Origin: Macrocystis pyrifera
Lineage: Eukaryota; Sar; Phaeophyceae; Laminariales; Laminariaceae
Reading direction: 5' to 3'
NCBI GenBank assembly: GCA_031763025.1
Contig: JASSKH010000001.1
Span: forward strand, 26,326,118-26,390,117
Length of the DNA stretch: 64,000 nt
In this document: piece by piece, positions 1 through 64,000 of the stretch
How the letters are laid out: every line of letters begins with the position of its first letter
Numbering within the stretch: the first letter of the stretch is position 1
Notes under the pieces: model-generated
What the model saw: only the letters and a program-made list of their open reading frames with translations
The model's database searches: none
What the model was told of the DNA's origin: nothing
Made by a program: the position numbers and the translations under genes

Positions 1-620
1 ACTCGCGGCGGATGCCGTGGTGGTTGAGCAACTCCACGAACTCCGCCTTGGTGAACTCGGTGCCGTTGTCCGAGCGAAGGCACTCCACGATGGACGGCAC
101 ACCCTTCGCGTTGATGTCGGCCAGGAAACCAGCGAAGACCTTCGGGACGTCGGACTTCCGCTTCAAGAAATACGGCCATCCCAGTCGCGAGTAGTCGTCG
201 ACGATCATCATCAAGTATGACGCACCGCCAGCAGACGTAGGCTGTTGTCCCGACAGATCCACGAACAGACGCTCCAGAGGCCTGGTAGAACGGCATTCGG
301 TCGTCCACGGCACCGCCATCCTCCTCCCTTTCGCCTCAGAACACCCAGCACACGGAACCAACTCCCCAAAAACCTTAATGTCCATCTGACGTGCCGTCTC
401 ACGGAGAGTGTCAGCATGGGAGTGGGCAAGGGCAACGTGAAGGTCGTTAATATCGATCCTCCTCATTTTTCCAGGAGCCAAAACAGCGGCAGCAATCGGG
501 GTCTCTACAATCCGCGTGGCGTCTACGTATGAACCCGCGTCCCTACGTACGAAAGACAGCTGTCCATTCAACGTGTGAGCTCCCTGAGCATCAAGTGTCA
601 CCGGCATTTCAACATTACTG
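1..620 (-). pseudogene. copia integrase, N-terminal zinc finger and core start (partial)
   Basis: This minus-strand frame is open from about 620 to the window edge. It carries a HHCC-like finger (HSHAD near 410-430, CAGC near 340-356). The catalytic core follows, with the first Asp in VDDYSRLGW (about 185-205) and the second in RSDNGTEF (about 60-80). The final Glu would lie beyond the edge. Integrase inserts the cDNA copy into host DNA. The frame is shifted by -1 relative to the upstream protease frame, which ends in a stop at 598. No programmed-shift signal was recognised at the junction, so decay is the simpler reading. Confidence 0.85.
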
Positions 621-861
621 CATGAAGCGAAAATAAATTGAAGCGAACACCGGGTACGTATGCTACGTCCATCAGCCTAACTTGAACGTCACCCTGAAAG
701 CTGTGCATCACAATTGGAATCTGGCCGAAGTACTCTATCTTCAGTGACCTCATGTCACCGACCACCAAACGGCTCTTACCAGGGGGAGGGGGAGTACAGT
801 TTACCATCCCAAAAGGGTTGCCAGTCACATGAAAAGTTGCTCCCGAATCCGCTACCCCCAC
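598..861 (-). pseudogene. copia aspartic protease region
   Basis: The 87-codon open stretch begins MGVADSGATFHVTG. It contains the D-S-G-A-T active-site motif of pepsin-type retrotransposon proteases, then hydrophobic strands and FNLFSL, the usual sequence just before the integrase region in copia polyproteins. The protease cuts the Gag-Pol polyprotein. It overlaps the end of gag by 10 bases in the -1 frame. It stops at 598 while the homology continues in another frame, so at least one frameshift breaks pol here. Confidence 0.8.
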
Positions 862-2654
862 TCTTCTCTCCCATTAACCCAAAACAAATCATCATTCGCC
901 TTGCCTTGGTGCGCAAACTGCGCGGTGAGGAGATGCGGATCGAACGTTGGCGTAGGGTTGCCGTTGTTCGCTGGGCCAGGGGAGGGGGAAGTGCTGAAGG
1001 AGGGTTGCTGTGGCGGGGAAGCTCCGGCCGAGGTATACCCACCACTGCCGTAGGGCGTCTCCTGCAGCCAGCCACCTTGAGAAGCGGCACCCGGGAAAGC
1101 GATATTCATTTGCGCGGGAGCTGCCTGGCATTCCGCGGCGTGGTGGCCCGGTCTGCCGCACCGGAAGCAGGGCCCCTTGCGCCTCCATGTGTTGTTCGGT
1201 GGGGGACCCCAGCCTGCCGGAGTCGCTGCGGGCGGCGGGGGCATCGGCGGCAACGTCCCTGGTGGTGGGCCGGTAGGTACCCAACCCATGGGGGGGACTA
1301 CTCCACCCGTACCGAAGGGGTCTGGGACTGAGTCATCCCAACGGTACCTGCAGGCCACGGCATCCCAACGCCATTTGGGGCCGGTTATCCCCCCCGACGA
1401 AGCTCCTCCCCGGTTGCCACGTTGCTGATGGGGACGGTGCTGCTGCTGCTGTTGAGGACGCTGCTGCTGCCGTTGCTGCTGCTGCTGCTGCTGAGGCTGC
1501 TGCTGCTGATATTGCTGCTGCTGCTGCTGATACTGTCGCTGGAGCTGCTGCTGCTGCTGCTGCTGGGGCTGCTGCTGTCGTTGGGGCTGCTGCTGTTGCT
1601 GCTGTTGCCCATCCTTGAGCCTCCCACCTCTCCTGTTCCTCCTTCCCCCTCCTGGACCCGCACCTCCGCCACCGGCAGGCTGCGCACCTCCGGCGTACAA
1701 GGCATGCTGATCTACCACTCCCTGCACGCCCAACGCCCTAGAAACCATCTCCTTCTCTACCTTGTCGTTAGCATACGCGTCACGGATGATCTCATCGATC
1801 TCGGAGCGGGGGATGGAAGGGCGGGAAAGAATGGACTTGCTTTGAATAGTATACAAAGATGAGAGGTTGGTGACAATGTGGCGGTTCACTTCCTCCGTAC
1901 TCTTACCACATCCTAGCATTGCCAGCTCATCTGCAGCCTTGTCTACCCTTCCTAGGAATAGCAAGGGGTTTTCATCCTCGGCCATTCGGATTGTATCAAA
2001 TTCCCTCCTCAATCTATGAGTTGCGGCTATCGTCTTCGGCATATAATAGTCTTCCAACTCCTTCCAAGCACCACTCGGAGACATTGCCTTTTGCATTCTA
2101 AACTCTGCCATATCGTATCCTGTCATGGCCTCCATCATCAATCCATATACCAATCTCGCGTCCCTAATCTCCTGGGGGGAATGTCTGGAGGCTAATTCCT
2201 CCGGCGAAACCCTCATGTCACCCACCATAACTGGGTTTGCTGTGCTACTGAGTACATGCAAGCACCCAAGCGATGATAGGTATGCCAAAAACTTACTACG
2301 CCACATGCTAAAGTGGGCCTCTACGTTATCGAACTTCGGGGGTCTCGACTGGGACAAACTTGGGCGGTACAAAGAAGGTAGTGACATGCCTGATCGGGCC
2401 TCCAGCCCAGGTGTCGGCACCGTCGACGCTGCTTGTTGTCTTCCAGCAGTTCCTTCTCCTCTCGCCCCCCCACCGGCCCCCCCTTCCTTTCCTGCTCCCT
2501 GCGCGTCCCTCTCGGCGCGCAGTCTCTGCTCCTCCATCGTCCTTTCCAGGACCTCTATTTTCTTCTTCATCTCCTCTATGGTCTTTTCACTGTCCACGCT
2601 GGCTTCTTGACTGGGCATGTCCTCGAAACTAGGCATGCCGAAGCAGGTTCCCAC
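852..2654 (-). CDS. gag: copia Gag polyprotein with polyglutamine linker and CCHC knuckle
   Basis: This is a 600-residue open frame. Residues about 20-50 form a short charged coiled coil (EEMKKKIEVLERTMEEQ). Residues about 105-310 match the retrotransposon Gag (UBN2-like) region, with the signatures GAWKELEDYY and RLRREFDTIRM. Residues about 350-440 are an R/G and glutamine-rich spacer coded by CAG/CAA runs at 1430-1615. A zinc knuckle of C-x2-C-x4-H-x4-C form (CFRCGRPGHHAAEC) follows near residue 525, then a G/P/S-rich tail. Gag packages the RNA into particles. The start at 2654 is the first Met of the frame; related reading in another frame runs upstream to 2854, so the native N-terminus may be longer. 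Plus-strand leucine and serine runs over 1385-1862 are shadows of the Q linker. Confidence 0.88.
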   Translation of the reverse strand: MGTCFGMPSFEDMPSQEASVDSEKTIEEMKKKIEVLERTMEEQRLRAERDAQGAGKEGGAGGGARGEGTAGRQQAASTVPTPGLEARSGMSLPSLYRPSLSQSRPPKFDNVEAHFSMWRSKFLAYLSSLGCLHVLSSTANPVMVGDMRVSPEELASRHSPQEIRDARLVYGLMMEAMTGYDMAEFRMQKAMSPSGAWKELEDYYMPKTIAATHRLRREFDTIRMAEDENPLLFLGRVDKAADELAMLGCGKSTEEVNRHIVTNLSSLYTIQSKSILSRPSIPRSEIDEIIRDAYANDKVEKEMVSRALGVQGVVDQHALYAGGAQPAGGGGAGPGGGRRNRRGGRLKDGQQQQQQQPQRQQQPQQQQQQQLQRQYQQQQQQYQQQQPQQQQQQQRQQQRPQQQQQHRPHQQRGNRGGASSGGITGPKWRWDAVACRYRWDDSVPDPFGTGGVVPPMGWVPTGPPPGTLPPMPPPPAATPAGWGPPPNNTWRRKGPCFRCGRPGHHAAECQAAPAQMNIAFPGAASQGGWLQETPYGSGGYTSAGASPPQQPSFSTSPSPGPANNGNPTPTFDPHLLTAQFAHQGKANDDLFWVNGREEWG

Positions 2655-3149
2655 CTCTCTAGGTTGGCCTTGGCTACGCTTGCCAATAGAAGATCGCCGG
2701 ACTCACTAGTGTGTTGATTGATCTCTAAAGGTATAGGCGCAGCTGGCACGGGAACGCGTGGTTGACTCCAGACAGTAACACGGAACTCCTCTTGTATTAT
2801 ATCCGAGCTGTCGAGTGACAGCTCATGCATCGTATGCAGATTATTATTCAACATGACGCGGGAATAAACCTCCCGTTTATCCCCCCGAATATCCGACTAA
2901 ATATCCCTCTCCTATAATCCTATGTCAATATATGGAACTCCCTAATATTAGATGTAACGTCTCCGTCGTGTTTCTGAGCACAAATAGGTACCATCACAGC
3001 ACACTATTCATGTACTATTATTTCCATGTTGCCTCTGTTCCGCACGCGCAGCTATGCACATCAAGCACGAGACACTCAAACGTGACCCCATATTTCCGTC
3101 CCTTGCCTTCTACCAGGATAAAACCCATAACGTCGGTGGAGATCCTGTA
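2655..3149. other. Gag leader / unresolved LTR edge
   Basis: A minus-strand open stretch (2576-2854) overlaps the Gag N-terminus in another frame and may be leader or extra N-terminal coding sequence. From 2855 to 3149 nothing is recognised. No TG...CA LTR boundary or tRNA-complementary primer site could be fixed by eye. Confidence 0.4.
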
Positions 3150-3400
3150 CGTCGACAGAGTCCATGACTTATCAAACAGCGAACTCGAATCGTTGTGTGA
3201 TGGTGTTACCTACTGAGCTATAGGGGTAAAAGATCGATCGATTACACACAGCCCAGGGTAATCCTTATGACGCTCTCCCCCTCCTCTGAACGGCGGGATC
3301 TTTTGGATGACAGTACCGTATACGCCTGCCCGCTGACGCTGACCTACCCGTTTCGTTTCATTGCCTGGGGAACCACAGTTGGTAACAAAACTCACATTTC
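3150..3400 (-). repeat. SINE-B copy 1, tRNA-like head
   Basis: Read on the minus strand it carries an A-box-like TATAGCTCAGTAGGTAAC (about 3205-3222), then a weaker B-box-like GATTCGAGTTC (about 3178-3190). The flank GGTAAAAGAT...CCCAGGGTAA (3225-3262) recurs at 9440-9478 and, inverted, at 9811-9851. Such a box A/B head is typical of tRNA-derived SINEs. The boxes are closer together than in a true tRNA, so this is not called as a tRNA gene. Confidence 0.45.
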
Positions 3401-3525
3401 CTTTCTGTCTGGTTCACGTTAGAACTGTTACGCCCAATTTGACTCGGTCCTACTAAGGGTTAAGGCCCTTTTTTTCTCCAAATCAGACTCTTTAGTGACT
3501 TACCTGGTACTATTTATCAATATTA

Positions 3526-3526
3526 T

Positions 3527-3576
<50 letters not shown>

Positions 3577-3589
3577 TAATAGTAGTAGC

Positions 3590-3621
<32 letters not shown>

Positions 3622-3622
3622 C

Positions 3623-3675
<53 letters not shown>

Positions 3676-3676
3676 C

Positions 3677-3723
<47 letters not shown>

Positions 3724-3748
3724 CAGCAGTAGTAGCAGTAGTAGTAGC

Positions 3749-3819
<71 letters not shown>

Positions 3820-3826
3820 CAGCAGC

Positions 3827-3894
<68 letters not shown>

Positions 3895-3896
3895 TG

Positions 3897-3971
<75 letters not shown>

Positions 3972-3979
3972 TTATTATT
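3526..3979 (-). repeat. (ACT)n microsatellite, about 450 bp, tail of LINE-A
   Basis: The plus strand reads AGT repeated about 150 times with scattered AGC, GGT and ATA interruptions. It abuts the 3' end of LINE-A (minus strand), whose other copies in this window end in (TAA)n. It therefore looks like a hugely expanded and changed LINE tail. The long valine/serine open frame through it is an artefact. Confidence 0.9.
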
Positions 3980-4020
3980 ACGTATGCTTGCCTTCCGACA
4001 ATATAGCGTAGATGCCGTTC

Positions 4021-4272
4021 CTATATAAACCGAATATCCTTCCGTAAATCAGTAGCATCCCTCATACACTTCTCTGCCATTCGTTTCCCAATTCCCATTC
4101 CCCACATCATTTCATTTTGGCTACCGGTATAATATATCCTATCCCTCATCAACGTTCCGTCCCCACAGGTCATTGGCCGCATTCCTCCGGCTTCTTCCTC
4201 CCTTCCCCTAGCGGCTCTCAGGGCTAGTTTATACATGTGTACTCGGCGCGAAATCGCGACCTGTGTGGTCAC
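4021..4272 (-). pseudogene. LINE-A C-terminal tail fragment
   Basis: This short open stretch contains YKLALRAARGR and a terminal DIRFI. Matching pieces are found in the truncated plus-strand copy at 20455-20740 (HKLALRG and RNRIYY). It lies downstream of the main C-terminal frame and shows that the protein once extended nearly to the 3' end. Confidence 0.55.
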
Positions 4273-5264
4273 CGAGATGATCTGGAAGAGGCGTTCTTCG
4301 CAGACGCCCTTCCGCGCCAGGGACGACCATACTTGCCGCCAACTAACTGATCAATTAGATCGCTGCCTTCCTTTCCGAGGCGCCCAAAGCTTTCCACCGC
4401 GAGGGTGGCGAGTTTGTAGCTTCGCTCGTCGAAGGACGACACCTGTCCCGGACGAGCGTAGTGACTGCGCTTGCGCGCCTCAGAAGCGGAAGCAGCTGAT
4501 CCATCTCGGTCAGCGCTGCCTGCCCGCATGTGGACCCCCGCTTGTGGGTCCGCGTACGTGACGTCGAGGAGTATCGCTTTATCGCCATACTCTGATGCCG
4601 TAGAATCTCGGAGTCCTCCTGCCTCGATGACGATTTCCGTGCGGAGATCCCTGTTTGCGTGGAAGGGGGCTCCGTTCTCCATTTGGTGACGGATGGACAT
4701 CCTCTTAAAGGCGCGGGAGAGCGCGTGCACCAGAGGCTGGTGCTGGTTTACTTGCGCGCCGGATCGATGACATAATCGTGCATGTCGCGTATTAGCCTCC
4801 GCTGCACCGCAGCAGGAGCACCTTGCCGCCGGGAACTCCTCGATCCCCAGAAACCGCCGTCCCGCAGCCGCGAACTCTGACGGTGGGATGACTCTGGCCG
4901 AGTCGACAGGACTCGCCCTCAGGAATGCAGTAGCCCCTGGTCCCGATTGGCTCCGTTGCCAGGCCTTGGCCAGACCCCTCGACTCTTTCTCTTCTTGTGG
5001 GTTACCCGTGCCTCGCTGGGTCGTCGTCTCGACGGGGAGCTGGTCCAGTGAAGCAGCGTATCTCTCATAACGGACTCGGTTTACCAGCTTCCCCAGTCTG
5101 TGCGGCGCTTTGCTGGAGCTGATAGATTCGGCATCGCGTGCCGGCAACACTTCCGCAACCGACAACCCTGAGGCCTCTTGCTCTCCTCCTCGGAATGCTC
5201 TATCCCGCCAGCTTTCCGGCACGATGTTCGCCATAGGTAGCTTCTTCTGAAACCCCATGCACAT
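4269..5264 (-). pseudogene. LINE-A C-terminal region: zinc finger plus restriction-like nuclease candidate
   Basis: This 331-residue open frame contains a Cys/His cluster (CSCCGAAEANTRHARLC, residues about 147-163). About 60 residues later come IVIEAG and ILLDVTYADP, then an alanine/lysine/arginine stretch and AVESFGRLG. E...D-V-T plus basic residues after a CCHC finger recalls the PD-(D/E)XK-like endonuclease downstream of reverse transcriptase in R2/CRE-type LINEs (family knowledge). The assignment here is inference. The start is set by the first Met, not by biology. Confidence 0.6.
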
Positions 5265-5859
5265 CGCGGAGGTCCCTGATGCTGCTGTTCCAAATGCGCC
5301 GGACGAGGTCTGAATCGGGGAGCTCCCTCCGGACTTTGTGCCCTATAGCGCCGGACAGGTCAGCAAGTACCTCCGGCACCGTCGCCCCCCAAGCTTCCGA
5401 CGGACGCTGACATCCTCCGAGCTTCAGTCGACGCCAGTCCAAACCCTCCGGCCCCCGTGGTCAGTCTTGCCTGCGCCTGTCGGTAGGGCTGCAAGACCAA
5501 CTGATTTGTTGGGCACCCTCTCTCGAAGGACGACGTTTCTTCTGCTGTCCCCGGGAGATCAAGCAATTTCTCCAGGCATGCACGTCGCGTTGCCGTCTGC
5601 TTTTAGGCATGCGGGCAGGGACATTTCCGGGTCCATCACTCTTTCTATATGGATAGGCGGTCCGTTGCACCATAGAGCCGGTGGCGATCAGGTCGGCTGC
5701 TTGCTTGTCTGGCACGCGCGCGGTAGCCTCCGCGCGAGTTGTTCCGCTCCCCCGTTTGGGACTATCTCCATTGAGCTCTCCGTCGCGTATTTGCCAGTAC
5801 CGACGGGAACCCCAACCACCTTTACTCCACCCCGTTCCGCGACGCGGACGCCAATACCT

Positions 5860-6687
5860 TCAAGAAGGGCGATTTATTTGTTCCGGCGTAGGTACGTGCC
5901 CCTTCGGGGGCAAGGCAACCGTTTTGCTCGGATTGGTGGCCGTGCCAACGTTGGACAGCTCACGCTGTAGGAAAGGCAGGACATCCACGGTATCGGGTGT
6001 GATTTCCATCATTCCGATGCTGATGTCGTCCAAGTAGGCGAATGCCTCCGCTCCTTTTGGCTCGAACTCCGCTCGGGTCCGCTTCAGCACCGGTAAGAAG
6101 AGGCATGCAGAACAACGCTGGCCCCATGGCATCCCCTTGCTGTACCCCACTGGAGCATTCAATCTTGCGCCTTTCTCCCGATTCCATCTGGAAGAACACG
6201 GGAGCAGTTCTTTCTCCGTAACACTTTTGGCACGAGCGGTGTAAGCGCAGGCGCGCAGGTGGCTACCTCTGCAAGCACAGCCGTCCGTTTCACCGTGTTG
6301 AAGGCGTTGGAGCGGTCTGTGAGAATCAGCCAGTTTTTTGCCTCGTGGTGTACCCGGCCGCGTAGCGCTACCTGCTCCACTCCCCCTCGCACTCCGACCC
6401 CAAACTGTCTGGCCTCGCGGTTGGTCTCCTCCAGTCGTGGTCGCCACTGCCGCATGGTCCCGGCTGTGAGAAGGCGTCTCCATGTCATCCATCCCTACGC
6501 AGACGGGGCGGCAATTTTCACCCAAGGAAGTGAGGTTGGATTGCAGGAAAAGCTGCCAGAATTCCGGCGGAAAAGGCGTTTGGATCGTCGATAATTCTTC
6601 TCCAGAAGGCTTCAATGCCAGCCCCGAATTTTTCGCGCCCAATGCCGGTCCCGATAATTGACTACAGATGCGAAAAGCGCAAGCCAT
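5860..6687 (-). pseudogene. LINE-A reverse transcriptase palm (broken)
   Basis: The catalytic YLDD box (AFAYLDDISIGMMEI) lies near 6010-6050. Motif B (GVQQGDAMGPALF) lies upstream in an overlapping frame at 5960-6199. Motif A (LTDRSNAFNTVKR) lies in a third frame at 6159-6488. The motifs occur in correct order on the minus strand but in three frames, so the polymerase is inactive unless sequence errors explain the shifts. The enzyme would copy LINE RNA into DNA at the target. Confidence 0.8.
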
Positions 6688-6826
6688 CGCTTCCTGCGCC
6701 TGATAGCGCGTTTGCTAGAGTTGATGACCTCGAGGGCCACCTGTGAGTCGAGTTCTTCCTCCGGGCGCCACTTGGGACCACTCCCTTCCTCCGGGTCGGA
6801 AGAACTTGCTGCCACCGCTGCCGCTG

Positions 6827-7394
6827 CTGCTTCGGAGACGGCGGTCTGATCCTCGTCCGGGAACTCTTGCTTTCACTCGCTCCCACTTTTCCTCGCTCTC
6901 CGGCACGCGCGGTTCCGCGAGGAGGCTGCGTGCTGCGGCAGTCACCCCCTCCTGGATGACGGCATGCTGAAGGCGCCCTCTTGAACAAATCAGCGTCCGT
7001 CACTTCGCGAGCTTGACCCCCTCTGTCTCTTGTCGATGTTCGACGGGTATAGTCCATTAACCACGGGAGTAGAAGGGTGAGATCACCGCGTTCGGCAGAC
7101 GCGAACCTCTCTGCTTCGGAGACGGCGGTCTGATCCTCGTCCGGGAACTCTTGCTTTCACTCGCTCCCACTTTTCCTCGCTCTCCGGAACGCGCGGTTCC
7201 GCGAGGAGGCTGCGTGCTGCGGCAGTCACCCCCCCCTGGATGGCGGCATGCTGAAGGCGCCCTCTTGAACAAATCAGCGTCCGTCACTTCGCGAGCTTGA
7301 CCCCCTCTGTCTCTTGTCGATGTTCGACGGGTATAGTCCATTAACCACGGGAGTAGAAGGGTGAGATCACCGCGTTCGGCAGACGCGAACCTCT
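6827..7394. repeat. 284-bp near-perfect tandem duplication inside LINE-A
   Basis: The unit 6827-7110 is repeated at 7111-7394, for example CTTCGGAGACGGCGG at about 6830 and 7114, and GAACCTCTC ending each copy. Only a few single-base differences are visible (CGGCACGCG versus CGGAACGCG; GGATGACGG versus GGATGGCGG). As 284 is not a multiple of three, it shifts the frame. Confidence 0.9.
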
Positions 7395-7920
7395 CGCGCC
7401 GCTTCACTCGGCCATCCTGCGAGTGCTGCAGTAGAGCCGGGAGGATGTGCCAAAGCTTGATTGACCTCAAGAGTGAGGTCGGCGTCTCCGACCGTCTGTG
7501 TGGGCGATGCTCTCCCAGGGCGTGATCAAGGAGGCCAAGCACGTGGGTGGCAAGCTTGACGTGAGCAGTAGCCAATCTTGATTGCACTTTAATAACGGTG
7601 ACGAAGCGTTGTCTGAGGTCCTCAAGGGGAACATCGTCGAGTGGTCCTGCGATCCCCAACGTATTGTGGTCCCAGGGACAGAGGAGCCCATCCCGGCGCC
7701 CATCCTCGGGGTCGTCCGGTCTCCCTCCGAGTCCCGCTGCCGTAAAGCGCAGTCCGGGGTCTGCCTGAACTGCCGCTTCGAGTGCTTCCCGTCTTCCATG
7801 ACGAGCTGTGCATCCCCTAGCGCCGCAGAGCGGCGGCGCCTGCGCCCCGCCTCGCCTGGCTGCGTTCACCACGCACCGCGCGTGCATTGCATGTTGGCGT
7901 CCACAAGGCAACCCCACCAC
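7057..7920 (-). pseudogene. LINE-A N-terminal region
   Basis: This 287-residue open frame starts with a Cys/His-rich stretch (LPCGRQHAMHARC, RING- or finger-like). It then has IKLWHILPALL followed by RRERFASAERGDL, a K/R-x-W-x2-P-x-L-L arrangement that I associate with N-termini of LINE-like proteins in stramenopiles and fungi (recollection, not a search). The distal part contains the second unit of the 284-bp duplication, so its C-terminus is scrambled. Confidence 0.55.
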
Positions 7921-8032
7921 TCGGTGTCCCCGAGCAATCGTTGCCCTACAACCCCCGCAGGTCGTACCGCTCTGGTCGTCTGCGATGAAAGCGCGAAGTT
8001 GCGATACGCTCCCTGGTGCTGGACCTTATTAT

Positions 8033-8112
8033 TATTGTTGTTATTATTATTATTATTATCACTATTATTATTAGGCTTGCCATCCGACAATGTGCAGCAT
8101 GAGCTTCACCGT
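8033..8112 (-). repeat. LINE-A-related 3' end with (TAA)n tail
   Basis: Read on the minus strand, ATTGTCGGATGGCAAGCC is followed by (TAA)n at 8033-8074. This is the same terminal signature as LINE-A, but the body upstream differs, so it is an older or related truncated copy. LINE-A abuts its tail. Confidence 0.6.
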
Positions 8113-8339
8113 TGATCGATCAAAACATTCCTGAAAGAAGAAATCCCCGGATACAAAGGGAACCTATGCACAAGGTCTATCTATCTTCTATGTCTACTCC
8201 TTTTTATGCTTTATCTACGATACTCTATGTGTTGTCTTTGCTCCCTCCTACATCTTACTATGTGCTCGTTACTTTCTATTCTTAAATCCTAAGCCGCATC
8301 CAAGCTCCATCCCCACGCCATCGGTGTGGGTCTGTCATC

Positions 8340-8462
8340 TCTCCCCCCCCCCCCATTGACGCCTCCGTCCCGGCATTGTAGGGATGCGAGGGTCTATGGT
8401 CATACGACTACGGCCATGCATGAGATCGAGTACATCTCTCCTATCGAGTACACCCCCCATTG
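8340..8462 (+). repeat. Rep-1 fragment after a C-run
   Basis: After a poly-C stretch, the segment GGGATGCGAGGGTCTATGG ... GAGTACATCTCTCC matches Rep-1 copies at 19385-19680 and, inverted, at 9661-9765, 22013-22262 and 26566-26786. An ACCTGGTA-like GCCTGGTA lies directly after it (8465-8472). Confidence 0.75.
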
Positions 8463-8744
8463 ACGCCTGGTAGTATAGAGCTCCTCAGGCGAGGACCATC
8501 AGAAAATAATAAAAAAAAACGCTACCTTCCGTAATACATACGCCTCAACCATACGGGGGGGGGAGGGGGGGGGGGGTTCCAACCGCACGAGCACACGTCA
8601 CGACACTGCTCGCTGCCGATAGACTACTCTTGTGGTGTTCTAGTTATTAATAGCTTGTGGTCCCCGAAATCGGAGCGCGGTCCTAAAACGAGCCCTTACC
8701 CTCGGTCGATCTATCGTGGGTATATTGCTGTTGTTATGATACTG
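8463..8744. other. no gene; A-run and G-run
   Basis: The interval holds an A-rich stretch near 8505-8520 and a G-run near 8556-8577. No coding or RNA feature is recognised. Confidence 0.5.
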
Positions 8745-8965
8745 CTTTGCAGTACTTGGAAGGCGTATCTTAGGTGGAAAAACAGGGGTTTTCCAGAGAC
8801 GCACGAGCTTGGTCTCAGTCTCCGCGTGCACGAAAGGAATAAAACTGCTCTAAGACATCTTCTATAGCTGAGCAAGCAACACACGCGAGTACCAACGAGT
8901 GCCGACTTAATAGGCAGACAGACCTGTCCAGGGATACAAAGTGTCCTGCATGCTTGATCTTAACA
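8745..8965 (+). repeat. Rep-2 copy 1
   Basis: The block from AGTACTTGGAAGGCGTATC to CAGGGATACAAAGTGTCC recurs in the same orientation at 23975-24236 and 25558-25828. All copies share an internal AAACAGGGGTTTT-like hairpin and GTGCACGAAAGGA. No terminal repeats or coding are seen; the class is unknown. Confidence 0.8.
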
Positions 8966-9409
8966 CCGTGAGTTCTATTAATGTTTGTTGGTTCGGAGGT
9001 GGCAGAAAAAGGGGAGTTACACGTTACTATACTGCGGTGGAAGGAGATACTCGATTCAAGCTGGAATGGAACGTGTACGGTAGATAGTAACGTTGTCTGA
9101 GGGCAAACGTGAGAATAGTCCCTGCGTTCTTGGTCAGGAGTGCTTTTGACCAAGAAAACACTACGTAGACCTCTATCGTACCCACGCATCATCGTACCAG
9201 ATATTTTACAGTTTAGTACATACGGGGTGCCTTCATCGAGTCCAGGCGGTGCCTATGAACAAAGGCAGGTGGTTGAATCACTATCTCCTACGTTTCGCTC
9301 GGCCAACGTCGCTGCGTCGGTGCGTGCCAACTTGCCGGACACGGCACACAACGTATCGTTACACGCTAAGACACGCCTCCTTCGGCGTAATATCCTCGAC
9401 ACACAAAAA
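8966..9409. other. no recognised feature
   Basis: Only short shadow-like open stretches lie here. I see no repeat family, gene or RNA. Confidence 0.4.
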
Positions 9410-9640
9410 TGTGAAGGTATATTACCTACTGATCTACGGGGGTAAAAGATTGGAACGATTACCCAGCCCAGGGTAACACCCTTATACCAATCATCTCTCC
9501 CCCCCTCGACCGCTTCTTTCATGGAAACGCTCGCGCGTGCCGTCCCTAAAGACATAACTCCCTCGTTCCCCAGGTATTGAAACGAAGCGGGTGCGTAAGT
9601 CAGCGTACGGCCGTACACGGTACCGACGCCCCAAATACTC
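9410..9640 (-). repeat. SINE-B copy 2
   Basis: On the minus strand it has an A-box-like CGTAGATCAGTAGGTAAT near 9420-9437, preceded by the conserved CCCAGGGTAA / GGTAAAAGAT block (9440-9478) shared with copies 1 and 3. No good B box is visible. Confidence 0.45.
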
Positions 9641-9660
9641 CGCCGCTCAGAGGGGGGGGG

Positions 9661-9765
9661 GGGTGTACACGATAGGAGAGATGTACTCGATCTCATGCAT
9701 GGCCGTAGTCGTATGACCATAGACCCTCGCATCCCTACAAGGCCGGGACGGAGCATGTCGGGTTT
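9661..9765 (-). repeat. Rep-1 fragment
   Basis: The reverse complement of the Rep-1 core: GAGATGTACTCGATCTC, GACCATAGACCCTCGC and CGGGACGGAGCATGTCGGG. It abuts SINE-B copy 3 on the right. Confidence 0.75.
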
Positions 9766-9774
9766 TCACCGACC

Positions 9775-9940
9775 AGCCGGGGGGAGAGTGTTACAAGGAT
9801 TGCCGTGGGCTGGGTAATCGATGGATCTTTTACCTCTATATAGCTCAGCAGGTAATTCCACCACAAAAACCACCCCTGAGGCGCGTTCGTTATCAACACT
9901 CGCCGGGGTGTGTGGGGGTGGGCTATCTAAGCGCCATTTG
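9775..9940 (+). repeat. SINE-B copy 3
   Basis: GGCTGGGTAATCGATGGATC is followed by TATATAGCTCAGCAGGTAAT (9838-9857), a good A-box match, in the opposite orientation to copies 1 and 2. A B box is not convincing. Confidence 0.45.
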
Positions 9941-10048
9941 GCGTTAATTTCTGAGTCTATTTTGCCGAAAAAAAATATGTGTGTGTTACATGACCCACGA
10001 TTTACCAAAAAACAACTTGCAGATTTGACTAATAAACCCGATGCGCCT

Positions 10049-10155
10049 ATTACGGAGGACCACAGCAAATAGGACCTATGGTAAACATAAAAACCTATAT
10101 ATTTCCCTATTTTTACCAACAATATTTGGTCCCATTTACTATGGTCCCCCGTAAG
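10049..10155 (+). mobile_element. IR-1 copy (10.05 kb)
   Basis: A short inverted-repeat element flanked by TA on the left. The ends read TTACGGAGGACCACAG and CTATGGTCCCCCGTAA. The interior CCTATATATTTCCC and AACAATATTTGG is characteristic of the plus orientation of the family. Confidence 0.9.
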
Positions 10156-10716
10156 AGTAGATCTGTAAATTCATCCCTCGATGGGTGGTAGGGGTTGCAT
10201 TTTACGGCCTCATTGTTTTTCCGACCTGGTCAGCTTCTTCTCAAGCGCGTAACTTTATCGGTTAGTTAATTAGCACAGAAGGTATCTTTGCGAGTATATA
10301 CAGCAGTATCTTCCTTTTACAGTAGGACTAACACAGTATAGCGCATATTAGGGCGGGTTGTGCGCGGAACATTTTGTGTTCGAAGTCGTGATTTAGGGTG
10401 GGATGTTTGAGCTGCTCGTGTCAGGAACGCAGAAAATAACAAGCCACCAACGCCCCTAGATACCGTGTCGTTGCTCTACTGCTGCAACGAAAATTACTAT
10501 TTGAAAAGAAGAAATAAGAAGAGAAGAGAAAACGATGCTGGGTGGTTGGGGGAGTTCCCCACAATCAGTCGAGAAGAAAGCCCCTCCAATATTCAGAACT
10601 ATTTAGGCAAAACTACTCTGTAAATGGTTGTAGTGCACCTGTCCCCAACCATTTCGTTGCAGGCGGGGCTCCCTCCACCGTCCCAATGCCTTTGGGTCCG
10701 ACGTTGTAGTATATAT
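10156..10716. other. no recognised feature
   Basis: An A/G-rich patch lies at 10500-10532. No gene, RNA or repeat family is identified. Confidence 0.4.
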
Positions 10717-10936
10717 GTTACGGGAGACCATAGTAAATAGGACCAAATATTGTTATTACGGGGGTCCATAGTTAACGGGACCAAATTCTGTTAGTAAAAA
10801 CAGGTAAATATATAGGTTTTTATGTGTACCATAGGTCCTATTAACTATGGACCCCCGTAATAGTAAAATTAGGTAAGTATATACCTGGTAGGTTTTTATG
10901 TATATCGTAGGTCCTGTTAACTATGGACCCCCGTAA
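10717..10936 (-). mobile_element. IR-1 outer copy, split by a nested IR-1
   Basis: The left part 10717-10753 (TTACGGGAGACCATAG...ACCAAATATTGT) and right part 10862-10936 (GTAAAATTAGG...GGACCCCCGTAA) form one IR-1 when joined. The break is at the TA in TTGTTAGTAAAA, which is duplicated around the inserted copy. The right part also carries an extra CCTGGTA at 10884-10890. Confidence 0.92.
10756..10861 (-). mobile_element. IR-1 nested copy proving the TA target duplication
   Basis: A complete element of the GGTCCATAGTTAAC arm variant (TTACGGGGGTCCATAG ... CTATGGACCCCCGTAA) sits inside the outer copy. TA on each side is a duplicated target dinucleotide, which is absent as a duplication from intact relatives. 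This fixes the element ends at TTAC...GTAA. Confidence 0.92.
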
Positions 10937-11121
10937 TAGGGGCTCCCCCTACAAGGCAAGACACGCGTCGTCTGTAACGGCATGTCTGTCTGAGTTCCTA
11001 CCGTGTGGGACGTCGCAGGGGGCGGGAGCGACCGATCTACAGCGCGCTCGATTTTTTTTTTTCCTTCACGATAACGGGAAGGAAGAAGGTTGCCGATACG
11101 TACGAGTACCGAACGAAAAGG

Positions 11122-11130
11122 TACCTGGTA
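11122..11130. repeat. TACCTGGTA 9-mer (one exact example)
   Basis: An isolated exact copy of the over-represented 9-mer. Other exact copies seen start at about 3501, 10882, 30222, 30229, 31609, 33782, 41680, 41770, 41861, 48855, 49961, 54981, 59651 and 60907. Confidence 0.85.
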
Positions 11131-11199
11131 AGTGACTTATAATAAGGTGTTTTCGGGACTTGTTTTTTTCGTTTTTCGTTTATTGTTTTTTGTTTTTGT

Positions 11200-11520
11200 T
11201 TTTTTCGATCATCACTTTTACTTTCCAGTCCAACTCGTAGGAGTTTTTTTTTTTTTTTTTTTTCCCACCCTCAGCGATCTTCTGGACAACAAGCCGCGGT
11301 CACAGGTAGGTGTCGTCCCTTCTTCCCCCCCCCCGGTACGTGCCTTCATTTTTTGTCGCGCACAGGGTTCAGCATTCCCACGCTGCTCGTCGATTTTTCA
11401 TCGAACGTATCTGGTCGAGAGAAAAAGCAGCCTTCCGAGAGCGTTTTTTAGCGTTCGACTTATATTAATTAAAATGGACACCCTTTTTACCGTGACGTTG
11501 TTGAGAAAAAAACGAGAGCG
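11200..11520 (-). repeat. SINE-A copy with expanded T-run and a different head
   Basis: The body matches 12545-12850 (ACTTTCCAGTCCAACTCG, TCTTCTGGACAAC, GGTTCAGCATTCCCAC, CGATTTTTCATCGAA). The tRNA-like head is replaced by a segment at 11405-11520 that recurs near 22700-22830 (GAGAAAAAG...CCTTCCGAGA...GTTCGACTT). A long T-run lies inside it at 11242-11263. Confidence 0.65.
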
Positions 11521-11639
11521 TTGAAAAAAAACATCGCATCCCTACTAACTGTGCGCACTCAACGCTCTCTACGGCAATGCTTCAATACTGTGCTTCCGCT
11601 AGCATTCGGTAGATGCTCATATATTGGGCTCTTCGCGGG

Positions 11640-11850
11640 ACATGACCCGACCCGTGGGTCGGGTCGAGAAAATTTTGGAAGTCTCACGGATCGGGTCGGG
11701 TCGGGTCGGGTCGGGTCGGGTCGGGTCGGGTCGGGTCGGGTAGGGTCGGGTCGGGTCGGGGGTCGGGTCATGAGGATTTCAAAATCTCACGGGTCGGGTC
11801 GGGTGACCCCTACCCGATCCGACCCGACCCGACCCGACCCGACCCGAGAG
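11640..11850. repeat. (GGGTC)n / (GACCC)n inverted low-complexity block
   Basis: (GGGTC)n at 11690-11765 and (CCGAC)n at 11820-11846 flank an AT-rich centre (GAGGATTTCAAAATCTC), giving a large self-complementary block. Similar pentamer DNA recurs near 28290-28330. GVGSGRVG-like open frames across it are artefacts. Confidence 0.85.
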
Positions 11851-12177
11851 GCGTTCTACGATAGAGGTTCGCCCTAAATTTTCTGAGGCTCCTCACATGA
11901 CCTTAAGGAGCTCCACACCTCACCCAAACACGGACTTTAGCAAAAAAATCAAAGTTGCATCCCGATGAACAATCCCACGGCCGAAGTACGCAGTTCCGTC
12001 ATTTTTTCGGACGATTTCGGGTAAAGTGGCCCCCGTCGTTCAGAAATAAATTTTACGGAAATGTGGTAACCTCTATCGTGGTACCTGACCCGCGAGGTTT
12101 GGCCCGAGACCGGTAATAAACAGCCCTGTGTAGGATATATATATATATACAGCCCGCGGGATTGTGTGTCGGGCTTG

Positions 12178-12296
12178 ACCCCTTTCAGGACTGTGCACAG
12201 TCCCGTTTAGGGGGACAAACTACTTAGAATTTGATTGGTTTAGTCCCCCCACATGGTGACTGCCTTCCTACGTAAAAGGGTCGAGTTAACCCTTTT
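12178..12296. mobile_element. IR-2-like copy, diverged
   Basis: The arms TTGACCCCTTTCAGGACTG...AGTCCCGTTTAGGGGG and TAGTCCCCCCACATGG...AAAAGGGTCGAGTTAACC flank an AAACTACTTAGAATTTG centre. IR-1 follows immediately at 12299. Confidence 0.6.
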
Positions 12297-12298
12297 AT

Positions 12299-12402
12299 TA
12301 CGGGGGGCCATAGTAAACAGGACCTACGGTGCGCACAAAAACCTGTATATTTCCGTATTTTTGCTGACAATATTTAGTCTTATTTACTAGGGTCCCCCGT
12401 AA
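12299..12402 (+). mobile_element. IR-1 copy (12.3 kb)
   Basis: The ends are TTACGGGGGGCCATAG and TACTAGGGTCCCCCGTAA, with TTGCTGACAATATTT inside. It is inserted at a TA at the edge of the IR-2-like copy. Confidence 0.88.
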
Positions 12403-12544
12403 ATAGTGAAATGTTTTCTCGAAGTGAGGACACGGTCTTGAAAAAAAAAAAAGTAAAAAAAAAGAGTAGGTACCCCCGCGGTACGAGCAGCATGCGTCTA
12501 ACACGGAACCCACGATTGGACCCAACAACCATGTATGCCCTCTA

Positions 12545-12850
12545 TTTTTTGCTTTTTGTTTAGATCATCGCTTCTACTTTCTGGCCTAACTCGCAGGAGG
12601 TTTTGCCCTCAGCGGGTCTTCTTCTGGACGTTGTCAAGCCGTGGTCACAGGTGTCGTCCCTTCCTTCTTCCCCCCGGTACGTGCCTTCATTGTTTTTGTC
12701 GCGCGTAGGGTTCAGCATTCCCACACTGCTCGTCGATTTTTTCATCGAATGTAGCTATAACTCACGCTCTCGCGCTTTTCCGCTGATCTGAGAAAAAGTC
12801 CCTACGAGCCGTGCACTCTCGGTGAGACTCGAACCCACGAAATTGATCTT
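12545..12850 (-). repeat. SINE-A copy with tRNA-like B box
   Basis: On the minus strand it begins with GTGGGTTCGAGTCTCACC (a B box in a paired T-arm context, about 12817-12834). The SINE-A body follows with GGTTCAGCATTCCCAC (about 12708). It ends toward TTCTACTTTCTGGCC near 12572. The A box is degenerate. It is homologous to the plus-strand copy at 26876-27175. Confidence 0.75.
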
Positions 12851-12964
12851 CGATGCTACTGTATGTTCACACTAAATATTTTTAGTTCTGATTACTACCG
12901 TACGCACGTACTCCCATGGAGCTCTGGGCGTAAAAATGTGAGCACCGCTTGGTCTTCGTATTGC

Positions 12965-13077
12965 TACGGGGGTCCATAGCTAATAGGACCTATGGTACAC
13001 ATAAAAACCTACCAGGGTATATATTTACCTTTTTTTTTACTAACAATATTTGGTCCTATATACTATGGTCCCCCGTA
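12965..13077 (+). mobile_element. IR-1 copy with CCAGGG insertion
   Basis: The ends are modified (CTACGGGGGTCCATAG ... CCCCCGTAG). Inside, AAAACCTA is followed by an extra CCAGGGTA before TATATTTA (about 13010-13018), an insertion relative to most copies and shared with 32803-32921. Confidence 0.88.
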
Positions 13078-13155
13078 GCAGTGTCTGAACGATCCTCGTG
13101 ATATCCGCCTGGAGCGGTAATATGTGAACGAACGCGTCGATGATGGACGCCGACG

Positions 13156-13156
<1 letters not shown>

Positions 13157-13202
<46 letters not shown>

Positions 13203-13205
13203 TGT
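13157..13205. repeat. (CTG)n run
   Basis: About 14 CTG units then TTGCTGTTG. This could be a relic of a glutamine exon on the minus strand, but no exon structure supports it. Confidence 0.8.
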
Positions 13206-13261
13206 TGCGGCCGATGTCCGTCTGTCCAAGCAGCAGGCGTTTGTCGTTGTGTTGCTGGGGT

Positions 13262-13445
13262 GATAGCTAAAGTGATAGCTAAAATGAAATGATGTGGGGG
13301 ATGGAAATCGGGAAACGGCTGGCGGGGAAGCGTATGAGGGATACTACTGATTTACCGAAGGATGTTATTCGGTTTATATCGGAACGGCATCTACGCTATA
13401 TTGTCGGAAGCCAAGGACAATAATAATAATAATATTAATAGTAGT
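13262..13445 (+). repeat. LINE-A 3' end fragment, 5'-truncated
   Basis: AAATGAAATGATGTGGGGG through TCGGTTTATATCGG and ATTGTCGGAAGCCAAGG, then (AAT)n at 13421-13436. It matches the terminal about 150 bp of LINE-A and of the 20455 copy. 5' truncation is typical of target-primed reverse transcription. Confidence 0.85.
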
Positions 13446-13528
13446 AATAGTTGCTGGGGGGGTGATACGTATAAATACCTGTACTATTTCTGTTGTGTAT
13501 CCTTGCTTGCTTGGTGTAGGCGGCAGTG

Positions 13529-13626
13529 AACCATACTTAATAGGACCTATGGTACACACAAAAACCTATATATTTTCTTATTTTTAATAACAATATTTGG
13601 TCCTATTTACTACGGCCCCCCGTAAT
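13529..13626 (+). mobile_element. IR-1 copy, 5' end lost
   Basis: It starts at CCATACTTAATAGGACC, so the TTACGGGGG end is missing. The right end TACTACGGCCCCCCGTAA is intact. Confidence 0.8.
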
Positions 13627-13893
13627 AGTAGCAGGCAGGCAAGTGCCTATGGGCTAACAGTCTCTCAGCGTTGATATTTTGAAGAGCATCTCCGATTCTG
13701 GCTGCGCGTTTCGGGGAGAACACGAGAAGAGGCAGAAGAATAATTCATCGCTGGCAAACCCTTTTTCTTGTTTCCTGATATTCTCGAGTGCTGTTCGTAA
13801 GCTTATAGGTACCTCAAACCTGGTAGGGTCTTCTATACAGGCCTCGCCTGGAGAGCAGCAGAGCAACGCACATCGTTGGCTCTGCTCTATAAT

Positions 13894-13985
13894 GAAAAAT
13901 AGGACCAAATATTGTCAGGAAAAATATGGAAATATATGAGTGTTTGTGTGTACGATAGGTCCTGTTAACTACGGTCTCCCGTAAT
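13894..13985 (-). mobile_element. IR-1 copy, degenerate left end
   Basis: It contains AATAGGACCAAATATTGTC and ends in AACTACGGTCTCCCGTAA. The left arm is eroded to ATAATGAAAAATAGG. Confidence 0.75.
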
Positions 13986-13986
13986 G

Positions 13987-14047
13987 GTAATATTTGTATG
14001 TAGCCCTCTAGAATGAGTAATATTTGTATGTAGCCCTCTAGGATGAG
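13987..14047. repeat. two tandem ~28-bp units
   Basis: GTAATATTTGTATGTAGCCC followed by TCTAGAATGA is repeated once with a single change (TCTAGGATGA). Confidence 0.85.
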
Positions 14048-14149
14048 GAGTCAGTACGGACACCGAACCTGGGTGTGCTGTCTATCACCGCGTCGACGTC
14101 GTCGGGTAGAAATAGCGTCCCCATGTGTGTGAGGACAGGTCGGACGGAT

Positions 14150-14930
14150 GCTCGATTCTCCGGCTTCATGATAAGCAGCAGACCTTTCAGGGCAGATATG
14201 TTCCTGATCTTGCATATGCTCTGTATATAGCTCGTGTTGCGTGGATCGGGGCCGTTTAGAATGATCGGGGACGAGCACTTACACGTTTCCTGCTGTAGGT
14301 TGGATCTGTGCTGTTGCTGGAGTGGATCTGTACTATTCCTGGATCGGATCTGTACTGTTGCTGGACTGGATCTGTACTATGCAGATACTGCACATCATCT
14401 CGTAACGGCAGGTTTATGATGTAGATGATCTGTAGATGATCTATCTGTACATGATCTAGGTGATCTGTAGATGGTCTATCTGTAGATGATCTAGATGATC
14501 TGTAGATGATCTATGTGTAGATGATCGAGATGGTCTGTAGATTATCTATATGTAGATGATCTAGGTGATCTGTAGATGATCTATCTGTAGATAATCTAGA
14601 TGATCTGTAGATGATCTATGTGTAGATGATCGAGATGGTATGTAGATTATCTATATGTAGATGATCTAGGTGATCTGTAGATGATCTATATGATCTGTAG
14701 ATGATATGTCTGTAGATGACCTATCCGTAGATTATCTATATTATCTATCTGTAGACGATCTGTCTGATCTGTGGATGATCTGTCTGTACCTGATCTCTCT
14801 GTAGATGATCCATCTGTAGATGATCTATCTGTACATGATCTATCTGTACATGATCTATCTGTACATGATCTATCTGTACATGATCTATCTGTACATGATC
14901 TATCTGTACATGATCTATCTGTCTGTCCGA
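14150..14930. repeat. GATC family copy grading into a TGTAGATGATC minisatellite
   Basis: 14150-14415 carries GATC-family words (GGATCTGTGCTG, GGATCTGTACTATGCAGATAC) in minus orientation. From about 14416 to 14930 the DNA is an irregular array of TGTAGATGATC, CTATCTGTA and, at 14815-14920, perfect 15-bp TGTACATGATCTATC units. Aspartate/isoleucine-leucine repeat frames across it are artefacts. Confidence 0.85.
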
Positions 14931-15069
14931 CGCGTGCAACACAAAACACAACGCACCACTAAAGCGACAGCCGTATTTTGTGCGCTTCCTGTTGCCTTGT
15001 GTCATGATAACCCCGCTTCTCCGGTGCCCCTCCCTCCCCCCATATCCATCTACATTTCTCACTACCACT

Positions 15070-15363
15070 ATGAACACACACAAGCTGGAGATATTCTCGA
15101 AAGAGATTAGGAGAAAGCCGGCTAGGCAGGGTGGGTGGAGTAAGAAAAATTGGCAGGGTAAAGTACTAGTAGTGCTGATATTTGGAGTTCCCAGCGACAT
15201 GACGAGGATTGAGTTCAAGAGGAAGTGCGACGAAGTAGGACTGTACTGCTTTGCAATAGGGAACGTAGAACGAGAGGGAGAACATTTTCGAGCCACGCTA
15301 AAGCCGAAAGCGAGCATGGAGTGGCAGAGGATAAGAGACAGAAAGAGTGTCGGCATGGGTTAG
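15070..15363 (+). pseudogene. LINE-B ORF1-like segment
   Basis: This 98-codon open stretch starts at ATG 15070. The core VLVVLIFGVPSDMTRIEFKR ... FRATLKPKASMEW resembles an RRM-like fold of LINE ORF1 proteins (inference). It runs out of frame into the following segment at about 15345-15363, where the same protein appears to continue in another frame (SAWVRKLGWRVC). Confidence 0.6.
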
Positions 15364-15983
15364 AAAACTAGGATGGAGAGTATGTATAGCTAATGGAATA
15401 GCGAAGCTAAGACGTAGTCCTAGGGTGAACGAAGGTCAGGGGGGGCAGGACACAGCAAGTGGCTCAAAGGGAATGAGGGCGAAACATGGGGGCGCAGAAC
15501 AAGCAGACAAGAACAGGAACGGAAACGGAAAGAATGCTCGTAGAAGGGATAATAGAATTACTCGTAGCGACAACGGAGAAGGAACAATAGGCAAGACTAG
15601 AGCGTATAGTGAAAGGAAAAGGAGGCTGATAGGATCATGGAACGTATGTGGGTTCGCCACGGAAGAGCGCAAAAGGATCGACATAGTGGGAATTCAAGAG
15701 TCGTGGGCGAAAAAGAGGGGGGGGAGAGATAGGATGCATGGATAGGAAAAAAGAGGAAGGGACAGAATAGCAAGATTACCAGGGCGGGGACGTGGGGTTC
15801 CTAGTCAAAGACACTAAATTCGACGAAAGCGTATGGATTAAGATACCAGGGGAGCGGGGAGCGAAACACTACTTCTTAGGAAACATCTGTACGCCCCCAG
15901 AGTCGAAGAATACGATAAAATCTGCGCAGAGGAAGTTCGGAGAAGTAGCAGTGGATGTACAGAAGTATAAGAGGCAAGGATAA
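15347..15983 (+). pseudogene. LINE-B basic linker and N-terminal endonuclease
   Basis: A basic, N/R/K-rich stretch is followed by RRLIGSWNVCGFATEER and DIVGIQESW (about 15630-15705), the N-strand and IQE(S/T) motifs of apurinic-type LINE endonucleases. The continuation in other frames reads VGFLVKD and GNICTPPES (15790-15905). The endonuclease nicks the target to prime reverse transcription. It is broken by at least two frameshifts, and the domain continues inverted beyond 15984. Confidence 0.8.
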
Positions 15984-16925
15984 GTAGTACTATTTATAGT
16001 ACTTCCTTTTTCCCCTTCGAACTACTAACCATTTTACCGTTCTGTGCTCTTCATGTAGCTATTCTCGTGTCTGCCTCTCCTGCTTGTTTGCCCAGTATCC
16101 CTTGTATCTCTACCCACGTTTGCTTCATCCCGCACGCGAAGTCTTCATTCGTTTATTTACTACGTCTTTCCATATCCCTTTCTTCTTTTCGACCATCTCT
16201 TTTACTTTCTTTCTAGCTATTATAGCATACTCCTCCCATCTTGTCGTAGCTTTGCTCGATGTATTTCTTGCGTGTGCCTTTATTCTTGCGCTTATAGCCT
16301 CTTTCACCTCCTCATTCCACCATTTTATTGCTCTGCTGCATACTATCAACTTCTTCCCTATTACTTCACTTGCTGTGGTCTTGACCAACTGCTCCCATCC
16401 TTCTATTATCCTAGCTCCTGCATCATCCCTCCCTATATCGTTCCTTGTTGTACCTATTCTTTCCAACAGCTCGGAAAAATCCTCTGCATTTTTTATTATC
16501 TCTTGGAACTCTTGCCGTTTCTCTTTTACTTCTAGTTTGTCTATTCTCCATCTGTGCAATTTCCTACCTCGTCTATGTTTGACAACTCTCGTTTGTTGAC
16601 TGTCTGTCCATATTAGACAGTGATCCGTAGTTCCTATGTCCGCTGCGCATACACGTAGTTCCGTTTCCTTACCGCTTCAATTTTCTACTACTATAAAGTC
16701 AAGGATAGAGCTTTCTCCCTTTTGTATGCACTGTCTAGTCCATTCCGGTTCTGTCCTTTTTACTCTGTCGTTCAACGTTTTCATCTCGTTGTGCTTGAGG
16801 AACTTCAACATGTCTTAACCATTCTTGTTCTTTGTTACTTCCCTATATTGTCCAATGTTCTCATTCAGTTTGCTTGCCTTCCCAACTCTAGAACTAAAAT
16901 CTCCCACTATTAATAGTAGAGCACT
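15984..16925 (-). pseudogene. Inverted internal block of LINE-B: endonuclease end and linker
   Basis: Read on the minus strand from 16925, this block gives SALLLIVGDFSSRVG, then EPEWTRQCIQKGE, ADIGTTDHCLIW (the D-H catalytic end of the endonuclease) and a charged linker with KWWNEEVKEAISARIKAHAR (16125-16559). These are exactly the parts missing between the plus-strand endonuclease start and the reverse transcriptase. The block is therefore an in-place inversion of about 0.94 kb. Confidence 0.85.
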
Positions 16926-17815
16926 ACCGTAATCTAGAAACACCCACAGCCAACGAAAGGTTCGACGCAGAATTCGAGAAGGAAATCAACGGGTGGGCAG
17001 AGGCCAAAGTAGATACATCAGAAGGGGAAGACAATGGTTCGGGAGGGTTACAGAGAGAGTTCACAAGGGAAGAAGTAAAGAAGTGTGTAGCTAAACCTAA
17101 GAATCGAAAGGCAGCAGGGGCAGACCAAATAGTGAATTAATTTATGAAGTGCGAGGGAGAAGGATTGCTTACCGTGATGGTCATGTTGTATAACTGGATA
17201 TGGAAAAACGAGTACGCACCTAGGAGGTGGAGAGAAGGAGTAGTAATAAATTTATTCAAGAAAGGAGATAAGGCTGACCCGGGGAACTATAGAGGGATAA
17301 CGCTACTAAGCACAGTATGCAAAACATTTTGTGAGATTTTGAACGACAGAGTGGGAACGATGATGGAGAATGAAGACAAAATAAGCGAAGGGCAAGCAGG
17401 GTTTAGGCCAAACCGTAGCTGCGTAGACCATGTGTACACCTTAGGTAAGCTTATCCGAGGTAGGAAAGATGCGGGACTAGCAACGTACTGTTTCTTTCTA
17501 GATGTACAGAAAGCGTACGACACAGTATGGAGAAACGAATTGTGGAAAAAAATGTGGGAAATAGGAATCAGAGGAAAGACGTGGGGAACAATGAAAAAGA
17601 TGAAGGAATGTGCGAGAAGTGCCGTGATGCTGGACGGGGAAATATCGAAGTATGTTGGTATTTTACAAGGAGTTGCACAGGGATGTACGTTGTCACCTAA
17701 CCTGATAGTAGCAGTCGAGGCAGCAAGGCAGGGAGTCACGGTAGGGGAAGATACGGTGTCGGGATTGACGTTTGCGGATGGCTTCGTGGGGATATCAGAA
17801 ACACCCGAAGGATAG
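16926..17815 (+). pseudogene. LINE-B reverse transcriptase with mutated FADG box
   Basis: PTANERFDAEFEKEINGW, then a stop at about 17140, then the RT core. It has RRWREGVVINLFKKGDKADPGNYRGITLL, AGFRPNRSCVDHV, motif A YCFFLDVQKAYDTV, motif B GVAQGCTLSPNL and motif C TFADGFVG. The catalytic second Asp of the (Y/F)-A-D-D box is Gly here, so the polymerase would be dead. The frame ends at 17815. Confidence 0.88.
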
Positions 17816-18063
17816 CAGAAACAAGTAGAGAGGGCGCCAGAATACACCAGGAAATGGGGGGTGACGGCGAACGTCATGTATTAACGACCTGATAGTAGCA
17901 GTCGAGGCAGCAAGGCAGGGAGTCACGGTAGGGGAAGATACGGTGTCGGGATTGACGTTTGCGGATGGCTTCGTGGGGATATCAGAAACACCCGAAGGAT
18001 AGCAGAAACAAGTAGAGAGGGCGCCAGAATACACCAGGAAATGGGGGGTGACGGCGAACGTCA
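17701..18063. repeat. 187-bp tandem duplication in LINE-B RT
   Basis: CCTGATAGTAGCAGTCGAGG to GGTGACGGCGAACGTCA occurs at 17701-17877 and again at 17888-18063, joined by a short ATGTATTAACGA linker. Both copies carry the FADG change, so the mutation preceded the duplication. Confidence 0.92.
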
Positions 18064-19110
18064 AGAAATGCGCAGTAGTTGTTTGCAACGAAAATACGGT
18101 AAACCCGGTAAATTTCAGTTGGAAGTGGGGAGAAGATGAATTGCCGATCGTAGACCAGTATACATACCTTGGCGTAGAGATCTCAAAAGACTGCTCTTGG
18201 GATACACATATAGCAAAAGTAATAGGAAAGGGAAAGGCACACGTAGGCAAGATGGATGCGATCTTAATAGACTCGCGCCTTGACACTAGGAATAAGCGAT
18301 GTATCCTGATGAACGTGATAGTACCAAAGGTAGAATATGCAGGAGAAGTATGGGGGAAGGGAACGCGAGAGTCGTAAAACAGTTGGAAACAGCACAAATG
18401 ACAGCAGCTAAAAAAATCCTAAGATGCTCAAGTACGACTAGTAATACAGTATTAAGAGCAGAACTGGGAATGCGCCCACTCAAGACAAATAGAGACACGA
18501 GAAAGTTGAAATGGCAACATAAAGTAAGGAACATGCCAAAAAAGAGGTTGCCAGCCATAGTTGACAGAGCTGTATGAGAAAGTAACGAAATGCCGAGCTG
18601 GAATAAGGTGGGACGGCGTAGTTGAGAAAGTATGGAAATATATAGGGGGAAACCAAGAACAGATGATGTCCGCCGGGAAGTTTGGGAGGTACAAGGCGGA
18701 AGTGGAAGAAAGGATAGAAAGAAGGGAAAGGCTAGCGGTAGGAAACAAGGTGGAATCGGAAAAACACTTAGAGATATACGGGGGATTGAGGGAAAGAATA
18801 GGAATGAAAACGTATTTGCACGGCCCAATGGACTTCGCGAAAACGCTGAAACTGCGCTTTCGTGTAGGTGACCTGGACCTGCCAGAAAGAAGAAAGAGGT
18901 ACACCAGTAGCCGGGAGGAGGAGGAAGTAGATGCACAGATGTGCCCGTGTGGCAAAGCAATAGAGAGTAGAACTCACATAGTAGGAGAATGTGAAATATA
19001 CAAGGAGAGCGGGACGTATTAGAAGAGGAGACGAGGGAAATAGACGAATGTGACATGGAGGAGTTTGACAAACTGAATAGCAGCGAGAAAACGATCGCTA
19101 TCCTAGGAGA
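18048..19110 (+). pseudogene. LINE-B C-terminal region with CCHC-type finger
   Basis: The downstream thumb/connection YTYLGVEISKDCSWDTHI (about 18160-18210) is followed by three overlapping frames. The last (18561-19022) contains CPCGKAIESRTHIVGECE, a C-x-C-x8-H-x4-C finger of the kind found at LINE C-termini. Frameshifts near 18300-18380 and 18570 break continuity. Confidence 0.75.
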
Positions 19111-19384
19111 TAGATTGTGACCACAGGCGGTCAAACAGGAAGGGGATAAGACTAGCATTTTTTCTAAATGTAATATATGGAAACAACGTAATGAGCGCCC
19201 AATTGTTGGAGGTGTCTCTATTAGGAGTAGGAACGGTGCTCCGTCTCGAAAGGGATGCGTGGTCAATGGTCAAATGACTAAGGCAAGCAACCAATGAGTA
19301 CGCCCCCACCCCCCCCCCCCCCCGCTGAAACTGGCCATACCAGAAATTACATCAATTCATTGAAGCTGTCATCCATATGCAAGG

Positions 19385-19680
19385 AAGTCCGCCTCACAAG
19401 CGGTTCTTAGTAGGATGCAGCTCATCCTTCATGCGACTCGCCCAGCACCTCACGGCGCTCCGCGCTTGGTGCCAGCAAAGTATGCCTGGTCGGTGAAAAC
19501 TCGACGTGCTCCGTCCCGGCATTGTAGGGATACGAGGGTCTATGGTCATATGACTACGGCCCTGCATGACAATGAGTACACCCCCCCCTTCCCCCCCCCC
19601 CCTTCCCCCCCTCCCTCGCCCCCCCTTCCCACCCCTCCCCGAGTACATCTCTCCTATCGAGTACACCCCCCCCCCCCCCC
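19385..19680 (+). repeat. Rep-1 copy with poly-C/CCCTC tract
   Basis: The longest Rep-1 plus-strand copy: GCGGTTCTTAGTAGGATGC, TTGGTGCCAGCAAAG, CGTGCTCCGTCCCGGCATTG, GGGTCTATGGTCATATGACT. It is followed by pyrimidine-rich CCCTCGCCCCC stretches. Proline-rich frames here are artefacts. Confidence 0.8.
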
Positions 19681-19849
19681 GCCCCCCCCCCCCCCCCCTC
19701 CCTTCCTCCTTTGAGGACCTCTTTTTCTCTCGATCCAAAACCTGGTCCTTGGGAAAGAATCCTAAAAAGTTCAACGCGATGAATGAACGATATCCCGTAT
19801 GGTACAGGTGTGCCCCGGATGATCGAAACCCAGGTACTCGGCGGGTATA

Positions 19850-19975
19850 ACCCGGTCGGGCAAAACCCGTGACGGGTTCGGGTTTTGCCTTGAAACCCGC
19901 GGTTTTTGGGGCTCTGACCAAAACCCGGGTACTCGGCGGGTTCGAGTACTCGGGTACCCGTGAATTTTGACACGT
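19850..19975. repeat. CGGGTACTCG self-complementary block
   Basis: Dense overlapping words GGGTACTCGGCGGG, CGGGTTCGGGTTTTGCC and ACTCGGGTACCCG. A diverged reverse-complement relative lies at 21345-21500. Confidence 0.75.
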
Positions 19976-20096
19976 GTCCCCCGTTTAGTATGCCCCTCAA
20001 TATCTCTGGAAACCTTTCAAAATCGACAGAAAACGGGGTCCCTCTGCCCCTCTGATCCTGACACTGTCCTCAAGAGCTGAACATGCTTGCGTTTGG

Positions 20097-20400
20097 CACA
20101 GACTCGCTCTACGTGCAGGACTGGTCGGCACAAAGTTTTGTGCAGGGTGCGGGTTTTACTGGCCGAGGTTGGCGTTTCGGCCGCCCGTGGTTCCTTTGGA
20201 AAAACGCCACCAGGCTGCCCCTGCCGACCTCGAGCCCGGCCAAGTGTTGGGGTTAGGGTTAGGTCTGGGGGTAGGGTCAAGTCTGGGGTCGGGTTGGGCT
20301 GGGCCGACGCACAGGATTGAAAATGACCACACGCGTCCTGCACAAAGTTTTGCACCGACCTGCAGACAGCCAAGTGGCGAGAAGTCGCTTTCGTACGGTT
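20097..20400. repeat. Imperfect long inverted repeat
   Basis: The left arm GTCGGCACAAAGTTTTGTGC (20119-20138) pairs with the right arm CACAAAGTTTTGCACCGAC (20340-20358). A TTAGGG dimer (GGGTTAGGGTTAGG) and G/T-rich DNA lie between them. No coding is supported on either strand. Confidence 0.55.
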
Positions 20401-20454
20401 TTCCCCGAGAATTTTCCACTGTTTGTTTCTGGCGCGCGTGCCTGTCATGTTGAT

Positions 20455-20775
20455 ATCTTCGATGTACGTATGCATAAACTAGCCCTGCGAGGGACCGTCA
20501 GGCCGCTATTAACAGGTGAAGGGAGGAAGAAGCCGGAGGAATGTGACCAATGACCTGGGGATGGAACGATGATGAGGAACAGGATATACTATCGTACCGG
20601 TAGCTAAAATGAAATGATGTGGGGAATGGAAATTGGGAAACGACCGGCAGAGAAGAGTTTGTATGAGGGATACTACTGATTTACGGAAGGATATTCGGTT
20701 TATATCGGAACGGCATCTACGCTATATTGTCGGAAGGCAAGCATGATAATAATAATAATAATAATAATAGTGATA
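20455..20775 (+). repeat. LINE-A 3' end fragment with (ATA)n tail
   Basis: From about 20470 (CATAAACTAGCCCTGCGAGG) through GAAATGATGTGGGGAATGG and ATATTGTCGGAAGGCAAGC, then (AAT)n at 20745-20772. It is a 5'-truncated copy of the LINE-A 3' terminal 0.3 kb. Confidence 0.88.
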
Positions 20776-20855
20776 ATATTGTGTATAGGCATGAATTTAC
20801 TTTATATATCCATGACACCTGCCCGACATGGGAGGCCTGGGCACGCCACCTACTA

Positions 20856-20963
20856 TTACGGGGGACCATAATAGTAAATAAGGCCTACGGCAAACACAAA
20901 AACCTACATATTTAACTATTTTTACTGACAATATTTGGTCCTGTTTACTATGGTCCCCCGTAA
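20856..20963 (+). mobile_element. IR-1 copy (20.86 kb)
   Basis: The ends are TTACGGGGGACCATAATAG and CTATGGTCCCCCGTAA, with TA on both sides. The interior is AAAAACCTACATATTTAAC. Confidence 0.92.
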
Positions 20964-21344
20964 TAGTAGCATTACGTAACGTATTTCTGGGTTTAGCTGC
21001 CTGAATGTGCTCCATTCGGGGGCGTAGGTGTGGGTGTCTGCGCTCCCTCGAGTGCAACCGTACGCATGCCTTTCATGCTGTGCAGCTGTACAAAACAAAT
21101 ATCAGGTAACTGGCAGCACATACCGGGTATCGGGTACGAACATGCAACACGCGCAAAAAAAACTCAAGGAAAAGCCGACTGCATCTATTTTTGTAGCTTC
21201 AGCAATGTTTTGGGCTACTCGGCGATCTGTTATTACGGTCGTTCGATTGGTTATATTTAGTATTAACAGTTCTCTTCTCGACATCACATCGCAGTACGCG
21301 CAGTCATCTATCTGCCTTGTGGTCCCCCCCCTGATCACCTCGAA

Positions 21345-21500
21345 CGACAACGGGTTGTACGAGTACCCGGGTTTAACCCGAGTACTTGTTGAACCCGTTG
21401 GATTTCGTCTGAAAAAACCCGAGTTACTCGCGACGGGTTCGGGTTTCACTTTCGAAACTAACCGATTGCCCATTTTTGACGGGTACTCGCCGGGGTACAC
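21345..21500. repeat. ACCCGAGTACTCG block
   Basis: Words such as GAGTACCCGGGTTTAACCCG and TTGAACCCGTTGG, with GACGGGTTCGGGTTT. It is the inverted relative of the block at 19850-19975. Confidence 0.65.
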
Positions 21501-21719
21501 CTCTACCGTGTGGCCAGTCGTTGCAAACTTACGTTTAAAACAAAAAAAAACGCACACAGTATTAATAGCGCAAAAAATATGAGATCGTATTGTGTTTTGT
21601 AGCATCCTCATCTTGTTTTTTTTTTCTCAAATTTTTTATAGAGTCCCGTCAGTCAGATAACATTTTGAGAAAAAGCAAAAATTGGTACTCGTACGCTCCT
21701 GTCGTAGTTTGCGCCATTA

Positions 21720-21925
21720 AACCCTTTTTTAAGACCGCACTTCCATGGCGGGAACAATCCATTCAAATTCTTAGTATTACGGGGGTCTATAGTTAACAGG
21801 ACCTATGGCATACATAAAAACCTATATATTTAGGTATTTTTACTAACAATATTTGGTCCTGTTTACTGTGGTCCCCCGTAATAGCTAGTTCCCAATACGG
21901 GACTGCAGTACTAAAAAGGGCAGAT
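21720..21925 (+). mobile_element. IR-2 copy split by IR-1
   Basis: The left arm AACCCTTTTTTAAGACCGC...CATTCAAATTCTTAG ends at 21774. The right arm GCTAGTTCCCAATACGGG...GCAGTACTAAAAAGGG resumes at 21884. The interruption is IR-1 at the TA of the IR-2 loop. Confidence 0.75.
21777..21881 (+). mobile_element. IR-1 copy inside an IR-2 loop
   Basis: A complete element (TTACGGGGGTCTATAG ... CTGTGGTCCCCCGTAA) with TA duplicated on both sides. It lies at the central TA of an IR-2 hairpin. Confidence 0.92.
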
Positions 21926-22012
21926 GGTTAGCCGGGAAGTCCAGGCACCTCACATCCCTAGCGCTGCTTCATCCGCCAGCAGCTACCGTAGAGAGCGTGG
22001 AGTTCGCACATG

Positions 22013-22262
22013 GAAGGGGGGGAGGGGGGTGTACTCGATAGGAGAGATGTACTCGATCTCATGCGTGGCCGTAGTCGTATGACCATAGACCCTCGCATCC
22101 CTACAATGCCGGGACGGAGCATGTCGGGTTTTCACCGACCAGGCAGACATTGCTTACACCAAGCGCGAAGCGCCGTGAGGTGTCCGGCGAGTCGCATGAA
22201 GGGTGAGCTGCATCCTACTAAGAACCGCTTGTAAGGCGGACTTGCTTATGGATGACAGGCTC
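22013..22262 (-). repeat. Rep-1 copy
   Basis: The reverse complement of 19385-19680: GTGTACTCGATAGGAGAG, GACCATAGACCCTCGC, GAAGCGCCGTGAGGTGTCC, CTACTAAGAACCGCTTG. This is the best preserved member and is about 250 bp without terminal repeats. Confidence 0.85.
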
Positions 22263-22560
22263 AATGAGTTAGTTTAATTTCCGGTGTGGCCACTTCCAGA
22301 GACAGCAATGGGAGTACTATGTAACTGCCTCTTGGGTGCCTTACCTTGAACACTACTTGATACGATCAATTCCCTTGTGCAGAGTAGAGGTTCTTTACTT
22401 CGCACAAATGATCTCACTCGACAACCAGCTGTGGGCAACCGCCAAAAAAAAACAAAAAAAAAACGATACCCTGGATGTCTAGCTCACGTAGTGAGCGGCA
22501 TGTTTTACAGTGTCGTTGCCAACCGACGCCAACCCGGAGGGGGGGAGGGGGGGGGCGGGG

Positions 22561-22561
<1 letters not shown>

Positions 22562-22598
<37 letters not shown>
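22562..22598. repeat. 37-nt poly-G run
   Basis: An uninterrupted G run follows a shorter G-rich stretch. 22600-22830 then shares words with the right part of 11200-11520 (GAGAAAAAG, CCTTCCGAGA, GTTCGACTT). Confidence 0.85.
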
Positions 22599-22599
<1 letters not shown>

Positions 22600-22936
22600 G
22601 CGATCGTTTTTTTTCTCGTATGAGCGCTCGATTTTTTTTTTTCCCACACGGGGGAAGAATGAAAGTAGAGGCTGCCAAAAACCGTAAAACACTGCGTTGT
22701 TTTCGGAAAAAATGTCTGATCGAGAGCTCGTAGGCAGATAGAGAAAAAGAGCCCTTCCGAGACTGTCGTTTTGTTCGACTTTGTAAGTACCCTTCCCGTT
22801 GTCGAGAAAAACGGGTGTCGTGAAACGGCGGACACCCCCCGTGCGAGTGCTGCGCTTTATATGGCGTATCGTGCGCCGGTACTTTGCGGCAGTATATATG
22901 TGTCGTCACAGTGTTTAAGGGAATGGTGCTACGCTA

Positions 22937-23044
22937 TTACGGAGGGCCATAGTAAATAGGACCTACGGTACACACAAAAACCTATATATTTCCCTATTTT
23001 TACTAACAAAATTTGGTCCCATTTACTATGATGGTCCCCTGTGA
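22937..23044 (+). mobile_element. IR-1 copy (22.9 kb)
   Basis: The ends are TTACGGAGGGCCATAG and CTATGATGGTCCCCTGTGA. The right end has an ATG insertion, so it is an older copy. Confidence 0.88.
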
Positions 23045-23308
23045 TAGACGGGCTACCCTAAAACATTTCGCTACCGCGTTGCGGCCACACGACTCGGGAG
23101 AGTGGCTCTCTCTCTGTGTGCACCTACCCCTAAACGAAAAAAAAAAAAATGCCGGGCACATGTTGCTGTGTTTTGTTGGCGCAGCGTAACATGGAGCAAA
23201 AAAAAAAAAAAAACACGATTTTGTCGGTGCGTATCGCGTAACCACCACCACCACCACCACCACCACAACAAAAAAAAAAAAACACGCGCACACACATGTT
23301 ATGATGCT

Positions 23309-23755
23309 GTTGTAACATCGCGTCGTACGTTAATTCGTATATAGTTCGGGATCAATGAGGCCTCCTGTTGCGACAAGCCGGAGGCTCTCACCCGGGGTTA
23401 CTACTCCCGCGTTGGTTGTCTGGCAATCAACGCGGCACCTCGTCGCAGAGAGTAGGTACCCCGGTAAAAATAAACACTAACAAAGCTGATGTCGTTGTCG
23501 ACGGTACACCTCGCTACCAACGATGGGCGGGCGGGGGATGGTCTGTTTTTTCCTAGCCTCTTTCTGCTTTGTCGTGCTGTTGTAGAGCTGCGATATCGCT
23601 CACGGAGTGATACTCAATCACTGTCTCCCCATACAACAAGGAGGTTTTCCCGAAAAGGGATTCACCCTGCTGGCGTCCCCTCTTTTCTGGTCCAGATTAC
23701 TGTTGTAACATCGCGTCGTACGTTAATTCGTATATAGTTTGGGATCAATGAGGCC
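23309..23755. repeat. 57-bp direct repeats bracketing ~330 bp
   Basis: TGTTGTAACATCGCGTCGTA ... GATCAATGAGGCCTC occurs at about 23309-23365 and 23699-23755 with one mismatch. The intervening DNA has no recognised coding. It could be a tandem duplication remnant or the ends of a small element. Confidence 0.75.
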
Positions 23756-23974
23756 TCTCTCTGCTGCGGCATGAGATCACACCCATACTTGTTGACCCTT
23801 CTCTTATCTCAATGTCGTCGCTCTTTTGATGCGTATCCTTTTTGCGGGTGCCTTCTATTCCTTATTGTCCCCAAACTTGTAGCCTAGTTGATTAGGGGTT
23901 CTGCTACCGTCGGTTGTCCCGTGGGAACGTCGTGTACGATTTTCCAGATCCCTCTGACGGTGATACGCGCTGAG

Positions 23975-24236
23975 GTATTGTACGAGGTTGAAAGCCCGGT
24001 AATTACCTGGGTTCAGGCACTGGGAACGTATTTGTAGTACTTGGAAGGCGTATCTTAGATGGAAAACCAGGGGTTTTCCAGAGACGCACGAGCTTGGTCT
24101 CAGTCTCCGCGTGCACGAAAGGAATAAAACTGCGCTTCTTCTATAGCTAAGCAAGCAACACACCCGAGTACCAACGATTACCGACTTAAAAGGCAGACCT
24201 GTCTAGGGATACAAAGTGTCCCGCAACCGTGACCTT
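23975..24236 (+). repeat. Rep-2 copy 2
   Basis: AGCCCGGTAATTACCTGGGT, GTACTTGGAAGGCGTATC, CCAGAGACGCACGAGCTTGG and GATACAAAGTGTCCCGC. It is collinear with 25558-25828; the 8745 copy lacks the first about 55 bp. Confidence 0.82.
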
Positions 24237-24257
24237 AACACACACACACAAAAAAAA

Positions 24258-24461
24258 AAAAGTTGACCCTTTTTGGACTGCAAGCATCCCGTTTTGGGGG
24301 ACAAAACTATTACGGGGGGCCGTAGTAAATAGGACCTACAGTACACACAAAAAACTATATACTTACTTATTTTTACTGGCAGTATTTGGTCCTATTTACT
24401 ATGGTCCCCCGTAATAGTCATAATTAGAGTGGTTTATCTCCAAGAACGAAACTCCAGTACT
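24258..24461 (+). mobile_element. IR-2 copy split by IR-1
   Basis: The left arm GTTGACCCTTTTTGGACTGC...GTTTTGGGGGACAAAAC precedes IR-1. The degenerate right arm GTGGTTTATCTCCAAG...GAAACTCCAGTAC follows at 24430-24460. Confidence 0.65.
24310..24414 (+). mobile_element. IR-1 copy inside IR-2
   Basis: TTACGGGGGGCCGTAG ... CTATGGTCCCCCGTAA with TA on each side. The insertion point is just left of the IR-2 centre. Confidence 0.9.
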
Positions 24462-24462
24462 A

Positions 24463-24567
24463 TTACGGGGGACCATAGTAAATAGGACCAAATATTATTA
24501 GTAAAAATAGGTAAATGCATAGGTTTTTGTGTATACCATAGGTCCTATTAACTATGGTCCCCCGTAA
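24463..24567 (-). mobile_element. IR-1 copy flanking the IR-2 edge
   Basis: TTACGGGGGACCATAG ... CTATGGTCCCCCGTAA in minus orientation (CCAAATATTATTAGTAAAAA). It begins one TA after the IR-2 right arm, 50 bp from the preceding IR-1. Confidence 0.92.
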
Positions 24568-24769
24568 TAGAGGGGGTTTAAGACAGGATAGAAGAAATAG
24601 GGTAGTTCTATAGCCACTCGGTGGCGGCGGAGCAGTGACTCCGAGTGGCTGAAAAAAAACGACTCACACTTGACCCCGCTACCGCCGAGGCAGGACTCTG
24701 CGACGATTTTTTTCTCCCTCCCATTCATTATCTCTCGCCCTTCTTTTTCTCGCTCCGTCCTGTCAACAT

Positions 24770-24874
24770 ACTACGGCGGACCATAGTAAATAGGACCTAC
24801 GGTACACGCAGAAACGTATACATTCTATATCTTTTTACCAACAATATTTGGTCCTATTTGCTGTGGTCCCCCGT
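24770..24874 (+). mobile_element. IR-1 copy (24.8 kb)
   Basis: Slightly decayed ends: CTACGGCGGACCATAG and GCTGTGGTCCCCCGTGA. Confidence 0.88.
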
Positions 24875-24876
24875 GA

Positions 24877-25557
24877 TATTCATAGTATAGGTAGCTCAAA
24901 TGGGTCCACATACAGTCGTAGGCTCTTATCCCCCCTTCCCACTGCGGTTGGCGCCCTGTGAGGCGTTCTACCATAATTGACGTTCACCCCAATTTTTCTG
25001 AGGCTCCTATGACACCCCAAGGTGAAATACGCCAACTTCGACGGGGACAGACAATATGAATACGGCGGATGATGCTACACGCATCTGCATGTGTGCGTAC
25101 GAGTTGTGCCCCGCGATGTAGAGCGCAAGTTACATAAACATCCTCCTTCAACGGGCCCTCGGCAAGGATGCCGTGGTGGCTCGGAAACTTTTTTTTTCCC
25201 CCCGAAAAATGTGGTACCACTATCGTCGCAGAATGGCTCCCCTTTTTTCATCTTTTGTCGCGAGAAGACCGCAGCCACACCTCTCTTCCCTCGCCGACTC
25301 GCGTTCCTTGATATACAGCAGCAGTTACCTGGTGTTTACGTAGAAGCACCCGGTGTTGTCGCAGAGGTCATGCATGCATGCATGCGCCAAACAAGAAGAA
25401 GGTTGATCGGTGCGGCATTTTTTTTGTTGAACAAATAATATGGTAGAGAAAGAAGACAAGAGTTGAAGAGGGCATCTCGTCGTGCGTAACCGGTAGCTCT
25501 CTCTGTTCTGTCTGCCCCCCCCCCCCCCCCCCCCCCCCCCTGTTGTGGTACTGCATT
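24877..25557. other. no gene; small shared repeat
   Basis: GAGGCGTTCTACCATAATTG and TTTTTCTGAGGCTCCT near 24960-25015 recur at about 11846-11900, so a further dispersed repeat exists. A C-run lies at 25517-25540. Nothing coding is recognised. Confidence 0.5.
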
Positions 25558-25828
25558 GAATGAGGCTGACAGCCCGGTAATTACCTGGGTTCTGGTATTG
25601 GGATTGTGTTGGTAGTGTAGTGCTTGGGAGGCGTATCTTACAGATGGAAAACCAGGGGTTTTCCCAGCGGGGCACGAATTTTGTCCTCAGTCTCCCCGTC
25701 CGTGCACGAAAGGATTAAAGCTGCTCTTCTTCTATCTCTAAGCAAACGGCACACGTGAGAGTACCAACGAGTACCGGCTTGATAGGTATAAACCTGTCCA
25801 GGGATACAAAGTGTCCCGACCTTATCTT
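25558..25828 (+). repeat. Rep-2 copy 3
   Basis: AGCCCGGTAATTACCTGGGT, GTGCTTGGGAGGCGTATC, CACGAAAGGATTAAAGC and GATACAAAGTGTCCCGACC. It is collinear with copy 2. Confidence 0.82.
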
Positions 25829-25974
25829 GATCGTAATAAGGGACCGTCGTCGGCAGGGCTCTCCCTCTACCTTGTCTCTCTCTCCACCTCCTCTCTCGTG
25901 TGGTGTTGCGACAACAAACCGTGCTGCTTTGTTGTACGTACCCTATAAGATTACTTTGTACGTGAGACCCTTCA

Positions 25975-26042
25975 CAGGTCTGTTCGTCAGTCTGCCCGTC
26001 TGTTTGTCTGTCTGGATGTCCGTGTGTCTGTCTGTCTGTCTG

Positions 26043-26073
<31 letters not shown>

Positions 26074-26330
26074 GTGTCTGTTTGTTTGTCTGGCTGTCTG
26101 CCCGTTTGTTTGTTTGTCTGTCTGTCTGCCCGTCTGTCCGTCTGTCTGTGTGTCTGTGTGTCTGTGTGTCTGTATGTCTGTCTGTCTGTGTGTGTCTGTC
26201 TGTCTGTTTGTCTGTCTGCCCGTCTGTTTGTCTGGCTGCCTGTCTTTCTGTCTGTTTGTTTGTCTGTCTGTCTCTTTGTCTGTCTGTCTGCCTGTCTGTT
26301 TGTCTGTCCGTCGTCTGTCTGTGTGTAATA
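25975..26330. repeat. (TCTG)n tetranucleotide microsatellite
   Basis: About 350 bp of TCTG units interrupted by CCCG, TTTG and TATG variants. It creates artefactual long Cys/Leu/Ser/Val and Asp/Arg/Gln/Thr open frames on both strands. Confidence 0.92.
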
Positions 26331-26565
26331 CTGGCATTCCGCCCACACAACGAAGAGCGTTTACTGTCCTGTCATCACGGACTAGATTTTTGGCAATGAA
26401 TTAGCGAGAGAACAACGACAACAACTGTTGCCTTTCACGCTCGCTCGTCGTGTATCGTGCGTCTCTAAAATAAAAGTGTTGTTACTGCAGTACACCGCAG
26501 TAGAGAGAAGGACCTGCAACAACACCGCCAACAAAATATCGCCCGAGTTCGCGCGCAGGCGCGCG

Positions 26566-26786
26566 GTGGAGGGTGTACTCATGTCATGCATGGGCGTAGT
26601 CGTATGGCCATAGACCCTCGCATCCCTAAAATGCCGGGGCGGAGCACGTGAGACTGTCACCGACCAGGAAGACATTGCTTGCACCAAGCGCGAAGCGCCG
26701 TCAGATGTTAGGCGAATCGCATGAAGGATGAGCTGCATCCTTCTATGAGAACCGCTTGAGAGGCGGACTTCCGTTGGATGACAGCG
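26566..26786 (-). repeat. Rep-1 copy
   Basis: GGTGTACTCATGTCATGCAT, GCCATAGACCCTCGCATCC, GGACTTCCGTTGGATGACAG. It ends against a G-run at 26800. Confidence 0.8.
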
Positions 26787-26875
26787 TCGAAATATCTGGG
26801 GGGGGGGGGGGGGTGATAGTATTGAAATTGTGGTGGCATACAACATGTATATTGATGTACTTTCCATTTGCATCG

Positions 26876-27175
26876 GACCCCCGGTGGCTTGGTAGGTGGT
26901 CCGCGAGCCTATCAAGATCAATTTCGTGAGTTCGAGTCTCACCGAGTGCATGCTCGTAGGGACTTTTTCTTGCATAAAATTGTTCAGCGGAAAGCGCGTG
27001 AGCGTGAGTCAGCTGTACATTCGATGAAAATCGACGAGCAGTGGGAATGCTGAACCCGCGCGGGGGAGAAGGGACGACACCTGTGACCACGGCTTGTCCA
27101 GAAGATCGCCGAGGGTAAATCCTCCCACGAATTAGGCTGGAAAGTAAAAGTGATTAAAAAAAGAAAAAAAAGAAA
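26876..27175 (+). repeat. SINE-A copy, tRNA-derived, most complete
   Basis: The head contains an A-box-like TGGCTTGGTAGGTGG (26884-26898), then GTGAGTTCGAGTCTCAC (26927-26943). The latter is a perfect 5-bp T-stem around a TTCGAGT loop with a B box. The body (CGATGAAAATCGACGAGC, GTGGGAATGCTGAACC) matches the minus-strand copies at 11.2 and 12.5 kb. It ends in an A-rich tail (27150-27175). This is the classic layout of a polymerase III tRNA-derived SINE; it is not a functional tRNA, as no acceptor pairing is seen. Confidence 0.8.
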
Positions 27176-27235
27176 CAGACCATTTGACCACAGACCACTT
27201 ACTTGTATATTGTCAAACCACATACATCTCTGGTA

Positions 27236-27328
27236 TTACGGGGGACCATAATACATAGTCACTAAAAACTATATATTTACCTATTTTTACCAGCATTATT
27301 TGGTCCTATTTACAATGTCCCCCAGAAT
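27236..27328 (+). mobile_element. IR-1 copy, shortened
   Basis: It starts TTACGGGGGACCATAATAC, and the right end is decayed (TTACAATGTCCCCCAGAATAA). About 12 bp is missing in the left interior. Confidence 0.8.
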
Positions 27329-27329
27329 A

Positions 27330-27901
27330 ATAGTTGGTATGACAGCCGCGGCGGTGATGGTTTATCGACTCGCAGCTGTTGGAAGAGACGGGCCGCGGAG
27401 CCATGGGCATTTCCCTCCTTTTCAACTTGATGCTCGAAGAGAACTTGACGCTACGTACTCGCACTACATACACATCCTGCAACAAACATGAAGCGCCTTT
27501 GGTGATTGGTCTATTACCACTACTGTACATTGCGCGACAAAAATCGTGGAAATCCGTACGCTCGGGGCAATTGCGGATGGACGATTGTATCAGGTATATT
27601 AGTTAGTTACTTACCTGGTGTCTATCATGTGTGCATGTTTGCCGCCTTAATTCCAGCCGTTTCCTTTCTTTGTGTTGGTGCTGTTGTTGTGTTGTTGCCG
27701 AACTACCGTGGCAGTAGTGCTACACGCTGCTTCTTCTGTCCTACGATGTACGACGTCGAAGGCACCGTGTGTACTATACTGTCACCACACGTTGTTGTAC
27801 GTGACTTTTTCATACAAGCAGTGGTGCTGTATACATCAGTCTAATATCAACTGCCGCTCATACACCGCTACTGCTGACAAGGTGTGCGCACTATCACACT
27901 A
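27330..27901. other. no recognised feature
   Basis: Short open frames occur but have no domain, splice or repeat support. Confidence 0.4.
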
Positions 27902-28013
27902 CTAGGAGGGGCCATAGTAAATAGAACCCCATATTGTTATTAATAGTAAAAATAGGTAAATATGTAGGCTTTTGTGGGTACCGTAGGTCCTGTTTACTAG
28001 GGTCCCCCGTAAT
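27902..28013 (-). mobile_element. IR-1 copy (27.9 kb)
   Basis: The left end is decayed to CTAGGAGGGGCCATAG. The interior has an extra TAATAG (TTGTTATTAATAGTAAAA), and the right end ACTAGGGTCCCCCGTAA is good. Confidence 0.85.
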
Positions 28014-28570
28014 AGGTATATCTGCCATTCCTACCACCGCCGCGGCCACCATCACTTCTTGTGTAACACTACTACTACTACATTCAACATACAAACTAAC
28101 ACCACCACCAGTCTTTACGTCGTGTATGCGCGCGCCTTCTCGACATGGGCAGTTTACCCCTCTCGGTTGGTTCCTCACCGACAACAGACGTGCCCGTCTC
28201 TGGGTTGGATGGGGTCAAGAGGTTAAATATATATATATATATATCATGATTCGGTTCGTATCGGTTCGGTTCCGTTCCTTTCGTCTGTTCCGTTCGGATC
28301 GGGTCGGGTCGGGTCGGGTTGGATCGGTTGAGGAGGTTTTCAATCTCATGGTGTGATTTCGCGTCGGTTCTTGCCTGCCGCTGCTAGCTAACATGTCGTC
28401 CGTGCCTTACCTTCCGTCCGTCTTTCCTAAAAAATGGCTAGGTCGGCTGAAGCTGAGATTCTGCTGTCGTCGACCGTCAAAGAGGCGCAGTTCGCGTGAT
28501 ACACTACATACATGGCAGTTGCGCGCGCTCAAAGTTGACAAAACCAACAAGCATGTATTGATAGCAGTGT
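28014..28570. other. no gene; TA run and GGGTC run
   Basis: (TA)n at 28227-28244 and GATCGGGTCGGGTCGGGTCG near 28297-28318. Nothing coding is recognised. Confidence 0.5.
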
Positions 28571-28745
28571 TATAGGGCTTAGATTGGGTAGTAGGCGATC
28601 GGTTAACCTTTTACCAGTAGCCCAACGGACTAAGCCCTTAACTTACATATTAACGTCGTCGGCAGAGGGGGGAGAGTGTATCAAGACTACTTTTTTAGAT
28701 CGGGTAGTAGGCGATCACCAGTAGCCCAACGGACTCCTTAACTAT
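28571..28745. repeat. imperfect local duplication
   Basis: GGGTAGTAGGCGATC ... CAGTAGCCCAACGGACT appears at 28586-28632 and, with an internal deletion, at 28702-28735. Confidence 0.7.
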
Positions 28746-29330
28746 AGCACTGTGCAGCAACAGCAGAGTGCCTGATACTGGCTGCTCACAGTCAGGCTGC
28801 ACTACGAACACAATGAATGTGTGCTGCGAGCGAGCATCGTTTTTGCACGAACGTCGTTATTTAATACGCGTATGTATCTGGTATCTCGTAACAGTTTGCG
28901 CTTTCTTTTGATTTCGGTTCTGAATTAATTAATGGATCGTTCACTTTCGACATCACTGATAGTAGTATGATGATACCGCTGCTGATGTGCTCGGGGCCAG
29001 CCAATGCGCACCAAACGCACACATGGTAAGGCACCGGGGGTCAAAGCATGGTTGCATACACTGTACAACTCGTCCACACGAGTACAACAAGTACATGCGC
29101 GTATTGCTTGCAGACCGAAGAAGAAGCACAAACAGAAAAAAACCGAAACGATCCCAAAAACCAGGCGAAAAACAAAAAAAAATGAGAAACGAGAAATGAG
29201 CCGATGGTTGGTGATTTTATTTCTGTAGGGGATGTGAAACTATCGTCCCCTATCCAATTTCCCAACAAATCTATAACACTCCGTGTTTTTTTTCGGGCGA
29301 GGGAGGCCGGCGTACGACACAAGGACGTGC
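28746..29330. other. no recognised feature
   Basis: A GGTTCGACCC word near 29351 just beyond resembles a B box but has no paired T-stem or A box. Confidence 0.4.
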
Positions 29331-29900
29331 CTAACTCGCCGACGGGCGATCGGTTCGACCCTTGCGCGCACAGGTGGGTGAGTGATCACGTATCTAGTGG
29401 TTCTAGGCACTCGGCTCCTTAAATTTTCTCGTCGTCGCCGCGTAGTTTGGAAAAAGTCGCCCGCAGCGAGTTTTTGGCTTTCGGGCGATATACGTCGCCC
29501 CCCCCGCGCGGAGCGGGCGGCAAACCCGGAAATTCTTGATGCGTTGGGTAGCCATGCCGTGCTTGTTGCTCGGCTGTCATCGCGCGGGGTGCGGAACGCT
29601 CATTTTTTGACATTTGGAGCGAAGTGCACCGAAGCGGCTCGTCTCCGGTTTTTTGGGCAATCTCGTGAGTTTTGATCGATTTTGAGTCGATTTTTCTCGT
29701 GTCTGACCGCGCACAGCGCAGCGAACAGCGCACCACCAGCACCCACCGCGCGCAGTGGAGCGTTGCAATCGGCGCAAGTCGCACGTAGTTGCGCGACCGA
29801 GAGCAGTGTGTCCGCGGTTGCGCCCGTGGTGGCGGCGATGCCAGTCTCAGCGGTGCGCGGTTGTTGATCAAAGCGTCGAGAGCGTCCGCACCCCCTCCCG
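29331..29900. other. CpG-rich block of unknown role
   Basis: This stretch is rich in CG dinucleotides (for example CGCCCCCCCCGCGCGGAGCG near 29490-29510 and GCGCGCAGTGGAGCG near 29748). Its surroundings are AT-richer. Open frames exist on both strands without recognisable domains. It could be a promoter/first-exon region for a gene on either side, for instance a distant 5' leader of the CBP-type gene, but nothing in the sequence ties it to one. Confidence 0.35.
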
Positions 29901-30754
29901 TTCTTTCCCTGCTGGTTGCTGTGTGTATCTGGTACACTTTTCGTTTTCTGAGTTTTTTTTTTTTCGTGCTCGTTCGTACATACATATCAAAACTGGTATT
30001 TATACGAGTACGCCACGCGTACAGCAGCAGTACATACTTTTGTTCGTATTTTTTATGTACGTATCGTATATACCTGTGTGGTTGGATGGATGTACTGCTG
30101 TGCGTACTGCTGCTGCTGGCGACTTGCTTGACTGCTTGTGTAATACGAGCCTTGCACGCACACGATCTGATCGATTTCCAGTGATTGATCCTTTTCATAT
30201 TTCATGATAAAACACGATGCATACCTGGTACCTGGTACTGGTTGTACTGCAGCAGTAACTGATACACCGCCTATTAGACTCATGACTGCTGCTGCTGTAT
30301 CACAGACGGCAGCAGCATATAGACAAGGCTGCAGGCTTGATGACTTTTTTTTTTTCGAACCTCACGTACGAAGTCTAATTTGTCACGTAAGAACTTCGTT
30401 GCTGCGTTGTGAAATTAGATTCGTGAGAGTCTCTGGGTAAAATAAAATGTCTGAAGTCACCCCCCCCCTTTTCCTCACGACGATGTTCGCAGCAGTGGGT
30501 GTGGTCACTGCAGCTGATGTGGAGGGGGGCGCATTTGCCAGCTCCCTTCTTTTTTTGCTCTTCTTGTGCCTGCCGGGGGGAAGAACCCATTGCGCCTGTC
30601 GTCGTATCATGCTCGACGTGGTTTTGGAAAACAGGACCCTCGTTGAATGCAGCAGCGGCAGCAGCAGTATTCTCAATTATGTATCCCCGCTCGTGTATGC
30701 ATGAGCAGTATTGCACGAGTGCACCCGTGGTCGTCTTCCTGCTCGTGCTGTTTG

Positions 30755-30792
<38 letters not shown>

Positions 30793-31339
30793 TTGCTGTT
30801 GCTGCTGTTTTGTCGGCACTTGGCATGGTACGTTCACTTCCATTGTTTCAGTACATACGTATCACGTACCAGAAAACTGTTTTTGTAAGTCCGTATGTTT
30901 TACTCGTATTATATGTACTGGTGTACCGGGTGAAGACAAGACTAACTACACTCGTTCCCCGTATTTCGTACATACCAGAGGTACAACACACAGAAGTACC
31001 ACTATTAGTAACAGCAGTGATCGTTAAACTATTAATAACATGCTTGCATACATTTCGGGCTCACTTGCGCCGTGCGCCGTTTCTTATGTGTTCCTCCCAA
31101 GCCCCCGAGGAACACCCGGTACGTCATTCATGTACACCCAACACTTTTTCGCTCCAGCTTTTTTTTTCTTCCTTCGCGAATTCGTCACAAAAAAATAGTT
31201 GCTCCCGTGGGGAGTCAAAAAAAACGACAGCCCATCAGCGAGACCGGAAAATGAACGCCCCCTTCCATTTCTTCACTGTTATGAATATACGTAGTGATAC
31301 TTGGCATTTTTGGTCGTGGAAAAGGCAAATTAACTCTGT
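29901..31339. other. no gene; CTG run
   Basis: It contains a TACCTGGTACCTGGTA double unit (30222-30237) and (CTG)n at 30757-30806. No exon or RNA is supported. Confidence 0.45.
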
Positions 31340-31440
31340 AAACGGCTGTCCTGTTTTGGGGGACAAGCTAATAAGAGTATGAGTATGAGAGGTTTGTCCC
31401 CTAATCGGGAGGGACTAAAACAAGTTGTCCCTTTTTTATT
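31335..31440. mobile_element. IR-2-like copy
   Basis: GGCTGTCCTGTTTTGGGGGACAAG is mirrored by GGTTTGTCCCCTAATCGGGAGG about 35 bp later. The outer ends are degraded. Confidence 0.55.
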
Positions 31441-31494
31441 GGTGGGGACCCAGAGATGTCAACTTAAGGCACATGAAATTTTTGGCTTAAGGCA

Positions 31495-31716
31495 GGCATA
31501 TCGTACCCACTCTTAACGAAAAATGTAAGGACCGTTGTCTTTTTTTATATTACGGGGGACGATAGTAAATGAGACCATTTTTTTTTTGGAAAAAAACAGG
31601 GAAATGTATACCAGGTATGCAGTAGTTTTTTTGCGTGGACCGTAGGTCCTATTTACTATGGTACCCCGTAAATAGTATTAACAACAGTTTTACGGTCCTT
31701 ACATTTTCCGTCCAGA
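31495..31716. mobile_element. IR-3 hairpin split by IR-1
   Basis: The left arm AAAATGTAAGGACCGTTGTC and right arm AACAGTTTTACGGTCC-TTACATTTTCCG are inverted repeats around an IR-1. The right flank TCCAGAGTGGTGC is shared with other IR-3 pieces (35320, 49950). Confidence 0.6.
31550..31671 (-). mobile_element. IR-1 copy with a CCAGGTA insertion
   Basis: The ends are TTACGGGGGACGATAG and CTATGGTACCCCGTAA. Between AAATGTATA and the T-run lies an extra CCAGGTA (31611-31617), at the position where other copies carry CCTGG or CCAGGG. Confidence 0.85.
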
Positions 31717-31867
31717 GTGGTGCTACGTTGACCAGTTTTACGTAGGACCCCCAGAAAATGCCACTAAAACCATTTGAGATGTGCAGCCTTGTGAGTATTT
31801 TCCGTATTTCCGTAGAGGAGTGCTGTTAAGACCTGGTACTTGTTGTGCCTCTTGGGGCAAAAAGTTG

Positions 31868-32055
31868 CTGTCCCGTTTTCGTGACAAACCGCTCAAATTC
31901 CTATTACGGGAGACCATAGTAAATAGGACCAAAAATTGTTCGTAAAAAAAAGCGAAATATGTAGGTTTTTGTCTCTACCGTAGGTCCTATTTACTATGCC
32001 CCACCCCCCCGTAATAGTAGGTTGTCTCCGAAAACGCGGCTGCGGTCCTCTTTAA
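31868..32055 (+). mobile_element. IR-2 copy split by IR-1
   Basis: The left arm TGTCCCGTTTTCGTGACAAA...CTCAAATTCC is followed by IR-1. The right arm GTAGGTTGTCTCCGAAAACG...CTGCGGTCCTCTTTAAG follows. The split lies within a few bases of the one at 21.78 kb. Confidence 0.65.
31904..32014 (-). mobile_element. IR-1 copy inside an IR-2 loop
   Basis: TTACGGGAGACCATAG ... CTATGCCCCACCCCCCCGTAA with TA on both sides. The C-run in the right end has expanded. Confidence 0.88.
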
Positions 32056-32428
32056 GTACGTTCGTGGCCAATTCGTTGCGTACAAAAACCGTCGGAATTT
32101 GTAACCCTCTCTTGAAGATAACATGCCTCTTGCATTGCACGCGCGCTCCAAGTATCACGATAAGCTTCTTTTTTTTTACGAGTTCGTACATGCATATTTT
32201 CTCTCTTCTTTCAGTGTGTGGTGTTGATCGCTCAGGCAGGCAGGCAGGCAGGCAAGCGGCGTGAGTGGTACCAAGGTGTCATGGTGTGCGCGAGTCGTGG
32301 CGCTAAAATACCCCCTCGGATCGGGTGTACAGCAGTAGTTCGGGAAGCAAGCCGACGATCCTCCACTCTTGAAACCCAGCAAAAAACCTGCGCCGGTTGC
32401 TTTTGTGTTGTCGATGCTCCTGTGTGAT

Positions 32429-32527
32429 CGTTAACCCTTTCTAGAACTGCAGTCCCGTTTTGAGGACGAAGCACTCAAATTCCAAGTAGTTTGTCCCCAC
32501 AACGGGACTGCAGTTGTAAAAAGAGGT
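32429..32527. mobile_element. IR-2 copy, uninterrupted
   Basis: The arms TTAACCCTTTCTAGAACTGC and GGGACTGCAGTTGTAAAAAG (inverted) flank a CTCAAATTCCAAGTAGTTTG centre. It serves as an empty reference for the split copies. Confidence 0.8.
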
Positions 32528-32563
32528 TGGCGTTTTCTTCAATTTTCCCCTCCGAGGTCCCTG

Positions 32564-32672
32564 TTACGGGGGTCCGTAGTTAATAGTAGGACCTATGGTG
32601 TACATAAAAACCTATATATTTACCTATTTTTACTAACAATATTTGGTCCTGTTTACTATGGACCCCCGTAAC
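32564..32672 (+). mobile_element. IR-1 copy (32.6 kb)
   Basis: TTACGGGGGTCCGTAG ... CTATGGACCCCCGTAA. The flanks are CTG and CAG rather than TA, so this copy does not show the usual target duplication. Confidence 0.9.
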
Positions 32673-32802
32673 AGCTGGTTACGACCGCCTCTAATTCGTA
32701 ATTTGAGAGAGAGAACATGCCAGCTGACTGAATATTGGGGAGGCTTAGATGGTTATAAAATGTCGAAATGTACCTTTTGTATTGATGGTCAGACTGGTAC
32801 TA

Positions 32803-32918
32803 TTACGGGGGGGGGCATAGCAAATAGTACCTACGGCACACATTAAAACCTACCAGGGTATATATTTTCACCTTTTTTTTACTAGCAATATTTGGTCCTA
32901 TTTGCTATGGTCCCACGT
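32803..32918 (+). mobile_element. IR-1 copy with CCAGGG insertion
   Basis: It starts TTACGGGGGGGGGCATAG and ends CTATGGTCCCACGTAG. It carries AAAACCTACCAGGGTATATA, the same insertion as the copy at 12965. Confidence 0.88.
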
Positions 32919-33084
32919 AGCAATCAGAACCGAAGATGGTGTGTAAAAACAAGGGGGGTGTGTTCCTGTTTTTTTTTTGTTCCGTCGCGGTGAGTTGTGA
33001 TTACTATGTATGCCCCCCGTATGGGTCTGGTGAGTGTGCAGCAGTACGCACGTGTACGCAATTTTTTTTTTCAACATATTGATA

Positions 33085-33189
33085 TTACGGGGGTCCATAC
33101 TTAACAGGACCAAATGTTGTTGGTAAAAATACCTAAATATAGAGGTTTTTATGTATGCCATAGGTCCGGTCAACTATGGACCCCCGTAA
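33085..33189 (-). mobile_element. IR-1 copy (33.1 kb)
   Basis: TTACGGGGGTCCATAC ... CTATGGACCCCCGTAA, with TA on both sides. Confidence 0.92.
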
Positions 33190-33479
33190 TAGTCGCGTTT
33201 TTTTTTGTTCGTGCTGCGCCCCCGTGTCGTAAGAGCTCCATCCAACCATTGTTTGGGTTACTGCTTGATGGAGCTCGGTTTTTGAAGTTATCAATCAGCC
33301 AACCAAGCAGTAGCCGATGCTGTAACCAATCGCGCCTCTTTTCCCCCTCTCTCTGGTGCTCGATGTCCACTAAAGGGGGTTGTAGTGCTCCTTGACGTAC
33401 ACACGTCGAACAGATCGCCATCCCCTAGTGCAGATGACCTACCGGTAGAACCATACCTGCCACTGCTGTGATATACTGT

Positions 33480-33672
33480 GAAGGATCTGTGTGAGTACAG
33501 ATCCAACCCAGGAAAACAAGTCACAGAGCATGCAGATTTTTACGGCTCCCACCCGGCAAGATGAGCTAGATATTACAGACCATACAGATCAGGGATCTAT
33601 CTGCCCTGAAACATCTAGATCATCAAAAGTTGGAATTGATTGATCTGTTAGATTATCTGTCGGAGATGTGAA
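33480..33672 (+). repeat. GATC-family copy
   Basis: GGATCTGTGTGAGTACAGATCC, CAACCCAGGAAAAC, CGGCTCCCACCCGGCAAG, CAGATCAGGGATCTATCTGC and CTAGATCATCA in the family's standard order. Confidence 0.82.
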
Positions 33673-34089
33673 TCCTTATAAACCCTTTTTGCAGAAATGA
33701 TGCACACTAATACCAAGTAGTAATAGTTTGTCCCCAAAGCGCACCCCACCGTTTCGGCGACAAAGACAGAATTGCTACTCGTACCTGGTACGGGGTAAGA
33801 TTTCGAGTTCGACCATGTTTGCTGTATGATGGGGAACAGGACACAAAGAGCCCTCTATTCAGCGTTGCACAAACAGCACGCGACTCCGCGTAAGATACAT
33901 TTGGGAGTCATGGAAAGTCGGTTCGACTTGGTGCTTCAAAACGTAAGAAATACCTTGTTCTATGCACGTGTTTTGGAATGTTGGCGTAGGGCATGCACGC
34001 TCTTGCCTCATGTAAGAACTAGGGCTCACTACTGCTCCACTCTCTTTTACTCCGACACTTACCGTGGTTTTATTATCGGTTCTTTGTCG
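33673..34089. other. no gene; IR-2 fragment
   Basis: AAGTAGTAATAGTTTGTCCCC (33714-33734) is an IR-2 centre/right-arm word. TACCTGGTA lies at 33782. Nothing else is recognised. Confidence 0.5.
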
Positions 34090-34262
34090 TCGAGCAGAGT
34101 CTAACTACGTGCCTAGTGCTCCAACACTTGTGTCGGTTTTATTCTCTCTTCTATACCGCCGAGCAGAGTCTGACTGCATGCCTAGTGCTCGTCCCGTCTG
34201 CTTGATACAGTTTCGTTCTCTCTTTTTTTTCGTCGAGCAGAGTCTGACTGCATGCCTATTAA
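34090..34262. repeat. three ~70-bp tandem units
   Basis: CGAGCAGAGTCTGACTGCAT and GCCTAGTGCTC recur at about 34093, 34166 and 34233, with intervening T-rich TTCTCTCTT spacers. Confidence 0.8.
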
Positions 34263-35200
34263 TAGTGCATCCGTCGGCGTAGTATCGTGCTGGTACAGAC
34301 ATCACCCTGTTGCTCCCTCAAACCCCTTGTTCCTAGATCCCAAACCGCCTCCACAAACTACGCAAACCTGCGGTCAGTTAGGGTTTTCTGCGACAGCTTG
34401 GATGGTACTTGGCAACAGAGTTACCTGGTTTTTCATCTGTGAATGGGGTCCGTGGTGTCGCGCACTGCTGTATTGCTCAACGCATGACACAGGTCATTGA
34501 TTTCCGCCTTCACAGCCCAGGTATTTCAGGACAGGTACATTCCTGGTCTGTGCAGGACCGGTGGCTCATTTTTCCTGGCGGGAGCGGTATAGTCTGGATG
34601 AGCTTGGACAGACAGGGTAGGAGATGTTTCACTGAGTTGGATCTTTTTTTGCTGAGTTGGGTGTGCACTTAAGACAGTTCCTGCAGAACTTGCGACAACG
34701 GTGGGTTAGGGTCTTTTTTGACCTACTGCAGCTGGTGGTTTGTCCGTCCGACGTGTTCGTTTTTTTACCGGTCAGGAACAGGCCCACCAAACCTCATCAT
34801 CGTTTCCTTCGCCTTTGCCTATCGCTGCGAGCGGCACCCTTGCCTCGACCCAGCGTTTTGTTTTTGTTGTTGTTGTTGTTGTTGTTTTTCATGCGGTGTG
34901 TGTATTCAGCCCTGCCTTAACCCCCCGATCGTTTTTGTAGACGAAAGGGGTGTTGGGTATGTTGTGTTTTTGGTGTTTGCTGTGCTTGTGTCAGTAGAGT
35001 GTACGCTGCTGTGGACTCGTTGTGTGCTTTTCGTGTCCCCCGAGTAGAGTATGGTGAACAGACAAAAGTAATAAAAATGTGAAAGGAGCAACAAGACAAG
35101 AACACTGCTGTATCGTAGCTATATATACGTTAGTGCTGCAGTATGATGGTGCTGCGCTCTGGTTGGGAACGTAAGCATCATTGCTGTATAAATACCACTA
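34263..35200. other. no recognised feature
   Basis: (TTG)n at 34864-34886 and weak GATC-family words near 34505-34560 (CAGCCCAGGTATTTCAGG, GTCTGTGCAGGACC). No exon is supported. Confidence 0.4.
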
Positions 35201-35305
35201 TTGCGGGGGACCATAGTAAATAGGACCAAACATTGTTAGTAAAAATAGGTAAATATATAGGTTTTTATGTAGGCCATATGTCCTATTAACTAAGGACCCC
35301 CGCAG
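35201..35305 (-). mobile_element. IR-1 copy (35.2 kb)
   Basis: TTGCGGGGGACCATAG ... CTAAGGACCCCCGCAG. Both ends carry a C/G change at the same palindromic position. Confidence 0.9.
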
Positions 35306-35494
35306 TGGACAACAGTCCTTATATTTTCGTCCGGGGTGGTGTTTTATGGTGGGAACATTCAGCTTCTGAGAGCAATAGGAGGCGGTGAGTGTATACCGAG
35401 CACATTTATGAGTAGTAATTTTCCTGGTATAAAGTTGAAATCACTGGAAACCCACCCAAACGTCAGACATATCACGATGTGTGTATCTGTCTAA

Positions 35495-35715
35495 AGATTG
35501 ATCATTTAGATCCCAACCTGCCGATATGGGATTCTGTGCAGGATCTGTGCAGTACAGATCCAACCCAGGAAACATTCCTAGATCCTAGAGAATGTATACG
35601 GCTCCCACCCTGCAACAGCATGAGCTACAGCAGTAGGATCACACATACCAGGAATCTTCTCTGCCCCGAAGGACGTAGTCGCTGTAGATCATGAAGTGGG
35701 AATTATCTGTAGATG
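35495..35715 (+). repeat. GATC-family copy
   Basis: GATCATTTAGATCCCAACC, GGATCTGTGCAGTACAGATC, CAACCCAGGAAACATTCC, CGGCTCCCACCCTGCAAC and GTAGATCATGAAGTGGGAAT. Confidence 0.85.
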
Positions 35716-36126
35716 AGCTGACCAGGTGTTTTATGCCTGCTAGTTACAAAACGATAGTTACAATAATAAGTGAGGGCAGTCAATCCCGTCAATCAGTCTT
35801 TTACCGCGCGTTTTTTTTCTTGATTTTAGGTCCCCATCCTGGGCGCTACGGCGCCCTCATCCACCGTTTCGTGTCTCCAATCTCGCTGGTGCATGATACC
35901 GTTCTGATCGATGTTATAAGGTACTTTTTGATGACCGCAAAAGGTACAGAAGTACCTTATATTTCCGATCAGAATAGTACCCTGGTGCTGTTTTTTTGGG
36001 TAGCTTTTCAGGAGAACATGGTAATCAGAACCAAATCTGGTCTGTGAAGGTTACGGGGATACGTGGTTTTTGGGTCCATGCTAAGTTCTGATTAGTTTGG
36101 GCTGTGGGCCTCTGTAGCACCAGGTA
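35716..36126. other. no gene; IR-3-like word
   Basis: GTACCTTATATTTCCGATCAG (35958-35978) is an IR-3 arm. Nothing coding is supported. Confidence 0.45.
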
Positions 36127-36232
36127 TTGCGGGGGACCATAGTAATTAGGACCTACCGTATACACAATAACCTATATAATTAACTCTTTTTACCAACAAA
36201 ATTTGGTCCTGTTTACTATGGTCCCCCGTAAT
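36127..36232 (+). mobile_element. IR-1 copy abutting an ACCAGGTA
   Basis: TTGCGGGGGACCATAG ... CTATGGTCCCCCGTAA. It is immediately preceded by CACCAGGTA, so the element uses the TA of a CCAGG-TA unit as its target. Confidence 0.9.
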
Positions 36233-36577
36233 AGTATTGTTTTATGACAATCTGTCTGGGCGTTTCACGTCCAACCTTTTACGTCTACCCGTCAACACCC
36301 AGCACGCCCGGGCCGTTTCCGCACCCTAGAAATATGCCAGTTCTGTGGTGGCTGACTACAGGGCAGATATATGAAAGACATAGAAGTTTGTCCAAGGAAT
36401 GCCTAGCTCGTACATATGAAAACCCTGCATATGCAGCCTATTAACAGGTAATTGGAACGCAGGCGCGCAGCACACCTCAAGCCCTGCTACTTACCTGGTC
36501 CTATATATGATACGAGGTTGTGCTTGTGCGCCCCTCCCCCCCCCCCCCCCCCTCGAATGTCGGGGGGTGCGTTTCTT
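36233..36577. other. no recognised feature
   Basis: A C-run lies at about 36535-36552, and TTACCTGGTC near 36491. No gene is seen. Confidence 0.4.
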
Positions 36578-36665
36578 AATCAGGAGTAGGAACGGTGCTT
36601 CGTCTCCAAAGAGATCCGTGGTGAGAGGTCAAAGGACTCAGGCAAGCAACAAGCGGGTGCCCCCC
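36578..36665 (+). repeat. LINE-B 3' end fragment
   Basis: AGGAGTAGGAACGGTGCTTC and GACTCAGGCAAGCAACAAGC match the LINE-B end at 19225-19295. It is again followed by a C-rich tract. Confidence 0.8.
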
Positions 36666-38540
36666 TTCCCCCCTCGCCCCCCTCTCCTCTGATTGACTGA
36701 TATGGTTGGTTGAGTGGAAGTTGACCGCAGTAGCCATCGCCGTTTTCTTTTCATGTTTTGTGGTTCCTCGTTCTTGGTCATGTTCGGCTCACATGTGCCT
36801 GCAGCACAGCGCTCGGTCGTTCGCAAACACGTGCTTCACGCAGATTGCAAATTTTGAGAGTCAAGGGCTGAATCAGTCGGATGCGCACAGCTGACGTGCG
36901 TATTTGGTAACAGTTTCATACATGTGCACCTCGTACAAGCGTTGTTTGCGTACAAGTATAAATACGCGTGTGTGAGAGGGCGTACATCGCTAGCGCTTCG
37001 TGTCATGTTTCATTTACGTATATTTCGTTTACGAAGTAGTACCGGCATAGCGTTAATCCCATCCTTTTCACCAAATGGTGTTTAAACACGGCACTAGTTG
37101 GGTGCAGTGGTACATGTACTTGCCTTTTTTTTTCGTGAGCGAATTGTACGAGTACCGGCTTGCCGTCCCTTTTTTAACTATTTACCAACAGCAGTGTATA
37201 TATACATGGAGTAGTGTACCGGCCTTTCTTTTTTCCTTTTTCCTTTTTTTTTTTGCAACGCTTTGTTCGTTCTTGTGACTAAAAGTATCGCGCGATGATT
37301 TGTTGGTTTCTCTCGCCGATTTCGCCCGCGGTTAGAGCTGTGAGTGGAACGACTTTAGCCTCCAGTAGTTATTGGTTGAGCTAATATTAATGGTCGTTTC
37401 CCGGAAGTGCCAACTATCCGACTGTTGGGTTTCCATACTTGTAGGAAAGATTATTGAAATGGGCGTACACGTTTTTGTTTTTGGTGGGACCCCCTCGACA
37501 GAGGAGGGCTGATATGGCTCGCTTGACTCGCCCGACTCGAGTTGGCAGGTCGGCTATAATAGCCATCAGCTGGCTCCGCCAGCTGGCGGACTTGCCGCCG
37601 ACTGAAGTCATTTAGTCGGCTGATAGTACCTACCGATTAGTTAATAGTCGTGAAATTCTGCCGAGTCACGGCTCTGTACCAATGGTGCTCTTTTGAGTAC
37701 GCGACACCACTTGCGCTTGAATTTGACCGCAAGACTTCCCACACTGATATGCATGGAGTATTTTTTTTTTTGTGCATGCCATCTTACAGGGGTCAAGAAC
37801 TTTCTTACTTTTGGCCAGGTTCAAGTTATTTGTCTTGTGTGAGGGTAGGTGTGGGTCCCCACACCTATTTCAGTGTAGAAATGATTGCCCCACGTCTCGT
37901 GCAAAAGTCGAGCCAAAAGTGTTTCTGCAGGTCTCGGTATATTCAGTGCAACTTAGTGTGTGCACTTTAGTGTGTGCAGTTTGATAAGTGCAGTTTCTCA
38001 ATTGCTGTCGCGTACTATTATTAATAGTATCATTCAGTAGTAGTCCTCCCGCCGTTGCTCGCTTTCTCATTTTTCGTGTGCGCTCGCGGTTCAGTTTTGT
38101 TGTTGACTGCATTTTCCCTCGTGCTTGGGATGTATAATGTCATGCACACACCTGCTGCTGCATGCTCGTGCGCTCGCGCTCTCTACGTGGCCTGTTTTTA
38201 ATTTCATTGTCGCTCGTACTTGGTGTGTGTATACACCTAGTGCTGTAGACTACATACGCAAGGGCTCAATTTTGGGTAGGTCTCCTGCTTCTCGACCGTG
38301 TACGTCGAGCTCTGTATCTGGTAGCTCTCCTGTTATGCTTGACCTGGCATTTTTGCACTACTGCTGTGATAAAAGAGTATTATGCTGCCTTTCACCCGCA
38401 CGGTGACATCAAACCAGCTTCCGTTTGTTCGCCTGGCCGTCCCTGCCAAACCTCACATCGTTTTTTTTTTTTTTTTTTTTTTTTTTTCCATTTTTTTTCG
38501 TTTCCGCATTTTTTTTTATCTTGTGTGTCCTTTATGTATA
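36666..38540. other. upstream region of the CBP-type gene; no recognised promoter
   Basis: AT-rich, T-run-rich DNA. No TATA/initiator pair, exon or known repeat could be fixed. A long T-rich tract (38461-38540) ends in GTCCTTTATGTATAG, which looks like a splice acceptor. Part of this interval may therefore be a first intron, with the true first exon further left. Confidence 0.4.
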
Positions 38541-39082
38541 GAGCATAGAAGAAGGAAGACCTTAGGAAGGCGAAACGGTCAAAAGAGGCAGACAGAACGC
38601 AGCAGCAGAGCCGGACTAAATAGCTCGCACGGCGGATCAGCCACCGCCGGGGAGCGATCGATCTAGGGGCTAGCTGGTCGAGAGGGGTTTCTCATCCGTG
38701 GACGGGATCTCTCTCAAGGGGGTTCGATATTGACTGCGGGGGAGATAAAGGAAGAGCCAGGAAACACGGCGCAAGTAGCCCAGGGAGGGCAGCGGGGCGG
38801 GGGCAAGGCCGAGCGGCCCGAGCAGAAGCAGCAGCCCGCTTCTGGCCCACCCCGCGTAGTAGCCCCAGGCGTAGCCGCAGGCGGGGCCGCAGGCGGAGCT
38901 GCGGGCGGAGCCTCCACAGGGGGCCCAGCGATGAACGTGGCCGCGGTGCCTCTTTCTATGCCGGCGTCCTCTGCTTCGGTGATACCGACAGGACCTTCGC
39001 CGCAACAGCTGGTACCGCAGCAGCAGCAACCGGGCAACCCTCAGCAGCAGCAGGGAGTGTCCCTGTCGACGATGCAGCAACA

Positions 39083-39117
<35 letters not shown>

Positions 39118-39673
39118 CTGGTGCGGCTGCGGCGTCTTTTGGCAGTGCCATCGACTTCGGCCTCGTTAACGGCGGCGGTGACGTCCGCTCCGCAGAGCGG
39201 TTCCACTCACGGACACGGGGTTTCCACCTCCGCGCTTGGAGGAGGCGTGTTGGGCGCCCCCGTTACCGTGCCCACGTCCACAACGGGGGGCGTGAACGCC
39301 ATCGCCTCCAGCGTGGGGCTTCCGTTGCGATCTGTTGGGATGAGCCCAGGGCCACCGCAAACCGTCCCCACCTCCGCGGACGCGTTGTCGTCGGTGCCTC
39401 TCTCGGCGGCCGCGATGGCGGCCGGCCGGTCTGTCACGACGGTCTCCGCCGGCCAGGGGGGCGCGGTGTCCGCAGGGCTGGGCGTGGGTTCGCTGCCGCC
39501 GTTAGGCGGGGTTACCTCCTCCTCGGGCGGCTTGATGTCGTCGACGTTGTCGCAGCCGTTATCGGGGTCGCTGGCTTCCGGGACGGCAGCGGCGACTACG
39601 TCGGCGGGCTCGCCGATGGTGTCGGCGGGTGGGTCCGCGGTGACGTCGGTGATGGCGCCCGCGGGCATCGATC

Positions 39674-39713
<40 letters not shown>

Positions 39714-40877
39714 AGCGGCGGCGGCGGGCGCTGGCATGCCCAGACCGAGCGTCTCGGTTGCGCAGGTAAGGGGGAAAGTCGCTGGTCGCTGTATATATAC
39801 AGTAGTAACCCCCTTTTACGAAACCTCCGCTAGGGCTTGTATACGTATACATATATCGCCAAGTGTTTTTTTTTTTTGCTGCATTGCTGTACCCGCGTTT
39901 TGTTTGGAGGGGGGAGGGGAGGGGAAAAATAACTTCGTACGAGTATGTGCTTTTAAGTTGTGTGTGTGGAGGAGGGGGGGGGGTTGTTTGCAGTGATGAA
40001 AACGAAGTTCGCAAGAGTTGAAAAAAAAACGAAACTTTTTTGGCGTTTTCTTTTGGGGTTTATATATTTACAATCATCGTGTTAAACTTGCGTGTGTTTT
40101 CATGGTGTCGGGAACCTGACTGCCCCTCTGACCCTAAATATCGTGATACTTTCTTATATTGAAACTGAATACAGCAGGCCCCTATATTCAAAAGACAAGA
40201 GTGCTGTGCAGGCTTTTTGTGGGACACTTTCTTTTTTTTTTCTCGCGCGCTGTTAGCGTTAACGCCTCCGTAGTTTTTTTTTTTTTTCTCACCAAACTCA
40301 CCTGCCCCCAGCCTCGAGGGAGGATATGACCTCGGCGCGAGTGTCGCGTAACAACGGTTGCGGACCGCCTGCGATGAAAGCGCTAGCTCGTCCCGACATG
40401 GCACGCAACTACCCGGCAATTAATTGGTCTACCTACGCTAGGTTAGCGGTTAGATGTTGTATATGCGGCGCACCCTATTTCTTGGCGGACGGCTGTATTT
40501 TGCTTTTCGTCGGAACATTGTAATATTTTGCCCGTTTTTTGTTTTGTTTTTGTTTTTTGTCTGCAGGTTGGAAGGGCTTCCAACGGTCTTCACATGGCGT
40601 CGATGCCACTGTCGACATCATCGCCGTTGCAACAGGCGCGTCACTCGCCCCTGCTCCCGGTTCAGGTCCAGCCGCAGCAGCAGTCGCCGCAGCCTGCACT
40701 GAACGTGACTACCACAACGCTCGCGCAGCAGCAGCAGCAACAGCAGCAGCAACAGCACCACCAACAGCAGCAGCAGCAGCACCAGCCCCACCAACAGCAG
40801 CAGCAGCAACGATCGGTCCACGCTCTGCAGCAACACCACCAGCAGCAGGTGGCGTTACAGCAGCAGCAATTGCAATT

Positions 40878-40909
<32 letters not shown>

Positions 40910-43900
40910 TTCAGCAGCAGCGACAGCAGCAGCAGCAGCAGCTGCTGCAGGCGTCGCAGGCTGCCGGGACCGCGGCGGCCGTCCCTACGACGTCGGCGGC
41001 GGTGTCAACAGTATCAGCTATGGGTAGCAGCCCTGTCGTGTCCCCCGCGCTCTCCGCCTCGAGTCTTGGGAGCAATGGCATGAACCCTGGAGGAGGGGCC
41101 GTCCCTTCTCCTCTACAGCGCAGGAGGGTGGGGTCCCAACCTGGAGCAACAACACAGCAGCAGCAGCAGTTGTTGCTGCAGCATCAGCTGGCGCAGCAGC
41201 AGCAGCAGCAGCAGCAACAGCGGGCCGGGCAGGCGACTCAGTCATCCCCGGCTGCGGCAGCAGCAGCGGGGTCTGCTGCCCCTCATGCTGCCGGTGCCGC
41301 GGCGCAGCAACACGTGAGTAAATTAGGTGCAAAATAGCCCACATTATTTTCATGTGTTGGTGTTTCTTGTTACCATTCTGTTGCTTTTTTTTCTCTGTTC
41401 TCTGTCGCGGTACGTAGCAGCTAGCCTGACAGCTACGGTGGTGCCTTAGGCTCGTGCAGGATGCGATCTCTGCTCCGGCGTACGCTCGTCCTTACGTATA
41501 TACGGCGATTTATTTAGGCACCTACTAACTACAGTGTGGGGGCTAAATACTAAATACGATCACGCTGTTGTGACTTACGAACATGCCTTTTTTTATCTTT
41601 ACCAACAACCTCAACCTCACAGCTATCTCGCAGGACTAATAAAGTACAGTATCACTTACAGTAGAATGAACACTGCGAGTACCAGGTACCGGTACGAGTT
41701 TTTTTTTTTTTTTTTTTTTTTTTTTCTGAAGCAGGCGTTAGCTGTGCGTTCAACGAACGCATCGGTTAATACCAGGTAGTCGGTATGTAGGCCGCCGTGC
41801 AAGCTGTACGACAAAGGTCGGCCGCGGGCGTGGTCTACATTCCCCATGCATAGACCGAACTACCAGGTATTAATATGAAGGTCGGTTACTCCAGTGCCTG
41901 GGCACATGTAGCGCCACGAGGTCTCACGTTTTTTTTATTTGCAAAAAAAAAAAGTAACCGACAGCAAACCCCCGTTGCGGGTCCTTCCACCCAAGAATTT
42001 GGGACCAAACTTGTCGGACGTACGTATGCGTATGTAATGTGGCGTTTTTTTGTGCGGTGGTGCAAGTATATAATAGGCGACCGGCGAACCCAGGGTTTTG
42101 GCGCCAGACCGCTTGGAAGTAAAACGAAACAGTTTGGCTTGATCTAGATGATCTAGCTCCTCATGTGCGGTTGTAAGAGGGTGTGCAGGATCTATCTGTG
42201 GTGCAGTACAGATCCAAGCCAGAAAACATGCGCTAGATCGGGTGCGGAGTACACGGATCCCTCTCGGCAACATGGGCTGAATAATCATACAGGATCGGGA
42301 ATAGATCTATCTATCTGCGCCCGGAGTGATCTAGGTCATCAAGTGGGAATCACAACGATCTGTAGATGTGTGTTTATATCCCTTGAAATATCTGACTATC
42401 GATAAGACCTTTACGCAGCGCACGCAGTACGCGCGAGCAAAATATGACACAGGCAAGATTGCAAAACTGAGCGATTTCGACGATATTCTCTCTCGATCTC
42501 TTTGATTTTTTCCCGCGTCCTTTGCCGGAAATATAGGGAGCGTCCGCACATTCCTATGAAGAACAAATGAGCCTTATATTTCCGTCCACAACAGTGGGGT
42601 GTTTTATTTTGTACATGTATACATGCGTGTATTCATGCCGGTGTTTCATAAGATGTAAAACAACAGCTGTAAAATCGAGCATGACGTCGAAACCCATCTC
42701 TGCAAGCAGAGGTGTGATCCTTGGATCTCGGGTACTACTATTACGGGTCTATAGTTGACAGGACCTATGTCATACATATATATCTCGGTATTTTTACTAG
42801 CAATATTTGGTCCTATTTACTATGGTCCCCCGTAATATTGTTATTACGGGGGTCCATAGTTAACGGGACCAAATTTTCTTAGTAAAAATAGGTAAATATA
42901 TAGGTTTTTATGTACACCATAGGTCCTGTTAACTATGGACCCCCCGTAATAGTACGTACGGGTTTTTTTCGTGTGGCCTCATGCAGGAAATGTGTCCCGT
43001 ATACCTGGCACGTACGTATGTATCGTATGTATGGGGAAGACGAAATCTGAAGCTGCGGAATCCGAGGAGATTGCGCGTCTGTATTTGGAACCAAGAAACG
43101 ATTCAAGTAATTTTTCCGAGGTGGCACGTACAGCAGCAGCAGCAGCAGCTACCGCTGTCTGTAGCTCGCCACGAGCGTATTCGCATACTCTACGTGTTAC
43201 CACTGTGTACCGAAAATGCGAGGAAAGTTTTGATGCATGGTGCAGCAGTATTTTACACAAATGGTTCTTGTGTTCCGAGAAGAAGAGTGGTACGGGCAAA
43301 AGGGGTCAAAGTAAATCTGCCTGCATTCGATAGCAGTAGAATCGATCAATCCCTTTCGATCTCCGTCGACCCACTCACGGTGCATTTTCTGTCTTTTCTT
43401 TTCTTTTCTTTTTTGTTTCCCCCCCCCCCCCCGGCCGCTCCCTCCCCCCCACTGTCCCACCTTTTCCCCTCAGGCGACTGGTAACGGGCTCTCGTGGCAA
43501 TCGAACAACGACATCCCCTCGCGTAGGGAAATTCTGGGGAAAATCGTGACATACTTGAAGCAGCGGAAGCCGAACCCTCGACCTGAGTGGATACAGAAGG
43601 TGCGGTGTTCACCCTTGATACGAACTGCTCGTATGCCTTTCGGGGATTTTGAAGTCATTGTCGTCGTTTTCGCGCCGTGCATTGTAAAGCGGGGGGGGGG
43701 GGGGGGGGGTGCGGAAAAAGCGGAGACCGTATTTTTTTTGGTTATTAAAAACCCTTTTGGAACTGCACGGTACAAAAATACGTATCTCAACTCTAATTTC
43801 AAGTAATTTATCTCCAAAACGGGAGTGCAGCCACTGCTGCTGTGTTCCGTGTTTTTTTTGTTTTTGTGTTGATTGTGTTTGTGTTTTGTTTTGTTTTTTC

Positions 43901-46900
43901 TGTAACTTTGTTTTCAAAAACTTTTTTTTTTGTTTTTTTTGTTTTTTTTTTGAAACAGGGATAACTGGTATAACGTACCGGCAGCCGCGGACGTAAAATA
44001 TTATTCAAGTAACTAGCTGAAGGCTTAAACCCTTTTAGTATCGCAGTCCCGATTTGGGGACAAACCAGTCTAATTCCAAGTGATTTGTCCCCAAAACGGG
44101 ACTGCGGTACTGAAAGGGTTAAGGCTTCGTTTTGGGGCACGCGATTATTTTTTCTTGTATTGAGTTGTGACGTCATGTGGATTTTAATACCTTGTACGGT
44201 CTGGGAAAGCCTCTGCGTTTTTTTTTCTCCGGTGTGGCTTGTGTTGTCACAATTTCAATTTTTCGTGCATGATCAACGTGTGTATGTGTCGTGTTCATCG
44301 TGTGATCGGTGCGAACTACATGGCCAATAGCAAAATTGACAACGAAATGGAAACCTCCTTCCCAATTTTGTTGTTTTACGTGTTTTTTGTCGCGGTTTTA
44401 CAAGTAGTTGTTTGCACTTGTAGATTGGAAAATATCATTATAGTGCAGTCTATCTATCCAAGCCGATTTTTTTCTTTTTTCCAGATGAGCGAAAAACAGA
44501 AGGAGAGTGAAATGAAAACCAAAGGGTTTATCGAAAAGCGATATCAAGAAACTCTACTACTGCTGTTCCGATGACCGATAACTGCTGTGCTGCTGCTGCT
44601 GCTACTGACGACATGCTTTTCTTCTGAGAATCAAACCCGAACGACAAATCAACCATGTGACACATGCACATTACCACAGGCGGACTAGGTAGATGTTCGG
44701 TCGTATTGATTCAGTTTGCAAAACAACAATCCGTATTCACTCATGTAGATGACATGCATTCAGCACTCTCCATGTTCACCTATTTATCTATAGATAGCAT
44801 GATGCATCGCAGATTTGACTGCTGCAAAGTGTTACGGCCGCGATGGTAGGTATTACGCGGGACAATGGTAAATAGGACCTACGGTACACACAAAAAACCT
44901 ATATGTTTCCCCCATTTTTACTAACAATATTTGGTCATATTTACTATGGTCCTCCGTGATAGCATGATGCGGTGCCCACGTTTTCGGCTTCAAACTACTT
45001 TTTGTACGATAGTTGGAATGGGATAATAGAGTTAATAATGGATCCTTTTGGCGGTGGTGGGAGGATAATTTGTTGACTCTGGAAGGCTTTCGTGCATGCG
45101 CGCTATTAATACTTGAGTATAATAGTAGAACCAGCAGTACCGATGAGAAAGAACAGTTTAATGTGAGGAAAACAACAACAACAACAACAACAATATAAAT
45201 AGACTTCACGTGTATATATATACAACAAATGTCAGAAAAGACCCCCCTAAAACCTACTGACTGTATGCAAACCTACACACCTCGTAGGACTTGCGATCGG
45301 AATAACATACGTACGAACCTTGCAAATATGAAGCTTTGATAGTTTTTTCCGATCTCACACCCTAGTTAACAAGTGTACAAAAGTACAAATAGAAATACCG
45401 CTCGCTGCTCATAGCGTTCCCGCCCCATGGACTGCACCTGTATTATACAGTACTGTAGTATATTGAGGTACGTAAAGAGTGAAGCTACGTGCGGAAGTAG
45501 TTTGTGTGCTCCTGGTGTATGCGTGCTTTTATTGTATGCGAGTGGTGTTGTTGAATTAGATTCGCGATAGAGTTACATTGTGCTCTCTTGGTAACTTCGC
45601 GCTGTACTATTAATATTAACATTAAAATGTATATTAATAGTAGACACTTACACAGCCATTCGTGAAGTGGGTGCACTATAACCACGTGCCTGGTAACTAC
45701 GATAGATATTGCACGTTCGTTTTGGATATCGCTTCGATGTCGAACTTCCGATGTAGTCGTTAATGAACGTGTTTTGCCCTCCACCCCCCTCTCTGGCATC
45801 TCTCCCCTTTTTCTTGTTGCTGGCACTGAACGAGCGCTTCGATGGTAGCGAATATCGAAATCGTGTCGAGTACGACAGTTTTTTTGCTCGGTATCGTACG
45901 GAACGTGATTATCGTCAGCGGTATCGTACGTGTCGGTTGCTAGTTTTGTTATCGGTATCGTATCGGTTACTGCCTTTGTCGTCAGTATCGTATGGTATCG
46001 GTTACTACTGTTGCTATCGGTATCGTATCGGTTACTGCCTTTGTTATCGGTATCGTATCGTATCGGTTACTACTTTCGTTATCGGTGTCCTATCGGTTAC
46101 TGCTTTTGTTATCGGTATCGTATCGGTTACTGCCTTTGTTATCGGTATCGTATGGTATCGGTTACTACTTTTGTTATCGGTATCGTATCGGTTACTGCTT
46201 TTGTTATCGGTATCTTGTCGGTTGCTACTTTCGTTATCGGTATCTTATCGAACTCGATTCCGACATGGACACCCAACACGATTGTACGTGTACCGCCCTG
46301 GACGGAAACGTGAAGACCGTTGTGTGTACATATATGAAGACCAAACGGTCCTCACAAATATCCGCCCATAACGGTACTGACTGTACCACTCTCGCCCCCA
46401 ACTGTAATTTTTCAAGGACCGTTTGTGTGGTAATATCGAATCCAAACTTTCCTTGGATTTTGGCACGTGATCGTGGTGTGTACAGTATGACGCCCCAAAT
46501 GTCTTTCGCGTTTTTCTCTTGTTTGGGGGGCTGGAGCTGTGACTATAGGGGTTGCTGCCCTACGGAGCGTAGATTTCGCACATATATGTTGCGCTCGTTT
46601 TTGAGCGCTCGCTTTTCTCGACAGACGGCGGTAAGGTACGCAGGGGGTGCTCAAGTCGATAAGACTATGTTTTCGGAAGGGCTCTCTCTCTACGACCATT
46701 TTTTTTTTTTTTCTTGTCCCGCCAGCACCTTTTGTATTGTCCCCTCAAGAAGTTTTCGACTTGGATATTAAATTTACAGCTTTAACCCCCCGTTCGGGAC
46801 TGCAAAACATTTTTCGCACCTAGGGCAGATCGTGTTGTCTTATGGGCAAGCAGTTAGATTCCGTATCTGTGTTCATCTTCAGCCTCGTGCTGCCGGATCG

Positions 46901-49900
46901 GGGTGGTACAGTCGGCACGATCCACTGCTTGTGGTACACGTTTACTGGGTTGGATCTGTGCTGTACCTGGTGGTTTGTAGAGATCCCGCATAAGTTCTGG
47001 TACCGACTGTGGATGATCTGTAGATGATCTGACAGCAGATAGATATATCGTGATCTGACAGCAGATAGATATATCGAGAGTTGAGAAGCGCGGCCTCACG
47101 AAACGCCTATCACGGGGGTGCCATAGTAAATGCCTGGTAGGACGTACGGTACACACAAAAACCTACATATTAAAACCTATTTTTACTAACAATATTTGGT
47201 CCTATTTACTATGCTCCCCCGTAATAGTACGTAGGGTGAGCGCGCTGCAGCACGAGTACAGTATATCACGTATATATGTATGGATATAATGCCGCGAGAG
47301 CTTATGCAACTCCTCGCGGTGTAGTTCCGGTACGAAAGGAAGGTATCATGCCTTTGCCCCTGTATCCCTGCAACGCCGATTATTAATAGTGGTATAGAAG
47401 ACTACCTTGTATTGACTGTTTCCTTTTCAAGCCACCGCCAGGTGTACGGATAACCCCGCGAACCCCGCGAAAGCTTTGTGCAACTCCTCGCGGGGTGGTT
47501 CTGGCACTAAATGTAGCATGGCCTTAACCCTGCAACCCTGCAGGGCCTGTTATTAATATTAATAGTCGAACCATTTTTGAAGTGTCGTATTTCCTGGTGT
47601 TGTGCTGTGTTGTCCGAACCTAAAACTCTGGCCGAGAATATAGTACATGTAAAAAGTCTCGTGTTGTATATTAAACGGGGATGGTTTTCCCGGGCGGAGG
47701 GAGTATCATAGTATGAATGAACCCTCTGGAGACGTAAAAGTCAGTCGAAATGGGACGATTTTTTTTGTCGATTGCGGCATTAACCCAACGCACCGAGTAT
47801 ACGAACCCGACCCTGCTGGTTGCACGCTACGGGGTGACTCATTCAGTACCTAAACTACGCTGCAAGGGGTTGTACAGCATGCTCACAGGATGGTACTGTT
47901 AATACTCGTACTGTAGATGGTCCAACCTGTTCTCACCTCGGACAGATCAAATATTCCCACAGTTCATGATCTATAGCTATTTCAAGGCAGATCTATTCCC
48001 GATCTGTAAATAACCCACAGTAGCCCATTTTTCTTCGAGTTTCCCCCCCTGCAGTCCCATATGAGGGTTTATGGCTGGGTCGACACATTCAGTATCGTTT
48101 TTTTTTTTTTTTTTTTTCACTGTGAGGATTTGTACAGCACTCTCCCAGCATGGTACTCTTTCCACGGATCACGTCAGATCTGATCGTATCAGATCATCAT
48201 TTGACCCTTGTTAGGACTGCAGTCCCGTTTTGAGGACAGACCAGTCAAATTTTAAGTGATTTGTCCCCAAAACGGGATTGCGTTCCTAAAAAGGGTTAAT
48301 GATCTGGTTATTTCAGGGCAAATATGTTCCTGATCTGTGTCGTCTGGTCTGACTCATGTTGCGGGGTGGAAGCCGTACTACAGCAGTCTGCATGATCGAG
48401 AACCAAGTCTGCTGGGTTTGGATCTGTACTACACAGATCACCCGCAGCACGTTGTATCGGCAGGTCAGGATGTAGATGATGGATCTGCAGATGATCTACA
48501 GTAGATGGTGATCAGATCTGATCTGATCTGATCTGATCTGATCTGATCTGTTAGAGACGTGTGTGCTTCTCGTACTGCACATGACACTCTCAGTAGAAGG
48601 TCGTACAGTATCTGGGTCCCATAAGGCCACGAGTCTTGTGAATACATCGGCACCATTGCCGATTGCCTCGATTATTGTCCCGATTATTTGGGCTGGGAGT
48701 ATAGCATGTCAACTTGGGGTCTACTTATTGTTCAGGTGGCGAGGTTAACCAACTAGCCCGACTTGAAATCGAGCCACAAGCGCACCAGTATAATACCAGT
48801 ACACAAATGACGCAGAACGCCCCATTTTTTTTTTTTCTGTACGCAACCATTGAATACCAGGTAGCTGTAATAAATATACCTTTGATGATCCTCAGCCTGA
48901 TCCGATTTGTTTTTGGTCGGCGGATCTCTCCCGCCTCTGACCGTCTGTCCGCGCGGTTTCTTCGCCGAAGCGTACCCCCTCCGCGCCTAAACCGCCGGGC
49001 GTCGGAGGATCCGCCCACTCAGCGCCGTAGCGCCCGCGCGAATCCTTGACGTTGAGATCTCCGAAAGAATCTCCGAAAATCCCTGCCCTGTCGGTGTTTT
49101 GGCCCATGGTCTCTTGACAGGGTGTATGCATTTGCGTGGTTGTTTCCGGCACGTCCTCTCCAACCTCCGACCCGTGGTAAGGGTCTGTTGAGAACTGCCA
49201 CCCATAAAAAATTATGCTAGGATATATGAGAGATCGCATGCCACCTACAGCCAACAGCACTCACGACGGCCAGCAACACTTTTGGTGTGTACGCTATCGT
49301 ACAGCGGCAGCTGCAGTGGAGCTGTAGTGCGTGGATGCGGAGATGTACAGCAGCTATTTTGCGGCCACCTTTCTACGGAGCTGGGCTGTCCGTCATCGCA
49401 TACTCCCTGAGTTCGGAGTTAGTTACACGGCTCTCTAGCATTTCGCCGCTTTTTTGGTTAATCGACAAGTATTCGTCAGCATTCCGCCGCCTTTTCCAGC
49501 GTTCATGGAGCGTGGAGGTCCGTCCGCACGTTCTCCAATCTCTTGGCATGGAGTCTCAGCCTCCTCATCCTCTACGTTATATGCCCATCACGCAAGCATG
49601 CGACCGGCGGCCGTGGCCAGGCCGCTGGCGTAGCCCCTATTATAGCCAACTCATAACTATAGCATGTAGTCGCCGACTTCAAAGTCAGCCAAATCACAGC
49701 ACTACCGATTACGGTATCGCCTCATTGCCCCGCTCATTGTCCCGCGTATTGTCCCGCTCATTGTCCCGCCTGGCGTTTTGATTCGGGCACAACCTTACGT
49801 CGAGAAAAAATATTCCCCGCCGCAACTGCGATATTACCTGGTGTGTGGTAATGCGTTATTATTTCGTTTGTGTGTTTTACCGTGTTCGAAAAGGTAAGAA

Positions 49901-52900
49901 ACGTTTCGGTATTTGTATTGATGCGCCAACGGTCCTTACATTTTCATCCGTCCAGAGCGGTACCTGGTAGCAATCACGGTACGTATGCGACATTTGAGTA
50001 AAAGTTGGAAGTTATTTGGCTCGACTTTTGCGCCGAACTCGATGCTTTTTATGAGTGCTTCGTGTGCCGGTATGGTAAGCGTGGGAGACATGAAGCAAAC
50101 ACGCGAAATGCGATAACACGTTCAAACCTGGTGATTCTTTTCCCATCTATTTTTTTTTACTCTGATACCGATACTTATTTCGTGTTTTCCACTATCGGGT
50201 CTCCATTCTGCGTTGCTTCTTCTACCCCCTCGTTCTATTTTTCTTTCTCTAATTTCTTGACCTCTCTTTTTTTCGTTTTGATTTTCTTTTCTTGTCGGTG
50301 TATACTTGGTACATTCTCTCTCTTGCTAAATAATATGTGTCACTTATCTCTCCTTCCCCTCTCCGTTCTCCCTCCCCTCTTTTTTTGTACCCTTCCTCTC
50401 TCCTCCCTCGTCAAAAAGGTGCCTCTCATGGCCAAGCGCTTAGAAGACAGCCTTTACCGGAACGCTCGAAGCTTCAAAGAGTACAAGGACCACACCACGT
50501 TGAGACAACGCCTGCAGCAGCTGGCGGCCCGTCTCGGCACCAACACACAGCAGAACCGAGCTAAGGTCGGTCAGCCCGAGACGGAGAGGTTGAACTTTGG
50601 GAGCAAAATACTCAGCCCTCACTGTCCGAGAATATGGTAGCCGTATCGGATATGATAATCAATATCAAACGATAGTTGTATTCCCGGCCATAGTGATATT
50701 GAGTTTTTTGTTTGATTTTAACGAATTTCCCGGATTTTTTTGTGTGAGATAAATTCTGCAGCCGTAGGAGGCTCCGCATCCATATCGCGCTAAGATGCTG
50801 CCATGCTTGCCGGAGGCGCGGGCGGGCGTTAGTTTAGCAGCTGTTTCGACGGGGGGGGGGGGGGGGGACGGGACGGGGGGTACACGTACCCCTTCTTTCG
50901 TGTATTGTCTTGGCCCGGCTTGGCCTGTCTTACCTTGTCTTGTCTGTGCGGGTCTTGCTTTGTTTCGTCTTGTCTTGTCTATTGTGGTCATGTCATGTCT
51001 TGTCTTGTCTTGTCTTATCTGTTGCGGTTTTGTCTTGTCTCGTCTTGTTTGCTGTGGTGTTGTCTTCTCTTGTCTGCTCTTGTCTGTTGTGACGTTGTCT
51101 TTTCTTGTCTTGCTTTGTCTTGATATGCATGGTATTGGGTTGGGCTGGCTTGGTTGGTCTTTAGGCTTTGCTTGGGCTGCGTTTGGCCGGGCCTTTTGCC
51201 TTTGTACGCTGCCCCCTTGAACCAACATCCGCGTATGTGTATGTATACTTCCACCCTGTTCGCAATTGCTAGGAGGATTTTGAGCATTAAAGTTACGGTA
51301 ATAACCAAATGGTCTTGACATTTCCAGACAAAGTGAGCTGCATTTTTGACAGCTGTGTATGTGTTTTCGGTGGGCAGTTATGTCGGGGGGGGGGACGCTA
51401 CGGTACTTTTTTTGCTGAAGTATACCAGGTCATCGATTTTTTCTATCGCCCCCCCCCCCCCTCGCCCTCCCTTCCCCTCCCGTCCTTCCTCCTCCTTCTC
51501 CCACGGTCGTGCGCCCGCTGCTGTTTGAACTCTGCACCCTACACAACGATAACGACGACCACGATCACGACAACAACATTAACATCCACCACACAACTTC
51601 CTCAACCATCACCGCCGCCACCACCACCACTACCAACCACCACCACCGCCACCAACATCATCACCACCACCGCCACCACCACCACCACCCCCAACAACGA
51701 TCCCACCACCGCCACCTACAACCATAACAGCAGCAGGCGGCTGGACAAGCCAGCGCTGCCGCGGTGATGGCCTCCCCTGGAGCGGCAGCCGTCGCAACCT
51801 CGGGGGGCGGCGGCATAGGCCTCATCGGTTCTTCCGGCGGCATCGCCGGCGCCGGGACTGCCGGCGCCGGCTCGTACCCCATCCGTTCTGGCGCCTTACC
51901 GTCTTCCTCCGCCCTCGGGGGAGGGGTGGGGGGAGTTCCAGTAGGCGGTATCAACCCAGCGGCTGCTGTGCCGGGCGTTGGGGTCGGGATTGGTATCACG
52001 GTACCGATCAAGTCGGACCCATCCTCGGCCCTCAGCAATGGGGTTTCCAGCTCTGGAAGCGTTGGCGGTGTTGGCGGTGTTGGCGGCGTTGGGGTTGTTG
52101 GCGGCGGCGCGGGAGTGGCCCGTACTCGAGTCCCCTCGGCGAGACCCCCGCAGGGCTAAGGATCGGCGGAGGTCTCGGGAGGGGGGGGATCGTAGGGCCG
52201 GGCGGTATCGGTGGCCTCGGCGGAGGCGCTGGCAGGACGGGGACAGGGGGCGGGAACGACTCCTCGTCTCCCCGGACGTTCGTCAACATCAAGGACATCA
52301 ACCCCATGATGAGCGGCGGCAGCGCTTCGACTCCTATTAGCAACGGGTCGGCCGCTAGCAGCAGGGGCGGAGGCGGCGCGTCGAGCGTTGGCGCGGTCGA
52401 CGGCTCCGCCGCGTCCGCCGCGTCCGCCGCGTCCTCGGTTGCGAGCGGGGTGGGGGGTGTTCCTCTAGGGATGGGTGGGGTGGGGGGGGGGGGGGGGCGG
52501 GAGGGGGTGGTGGCGGGGTTTCGGGCAGCGCGGCGCAAAGCCCGGGGGGTTTGATGCGGAACGGGAACCTTACGGCGGGAGGGGCGGGGGGCATCGGAGG
52601 CGTGGGGGGCGTCGAGGAGGAGGGGCCATGGTGTCGTCTTCGGCGAGCGGCAGCGCTGCGGTGGCCGGTAGTGGTGGGGGTGGCGGCGGCGGGGGGGGAG
52701 TGGGCGGGGCTAGTGGAGGCGTCAGCAGCGGGGCTGGGGGGGCGCGGGGTGGGCAGCAACGGAGACGGAATGCAGAGTTTACCCCGGAAGACCGGAAGGT
52801 GAGAAGAGGGTTATAGGGTGTGTGTGACCTTTTTTTGTGGGGCTGTGCCCTCAGCCAGGTATTGTGGTTGCTGTTTTTCGTAGGGTGTTTGTTGTGTCTT

Positions 52901-55900
52901 CGGAGAGAATTGAGAAGTTGCTATCCTGTGGTTTTGAGAAACTCCTTTGCTGAGAGGATAATGTTTCTTTTAGTTGAGCGTCAGACAAGGCTTTTGCCCA
53001 TTTTGAAAAGGAAACAAAAAAATGGTCTCGTACGTACACATACATACGACACTTTTCTTTTTTTGTAGCCTTTCGTTAAAACGGACAAATTCGATCCCCC
53101 ACCCGCTCCTTCCTCTGCGTGATTCGTTGAGGTTTGCACGATAGTGTATGGTGTGGTGTGGTGTTCCGTGATGTGGTACGGTTTCATTGTGTCGCGATGT
53201 CTATTTTTCGGTGTCGATTCGGAATGGAGAATCGGTCGAAGGAAAACGCGATCTGGATTTCCGGAAGGTCGACAAAATCGCGATTTAGAAGTGGCCGTTT
53301 CGATCTTGATCTGCACACTGGTTATGTATGGTTGTTGTTTGGGTGTGTGTTGTGTTTTTGTGGGTGTGCGGTGACAAGCATTCAGATCTCGGACAGACGA
53401 TGATCTATCTGGTCCATCTACAGATAGATCATCTACTTCCTCACCTGCCTTTGTGAGAGATTGGGCAGGGTCTGCATAGTATAGATCCAATCCGGGAAAC
53501 ATGCGCTAGGTCATCTATTACGGAGAACCGTAGTAAATAGCACCTACGGTACACACAAAACCTATATATTTCCCTATTTTTACTATCGAAGTTTGGTCCC
53601 ACTTACTATGGTCCCTCGTAATATAGAGTATATATACGGCTCCGACCCGGCAACATGAGCTACAGTAGATAATACCAACCAGGGATCTATCTATCTATCT
53701 GCCTTGATTGATCTACTAATAGATCATCAACTGTAAATCGATTACACGCCCGATGTGTGGAAGCTTTCAGCGGAACGGGGTCAGGGGTTCTTGCCTTACC
53801 CCCGGCGATGACAACGCGATAAGTTGTCTTGGTTGCTATCGCTCTCATACCGTGTTCGTTTGCCGCGGTCGTCCGTGCTTTTGAGGTTGTCCGCACCGTG
53901 ACCGATTTTCGCCTGGAAACATGATTCCCCTCTTGTTCTCGGCTGTTCTCCTCCATGTGGAGTTTGTTCGCACGCCTTGGTTGACCTGGTTTTGGCTTCA
54001 TGCTGTCTCGAGTTATGTGTGCTTGTGCACCGGGTATTGATGTCATCGAGTGTGATTTGTAGCAGCGGCAATCCCCCTCCTCCACCGGGTTTCGAGGTGT
54101 TGTTTTACATGACTGTCTACGTTCGTTTCCAGCTATTTGGTTTTGGGTGTGATGGTCACGGCAACCGCCACCCCTTCTCCTTCCGGCCTGTCCCTCTGTG
54201 GCGCGCTATGTTGTGCTATGCTGTGCGATGTTGTGTTTTGTTGACGCCTCTGCAGGCCGCCCTTCGACAGCAGCAGCAGCGACTCCTACTCCTGCGACAC
54301 GCGAGCAAGTGCCCGGCTGAAGGGGAGCAGTGCAAGGTCACCCCGCACTGCCAGGCGATGAAGCGGCTGTGGAAGCACATTGCCGAGTGCAAAAACCAGC
54401 AGTGTCACGTGCGTTGGTTTGCTTGCGGGTACCCCCCCCCCCCCTCACCCCTTTCCCCTCCTCCCTCTATCTCGCCTCCTTCCTTTCCTTCCCCTTTCCG
54501 TTTTGTTCGTTTTTGAGCTTTTCTGTTCTATTTGCTTGTTTTAGTGTTTTGTGCTTTGTTGTCTGTATACTTGGTAGCATGAGTCTTGATGCTTGCAAAA
54601 ATCTATCCTGTTCTAATTCCAAGTAGTTTTTCCCATAATTTAGGGGGTGGGTGCGGTTAACCTGCATTGTCCCCTGCTGCAAAGGGTGTTTGTGTGCGGT
54701 TCATAATCTATTAGTACAAAGGTGGCCGGAAAATAGTCCCGTTTGGACTCTGATACGAACATCGAACAGAGCTTAGCTCATATTGCCGGCCAGTGTTTGT
54801 TGATTGTCGCTACATAACTGTAATGAGTTGGAAGGATAAATGTGCTTCCACCAGGCATACGCTTTCAATTTCAGTCGTACGTATTCACGATTAACAGTGT
54901 ATCTGGCAGGTCTTTGGGACGTAGAGATGCGCTCCCTGTGAGGGAGTAGTTTTTTTTGCACCTGGTACTGCTGCACCTTGTACCAGGTACAGATTATGCG
55001 CTCCTTCCGTCCCCGCCTTTCTTCCCTCCCTCCCTCTCCCCGTCTCTCCTTCCCTCTAACCTCCCTTCCTCCGTCCCTTCCTCCGTCCCTCCCCCCCTTC
55101 CTCCATTCCATTCCTCTCCCTGACGACTACACGACGCGCCCGCCGCCGCCGCCTCCGCTGTAGATTCCCCACTGCGTATCGTCGCGATTCGTGCTGAGCC
55201 ACTACCACCGCTGCAAGGACCTTAAGTGCGCAGTATGTGCTCCCGTCCGGGAGGTTATCGCGAAGAGTCATCAGAGGCAGATGACCGTCCAGGTGATAAA
55301 GAGAGGACCTGCTTCGCCGTAACTGCTGCTGCTGCTGCTGTATGTGTTGGTGTTGATGGAGGTGGTGTTAGTTGTGCCCCTGTTGTTGTTGTTGCTTTAC
55401 GTTTGTTATTGTCGTCAGTTGTTGGGTGTGCGTATAAACACCTGCATGCACATCGTCCCCCCCCACCCCACCCCCGCCTATGTCCTGTCCCCTTCCTCCC
55501 TCCACCAAAACCGTCTTATATTAGGAGGCACGTAACCGGGGGGGTGCCTCAGGGCAGCCCGGGGTGGCCGGAGGGTCGGCGCAGCTCGTACCCGGAGCGC
55601 CTATGGCGAGTCACGTGGGGGGCCAATGGGACGGGGGGGTCGGGGACCGGTGGTGGCAATTTCTCTCACCACGATCTGACACCAGCCCAGAGGCAGCAAC
55701 TGGAGGCGCAGCAGCGGGTGCTGAGTCCGCAACAGGTAGGCACGGGCGAAGGGAGGGAGGGAGGGTGTAGGGCGTTGTCACGTCTGCTGGGAAGCTGTTG
55801 ATGGTGTGGCGGTGTCGTCCGTGTTAGTTTTGAGGTGTTGTTGATTATTTTGGTTCTACTTAATGCTGTGGATAATATTTTACGCACTACTGTCGTGTCC

Positions 55901-58208
55901 GGTTCCGGTACGTAGCAGTGCTGTACACACTAGGGTAGTGACAGCAGTGCTGTAGTGCTGTTAGTGTTGTTGGAAGCATGCTGGTAGACGCTATTGATGC
56001 TACTGATGCTGTGGATTTTTCTCCTGTTGTGTGTCCCATGACGCTATCGATCCAACCCAGACCACGCACGAACCTCATAAGCGCACCCATGTACAACGAC
56101 ACGACGTGAGCGCCATTGTCTGTCACGTGGATGGTCGGCGTGTTGTGGTTGGTAGAGGTGGTGTGGTACACGCTCATATGAGCATGCCGATGATCCTGTC
56201 ACACACCCGCCATCGTCAACCCAGCCACTAGCAGCGATTCCCCCGGAACACAGTACTCGTTGCACTGATGTCCCGATATTACCTCGTACAGGACCGAGAG
56301 AAAGGACTGCGAGACCGGTCCGCATACCCTGACCCTCACGTTAGCCAACAGCATCCTAGTGTACCTGCCGTCAAGTGTTGACGGCTGGGCATTGGCAGCC
56401 TCAATCAATAGACAGCTACGTACGAGTATGTACTGTGCTGGTGCCCCCAGCCTACATACCAAGTATGCAACTATTACGGGGGGGGGGATAGTTAATAGCA
56501 CCTACGGTACACACAAACGCCTATTTATATATCCCTGTTAATACTAACAATATTTGGTCCCATTTACTATGGTCCCCCGTATTATTATACTGTAGTTTAG
56601 GGTGCTGTTAAGCCCTGTAGGACTCTGCGTGGGACAAATTACTTGGAATTGTTGCCAGATATTTGTTCATGTTTGTACACTACCTTATTAATAGTAGAAG
56701 AGTTAACTGGTGCCCCTCTGACCGGAAATATAAGCACCCTTTGGTCATTCATTTGAGTATCAAGCGGGCCTTGTATTTCCGCCCAGAGTAGTATGCCTCT
56801 TGCGGCCCGGGTGCACAATTGATTTCCACCTCTTTGGGCGAATCTGTAAGGATCGGTCGGGTAGTCCTACTGCTGTATTAATGTCACCCAAACGGTCGTT
56901 GCATTTTCGGACGGAGCGATACCTTCGTCCTGCTGCTGTGTAGTTGATGGCACGGACGGTCTGGAAGCGCGCAGACGTTCAAGCTTTGGCGCGCAGCGCT
57001 CGTGCCGTATTGCTCAGTCGGGACTATTTACCAAAATGCAATACGGTATTAATGGTGCAATACAGCAGTAAGGAGTCCCTATCCCTCTATAGTGCCGGTA
57101 TCCGCCAGCCAACTATCGTACGTTTTTTTTTTTTTTGGCGCCCCGGAGAGGGAGAGGAAACCGCTGTCCACACATATGTCTGTATGTCTGTAGCTATATA
57201 TGGCAGCGGCAACCGGTGGAAGTGTGGCGAGCTTAAGCTTCTTTTTTTTTTTTCACCAACCCGTCGGAGGATGAAAACATGAAAAAAAGAAGAGAAAAGA
57301 AAAAGGCGCTACTCCGCACACTTATCACGCTGGTGAATCCCATGTGCGCCAAGCGGTTCCACAGGTACGTACTATGTCTGGCAACCGGCACTATAGAGGG
57401 ACCACTCTTTTACATGTGCGCGCTTTGCATGTTGAAGTCCCGTTAAGCCCGAGGCTGCCATCAATCGCCGCTTGTTTTACGTCATGTTTTGCCCTCTGAG
57501 TGTGCGAAAAAAGAGTCGGGGTTCGTAGCACTCTGTCCCAAAATTTATTGACCATGTGGATGAAAGGTTAAGGTTCGGTCCTCGTATGACGGGACAGAGT
57601 GGTGTCTGGACACTTTACAGTAGCAATATATGCTACTGCTGTTTCAGATGTAGTACACGGACACTTTTTACCGCTGTGCTATTTCTGGGGACCATTTGTA
57701 AAATGGAACTTGCGGTAAACAAAAACCTATATATTTACCTATTTTTACTGACAATATTAGATCCTATTTACTATGGTCCCCCGTAATAGTGGTGTGCCAC
57801 TGTCTGTTGTGTCCGGGTAGTGTTGGCAATACTGCGGCGTCGGGGGTTCTGTCGGTGCTACCGCTTGCTGTGTCCGGGTACGTACTGCTGTAGGCGATAG
57901 TACTGTCTTGCGATTTAGGTCATCTAGATCATGGAGGGGGGGGGGGGGTTGTAATTGCGTGGTGCAGTGCGTGATCGTGCCCCGGTGCTGCTGGAACTGT
58001 GCTAGAAGCTCGGGTACCCGCCAGAAATACAATCCGGTCTTTTTGCCTGAGTTTTGTGTTCATAGTGTTGCCTGGTTTTTTGGCTAGTTTGCACACTACA
58101 GTGGTCAGCATCTTGTTCGCTTTCGTTCATTGTCGCTCGTTTTTGCTCACGGTCTTGACAGGCACGCCAGCAGCAGCAGCAGGCGCAGGCACAGCAGCAG
58201 GCACAGGC

Positions 58209-58262
<54 letters not shown>

Positions 58263-58318
58263 CAGGCGCAGGCGCAGCAGCAGCAGGCGCAGCAACAGGC
58301 GCAGGCGCAGCAACAGGC

Positions 58319-58404
<86 letters not shown>

Positions 58405-58429
58405 CGCAGGCGCAGGCGCAGGCGCAAGC

Positions 58430-58473
<44 letters not shown>

Positions 58474-60430
58474 CGCAGGCGCAGCTGCTTCAGAGCCAAC
58501 AGGCAGCGGCATTGCATCAGGTATAACCGACCTACCGAGATCGAAATCGAGGCGACGCCATCAGGCAAAACAACGAATCCACCTTTACCACAAGGCTCCA
58601 TCGTCCCAAAAACTCAAAAATATTCCACACGCCAGAAAGACCACGAGTCAGATCATCTGGGTCCTATCTCACGATTTAGGTCATCTAGATCCTATAGTCT
58701 GCCGTTATATATAGTGTGTAGTGCAGGATCTATATGGTGCAAACCCAAGTCAGGAAACCTGCCCTACTGTACTGTACATGCAGATTATTGGGCTCCCACG
58801 CGGCAACGTGAGCTAGGTCGTACAGATCAGGGATCTATCTGCCCTGAATGACAGATCTACTACTGTAGATCATGGAGGGGAAGCCGATGATCTGTTCGAA
58901 GTGCGGAAATATTATGTTACTAAAAGCAAAAGCTGCGCCTTTTGTGTGTGTGATTGTGTCGGAGTCTGTGTTTACATGTTGTGCCTGTTTGTGCGACTGC
59001 TGTGGCTGTGTGTTTGCGTCTGCCTGTGTGTTTGTGACGTTTCTGCTTGTCTTGTGACTCGCTGTGTTTTATCATACGTGTGCACGTGTGTTTTTCGTGT
59101 TGAGCCCCTTTTCGTGTCCCACATCTTCATCCTTCATTTAGTGAGCCCCGTCACCGTACATGTGTTCCGTGCTGTTTTCCCTCTTTGTCTTGTTTTGTCT
59201 CATGGGCAGGGGTCGGGATCGATGGACCAGTTTGCTAACGCCCATGGAGCGGAAGCCACCAGGAGCCTACGACGTACCACGTGAGGCGGACAGATACGGC
59301 AGTCCTAGACCCTCTATATATAGGGCCGGTATGGCCAATATTTCCGGCACTAACTGTAGCGGCAAACCAACCGGCACTAATTACTCCGCACACTACCACC
59401 CTGGTGAACCCCATCTGTTTGGGCCGAGCGATTCCACGAGCACTATAGCGGGCAACCGGCACTACTCAACCGTCCCTTTGGAGGGGCCACTATTACAGAG
59501 GACCATAGTAAATAGCACCTACGGTGCACACAAAAACCTACATATTTCCCTATTTTTTCTAACAAAATTTGGTCCCGTTTACTATGGCCCCCCGTAATAC
59601 TTTTTTTTTTGTTATTATTATTACTGTCGCACTAAAGATGGTATATCTGGTACCAGGTACATGGTAAAGGAAACATGTGGTACGGTGCGGGAATACTGGG
59701 GTGTGGTATGGGAGAAAGGTAAATGGTATGGGAGAAATATGGCCTCTGTTGTGGGAGAACTGTCGTGTGGTAATGGAGAGATGTCATATTTTAGACCTGT
59801 TATATTATTATGAATTTTGGTGCAGGCATGATGCACAAAAAAAAAAACGTACGGAAGAGCTGTTTGCGGTGAATTTGCCGAACGCTCTCGTCTGTGGTTG
59901 TTTTTTGTCGTTGTTGTCGTTGTTCTCTTATTACGGGGGTCCATAGTTAACGGGACCAAATTTTGTTAGTAAAAATAGCTGAATATATAGGTTTTTATGT
60001 ATACCATAGGTCCTATTAACTATGGACCCCCGTAATAGCTGTTGCTGTTGTTGCTGCTGCTGATGGATGCTGTCGTCGCTGCTGTCGCCAATATTGGTGG
60101 CATCAGCAGTCTTCACCGAAACTGCTGTGCTATCGTCTCGTTTTCCCTCACCTCGCCCTCCCTACGCCCCCCACCCCGATCCCTTCGACGAACCTCCTCC
60201 TCTTCACACCCGTCAGCTCTAAAAGCGGCGCGGCGAACGGAAAGCGATCGCCGGGCTTGCTGGGGGCGCCGGGGGCCATGGGCCCCGCCGGCCCCATTGT
60301 GGGTGACCCTAACGCGATCGTTTCGATGAGCGGTTCCAGAGGTGCCGCTTCGCTGGCTCACCAGCAAGCCATGGCGGCAGCGGCGGCGGCGGCGCGGGGC
60401 GGGGGACAGGTGTCTTCTTTCCAGCAGCAA

Positions 60431-60462
<32 letters not shown>

Positions 60463-60465
60463 ACA

Positions 60466-60510
<45 letters not shown>

Positions 60511-60511
60511 A

Positions 60512-60543
<32 letters not shown>

Positions 60544-60642
60544 GCAGCAGGCACAGCAACAGCAGCAACAACAGCAGCAGGCGCAGCAGGTGCAACTGCA
60601 GCAGCAGACCCAGGCGCAGCAGCAGCAGCCGCAGGCGCAAAC

Positions 60643-60675
<33 letters not shown>

Positions 60676-61252
60676 GCCACACCTGGCCGGGGTAGCCGGC
60701 GCGGCGGGGAAGGGGGCACTGGCGTACCCACCGGGGGCGCAGGTGGCGGGGGCACCGGTTCGCACGGTTCAACAGGTGCCGTTTTCTTTCTTTTCTTTTT
60801 TCTTTTTTCTTTCCTTCTTTTTACTGGCATGGTTGCAGCCTGTCACGTGTTGTCATGGTAAAACCGCATTTTTTTTGTTTGTTACATTTTTCTTGTATTG
60901 ACAGCGTACCAGGTAGGCTACTACTGCTGCGCGAGTATATTCTTCATTTTCCTGTGTGATTATTTTTTCTTTTCTGAGCATTTGGTTGTGTGAATGTTTT
61001 TGTGTATGTGGTATTTTGTGATAGGTTTCCTCTTATTTCTGACGGCCGCCCGCGCCGTGCCGATGAGTACGGTAATGTACGCACTTTTTCGCCGCTTTCT
61101 GGCCCCGCAGCGGTGTTGTACACTTCGTCCGGGAATATCATCCACGCTTGATAATCATCTCAGACTCCAAGCGTGGCTTATTTTCCCGGTCAGCTGTAAA
61201 AACTATTGAAGCACTCGGGCATTCTACGTATTTTTTGTTTGTTTTGTCTGCG

Positions 61253-61287
<35 letters not shown>

Positions 61288-61760
61288 AGAAAATGGGATG
61301 GAGGCGGTGTGCACGGTGGTTGTTTTGGTTAGATCCAGAAGCGCATGCAGCTTTCTCACCGACCCCTACTTCCCTACCTTCCTTCCTGCCCCATCGCCCT
61401 CTCCTCGCCTCCGTCCACCCTCGCCGCTGTTGTTTTTCGCGGCTGTCGGATGTGGGTTTACTGCTGACTTTCGTGTGGCCAGATGGTGGTTACGGGCACT
61501 CCGGGCATCCAGAAGCCGGACGTGAGTCGCAATGGGAGATAATTCTGAATGCCCGTGTGCGTGTGTGTGTGTGTTTTTTTTTTGCCGAAGGGTATGTGGT
61601 GGATTGAGGTGATAATGCGTCCATTTGTTCCTACTCGTATTGATGGGATTGTCTGTCGATACGACAGCAGTACATGTTCATTTTTGTCGTTCACGTTTTG
61701 CTTTGCTCGAAGAACTCAATTGTTTGTGTTTTGGTTTTTTGTCTTCCTGTGTCGATATCG

Positions 61761-61812
<52 letters not shown>

Positions 61813-64000
61813 ACCCCCCCCCCCCCCCCCCCCCCCCCTCCCCCTTCTTTGTCCGAGCTGTTCGCGTGACTCCCTCCCTCCCTACCTCCCTCCCTACCTC
61901 CCTCCCTCCCTCCCTCCCTCCCTCCCCCCCCCCCCCCCCCCCCCGCCCTCTGCCTCTTCCCCCTCTCCGTAGGCGAGGACGGCCGCGGGGAAGATGCTTT
62001 CGCCCGAGGATTGCACTTCTCTCATCGAAGCATTCACGGAGCAGCAGATTCTGAACCACGTCCGCTCGCTTGACACCGGCATGCATCTCAGTCAGGAACG
62101 CATTCAGGTGGGACGGGCAACGACCTTAACCGACACCACTCTGTGTGTGTGTGTGTTTTTTTTTTGTGCTCGTACTGTTTACTCCGGTTTTGTCGGCGTC
62201 TTTGGCGTGTTTTTCTCGCACTTTTCGTTGCCCCGGAAAGCCGTTCGATTTTTATTCTGTTTTGTTTTTCATGTTTCAGTTCGTCTTCTCAGTGTTTCTG
62301 TTTCTTTTTTTATTGTTGTTTTTTGTTTTTTCCTTGTTATCAAAAGCCTTTCTCTGTTTTTTTTTTTGCTGTTTTTTCGCTACTTCAGTGTTTGCTTTTT
62401 TCTGTTTGTGTTTTGTGTTTTCTTTTTTTCTCCTCGAACGGGCATTGCGTTTGTGTTCAAGTGTGTGTGTGTGTTTTTTAGCACATTTTCCTTGATACGT
62501 TTAATCCTGCGCGAAGCTTTTTGACAATGTATCAACCCTCGTGCCTCGACGTTCTGTATGTTCCTGTGCCTTTTTGTTTTGCAGGGGGCGGCCGGTGCCG
62601 TCCTGACGAAGCTCAGGGAGTCTCAGTTCGGCTGGGTGTTCAACGACCCCGTGGACCCCGTCCACCTTAACCTGCCAGATTACTTCGAGGTGAAGGAACA
62701 TGCGCCAGGACGGAACGGTTTTTATTGATGGAATGGTCTGTTGGTGACATGGTGACATGGTTGGTTGCTTTTGGTTGGCTTGTTGGTTGGTTAGTTTGTG
62801 GGATGGTCAGCTGGCGGGGGATGGTTGATGCGAATGGTTGATTGATTGGTTAATTGGGTGGTTTTTAGGTTTGTTGGTTGATGTGGTTTTTTAGGTTTGT
62901 TTGTTGGTTGGTTGGTTGGTTGGTTAGTTGGTTGGTTGGCTGATGGGTCGGTTTGTTCGCTGTGTCGGTTCGCTGTTCGTTTTTTGTCGGTTGGGAGCGT
63001 GGCGAGGGAATTTGTGGCGGAGCTTCTGTTGGTTGAGTTCGGTTGACTTGATTGGTTTGCTGGCAACTATCTGCTGTGTTTCGTGTCCCGCTTTTTCACC
63101 TTTCGTTTCTTTTCTTCGGCTGTCTCAGATCATCACGCACCCGATGGACCTCGGAACCATCAACCGCAAGCTGGCGAAGGAGGGGTCGGGGGGCTACCTC
63201 GAGCACGAGGAGTTTGCGGCGGACGTGCAGCTTGTGTTCGACAACGCGATGACGTACAACGGGCCGGTGAGTGGGCGAACAACGCGACGCTACCTTCTTC
63301 TTTTGCCCGCGATGCGATCGCCTTGTGACTTGGCGACGATGTTCAGGGAGCAGGGAGGAAAAGAGGGAGTTGTAGTGGGAGGGGGGGGGGGGGGGGGGGG
63401 GGCGTTTGGTTGGTGTTGGTAATGGTGGTATTCGTATTGATGCTGATGGTGTGGGTGGTGGTATTCGTGTTATGCTGACGGTGTTGGTGGCGGCGTTGAT
63501 ACTGGTGTTGACGATGTTGATGCCGTTGTTGTGGGTTAGGGTGTTGGGGTTGGGTTGGCGGTGTTGGTGCTGGGGTTGGTATTGGTGTTGGGTGACGCCT
63601 TTTAGGCCGATGCTTTTTTGGCTGGGTGTTGGGTTTTTTTGTTTGCGGTGGCATGTTCGTCTTTGCTGGCTTCTGCTGAAGTTGTCCATTTATGTGCCGC
63701 TGCTGTTTACGCTGTGGCTGCAGGAGAGCGAGGTGTACCCTGTGGCGGAGAGGATGAAGAAGGATTTCAAAAGGGACTGGGCGCAGGTGAGTTCACCTAT
63801 TAGACCTACGTATACACCAGGTACCTGGTGTCGTAGAGTAGGCGTTTACCTTGTACCAGCAGTTTATGAGCAGAAAATGGTGGTTTAACCTTTTCGCGAC
63901 CACGTTCTGTTTTTTCTTTATTAGTAGTCTTTCTTGGTGCTGTCTGATTTTGCGATGCTGCATGCGGGTTGTTTTCGTCCGGTATTTTTTGTTGGATAAT
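38541..64000 (+). CDS. CBP/p300-type histone acetyltransferase gene (16 exons seen, 3' part beyond window)
   Basis: The product would be a nuclear transcriptional co-activator that acetylates histones and docks activators. Reconstructed coding exons run 38931-39765, 40567-41313, 43474-43599, 50419-50565, 51731-52798, 54256-54408, 55164-55292, 55525-55735, 58162-58520, 59210-59280, 60217-60775, 61483-61521, 61973-62107, 62585-62689, 63129-63266 and 63724-63786. All donors are GT and all acceptors AG. They encode Q/S/A/G-rich linkers, KIX (exons 3-4), TAZ finger (exons 5-7) and bromodomain (exons 13-16). KIX plus TAZ plus bromodomain together is diagnostic of CBP/p300. PHD, HAT, ZZ and any second TAZ should follow outside. 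Six frame breaks occur, all in CAG or G runs. The longest intron is 6.8 kb, and introns host many repeats. The upstream non-coding exon limit (38541) is inferred. Confidence 0.9.
38931..39765 (+). CDS. CBP-type gene, coding exon 1: low-complexity N-terminus
   Basis: The first in-frame ATG is 38931 ([14 protein letters not shown]). The same frame is open back to 38667 without an ATG and looks coding ([14 protein letters not shown]), so an upstream start through another exon is possible. A CAG run (39072-39116) gives a Q tract. After it the plausible protein ([17 protein letters not shown] ... [10 protein letters not shown]) continues one frame over, implying an indel in the repeat or a missed micro-intron. 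The donor is CAG|GTAAGG at 39765/39766, phase 0. Confidence 0.7.
40567..41313 (+). CDS. CBP-type gene, coding exon 2: glutamine-rich
   Basis: The acceptor is TTTTTGTCTGCAG|GTTGG and the donor CAACAC|GTGAGT. It has 249 codons with no frame break, starting [13 protein letters not shown]. Glutamine tracts cover about 40726-40950 and 41155-41220, with CAG/CAA interruptions and a few His and Leu. Such tracts are usual linkers in co-activators. Intron 1 (801 bp) holds T-runs only. Confidence 0.85.
42139..42372 (+). repeat. GATC-family copy in intron 2
   Basis: TGATCTAGATGATCTAGCTC, GGATCTATCTGTGGTGCAG, TACAGATCCAAGCCAG, GGATCCCTCTCGGCAAC, GATCTAGGTCATCAAGTGGG. It is in standard orientation. Confidence 0.82.
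42740..42835 (+). mobile_element. IR-1 copy in intron 2
   Basis: TTACGGGTCTATAG (shortened G-run) ... CTATGGTCCCCCGTAA. It is followed 8 bp later by a second copy. Confidence 0.88.
42844..42949 (-). mobile_element. IR-1 copy in intron 2, second of a pair
   Basis: TTACGGGGGTCCATAG ... CTATGGACCCCCCGTAA, the GTTAAC arm variant, opposite in orientation to its neighbour. The 8-bp spacer TATTGTTA resembles the IR-1 interior (AATATTGTTA), so the pair may be a rearranged nested insertion. Confidence 0.9.
43474..43599 (+). CDS. CBP-type gene, exon 3: first half of KIX domain
   Basis: The acceptor is TTTTCCCCTCAG|GCGACT and the donor ATACAGAAG|GTGCGG; 42 codons, phase 0 at both ends. The residues [18 protein letters not shown] then RPEWIQK match helix 1 and the following turn of KIX domains of the kind found in plant and stramenopile HAC/MED15 proteins. 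KIX binds activator peptides. The rest of the domain lies 6.8 kb downstream in exon 4. Confidence 0.88.
44029..44123. mobile_element. IR-2 copy in intron 3, near-perfect hairpin
   Basis: AAACCCTTTTAGTATCGCAG / CTGCGGTACTGAAAGGGTT (inverted) and CCCGATTTGGGGACAAAC / TTTGTCCCCAAAACGGG flank TCTAATTCCAAGTGA. It is the best IR-2 reference, about 95 bp. Confidence 0.88.
44853..44957 (+). mobile_element. IR-1 copy in intron 3
   Basis: TTACGCGGGACAATGG ... CTATGGTCCTCCGTGA. Both ends are diverged, so this is an older copy. Confidence 0.85.
45925..46255. repeat. GTATCGTATCGGTTACTGC minisatellite in intron 3
   Basis: Irregular units of about 30-45 bp built from TTATCGGTATCGTATCGG and TTACTGCCTTTG / TTACTACTTTC. 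All three forward frames stay open (VSYRLL-type repeats), but this is a simple consequence of the repeat. Confidence 0.88.
46895..47085 (-). repeat. GATC-family copy in intron 3
   Basis: GGGTTGGATCTGTGCTGTAC and GGATGATCTGTAGATGATC in reverse orientation. A duplicated GATCTGACAGCAGATAGATA lies at its end. A TACCTGGTG lies inside the palindromic core. Confidence 0.75.
47110..47224 (+). mobile_element. IR-1 copy with a GCCTGGT insertion
   Basis: TCACGGGGGTGCCATAG ... CTATGCTCCCCCGTAA. In AGTAAATGCCTGGTAGGACG, the seven bases GCCTGGT interrupt the usual AGTAAATAGGACC. This is a CCTGG-TA insertion at a second, independent TA. Confidence 0.9.
47285..47570. repeat. two diverged ~100-bp direct repeats
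   Basis: GCGAGAGCTTATGCAACTCC...GATTATTAATAGT (47292-47388) and GCGAAAGCTTTGTGCAACTC...GTTATTAATATTAATAG (47467-47565) are clearly related. Confidence 0.75.
48204..48299. mobile_element. IR-2 copy in intron 3
   Basis: TGACCCTTGTTAGGACTGCA / TTGCGTTCCTAAAAAGGGTTA and CCCGTTTTGAGGACAG / TTTGTCCCCAAAACGGG flank AGTCAAATTTTAAGTGA. It sits inside GATC-family DNA. Confidence 0.82.
48300..48555 (-). repeat. GATC-family copy with (GATCT)n end
   Basis: GTTTGGATCTGTACTACACA and GTAGATGATGGATCTGC, ending in GATCTGATCT repeats at 48508-48550. The piece at 47915-48010 (GACAGATCAAATATTCCC) may be its other side, split by the IR-2 insertion and other DNA. Confidence 0.75.
48890..49260 (-). other. unassigned GC-richer open stretch in intron 3
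   Basis: A 122-codon minus-strand open frame ([17 protein letters not shown]) occurs in DNA richer in CG than the rest of the intron. No domain is recognised. It could be a captured gene or transposon fragment. Confidence 0.3.
50419..50565 (+). CDS. CBP-type gene, exon 4: second half of KIX domain
   Basis: The acceptor is CTCGTCAAAAAG|GTGCCT and the donor GAGCTAAG|GTCGGT; 49 codons, phase 0. [19 protein letters not shown] and [15 protein letters not shown] form KIX helices 2 and 3, continuing directly from exon 3. The combined domain is about 80 residues, as expected. The remainder ([10 protein letters not shown]) starts a linker. Confidence 0.9.
50915..51125. repeat. TCTTG pentanucleotide tract in intron 4
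   Basis: Strand-asymmetric DNA of TCTTGTCTTGTC units broken by GTTGCGG and GTGGTG. It makes open frames in several registers without coding content. Confidence 0.88.
51731..52798 (+). CDS. CBP-type gene, exon 5: glycine-rich linker leading into TAZ
   Basis: The acceptor is ACCATAACAG|CAGCAG (one of three tandem CAGs) and the donor GACCGGAAG|GTGAGA. Plausible protein is [20 protein letters not shown], then a one-base shift near 52105 ([16 protein letters not shown] ... [15 protein letters not shown]). A second shift lies near 52485 in a G-run ([16 protein letters not shown]) and a third near 52615 ([14 protein letters not shown]). It ends with [13 protein letters not shown], the lead-in helix of the TAZ domain. 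Each break coincides with G or GGC repeats. Confidence 0.72.
53398..53738 (+). repeat. GATC-family copy interrupted by IR-1, intron 5
   Basis: The left part 53398-53517 ends GCGCTAGGTCATCTA. The right part 53622-53738 resumes TATAGAGTATATATACGGC and CGACCCGGCAACATGAGC. Joined, it reads like the other family members. Confidence 0.85.
53518..53621 (+). mobile_element. IR-1 copy inside a GATC-family element
   Basis: TTACGGAGAACCGTAG ... CTATGGTCCCTCGTAA, with TA duplicated on both sides. Confidence 0.92.
54256..54408 (+). CDS. CBP-type gene, exon 6: TAZ zinc finger, first half
   Basis: The acceptor is GACGCCTCTGCAG|GCC and the donor CAGTGTCAC|GTGCGT; 51 codons, phase 0. [19 protein letters not shown] continues the TAZ helix from exon 5. 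Zinc site 1 is H-x3-C-x6-C-x5-C (HASKC, QC, HC). Zinc site 2 starts with HIAEC and QQC. TAZ fingers bind transactivation domains. The short loop in site 1 resembles TAZ2-type spacing. Confidence 0.93.
55164..55292 (+). CDS. CBP-type gene, exon 7: TAZ zinc finger, second half
   Basis: The acceptor is CCTCCGCTGTAG|ATTCCC and the donor GTCCAG|GTGATA; 43 codons, phase 0. [17 protein letters not shown] supplies the last ligand of zinc site 2. HYHRC with CKDLKCAVC completes site 3 (H-x3-C-x4-C-x2-C). All twelve ligands of a TAZ domain are therefore present over exons 6 and 7. The tail reads [14 protein letters not shown]. Confidence 0.92.
55525..55735 (+). CDS. CBP-type gene, exon 8: linker
   Basis: The acceptor is CGTCTTATATTAG|GAGGCA and the donor CCGCAACAG|GTAGGC. 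It reads [20 protein letters not shown] and [15 protein letters not shown]. After a G-run near 55620-55645 it shifts frame to [20 protein letters not shown]. Both ends are phase 0 only if that one-base shift is accepted. Confidence 0.65.
56474..56581 (+). mobile_element. IR-1 copy in intron 8
   Basis: TTACGGGGGGGGGATAG ... CTATGGTCCCCCGTA. The G-run is expanded as at 32803. Confidence 0.88.
56600..56660. mobile_element. IR-2 half copy in intron 8
   Basis: GTTAAGCCCTGTAGGACTC and GGGACAAATTACTTGGAATTG match one arm plus centre, in order. No second arm is visible. Confidence 0.5.
56707..56795. mobile_element. IR-3 hairpin in intron 8
   Basis: CTCTGACCGGAAATATAAGC and GGCCTTGTATTTCCGCCCAG are inverted arms of about 22 bp separated by about 30 bp. 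Related single arms occur at about 20045, 35315, 40115, 42570, 49930 and 56886. Confidence 0.65.
57685..57787 (+). mobile_element. IR-1 copy in intron 8, left end decayed
   Basis: It begins CTGGGGACCATTTGTAAAAT and ends CTATGGTCCCCCGTAA. The interior TATATTTACCTATTTTTACT is typical. Confidence 0.82.
58162..58520 (+). CDS. CBP-type gene, exon 9: glutamine/alanine tract
   Basis: The acceptor is GGTCTTGACAG|GCACGC and the donor CATCAG|GTATAA. It encodes [13 protein letters not shown], then, after a one-base slip inside the CAG run (about 58207-58260), [12 protein letters not shown]-type sequence ending [12 protein letters not shown]. It is almost entirely CAG with GCG interruptions, a likely site of repeat-length variation. 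Confidence 0.75.
58645..58880 (+). repeat. GATC-family copy in intron 9
   Basis: TTAGGTCATCTAGATCC, GCAGGATCTATATGGTGC, AACCCAAGTCAGGAAACC, GGCTCCCACGCGGCAAC, AGATCAGGGATCTATCTGCC and TGTAGATCATGGAGG. Confidence 0.85.
59210..59280 (+). CDS. CBP-type gene, exon 10: small linker exon
   Basis: The acceptor is GTCTCATGGGCAG|GGGTCG and the donor CGTACCAC|GTGAGG; 71 nt, [20 protein letters not shown]. It begins in phase 0, matching exon 9. It ends in phase 2, which is exactly what exon 11 needs, and this mutual fit is the main support. It is the only junction seen that is not phase 0. Confidence 0.6.
59300..59490. repeat. CCGGCAC-rich repeat related to 57300-57420
   Basis: CTCCGCACACTACCACCCTGG...GGCAACCGGCACTA is related to CTCCGCACACTTATCACGCTGG...GGCAACCGGCACTA at 57312-57402. 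Confidence 0.65.
59493..59597 (+). mobile_element. IR-1 copy in intron 10
   Basis: TTACAGAGGACCATAG ... CTATGGCCCCCCGTAA, with TA on both sides. Confidence 0.9.
59931..60035 (-). mobile_element. IR-1 copy in intron 10, GTTAAC variant
   Basis: TTACGGGGGTCCATAG ... CTATGGACCCCCGTAA. The arms are almost perfectly paired, so it is likely a young copy, about 180 bp upstream of exon 11. Confidence 0.92.
60217..60775 (+). CDS. CBP-type gene, exon 11: glycine/alanine region and 43-residue polyQ
   Basis: The acceptor is CACACCCGTCAG|CTCTAA, where one base completes the codon from exon 10. The donor is [34 protein letters not shown] is followed by [18 protein letters not shown] and 43 uninterrupted Gln (60422-60550). 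A mixed QAQ/QLQ tract follows, then [20 protein letters not shown]. The frame is intact throughout. Confidence 0.85.
61256..61287. repeat. poly-C run in intron 11
   Basis: About 32 C residues preceded by TGCG. Proline-rich open frames through it are artefacts. Confidence 0.9.
61483..61521 (+). CDS. CBP-type gene, exon 12: 39-nt micro-exon (candidate)
   Basis: The acceptor is TTTCGTGTGGCCAG|ATGGTG and the donor CCGGAC|GTGAGT. The 13 codons [13 protein letters not shown] keep phase 0 with both neighbours. It is supported only by splice signals and frame, so it could be skipped without breaking the protein. Confidence 0.55.
61761..61838. repeat. 52-nt poly-C then A then 25-nt poly-C, intron 12
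   Basis: An exceptionally long C homopolymer is followed by CCCTCCCTCCCTAC-type repeats (61870-61925) and another C-run (61926-61944). It ends about 30 bases before the exon 13 acceptor. Confidence 0.95.
61973..62107 (+). CDS. CBP-type gene, exon 13: region before bromodomain
   Basis: The acceptor is CCCCTCTCCGTAG|GCGAGG and the donor CGCATTCAG|GTGGGA; 45 codons, phase 0. [20 protein letters not shown] and [15 protein letters not shown] resemble the S-L-x-x-x-F-T-x-x-Q-x-x-x-H segment in plant and stramenopile HAC proteins (recollection). Confidence 0.85.
62585..62689 (+). CDS. CBP-type gene, exon 14: bromodomain, helix Z and ZA loop
   Basis: The acceptor is TTTGTTTTGCAG|GGGGCG and the donor TACTTCGAG|GTGAAG; 35 codons, phase 0. 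[19 protein letters not shown] followed by [11 protein letters not shown] is the canonical bromodomain ZA region (F-x-x-P-V-D ... L-N-L-P-D-Y). The bromodomain binds acetyl-lysine. Confidence 0.95.
63129..63266 (+). CDS. CBP-type gene, exon 15: bromodomain, helices A-B with acetyl-lysine Asn
   Basis: The acceptor is TCGGCTGTCTCAG|ATCATC and the donor GGGCCG|GTGAGT; 46 codons, phase 0. [19 protein letters not shown] then [18 protein letters not shown]. The Asn in TYNGP is the conserved acetyl-lysine-contacting residue, so the fold looks functional. Confidence 0.96.
63381..63402. repeat. poly-G run and GGTGTTGGT tract in intron 15
   Basis: A G-run is followed to 63590 by GGTGTTGATGTTGGT-like G/T repeats. 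Confidence 0.85.
63724..63786 (+). CDS. CBP-type gene, exon 16: bromodomain, helix C
   Basis: The acceptor is ACGCTGTGGCTGCAG|GAGAGC and the donor GGCGCAG|GTGAGT; 21 codons, phase 0. [19 protein letters not shown] closes the bromodomain. The gene must continue to the right: the exon ends with a strong donor, and 63787-64000 is intron with an ACCAGGTACCTGGT palindrome at 63813-63826. Confidence 0.94.

What the first reader, a model, noticed from the sequence alone, without database searches (positions are those of the whole stretch)
3501..63826. TACCWGGTA: a strongly over-represented 9-mer scattered through the window
Reading by eye I find about 15 exact copies of TACCTGGTA or TACCAGGTA (starts near 3501, 10882, 11122, 30222, 30229, 31609, 33782, 41680, 41770, 41861, 48855, 49961, 54981, 59651, 60907). 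About 0.5 is expected by chance (two 9-mers, 64 kb, equal base use). There are also many one-off variants (GCCTGGTA at 8465, 45686 and 47132; TTACCTGGT at 25325, 27611, 34421, 36491 and 49835). The unit is a near-palindrome, TA-CCWGG-TA, and is concentrated in non-coding DNA. Nothing in the standard feature list explains it.
Basis: partly seen in the sequence, partly recalled or inferred. Interest (0 to 1): 0.85.

Follow-up and report, generated by a model that had tools for sequence, protein, structure and literature searches.

The report
Transposon excision scars across kelp genome
A nine-letter DNA word found about 121,000 times in this giant-kelp-like genome looks like the scar left each time a small jumping gene cuts itself out of a TA site, a known kind of scar on an unusually large and uniform scale.

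Summary
In the window's genome (537 Mb; figures match giant kelp, Macrocystis pyrifera) the word occurs 121,279 times against 2,421 for the reversed control. It is one word read on two strands and not part of one larger repeat. Repeat copies act as insertion traps: at window 10882, 33 of 44 spanning homologues lack exactly 7 bp, so TA became TA-CCTGG-TA. A second dispersed palindrome, TATTAATA (54 sites in 264 kb), behaves alike: 45 of 57 homologues of one site lack exactly 6 bp. Its source is visible: a ~109-bp MITE with TTACGGGGG tips, TA duplication and the same target signature. By analogy TACCWGGTA is the excision footprint of a TA-target (Tc1/mariner/Stowaway-type) element. A ~80-bp hairpin MITE with TA|CC(A/G)CTCTGG tips is the likely source, unproven. 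Footprints are known; over 100,000 copies of one is unusual. Its 5-bp length exceeds the 0-4 bp given for several Tc1/mariner and pogo elements but lies within that inferred for Stowaway. The genome server stopped answering, so element counts and transposase stay open.

The parts
3501..3509 (.). TACCWGGTA site
10882..10890 (.). TACCTGGTA inserted at TA inside a MITE-1 copy; 33 of 44 spanning homologues lack exactly 7 bp
11122..11130 (.). TACCWGGTA site
30222..30237 (.). tandem double: TACCTGGTACCTGGTA (two units sharing a TA)
31609..31617 (.). TA-CCAGG-TA followed by TGCAG-TA inside a MITE-1 copy; homologues lack the stretch but gap sizes scatter (13 of 49 have a net gap of 7 bp)
33782..33790 (.). 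TACCWGGTA site
41680..41688 (.). TACCWGGTA site, next to a TA-CCGG-TA
41770..41778 (.). TACCWGGTA site, one of an inverted pair with 41861
41861..41869 (.). TACCWGGTA site, overlaps TATTAATA at 41868
48855..48863 (.). TACCWGGTA site
49961..49969 (.). TACCTGGTA directly abutting the end of a MITE-2 element (shared TA)
54981..54989 (.). TACCWGGTA site, 22 bp from a CACCTGGTA
59651..59659 (.). TACCWGGTA site, overlapping TATCTGGTA (59644)
60907..60915 (.). TACCWGGTA site
13010..13019 (.). 8-bp footprint variant TACCAGGGTA in a MITE-1 copy; 45 of 58 homologues lack exactly 8 bp
32851..32860 (.). 8-bp footprint variant TACCAGGGTA in a MITE-1 copy; 39 of 52 homologues lack exactly 8 bp
47131..47139 (.). 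TGCCTGGTA in place of TA in a MITE-1 copy; 38 of 41 homologues lack exactly 7 bp
27938..27945 (.). second footprint type TA-TTAA-TA in a MITE-1 copy; 45 of 57 homologues lack exactly 6 bp
24461..24569 (.). example full-length MITE-1 (109 bp incl. TSDs): TA|TTACGGGGG...CCCCCGTAA|TA
49880..49962 (.). MITE-2 hairpin element, 83 bp (right end E=4e-7, left end E=0.09)
35897..35979 (.). MITE-2 hairpin element, 83 bp; its right TA is followed by CCCTGGTG
56713..56793 (.). MITE-2 hairpin element
46291..46375 (.). MITE-2 hairpin element (left end E=4e-5, right end E=0.4)
32731..32799 (.). partial MITE-2 of the CCAG-tip subfamily
31507..31721 (.). MITE-2 ends 215 bp apart, with a MITE-1-like copy (31548-31673) between them

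Best explanation
TACCWGGTA is the excision footprint of a DNA transposon that inserts at TA and duplicates it (Tc1/mariner or Stowaway type). Shown: TA became TA-CCTGG-TA within repeat copies; the sites share a symmetric target signature; a sister footprint TA-TTAA-TA exists with its own target signature, and an abundant MITE with TA duplication, TTA tips and that same signature is present. Inferred: staggered cuts leave 3-nt tails from the element ends. TTA tails pair over 2 nt and give TTAA. CCA tails overlap at one base with an A:A mismatch, repaired to A or T, and give CC(A/T)GG; this explains the odd length and the central W. The probable source is an ~80-bp hairpin MITE family with tips TA|CC(A/G)CTCTGG..., especially its CCA-tipped subfamily (about 0.5 for this last step).
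For: Trap sites: 33 of 44 homologues lack exactly 7 bp at 10882; 38 of 41 at 47131; 45 of 58 and 39 of 52 lack exactly 8 bp at the CCCTGG variants (overlapping BLAST hits merged in 40-bp bins). Dispersed contexts. Symmetric target preference of the 57 sites: A at -6 in 61 of 114 flanks (p=1e-11), T at -7 (p=1e-4), T avoided at -1 (7 of 114; p=2e-3). Sister system: TATTAATA 54 sites vs about 1.7 expected, exact 6-bp insertion against 45 of 57 homologues; among repeat-alignment boundaries TA|TTAC is the commonest TA tip (1,134 alignments; next CGGG 249, which is the same MITE edge read two bases on); MITE-1 flanks have C at -1 in 53 of 77 and A at -2 in 45 of 77 ends, the signature of the TATTAATA sites (55 and 67 of 108). 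MITE-2: TA|CCAG element, two copies 95% identical over 80 bp; 26 ends at E<=0.02 and 37 at E<=1 in 270 kb, counting those used to build the model; 16 of 19 TA-bearing ends have R at -1 (p=0.02), and 1 of 19 has C at -1, unlike MITE-1 (p=3e-7). Exact doubles 7 bp apart: 2 observed vs 0.018 simulated. Published mechanism: 3-nt 3' overhangs become the footprint (PMC7827188 passages); Stowaway/mariner leave TSD plus short end sequences (PMC4561436 passages), for Stowaway 2-4 bp next to one TA and 1-2 bp next to the other (PMC1925063 passages).
Against: No element with CCWGG at both tips was found in the sample (same stretch, up to 9 kb). Whole MITE-2 insertions in traps were not looked for: the gap scan stopped at 40 bp. 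Most MITE-2 ends lack a CCA tip (5 of 19 TA-bearing ends have it, one of them weak; CCG 5, CTA 3, others 6). The A-6 preference is not significant in MITE-2 (8 of 19, p=0.08). Among the listed ends only one exact footprint (49961), one variant (35979) and one doubtful case (L022 2797, element E=0.25) abut MITE-2, and MITE-1 also abuts one TACCTGGTG (36124). No DDE_3 transposase match genome-wide. TG in place of one TA (TACCTGGTG 14 vs 2.45; TGCCTGGTA at 47131) is not explained by a plain TA duplication, nor is CCCTGG by the 3-nt scheme. Footprints given for Tc1/mariner generally (2-4 bp), ZB (0-3) and Passer (0-4) are shorter than 5.
Confidence: 0.85

Rival explanations
1. Also a footprint, but of a different, unseen TA-target transposon whose ends are themselves CCTGG or CCAGG, cut with a 5-nt overhang that pairs at four of five bases. 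(A rival about the source and cut, not about the footprint itself.)
For: The 5-nt word is near-palindromic and uniform (57 sites of the 5-bp type vs 5 of CCCTGG), as expected from self-pairing 5-nt tails; most MITE-2 ends lack a CCA tip.
Against: No element pair with such tips in the sample; in the repeat-boundary scan the only CC tips were CCAG (L012 3144 and L021 7171, both reading CCAGT) and CCTA. Overhangs and footprints in the papers read are shorter.
Confidence: 0.3
2. Binding site of a protein (transcription factor, origin or insulator protein) kept by selection.
For: Near-palindromic, abundant, dispersed.
Against: The word arises as an exact 7-bp insertion in repeat copies that otherwise lack it; single-base variants are near background, unlike a degenerate binding motif; a second unrelated word behaves the same way.
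Confidence: 0.04
3. Internal or terminal word of one large repeat family or satellite.
For: Contig C1 shows regularly spaced pairs of sites; a separate family with TACCTGGGTTCAG exists.
Against: 49 left and 52 right distinct contexts of 57 sites; only a few of the sampled sites have any homologue spanning them.
Confidence: 0.03
4. Relic of programmed or very frequent excision of IES-like elements, with a fixed repair outcome.
For: Footprints outnumber recognisable CCAG-tipped elements in the sample (57 sites; 3 elements) and are uniform.
Against: No developmental or somatic data; ordinary repeated transposition plus element decay also fits.
Confidence: 0.08

Closest known systems
Sleeping Beauty / Tc1-mariner and pogo excision footprints
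   Same: TA target duplication; footprint derived from 3' overhangs of the element ends (PMC7827188 passages); palindromic target around TA (Passer AAGTACTT, PMC9976928 passages)
   Different: Footprints given there are 0-4 bp and few; here 5 bp (also 6), with 121,279 copies of the word in one genome
Stowaway MITEs and Osmar5 of grasses
   Same: Short TA-duplicating hairpin MITEs; footprints keep both TAs and bits of both element ends (2-4 bp + 1-2 bp, PMC1925063; PMC4561436; passages), so a 5-bp scar is within their range. A likeness of the MITE-2 end to Stowaway ends is recalled, not tested
   Different: Grass footprints are heterogeneous (five types at one locus, PMC1925063). In a rice comparison over all DNA-transposon superfamilies 94 excisions were found, 8 perfect, most with deletions or filler (PMC4423477 passages)
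piggyBac elements (TTAA target; abstract of PMC7351741 in a search listing)
   Same: The word TTAA occurs in the sister footprint
   Different: Here TTAA is the inserted part between TAs, not the target; MITE-1 duplicates TA

Membership tests
Excision footprint of a TA-target cut-and-paste transposon | Empty homologous sites carry a single TA where the filled site has TA-X-TA | tested here: met
   33 of 44, 38 of 41 (TG variant), 45 of 58, 39 of 52
Excision footprint of a TA-target cut-and-paste transposon | X derives from the ends of a resident element | tested here: inconclusive
   Good match for TTAA/MITE-1; for CCWGG a candidate (MITE-2 CCA tips) only
Excision footprint of a TA-target cut-and-paste transposon | Symmetric target-site preference around the TA | tested here: met
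   -6 A p=1e-11, -7 T p=1e-4 (both flanks pooled)
Excision footprint of a TA-target cut-and-paste transposon | Length variants from imprecise joining | tested here: met
   TACCCTGGTA 5 vs 0.78 expected, TACCATGGTA 4 vs 0.54 (palindrome, so 2 sites); TACCGGTA only 16 vs 9.0 (8 sites)
Tc1/mariner superfamily | TA target duplication with terminal inverted repeats | tested here: met
   MITE-1: of 25 element-sized pairs of ends (103-126 bp, any flanking dinucleotide allowed) 18 have TA on both sides. MITE-2: 12 paired ends 64-215 bp apart; 19 of 37 ends start at TA
Tc1/mariner superfamily | DDE/D transposase of the family in the genome | tested here: inconclusive
   PF13358 gave no match in G000; the PF03184 request did not complete
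Stowaway MITEs | Canonical CTCCCTCCGT TIR (recalled) | tested here: not met
   MITE-2 tips read CC(A/G)CTCTGGACGG, MITE-1 tips TTACGGGGG

The most novel reading that the evidence does not exclude
The kelp genome has recorded well over 100,000 excisions of tiny TA-target elements as almost identical scars (CCWGG, and probably a similar number of TTAA), far outnumbering surviving CCA-tipped elements. That would mean exceptionally frequent, perhaps developmentally regulated, excision and an end-joining pathway that resolves the same 3' tails the same way nearly every time: a natural experiment on double-strand-break repair.
Probability: 0.3. Interest if true: 0.85.

Novelty: new variant of a known kind. 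Interest (0 to 1): 0.62.

Why it matters
In the papers I read, transposon footprints are found in small numbers, by comparing genomes or in excision assays. Here, if the reading is right, one assembly holds about 121,000 copies of one footprint and, by extrapolation from the 264-kb sample, a similar order of a second one. Target choice, cutting pattern, repair outcome and age could then be measured from sequence alone. It would also mean that some short palindromic 'motifs' in brown algal DNA come from transposition and not regulation, which matters for motif discovery.

Tried and rejected
Transcription-factor motif: rejected because the word is sharp and appears as an exact insertion. Part of one repeat: rejected by distinct contexts. 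Full element with CCWGG tips: all-pairs scan gave only weak or low-complexity pairs. A scan for TA-flanked inverted pairs by tip dinucleotide found an excess for CC (26 vs 5.1) but also for many other tips (TT 84, CG 64, GA 50, CT 33), so it was not specific. Fuzzy searches with a typed MITE-2 end gave few hits (in 63, 11 vs 4 in shuffled sequence); the profile search replaced them. The TACCTGGGTTCAGTCACTGGG family is a separate dispersed repeat. DDE_3 transposase: no match. Rfam on the window: none at gathering scores. IMG/VR scans for MITE-2 and MITE-1 ends: no match in either (records of this genome may be left out there). Papers: no paper in the library holds TACCTGGTA or TACCAGGTA as a whole word; the listings for brown-algal transposons or genome-wide footprint surveys showed nothing on this; that is a statement about those listings only. 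A planned genome-wide search of inserts at one MITE-1 site, a genome count of TATTAATA and a search for DDE_1 did not complete.

Full report
Observation. TACCWGGTA occurs 15 times in the window at the given coordinates, with 0.45 expected. The two spellings are reverse complements, so it is one word. The window is G000:C189:26326118-26390117 of a 537,376,219-bp genome in 223 contigs, C189 being 26,510,325 bp. These numbers match the giant kelp assembly as tabulated in PMC10498591 (537 Mb, 223 contigs, largest 26 Mb; passages) and PMC12116465 (largest scaffold 26.51 Mb; passages); the identification rests on that match alone. Genome-wide the word occurs 121,279 times; the backwards-read control occurs 2,421 times.

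Character of the word. In a 264-kb sample (window plus 20 stretches, all from the same scaffold) there are 57 sites against 2.58 expected, with 49 distinct left and 52 distinct right contexts. One-mismatch variants are weakly enriched (101 vs 59.1); the main ones are TACCTGGTG (14 vs 2.45), TATCTGGTA and TACTTGGTA (10 and 8). This is a sharp word with some decay, not a degenerate binding motif.

Insertion test. Sites lying inside a dispersed ~109-bp MITE (MITE-1) can be compared with dozens of sister copies. At 10882, 33 of 44 spanning homologues lack exactly 7 bp: TATAGG against TATATACCTGGTAGG. At 13010 and 32851 the variant TA-CCCTGG-TA is present, and 45 of 58 and 39 of 52 homologues lack exactly 8 bp. 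At 47131 TG-CCTGG-TA stands where 38 of 41 homologues are 7 bp shorter, with a single TA. At 31609 two insertions seem to lie together and the gap sizes scatter (13 of 49 lack 7 bp). An all-against-all scan of gaps of 3-40 bp in the sample (405 places) found, among the 20 gaps of 7 bp, a duplicated TA only for CCAGG (2 entries, both from site 10882), and among the 24 gaps of 8 bp CCAGGG (3 entries from two sites), AAAACC (3) and AGTATG (1).

A second, better understood footprint. TATTAATA is present at 54 sites in the sample (expected about 1.7); 88 of the 108 strand-counted contexts are distinct. In repeats it replaces a single TA: at 27938, 45 of 57 homologues lack exactly 6 bp, and L007 6804 against 6874 shows the same. 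Its source is visible. Repeat alignments in the sample start at TA|TTAC 1,134 times, more than at any other TA tip. This is MITE-1: TA|TTACGGGGG...CCCCCGTAA|TA. Of 25 element-sized pairs of ends, 18 have TA on both sides. The flanks of MITE-1 ends (C at -1 in 53 of 77, A at -2 in 45 of 77) have the same signature as the flanks of TATTAATA sites (C 55 and A 67 of 108). So TTAA between two TAs is most likely the scar of MITE-1.

Applying this to TACCWGGTA. Its flanks have a different, equally symmetric signature: A at -6 (61 of 114, p=1e-11), T at -7 (p=1e-4), T avoided at -1 (7 of 114). Overlapping doubles at 7-bp spacing (2 observed, 0.018 simulated) fit reuse of a scar's own TA as target. The candidate source is MITE-2, a diverged family of ~80-bp hairpins with TA|CC(A/G)CTCTGGACGGAAATATAAGG-like ends: 26 ends at E<=0.02, 37 at E<=1, and 12 paired elements in 270 kb, counting those used to build the model. 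A CCAG-tipped subfamily has three members in the sample, two of them 95% identical (L021 7171-7253 and L012 3144-3223); the L012 copy lacks its right tip. MITE-2 ends prefer R at -1 (16 of 19, p=0.02) and not the C of MITE-1 (p=3e-7); A at -6 is 8 of 19 (p=0.08, not significant). One exact scar (49961) abuts a MITE-2 element; a variant does at 35979, and L022 2797 abuts a doubtful one.

Mechanism (inference on published facts). Sleeping Beauty and mariner cut 3 nt inside the element and leave 3-nt 3' tails that become the footprint (PMC7827188 passages). TTA tails can pair over TA and give TTAA. CCA tails can overlap only at the last base with an A:A mismatch, and repair gives CCAGG or CCTGG. 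This would explain the W, the odd length and the rarer CCATGG (no overlap). A CCG tip would give CCGG; TACCGGTA is only slightly enriched (16 vs 9.0 both-strand counts). CCCTGG is not explained by this scheme.

What does not fit. TG instead of TA on one side (TACCTGGTG 14, TGCCTGGTA 6, and the trap at 47131) is associated with the CCTGG strand and is unexplained. CCA tips are a minority of MITE-2 ends (5 of 19), and CCAG-tipped elements seem few for the number of scars. No DDE_3 transposase was found, and the DDE_1 search did not complete. One MITE-1 end also abuts a TACCTGGTG (window 36124), so abutment alone does not identify the source. Whole MITE-2 insertions in trap copies were not searched for.

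Comparison. In the passages read, Tc1/mariner footprints are 2-4 bp and ZB's 0-3 bp (PMC7913693), and those of the pogo-type Passer 0-4 bp (PMC9976928). Stowaway footprints in grasses consist of 2-4 bp next to one TA and 1-2 bp next to the other, and Osmar5 leaves 1-4 bp end fragments (PMC1925063), so a 5-bp scar is long for the former and ordinary for the latter. In a comparison of two rice genomes 94 excisions of DNA transposons of several superfamilies were found, 8 perfect, the rest with deletions, filler or both (PMC4423477). The kind of event is known; the number and the uniformity are not matched in what I read.

Verdict. Excision footprint of a TA-target transposon: 0.85. MITE-2 as source: about 0.5. 

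Noticed in passing
window 24461-24569 and 24 other element-sized pairs of ends in 264 kb: MITE-1, a very abundant ~109-bp MITE (TTACGGGGG tips, TA duplication) that accounts for many of the commonest non-simple words in the window (CCCCCGTAATA etc.).
   Followed up: yes
54 sites in 264 kb, e.g. window 27938: TATTAATA, a second dispersed palindromic word, about 30 times over expectation; probable footprint of MITE-1.
   Followed up: yes
264-kb sample: Other dispersed enriched words, TACGAGTA (44 vs 10) and TACAGCAGTA (15 vs 0.9), could be further footprints or motifs.
   Followed up: no
window 25326, 27612, 36118, 46964, 49835, 63815, 63822: TACCTGGTG (A to G at one flanking TA) is enriched (14 vs 2.45) while CACCTGGTA is not (4 vs 2.45), a strand asymmetry tied to the central T.
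   Followed up: partly
window 24011 and L007, L009, L016, L017: A separate dispersed repeat around GAAAGCCCGGTAAYTACCTGGGTTCAGTCACTGGGAACGTATTTGT, nature unknown.
   Followed up: no
window 3527-3971: A 445-bp (TAG)n array; CAG-rich tracts lie in long stop-free frames elsewhere in the window.
   Followed up: no
window 62928-63422: Bromodomain (PF00439) downstream of long poly-Q frames, perhaps one CBP-like gene (recalled resemblance, not tested).
   Followed up: no
window 852-2702 and 17141-17815: Copia-type gag (PF14223, just over its cut-off) and a reverse transcriptase fragment (PF00078); a 187-bp perfect tandem duplication at 17700-18063 overlaps the latter.
   Followed up: no
L021 7422-8677; L012 5358-8898: Local clusters of CCWGG scars (6 in 1.3 kb; 5 in 3.5 kb); clustering in the whole sample is only suggestive (8 pairs within 8-200 bp vs 3.7, p=0.06).
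   Followed up: partly
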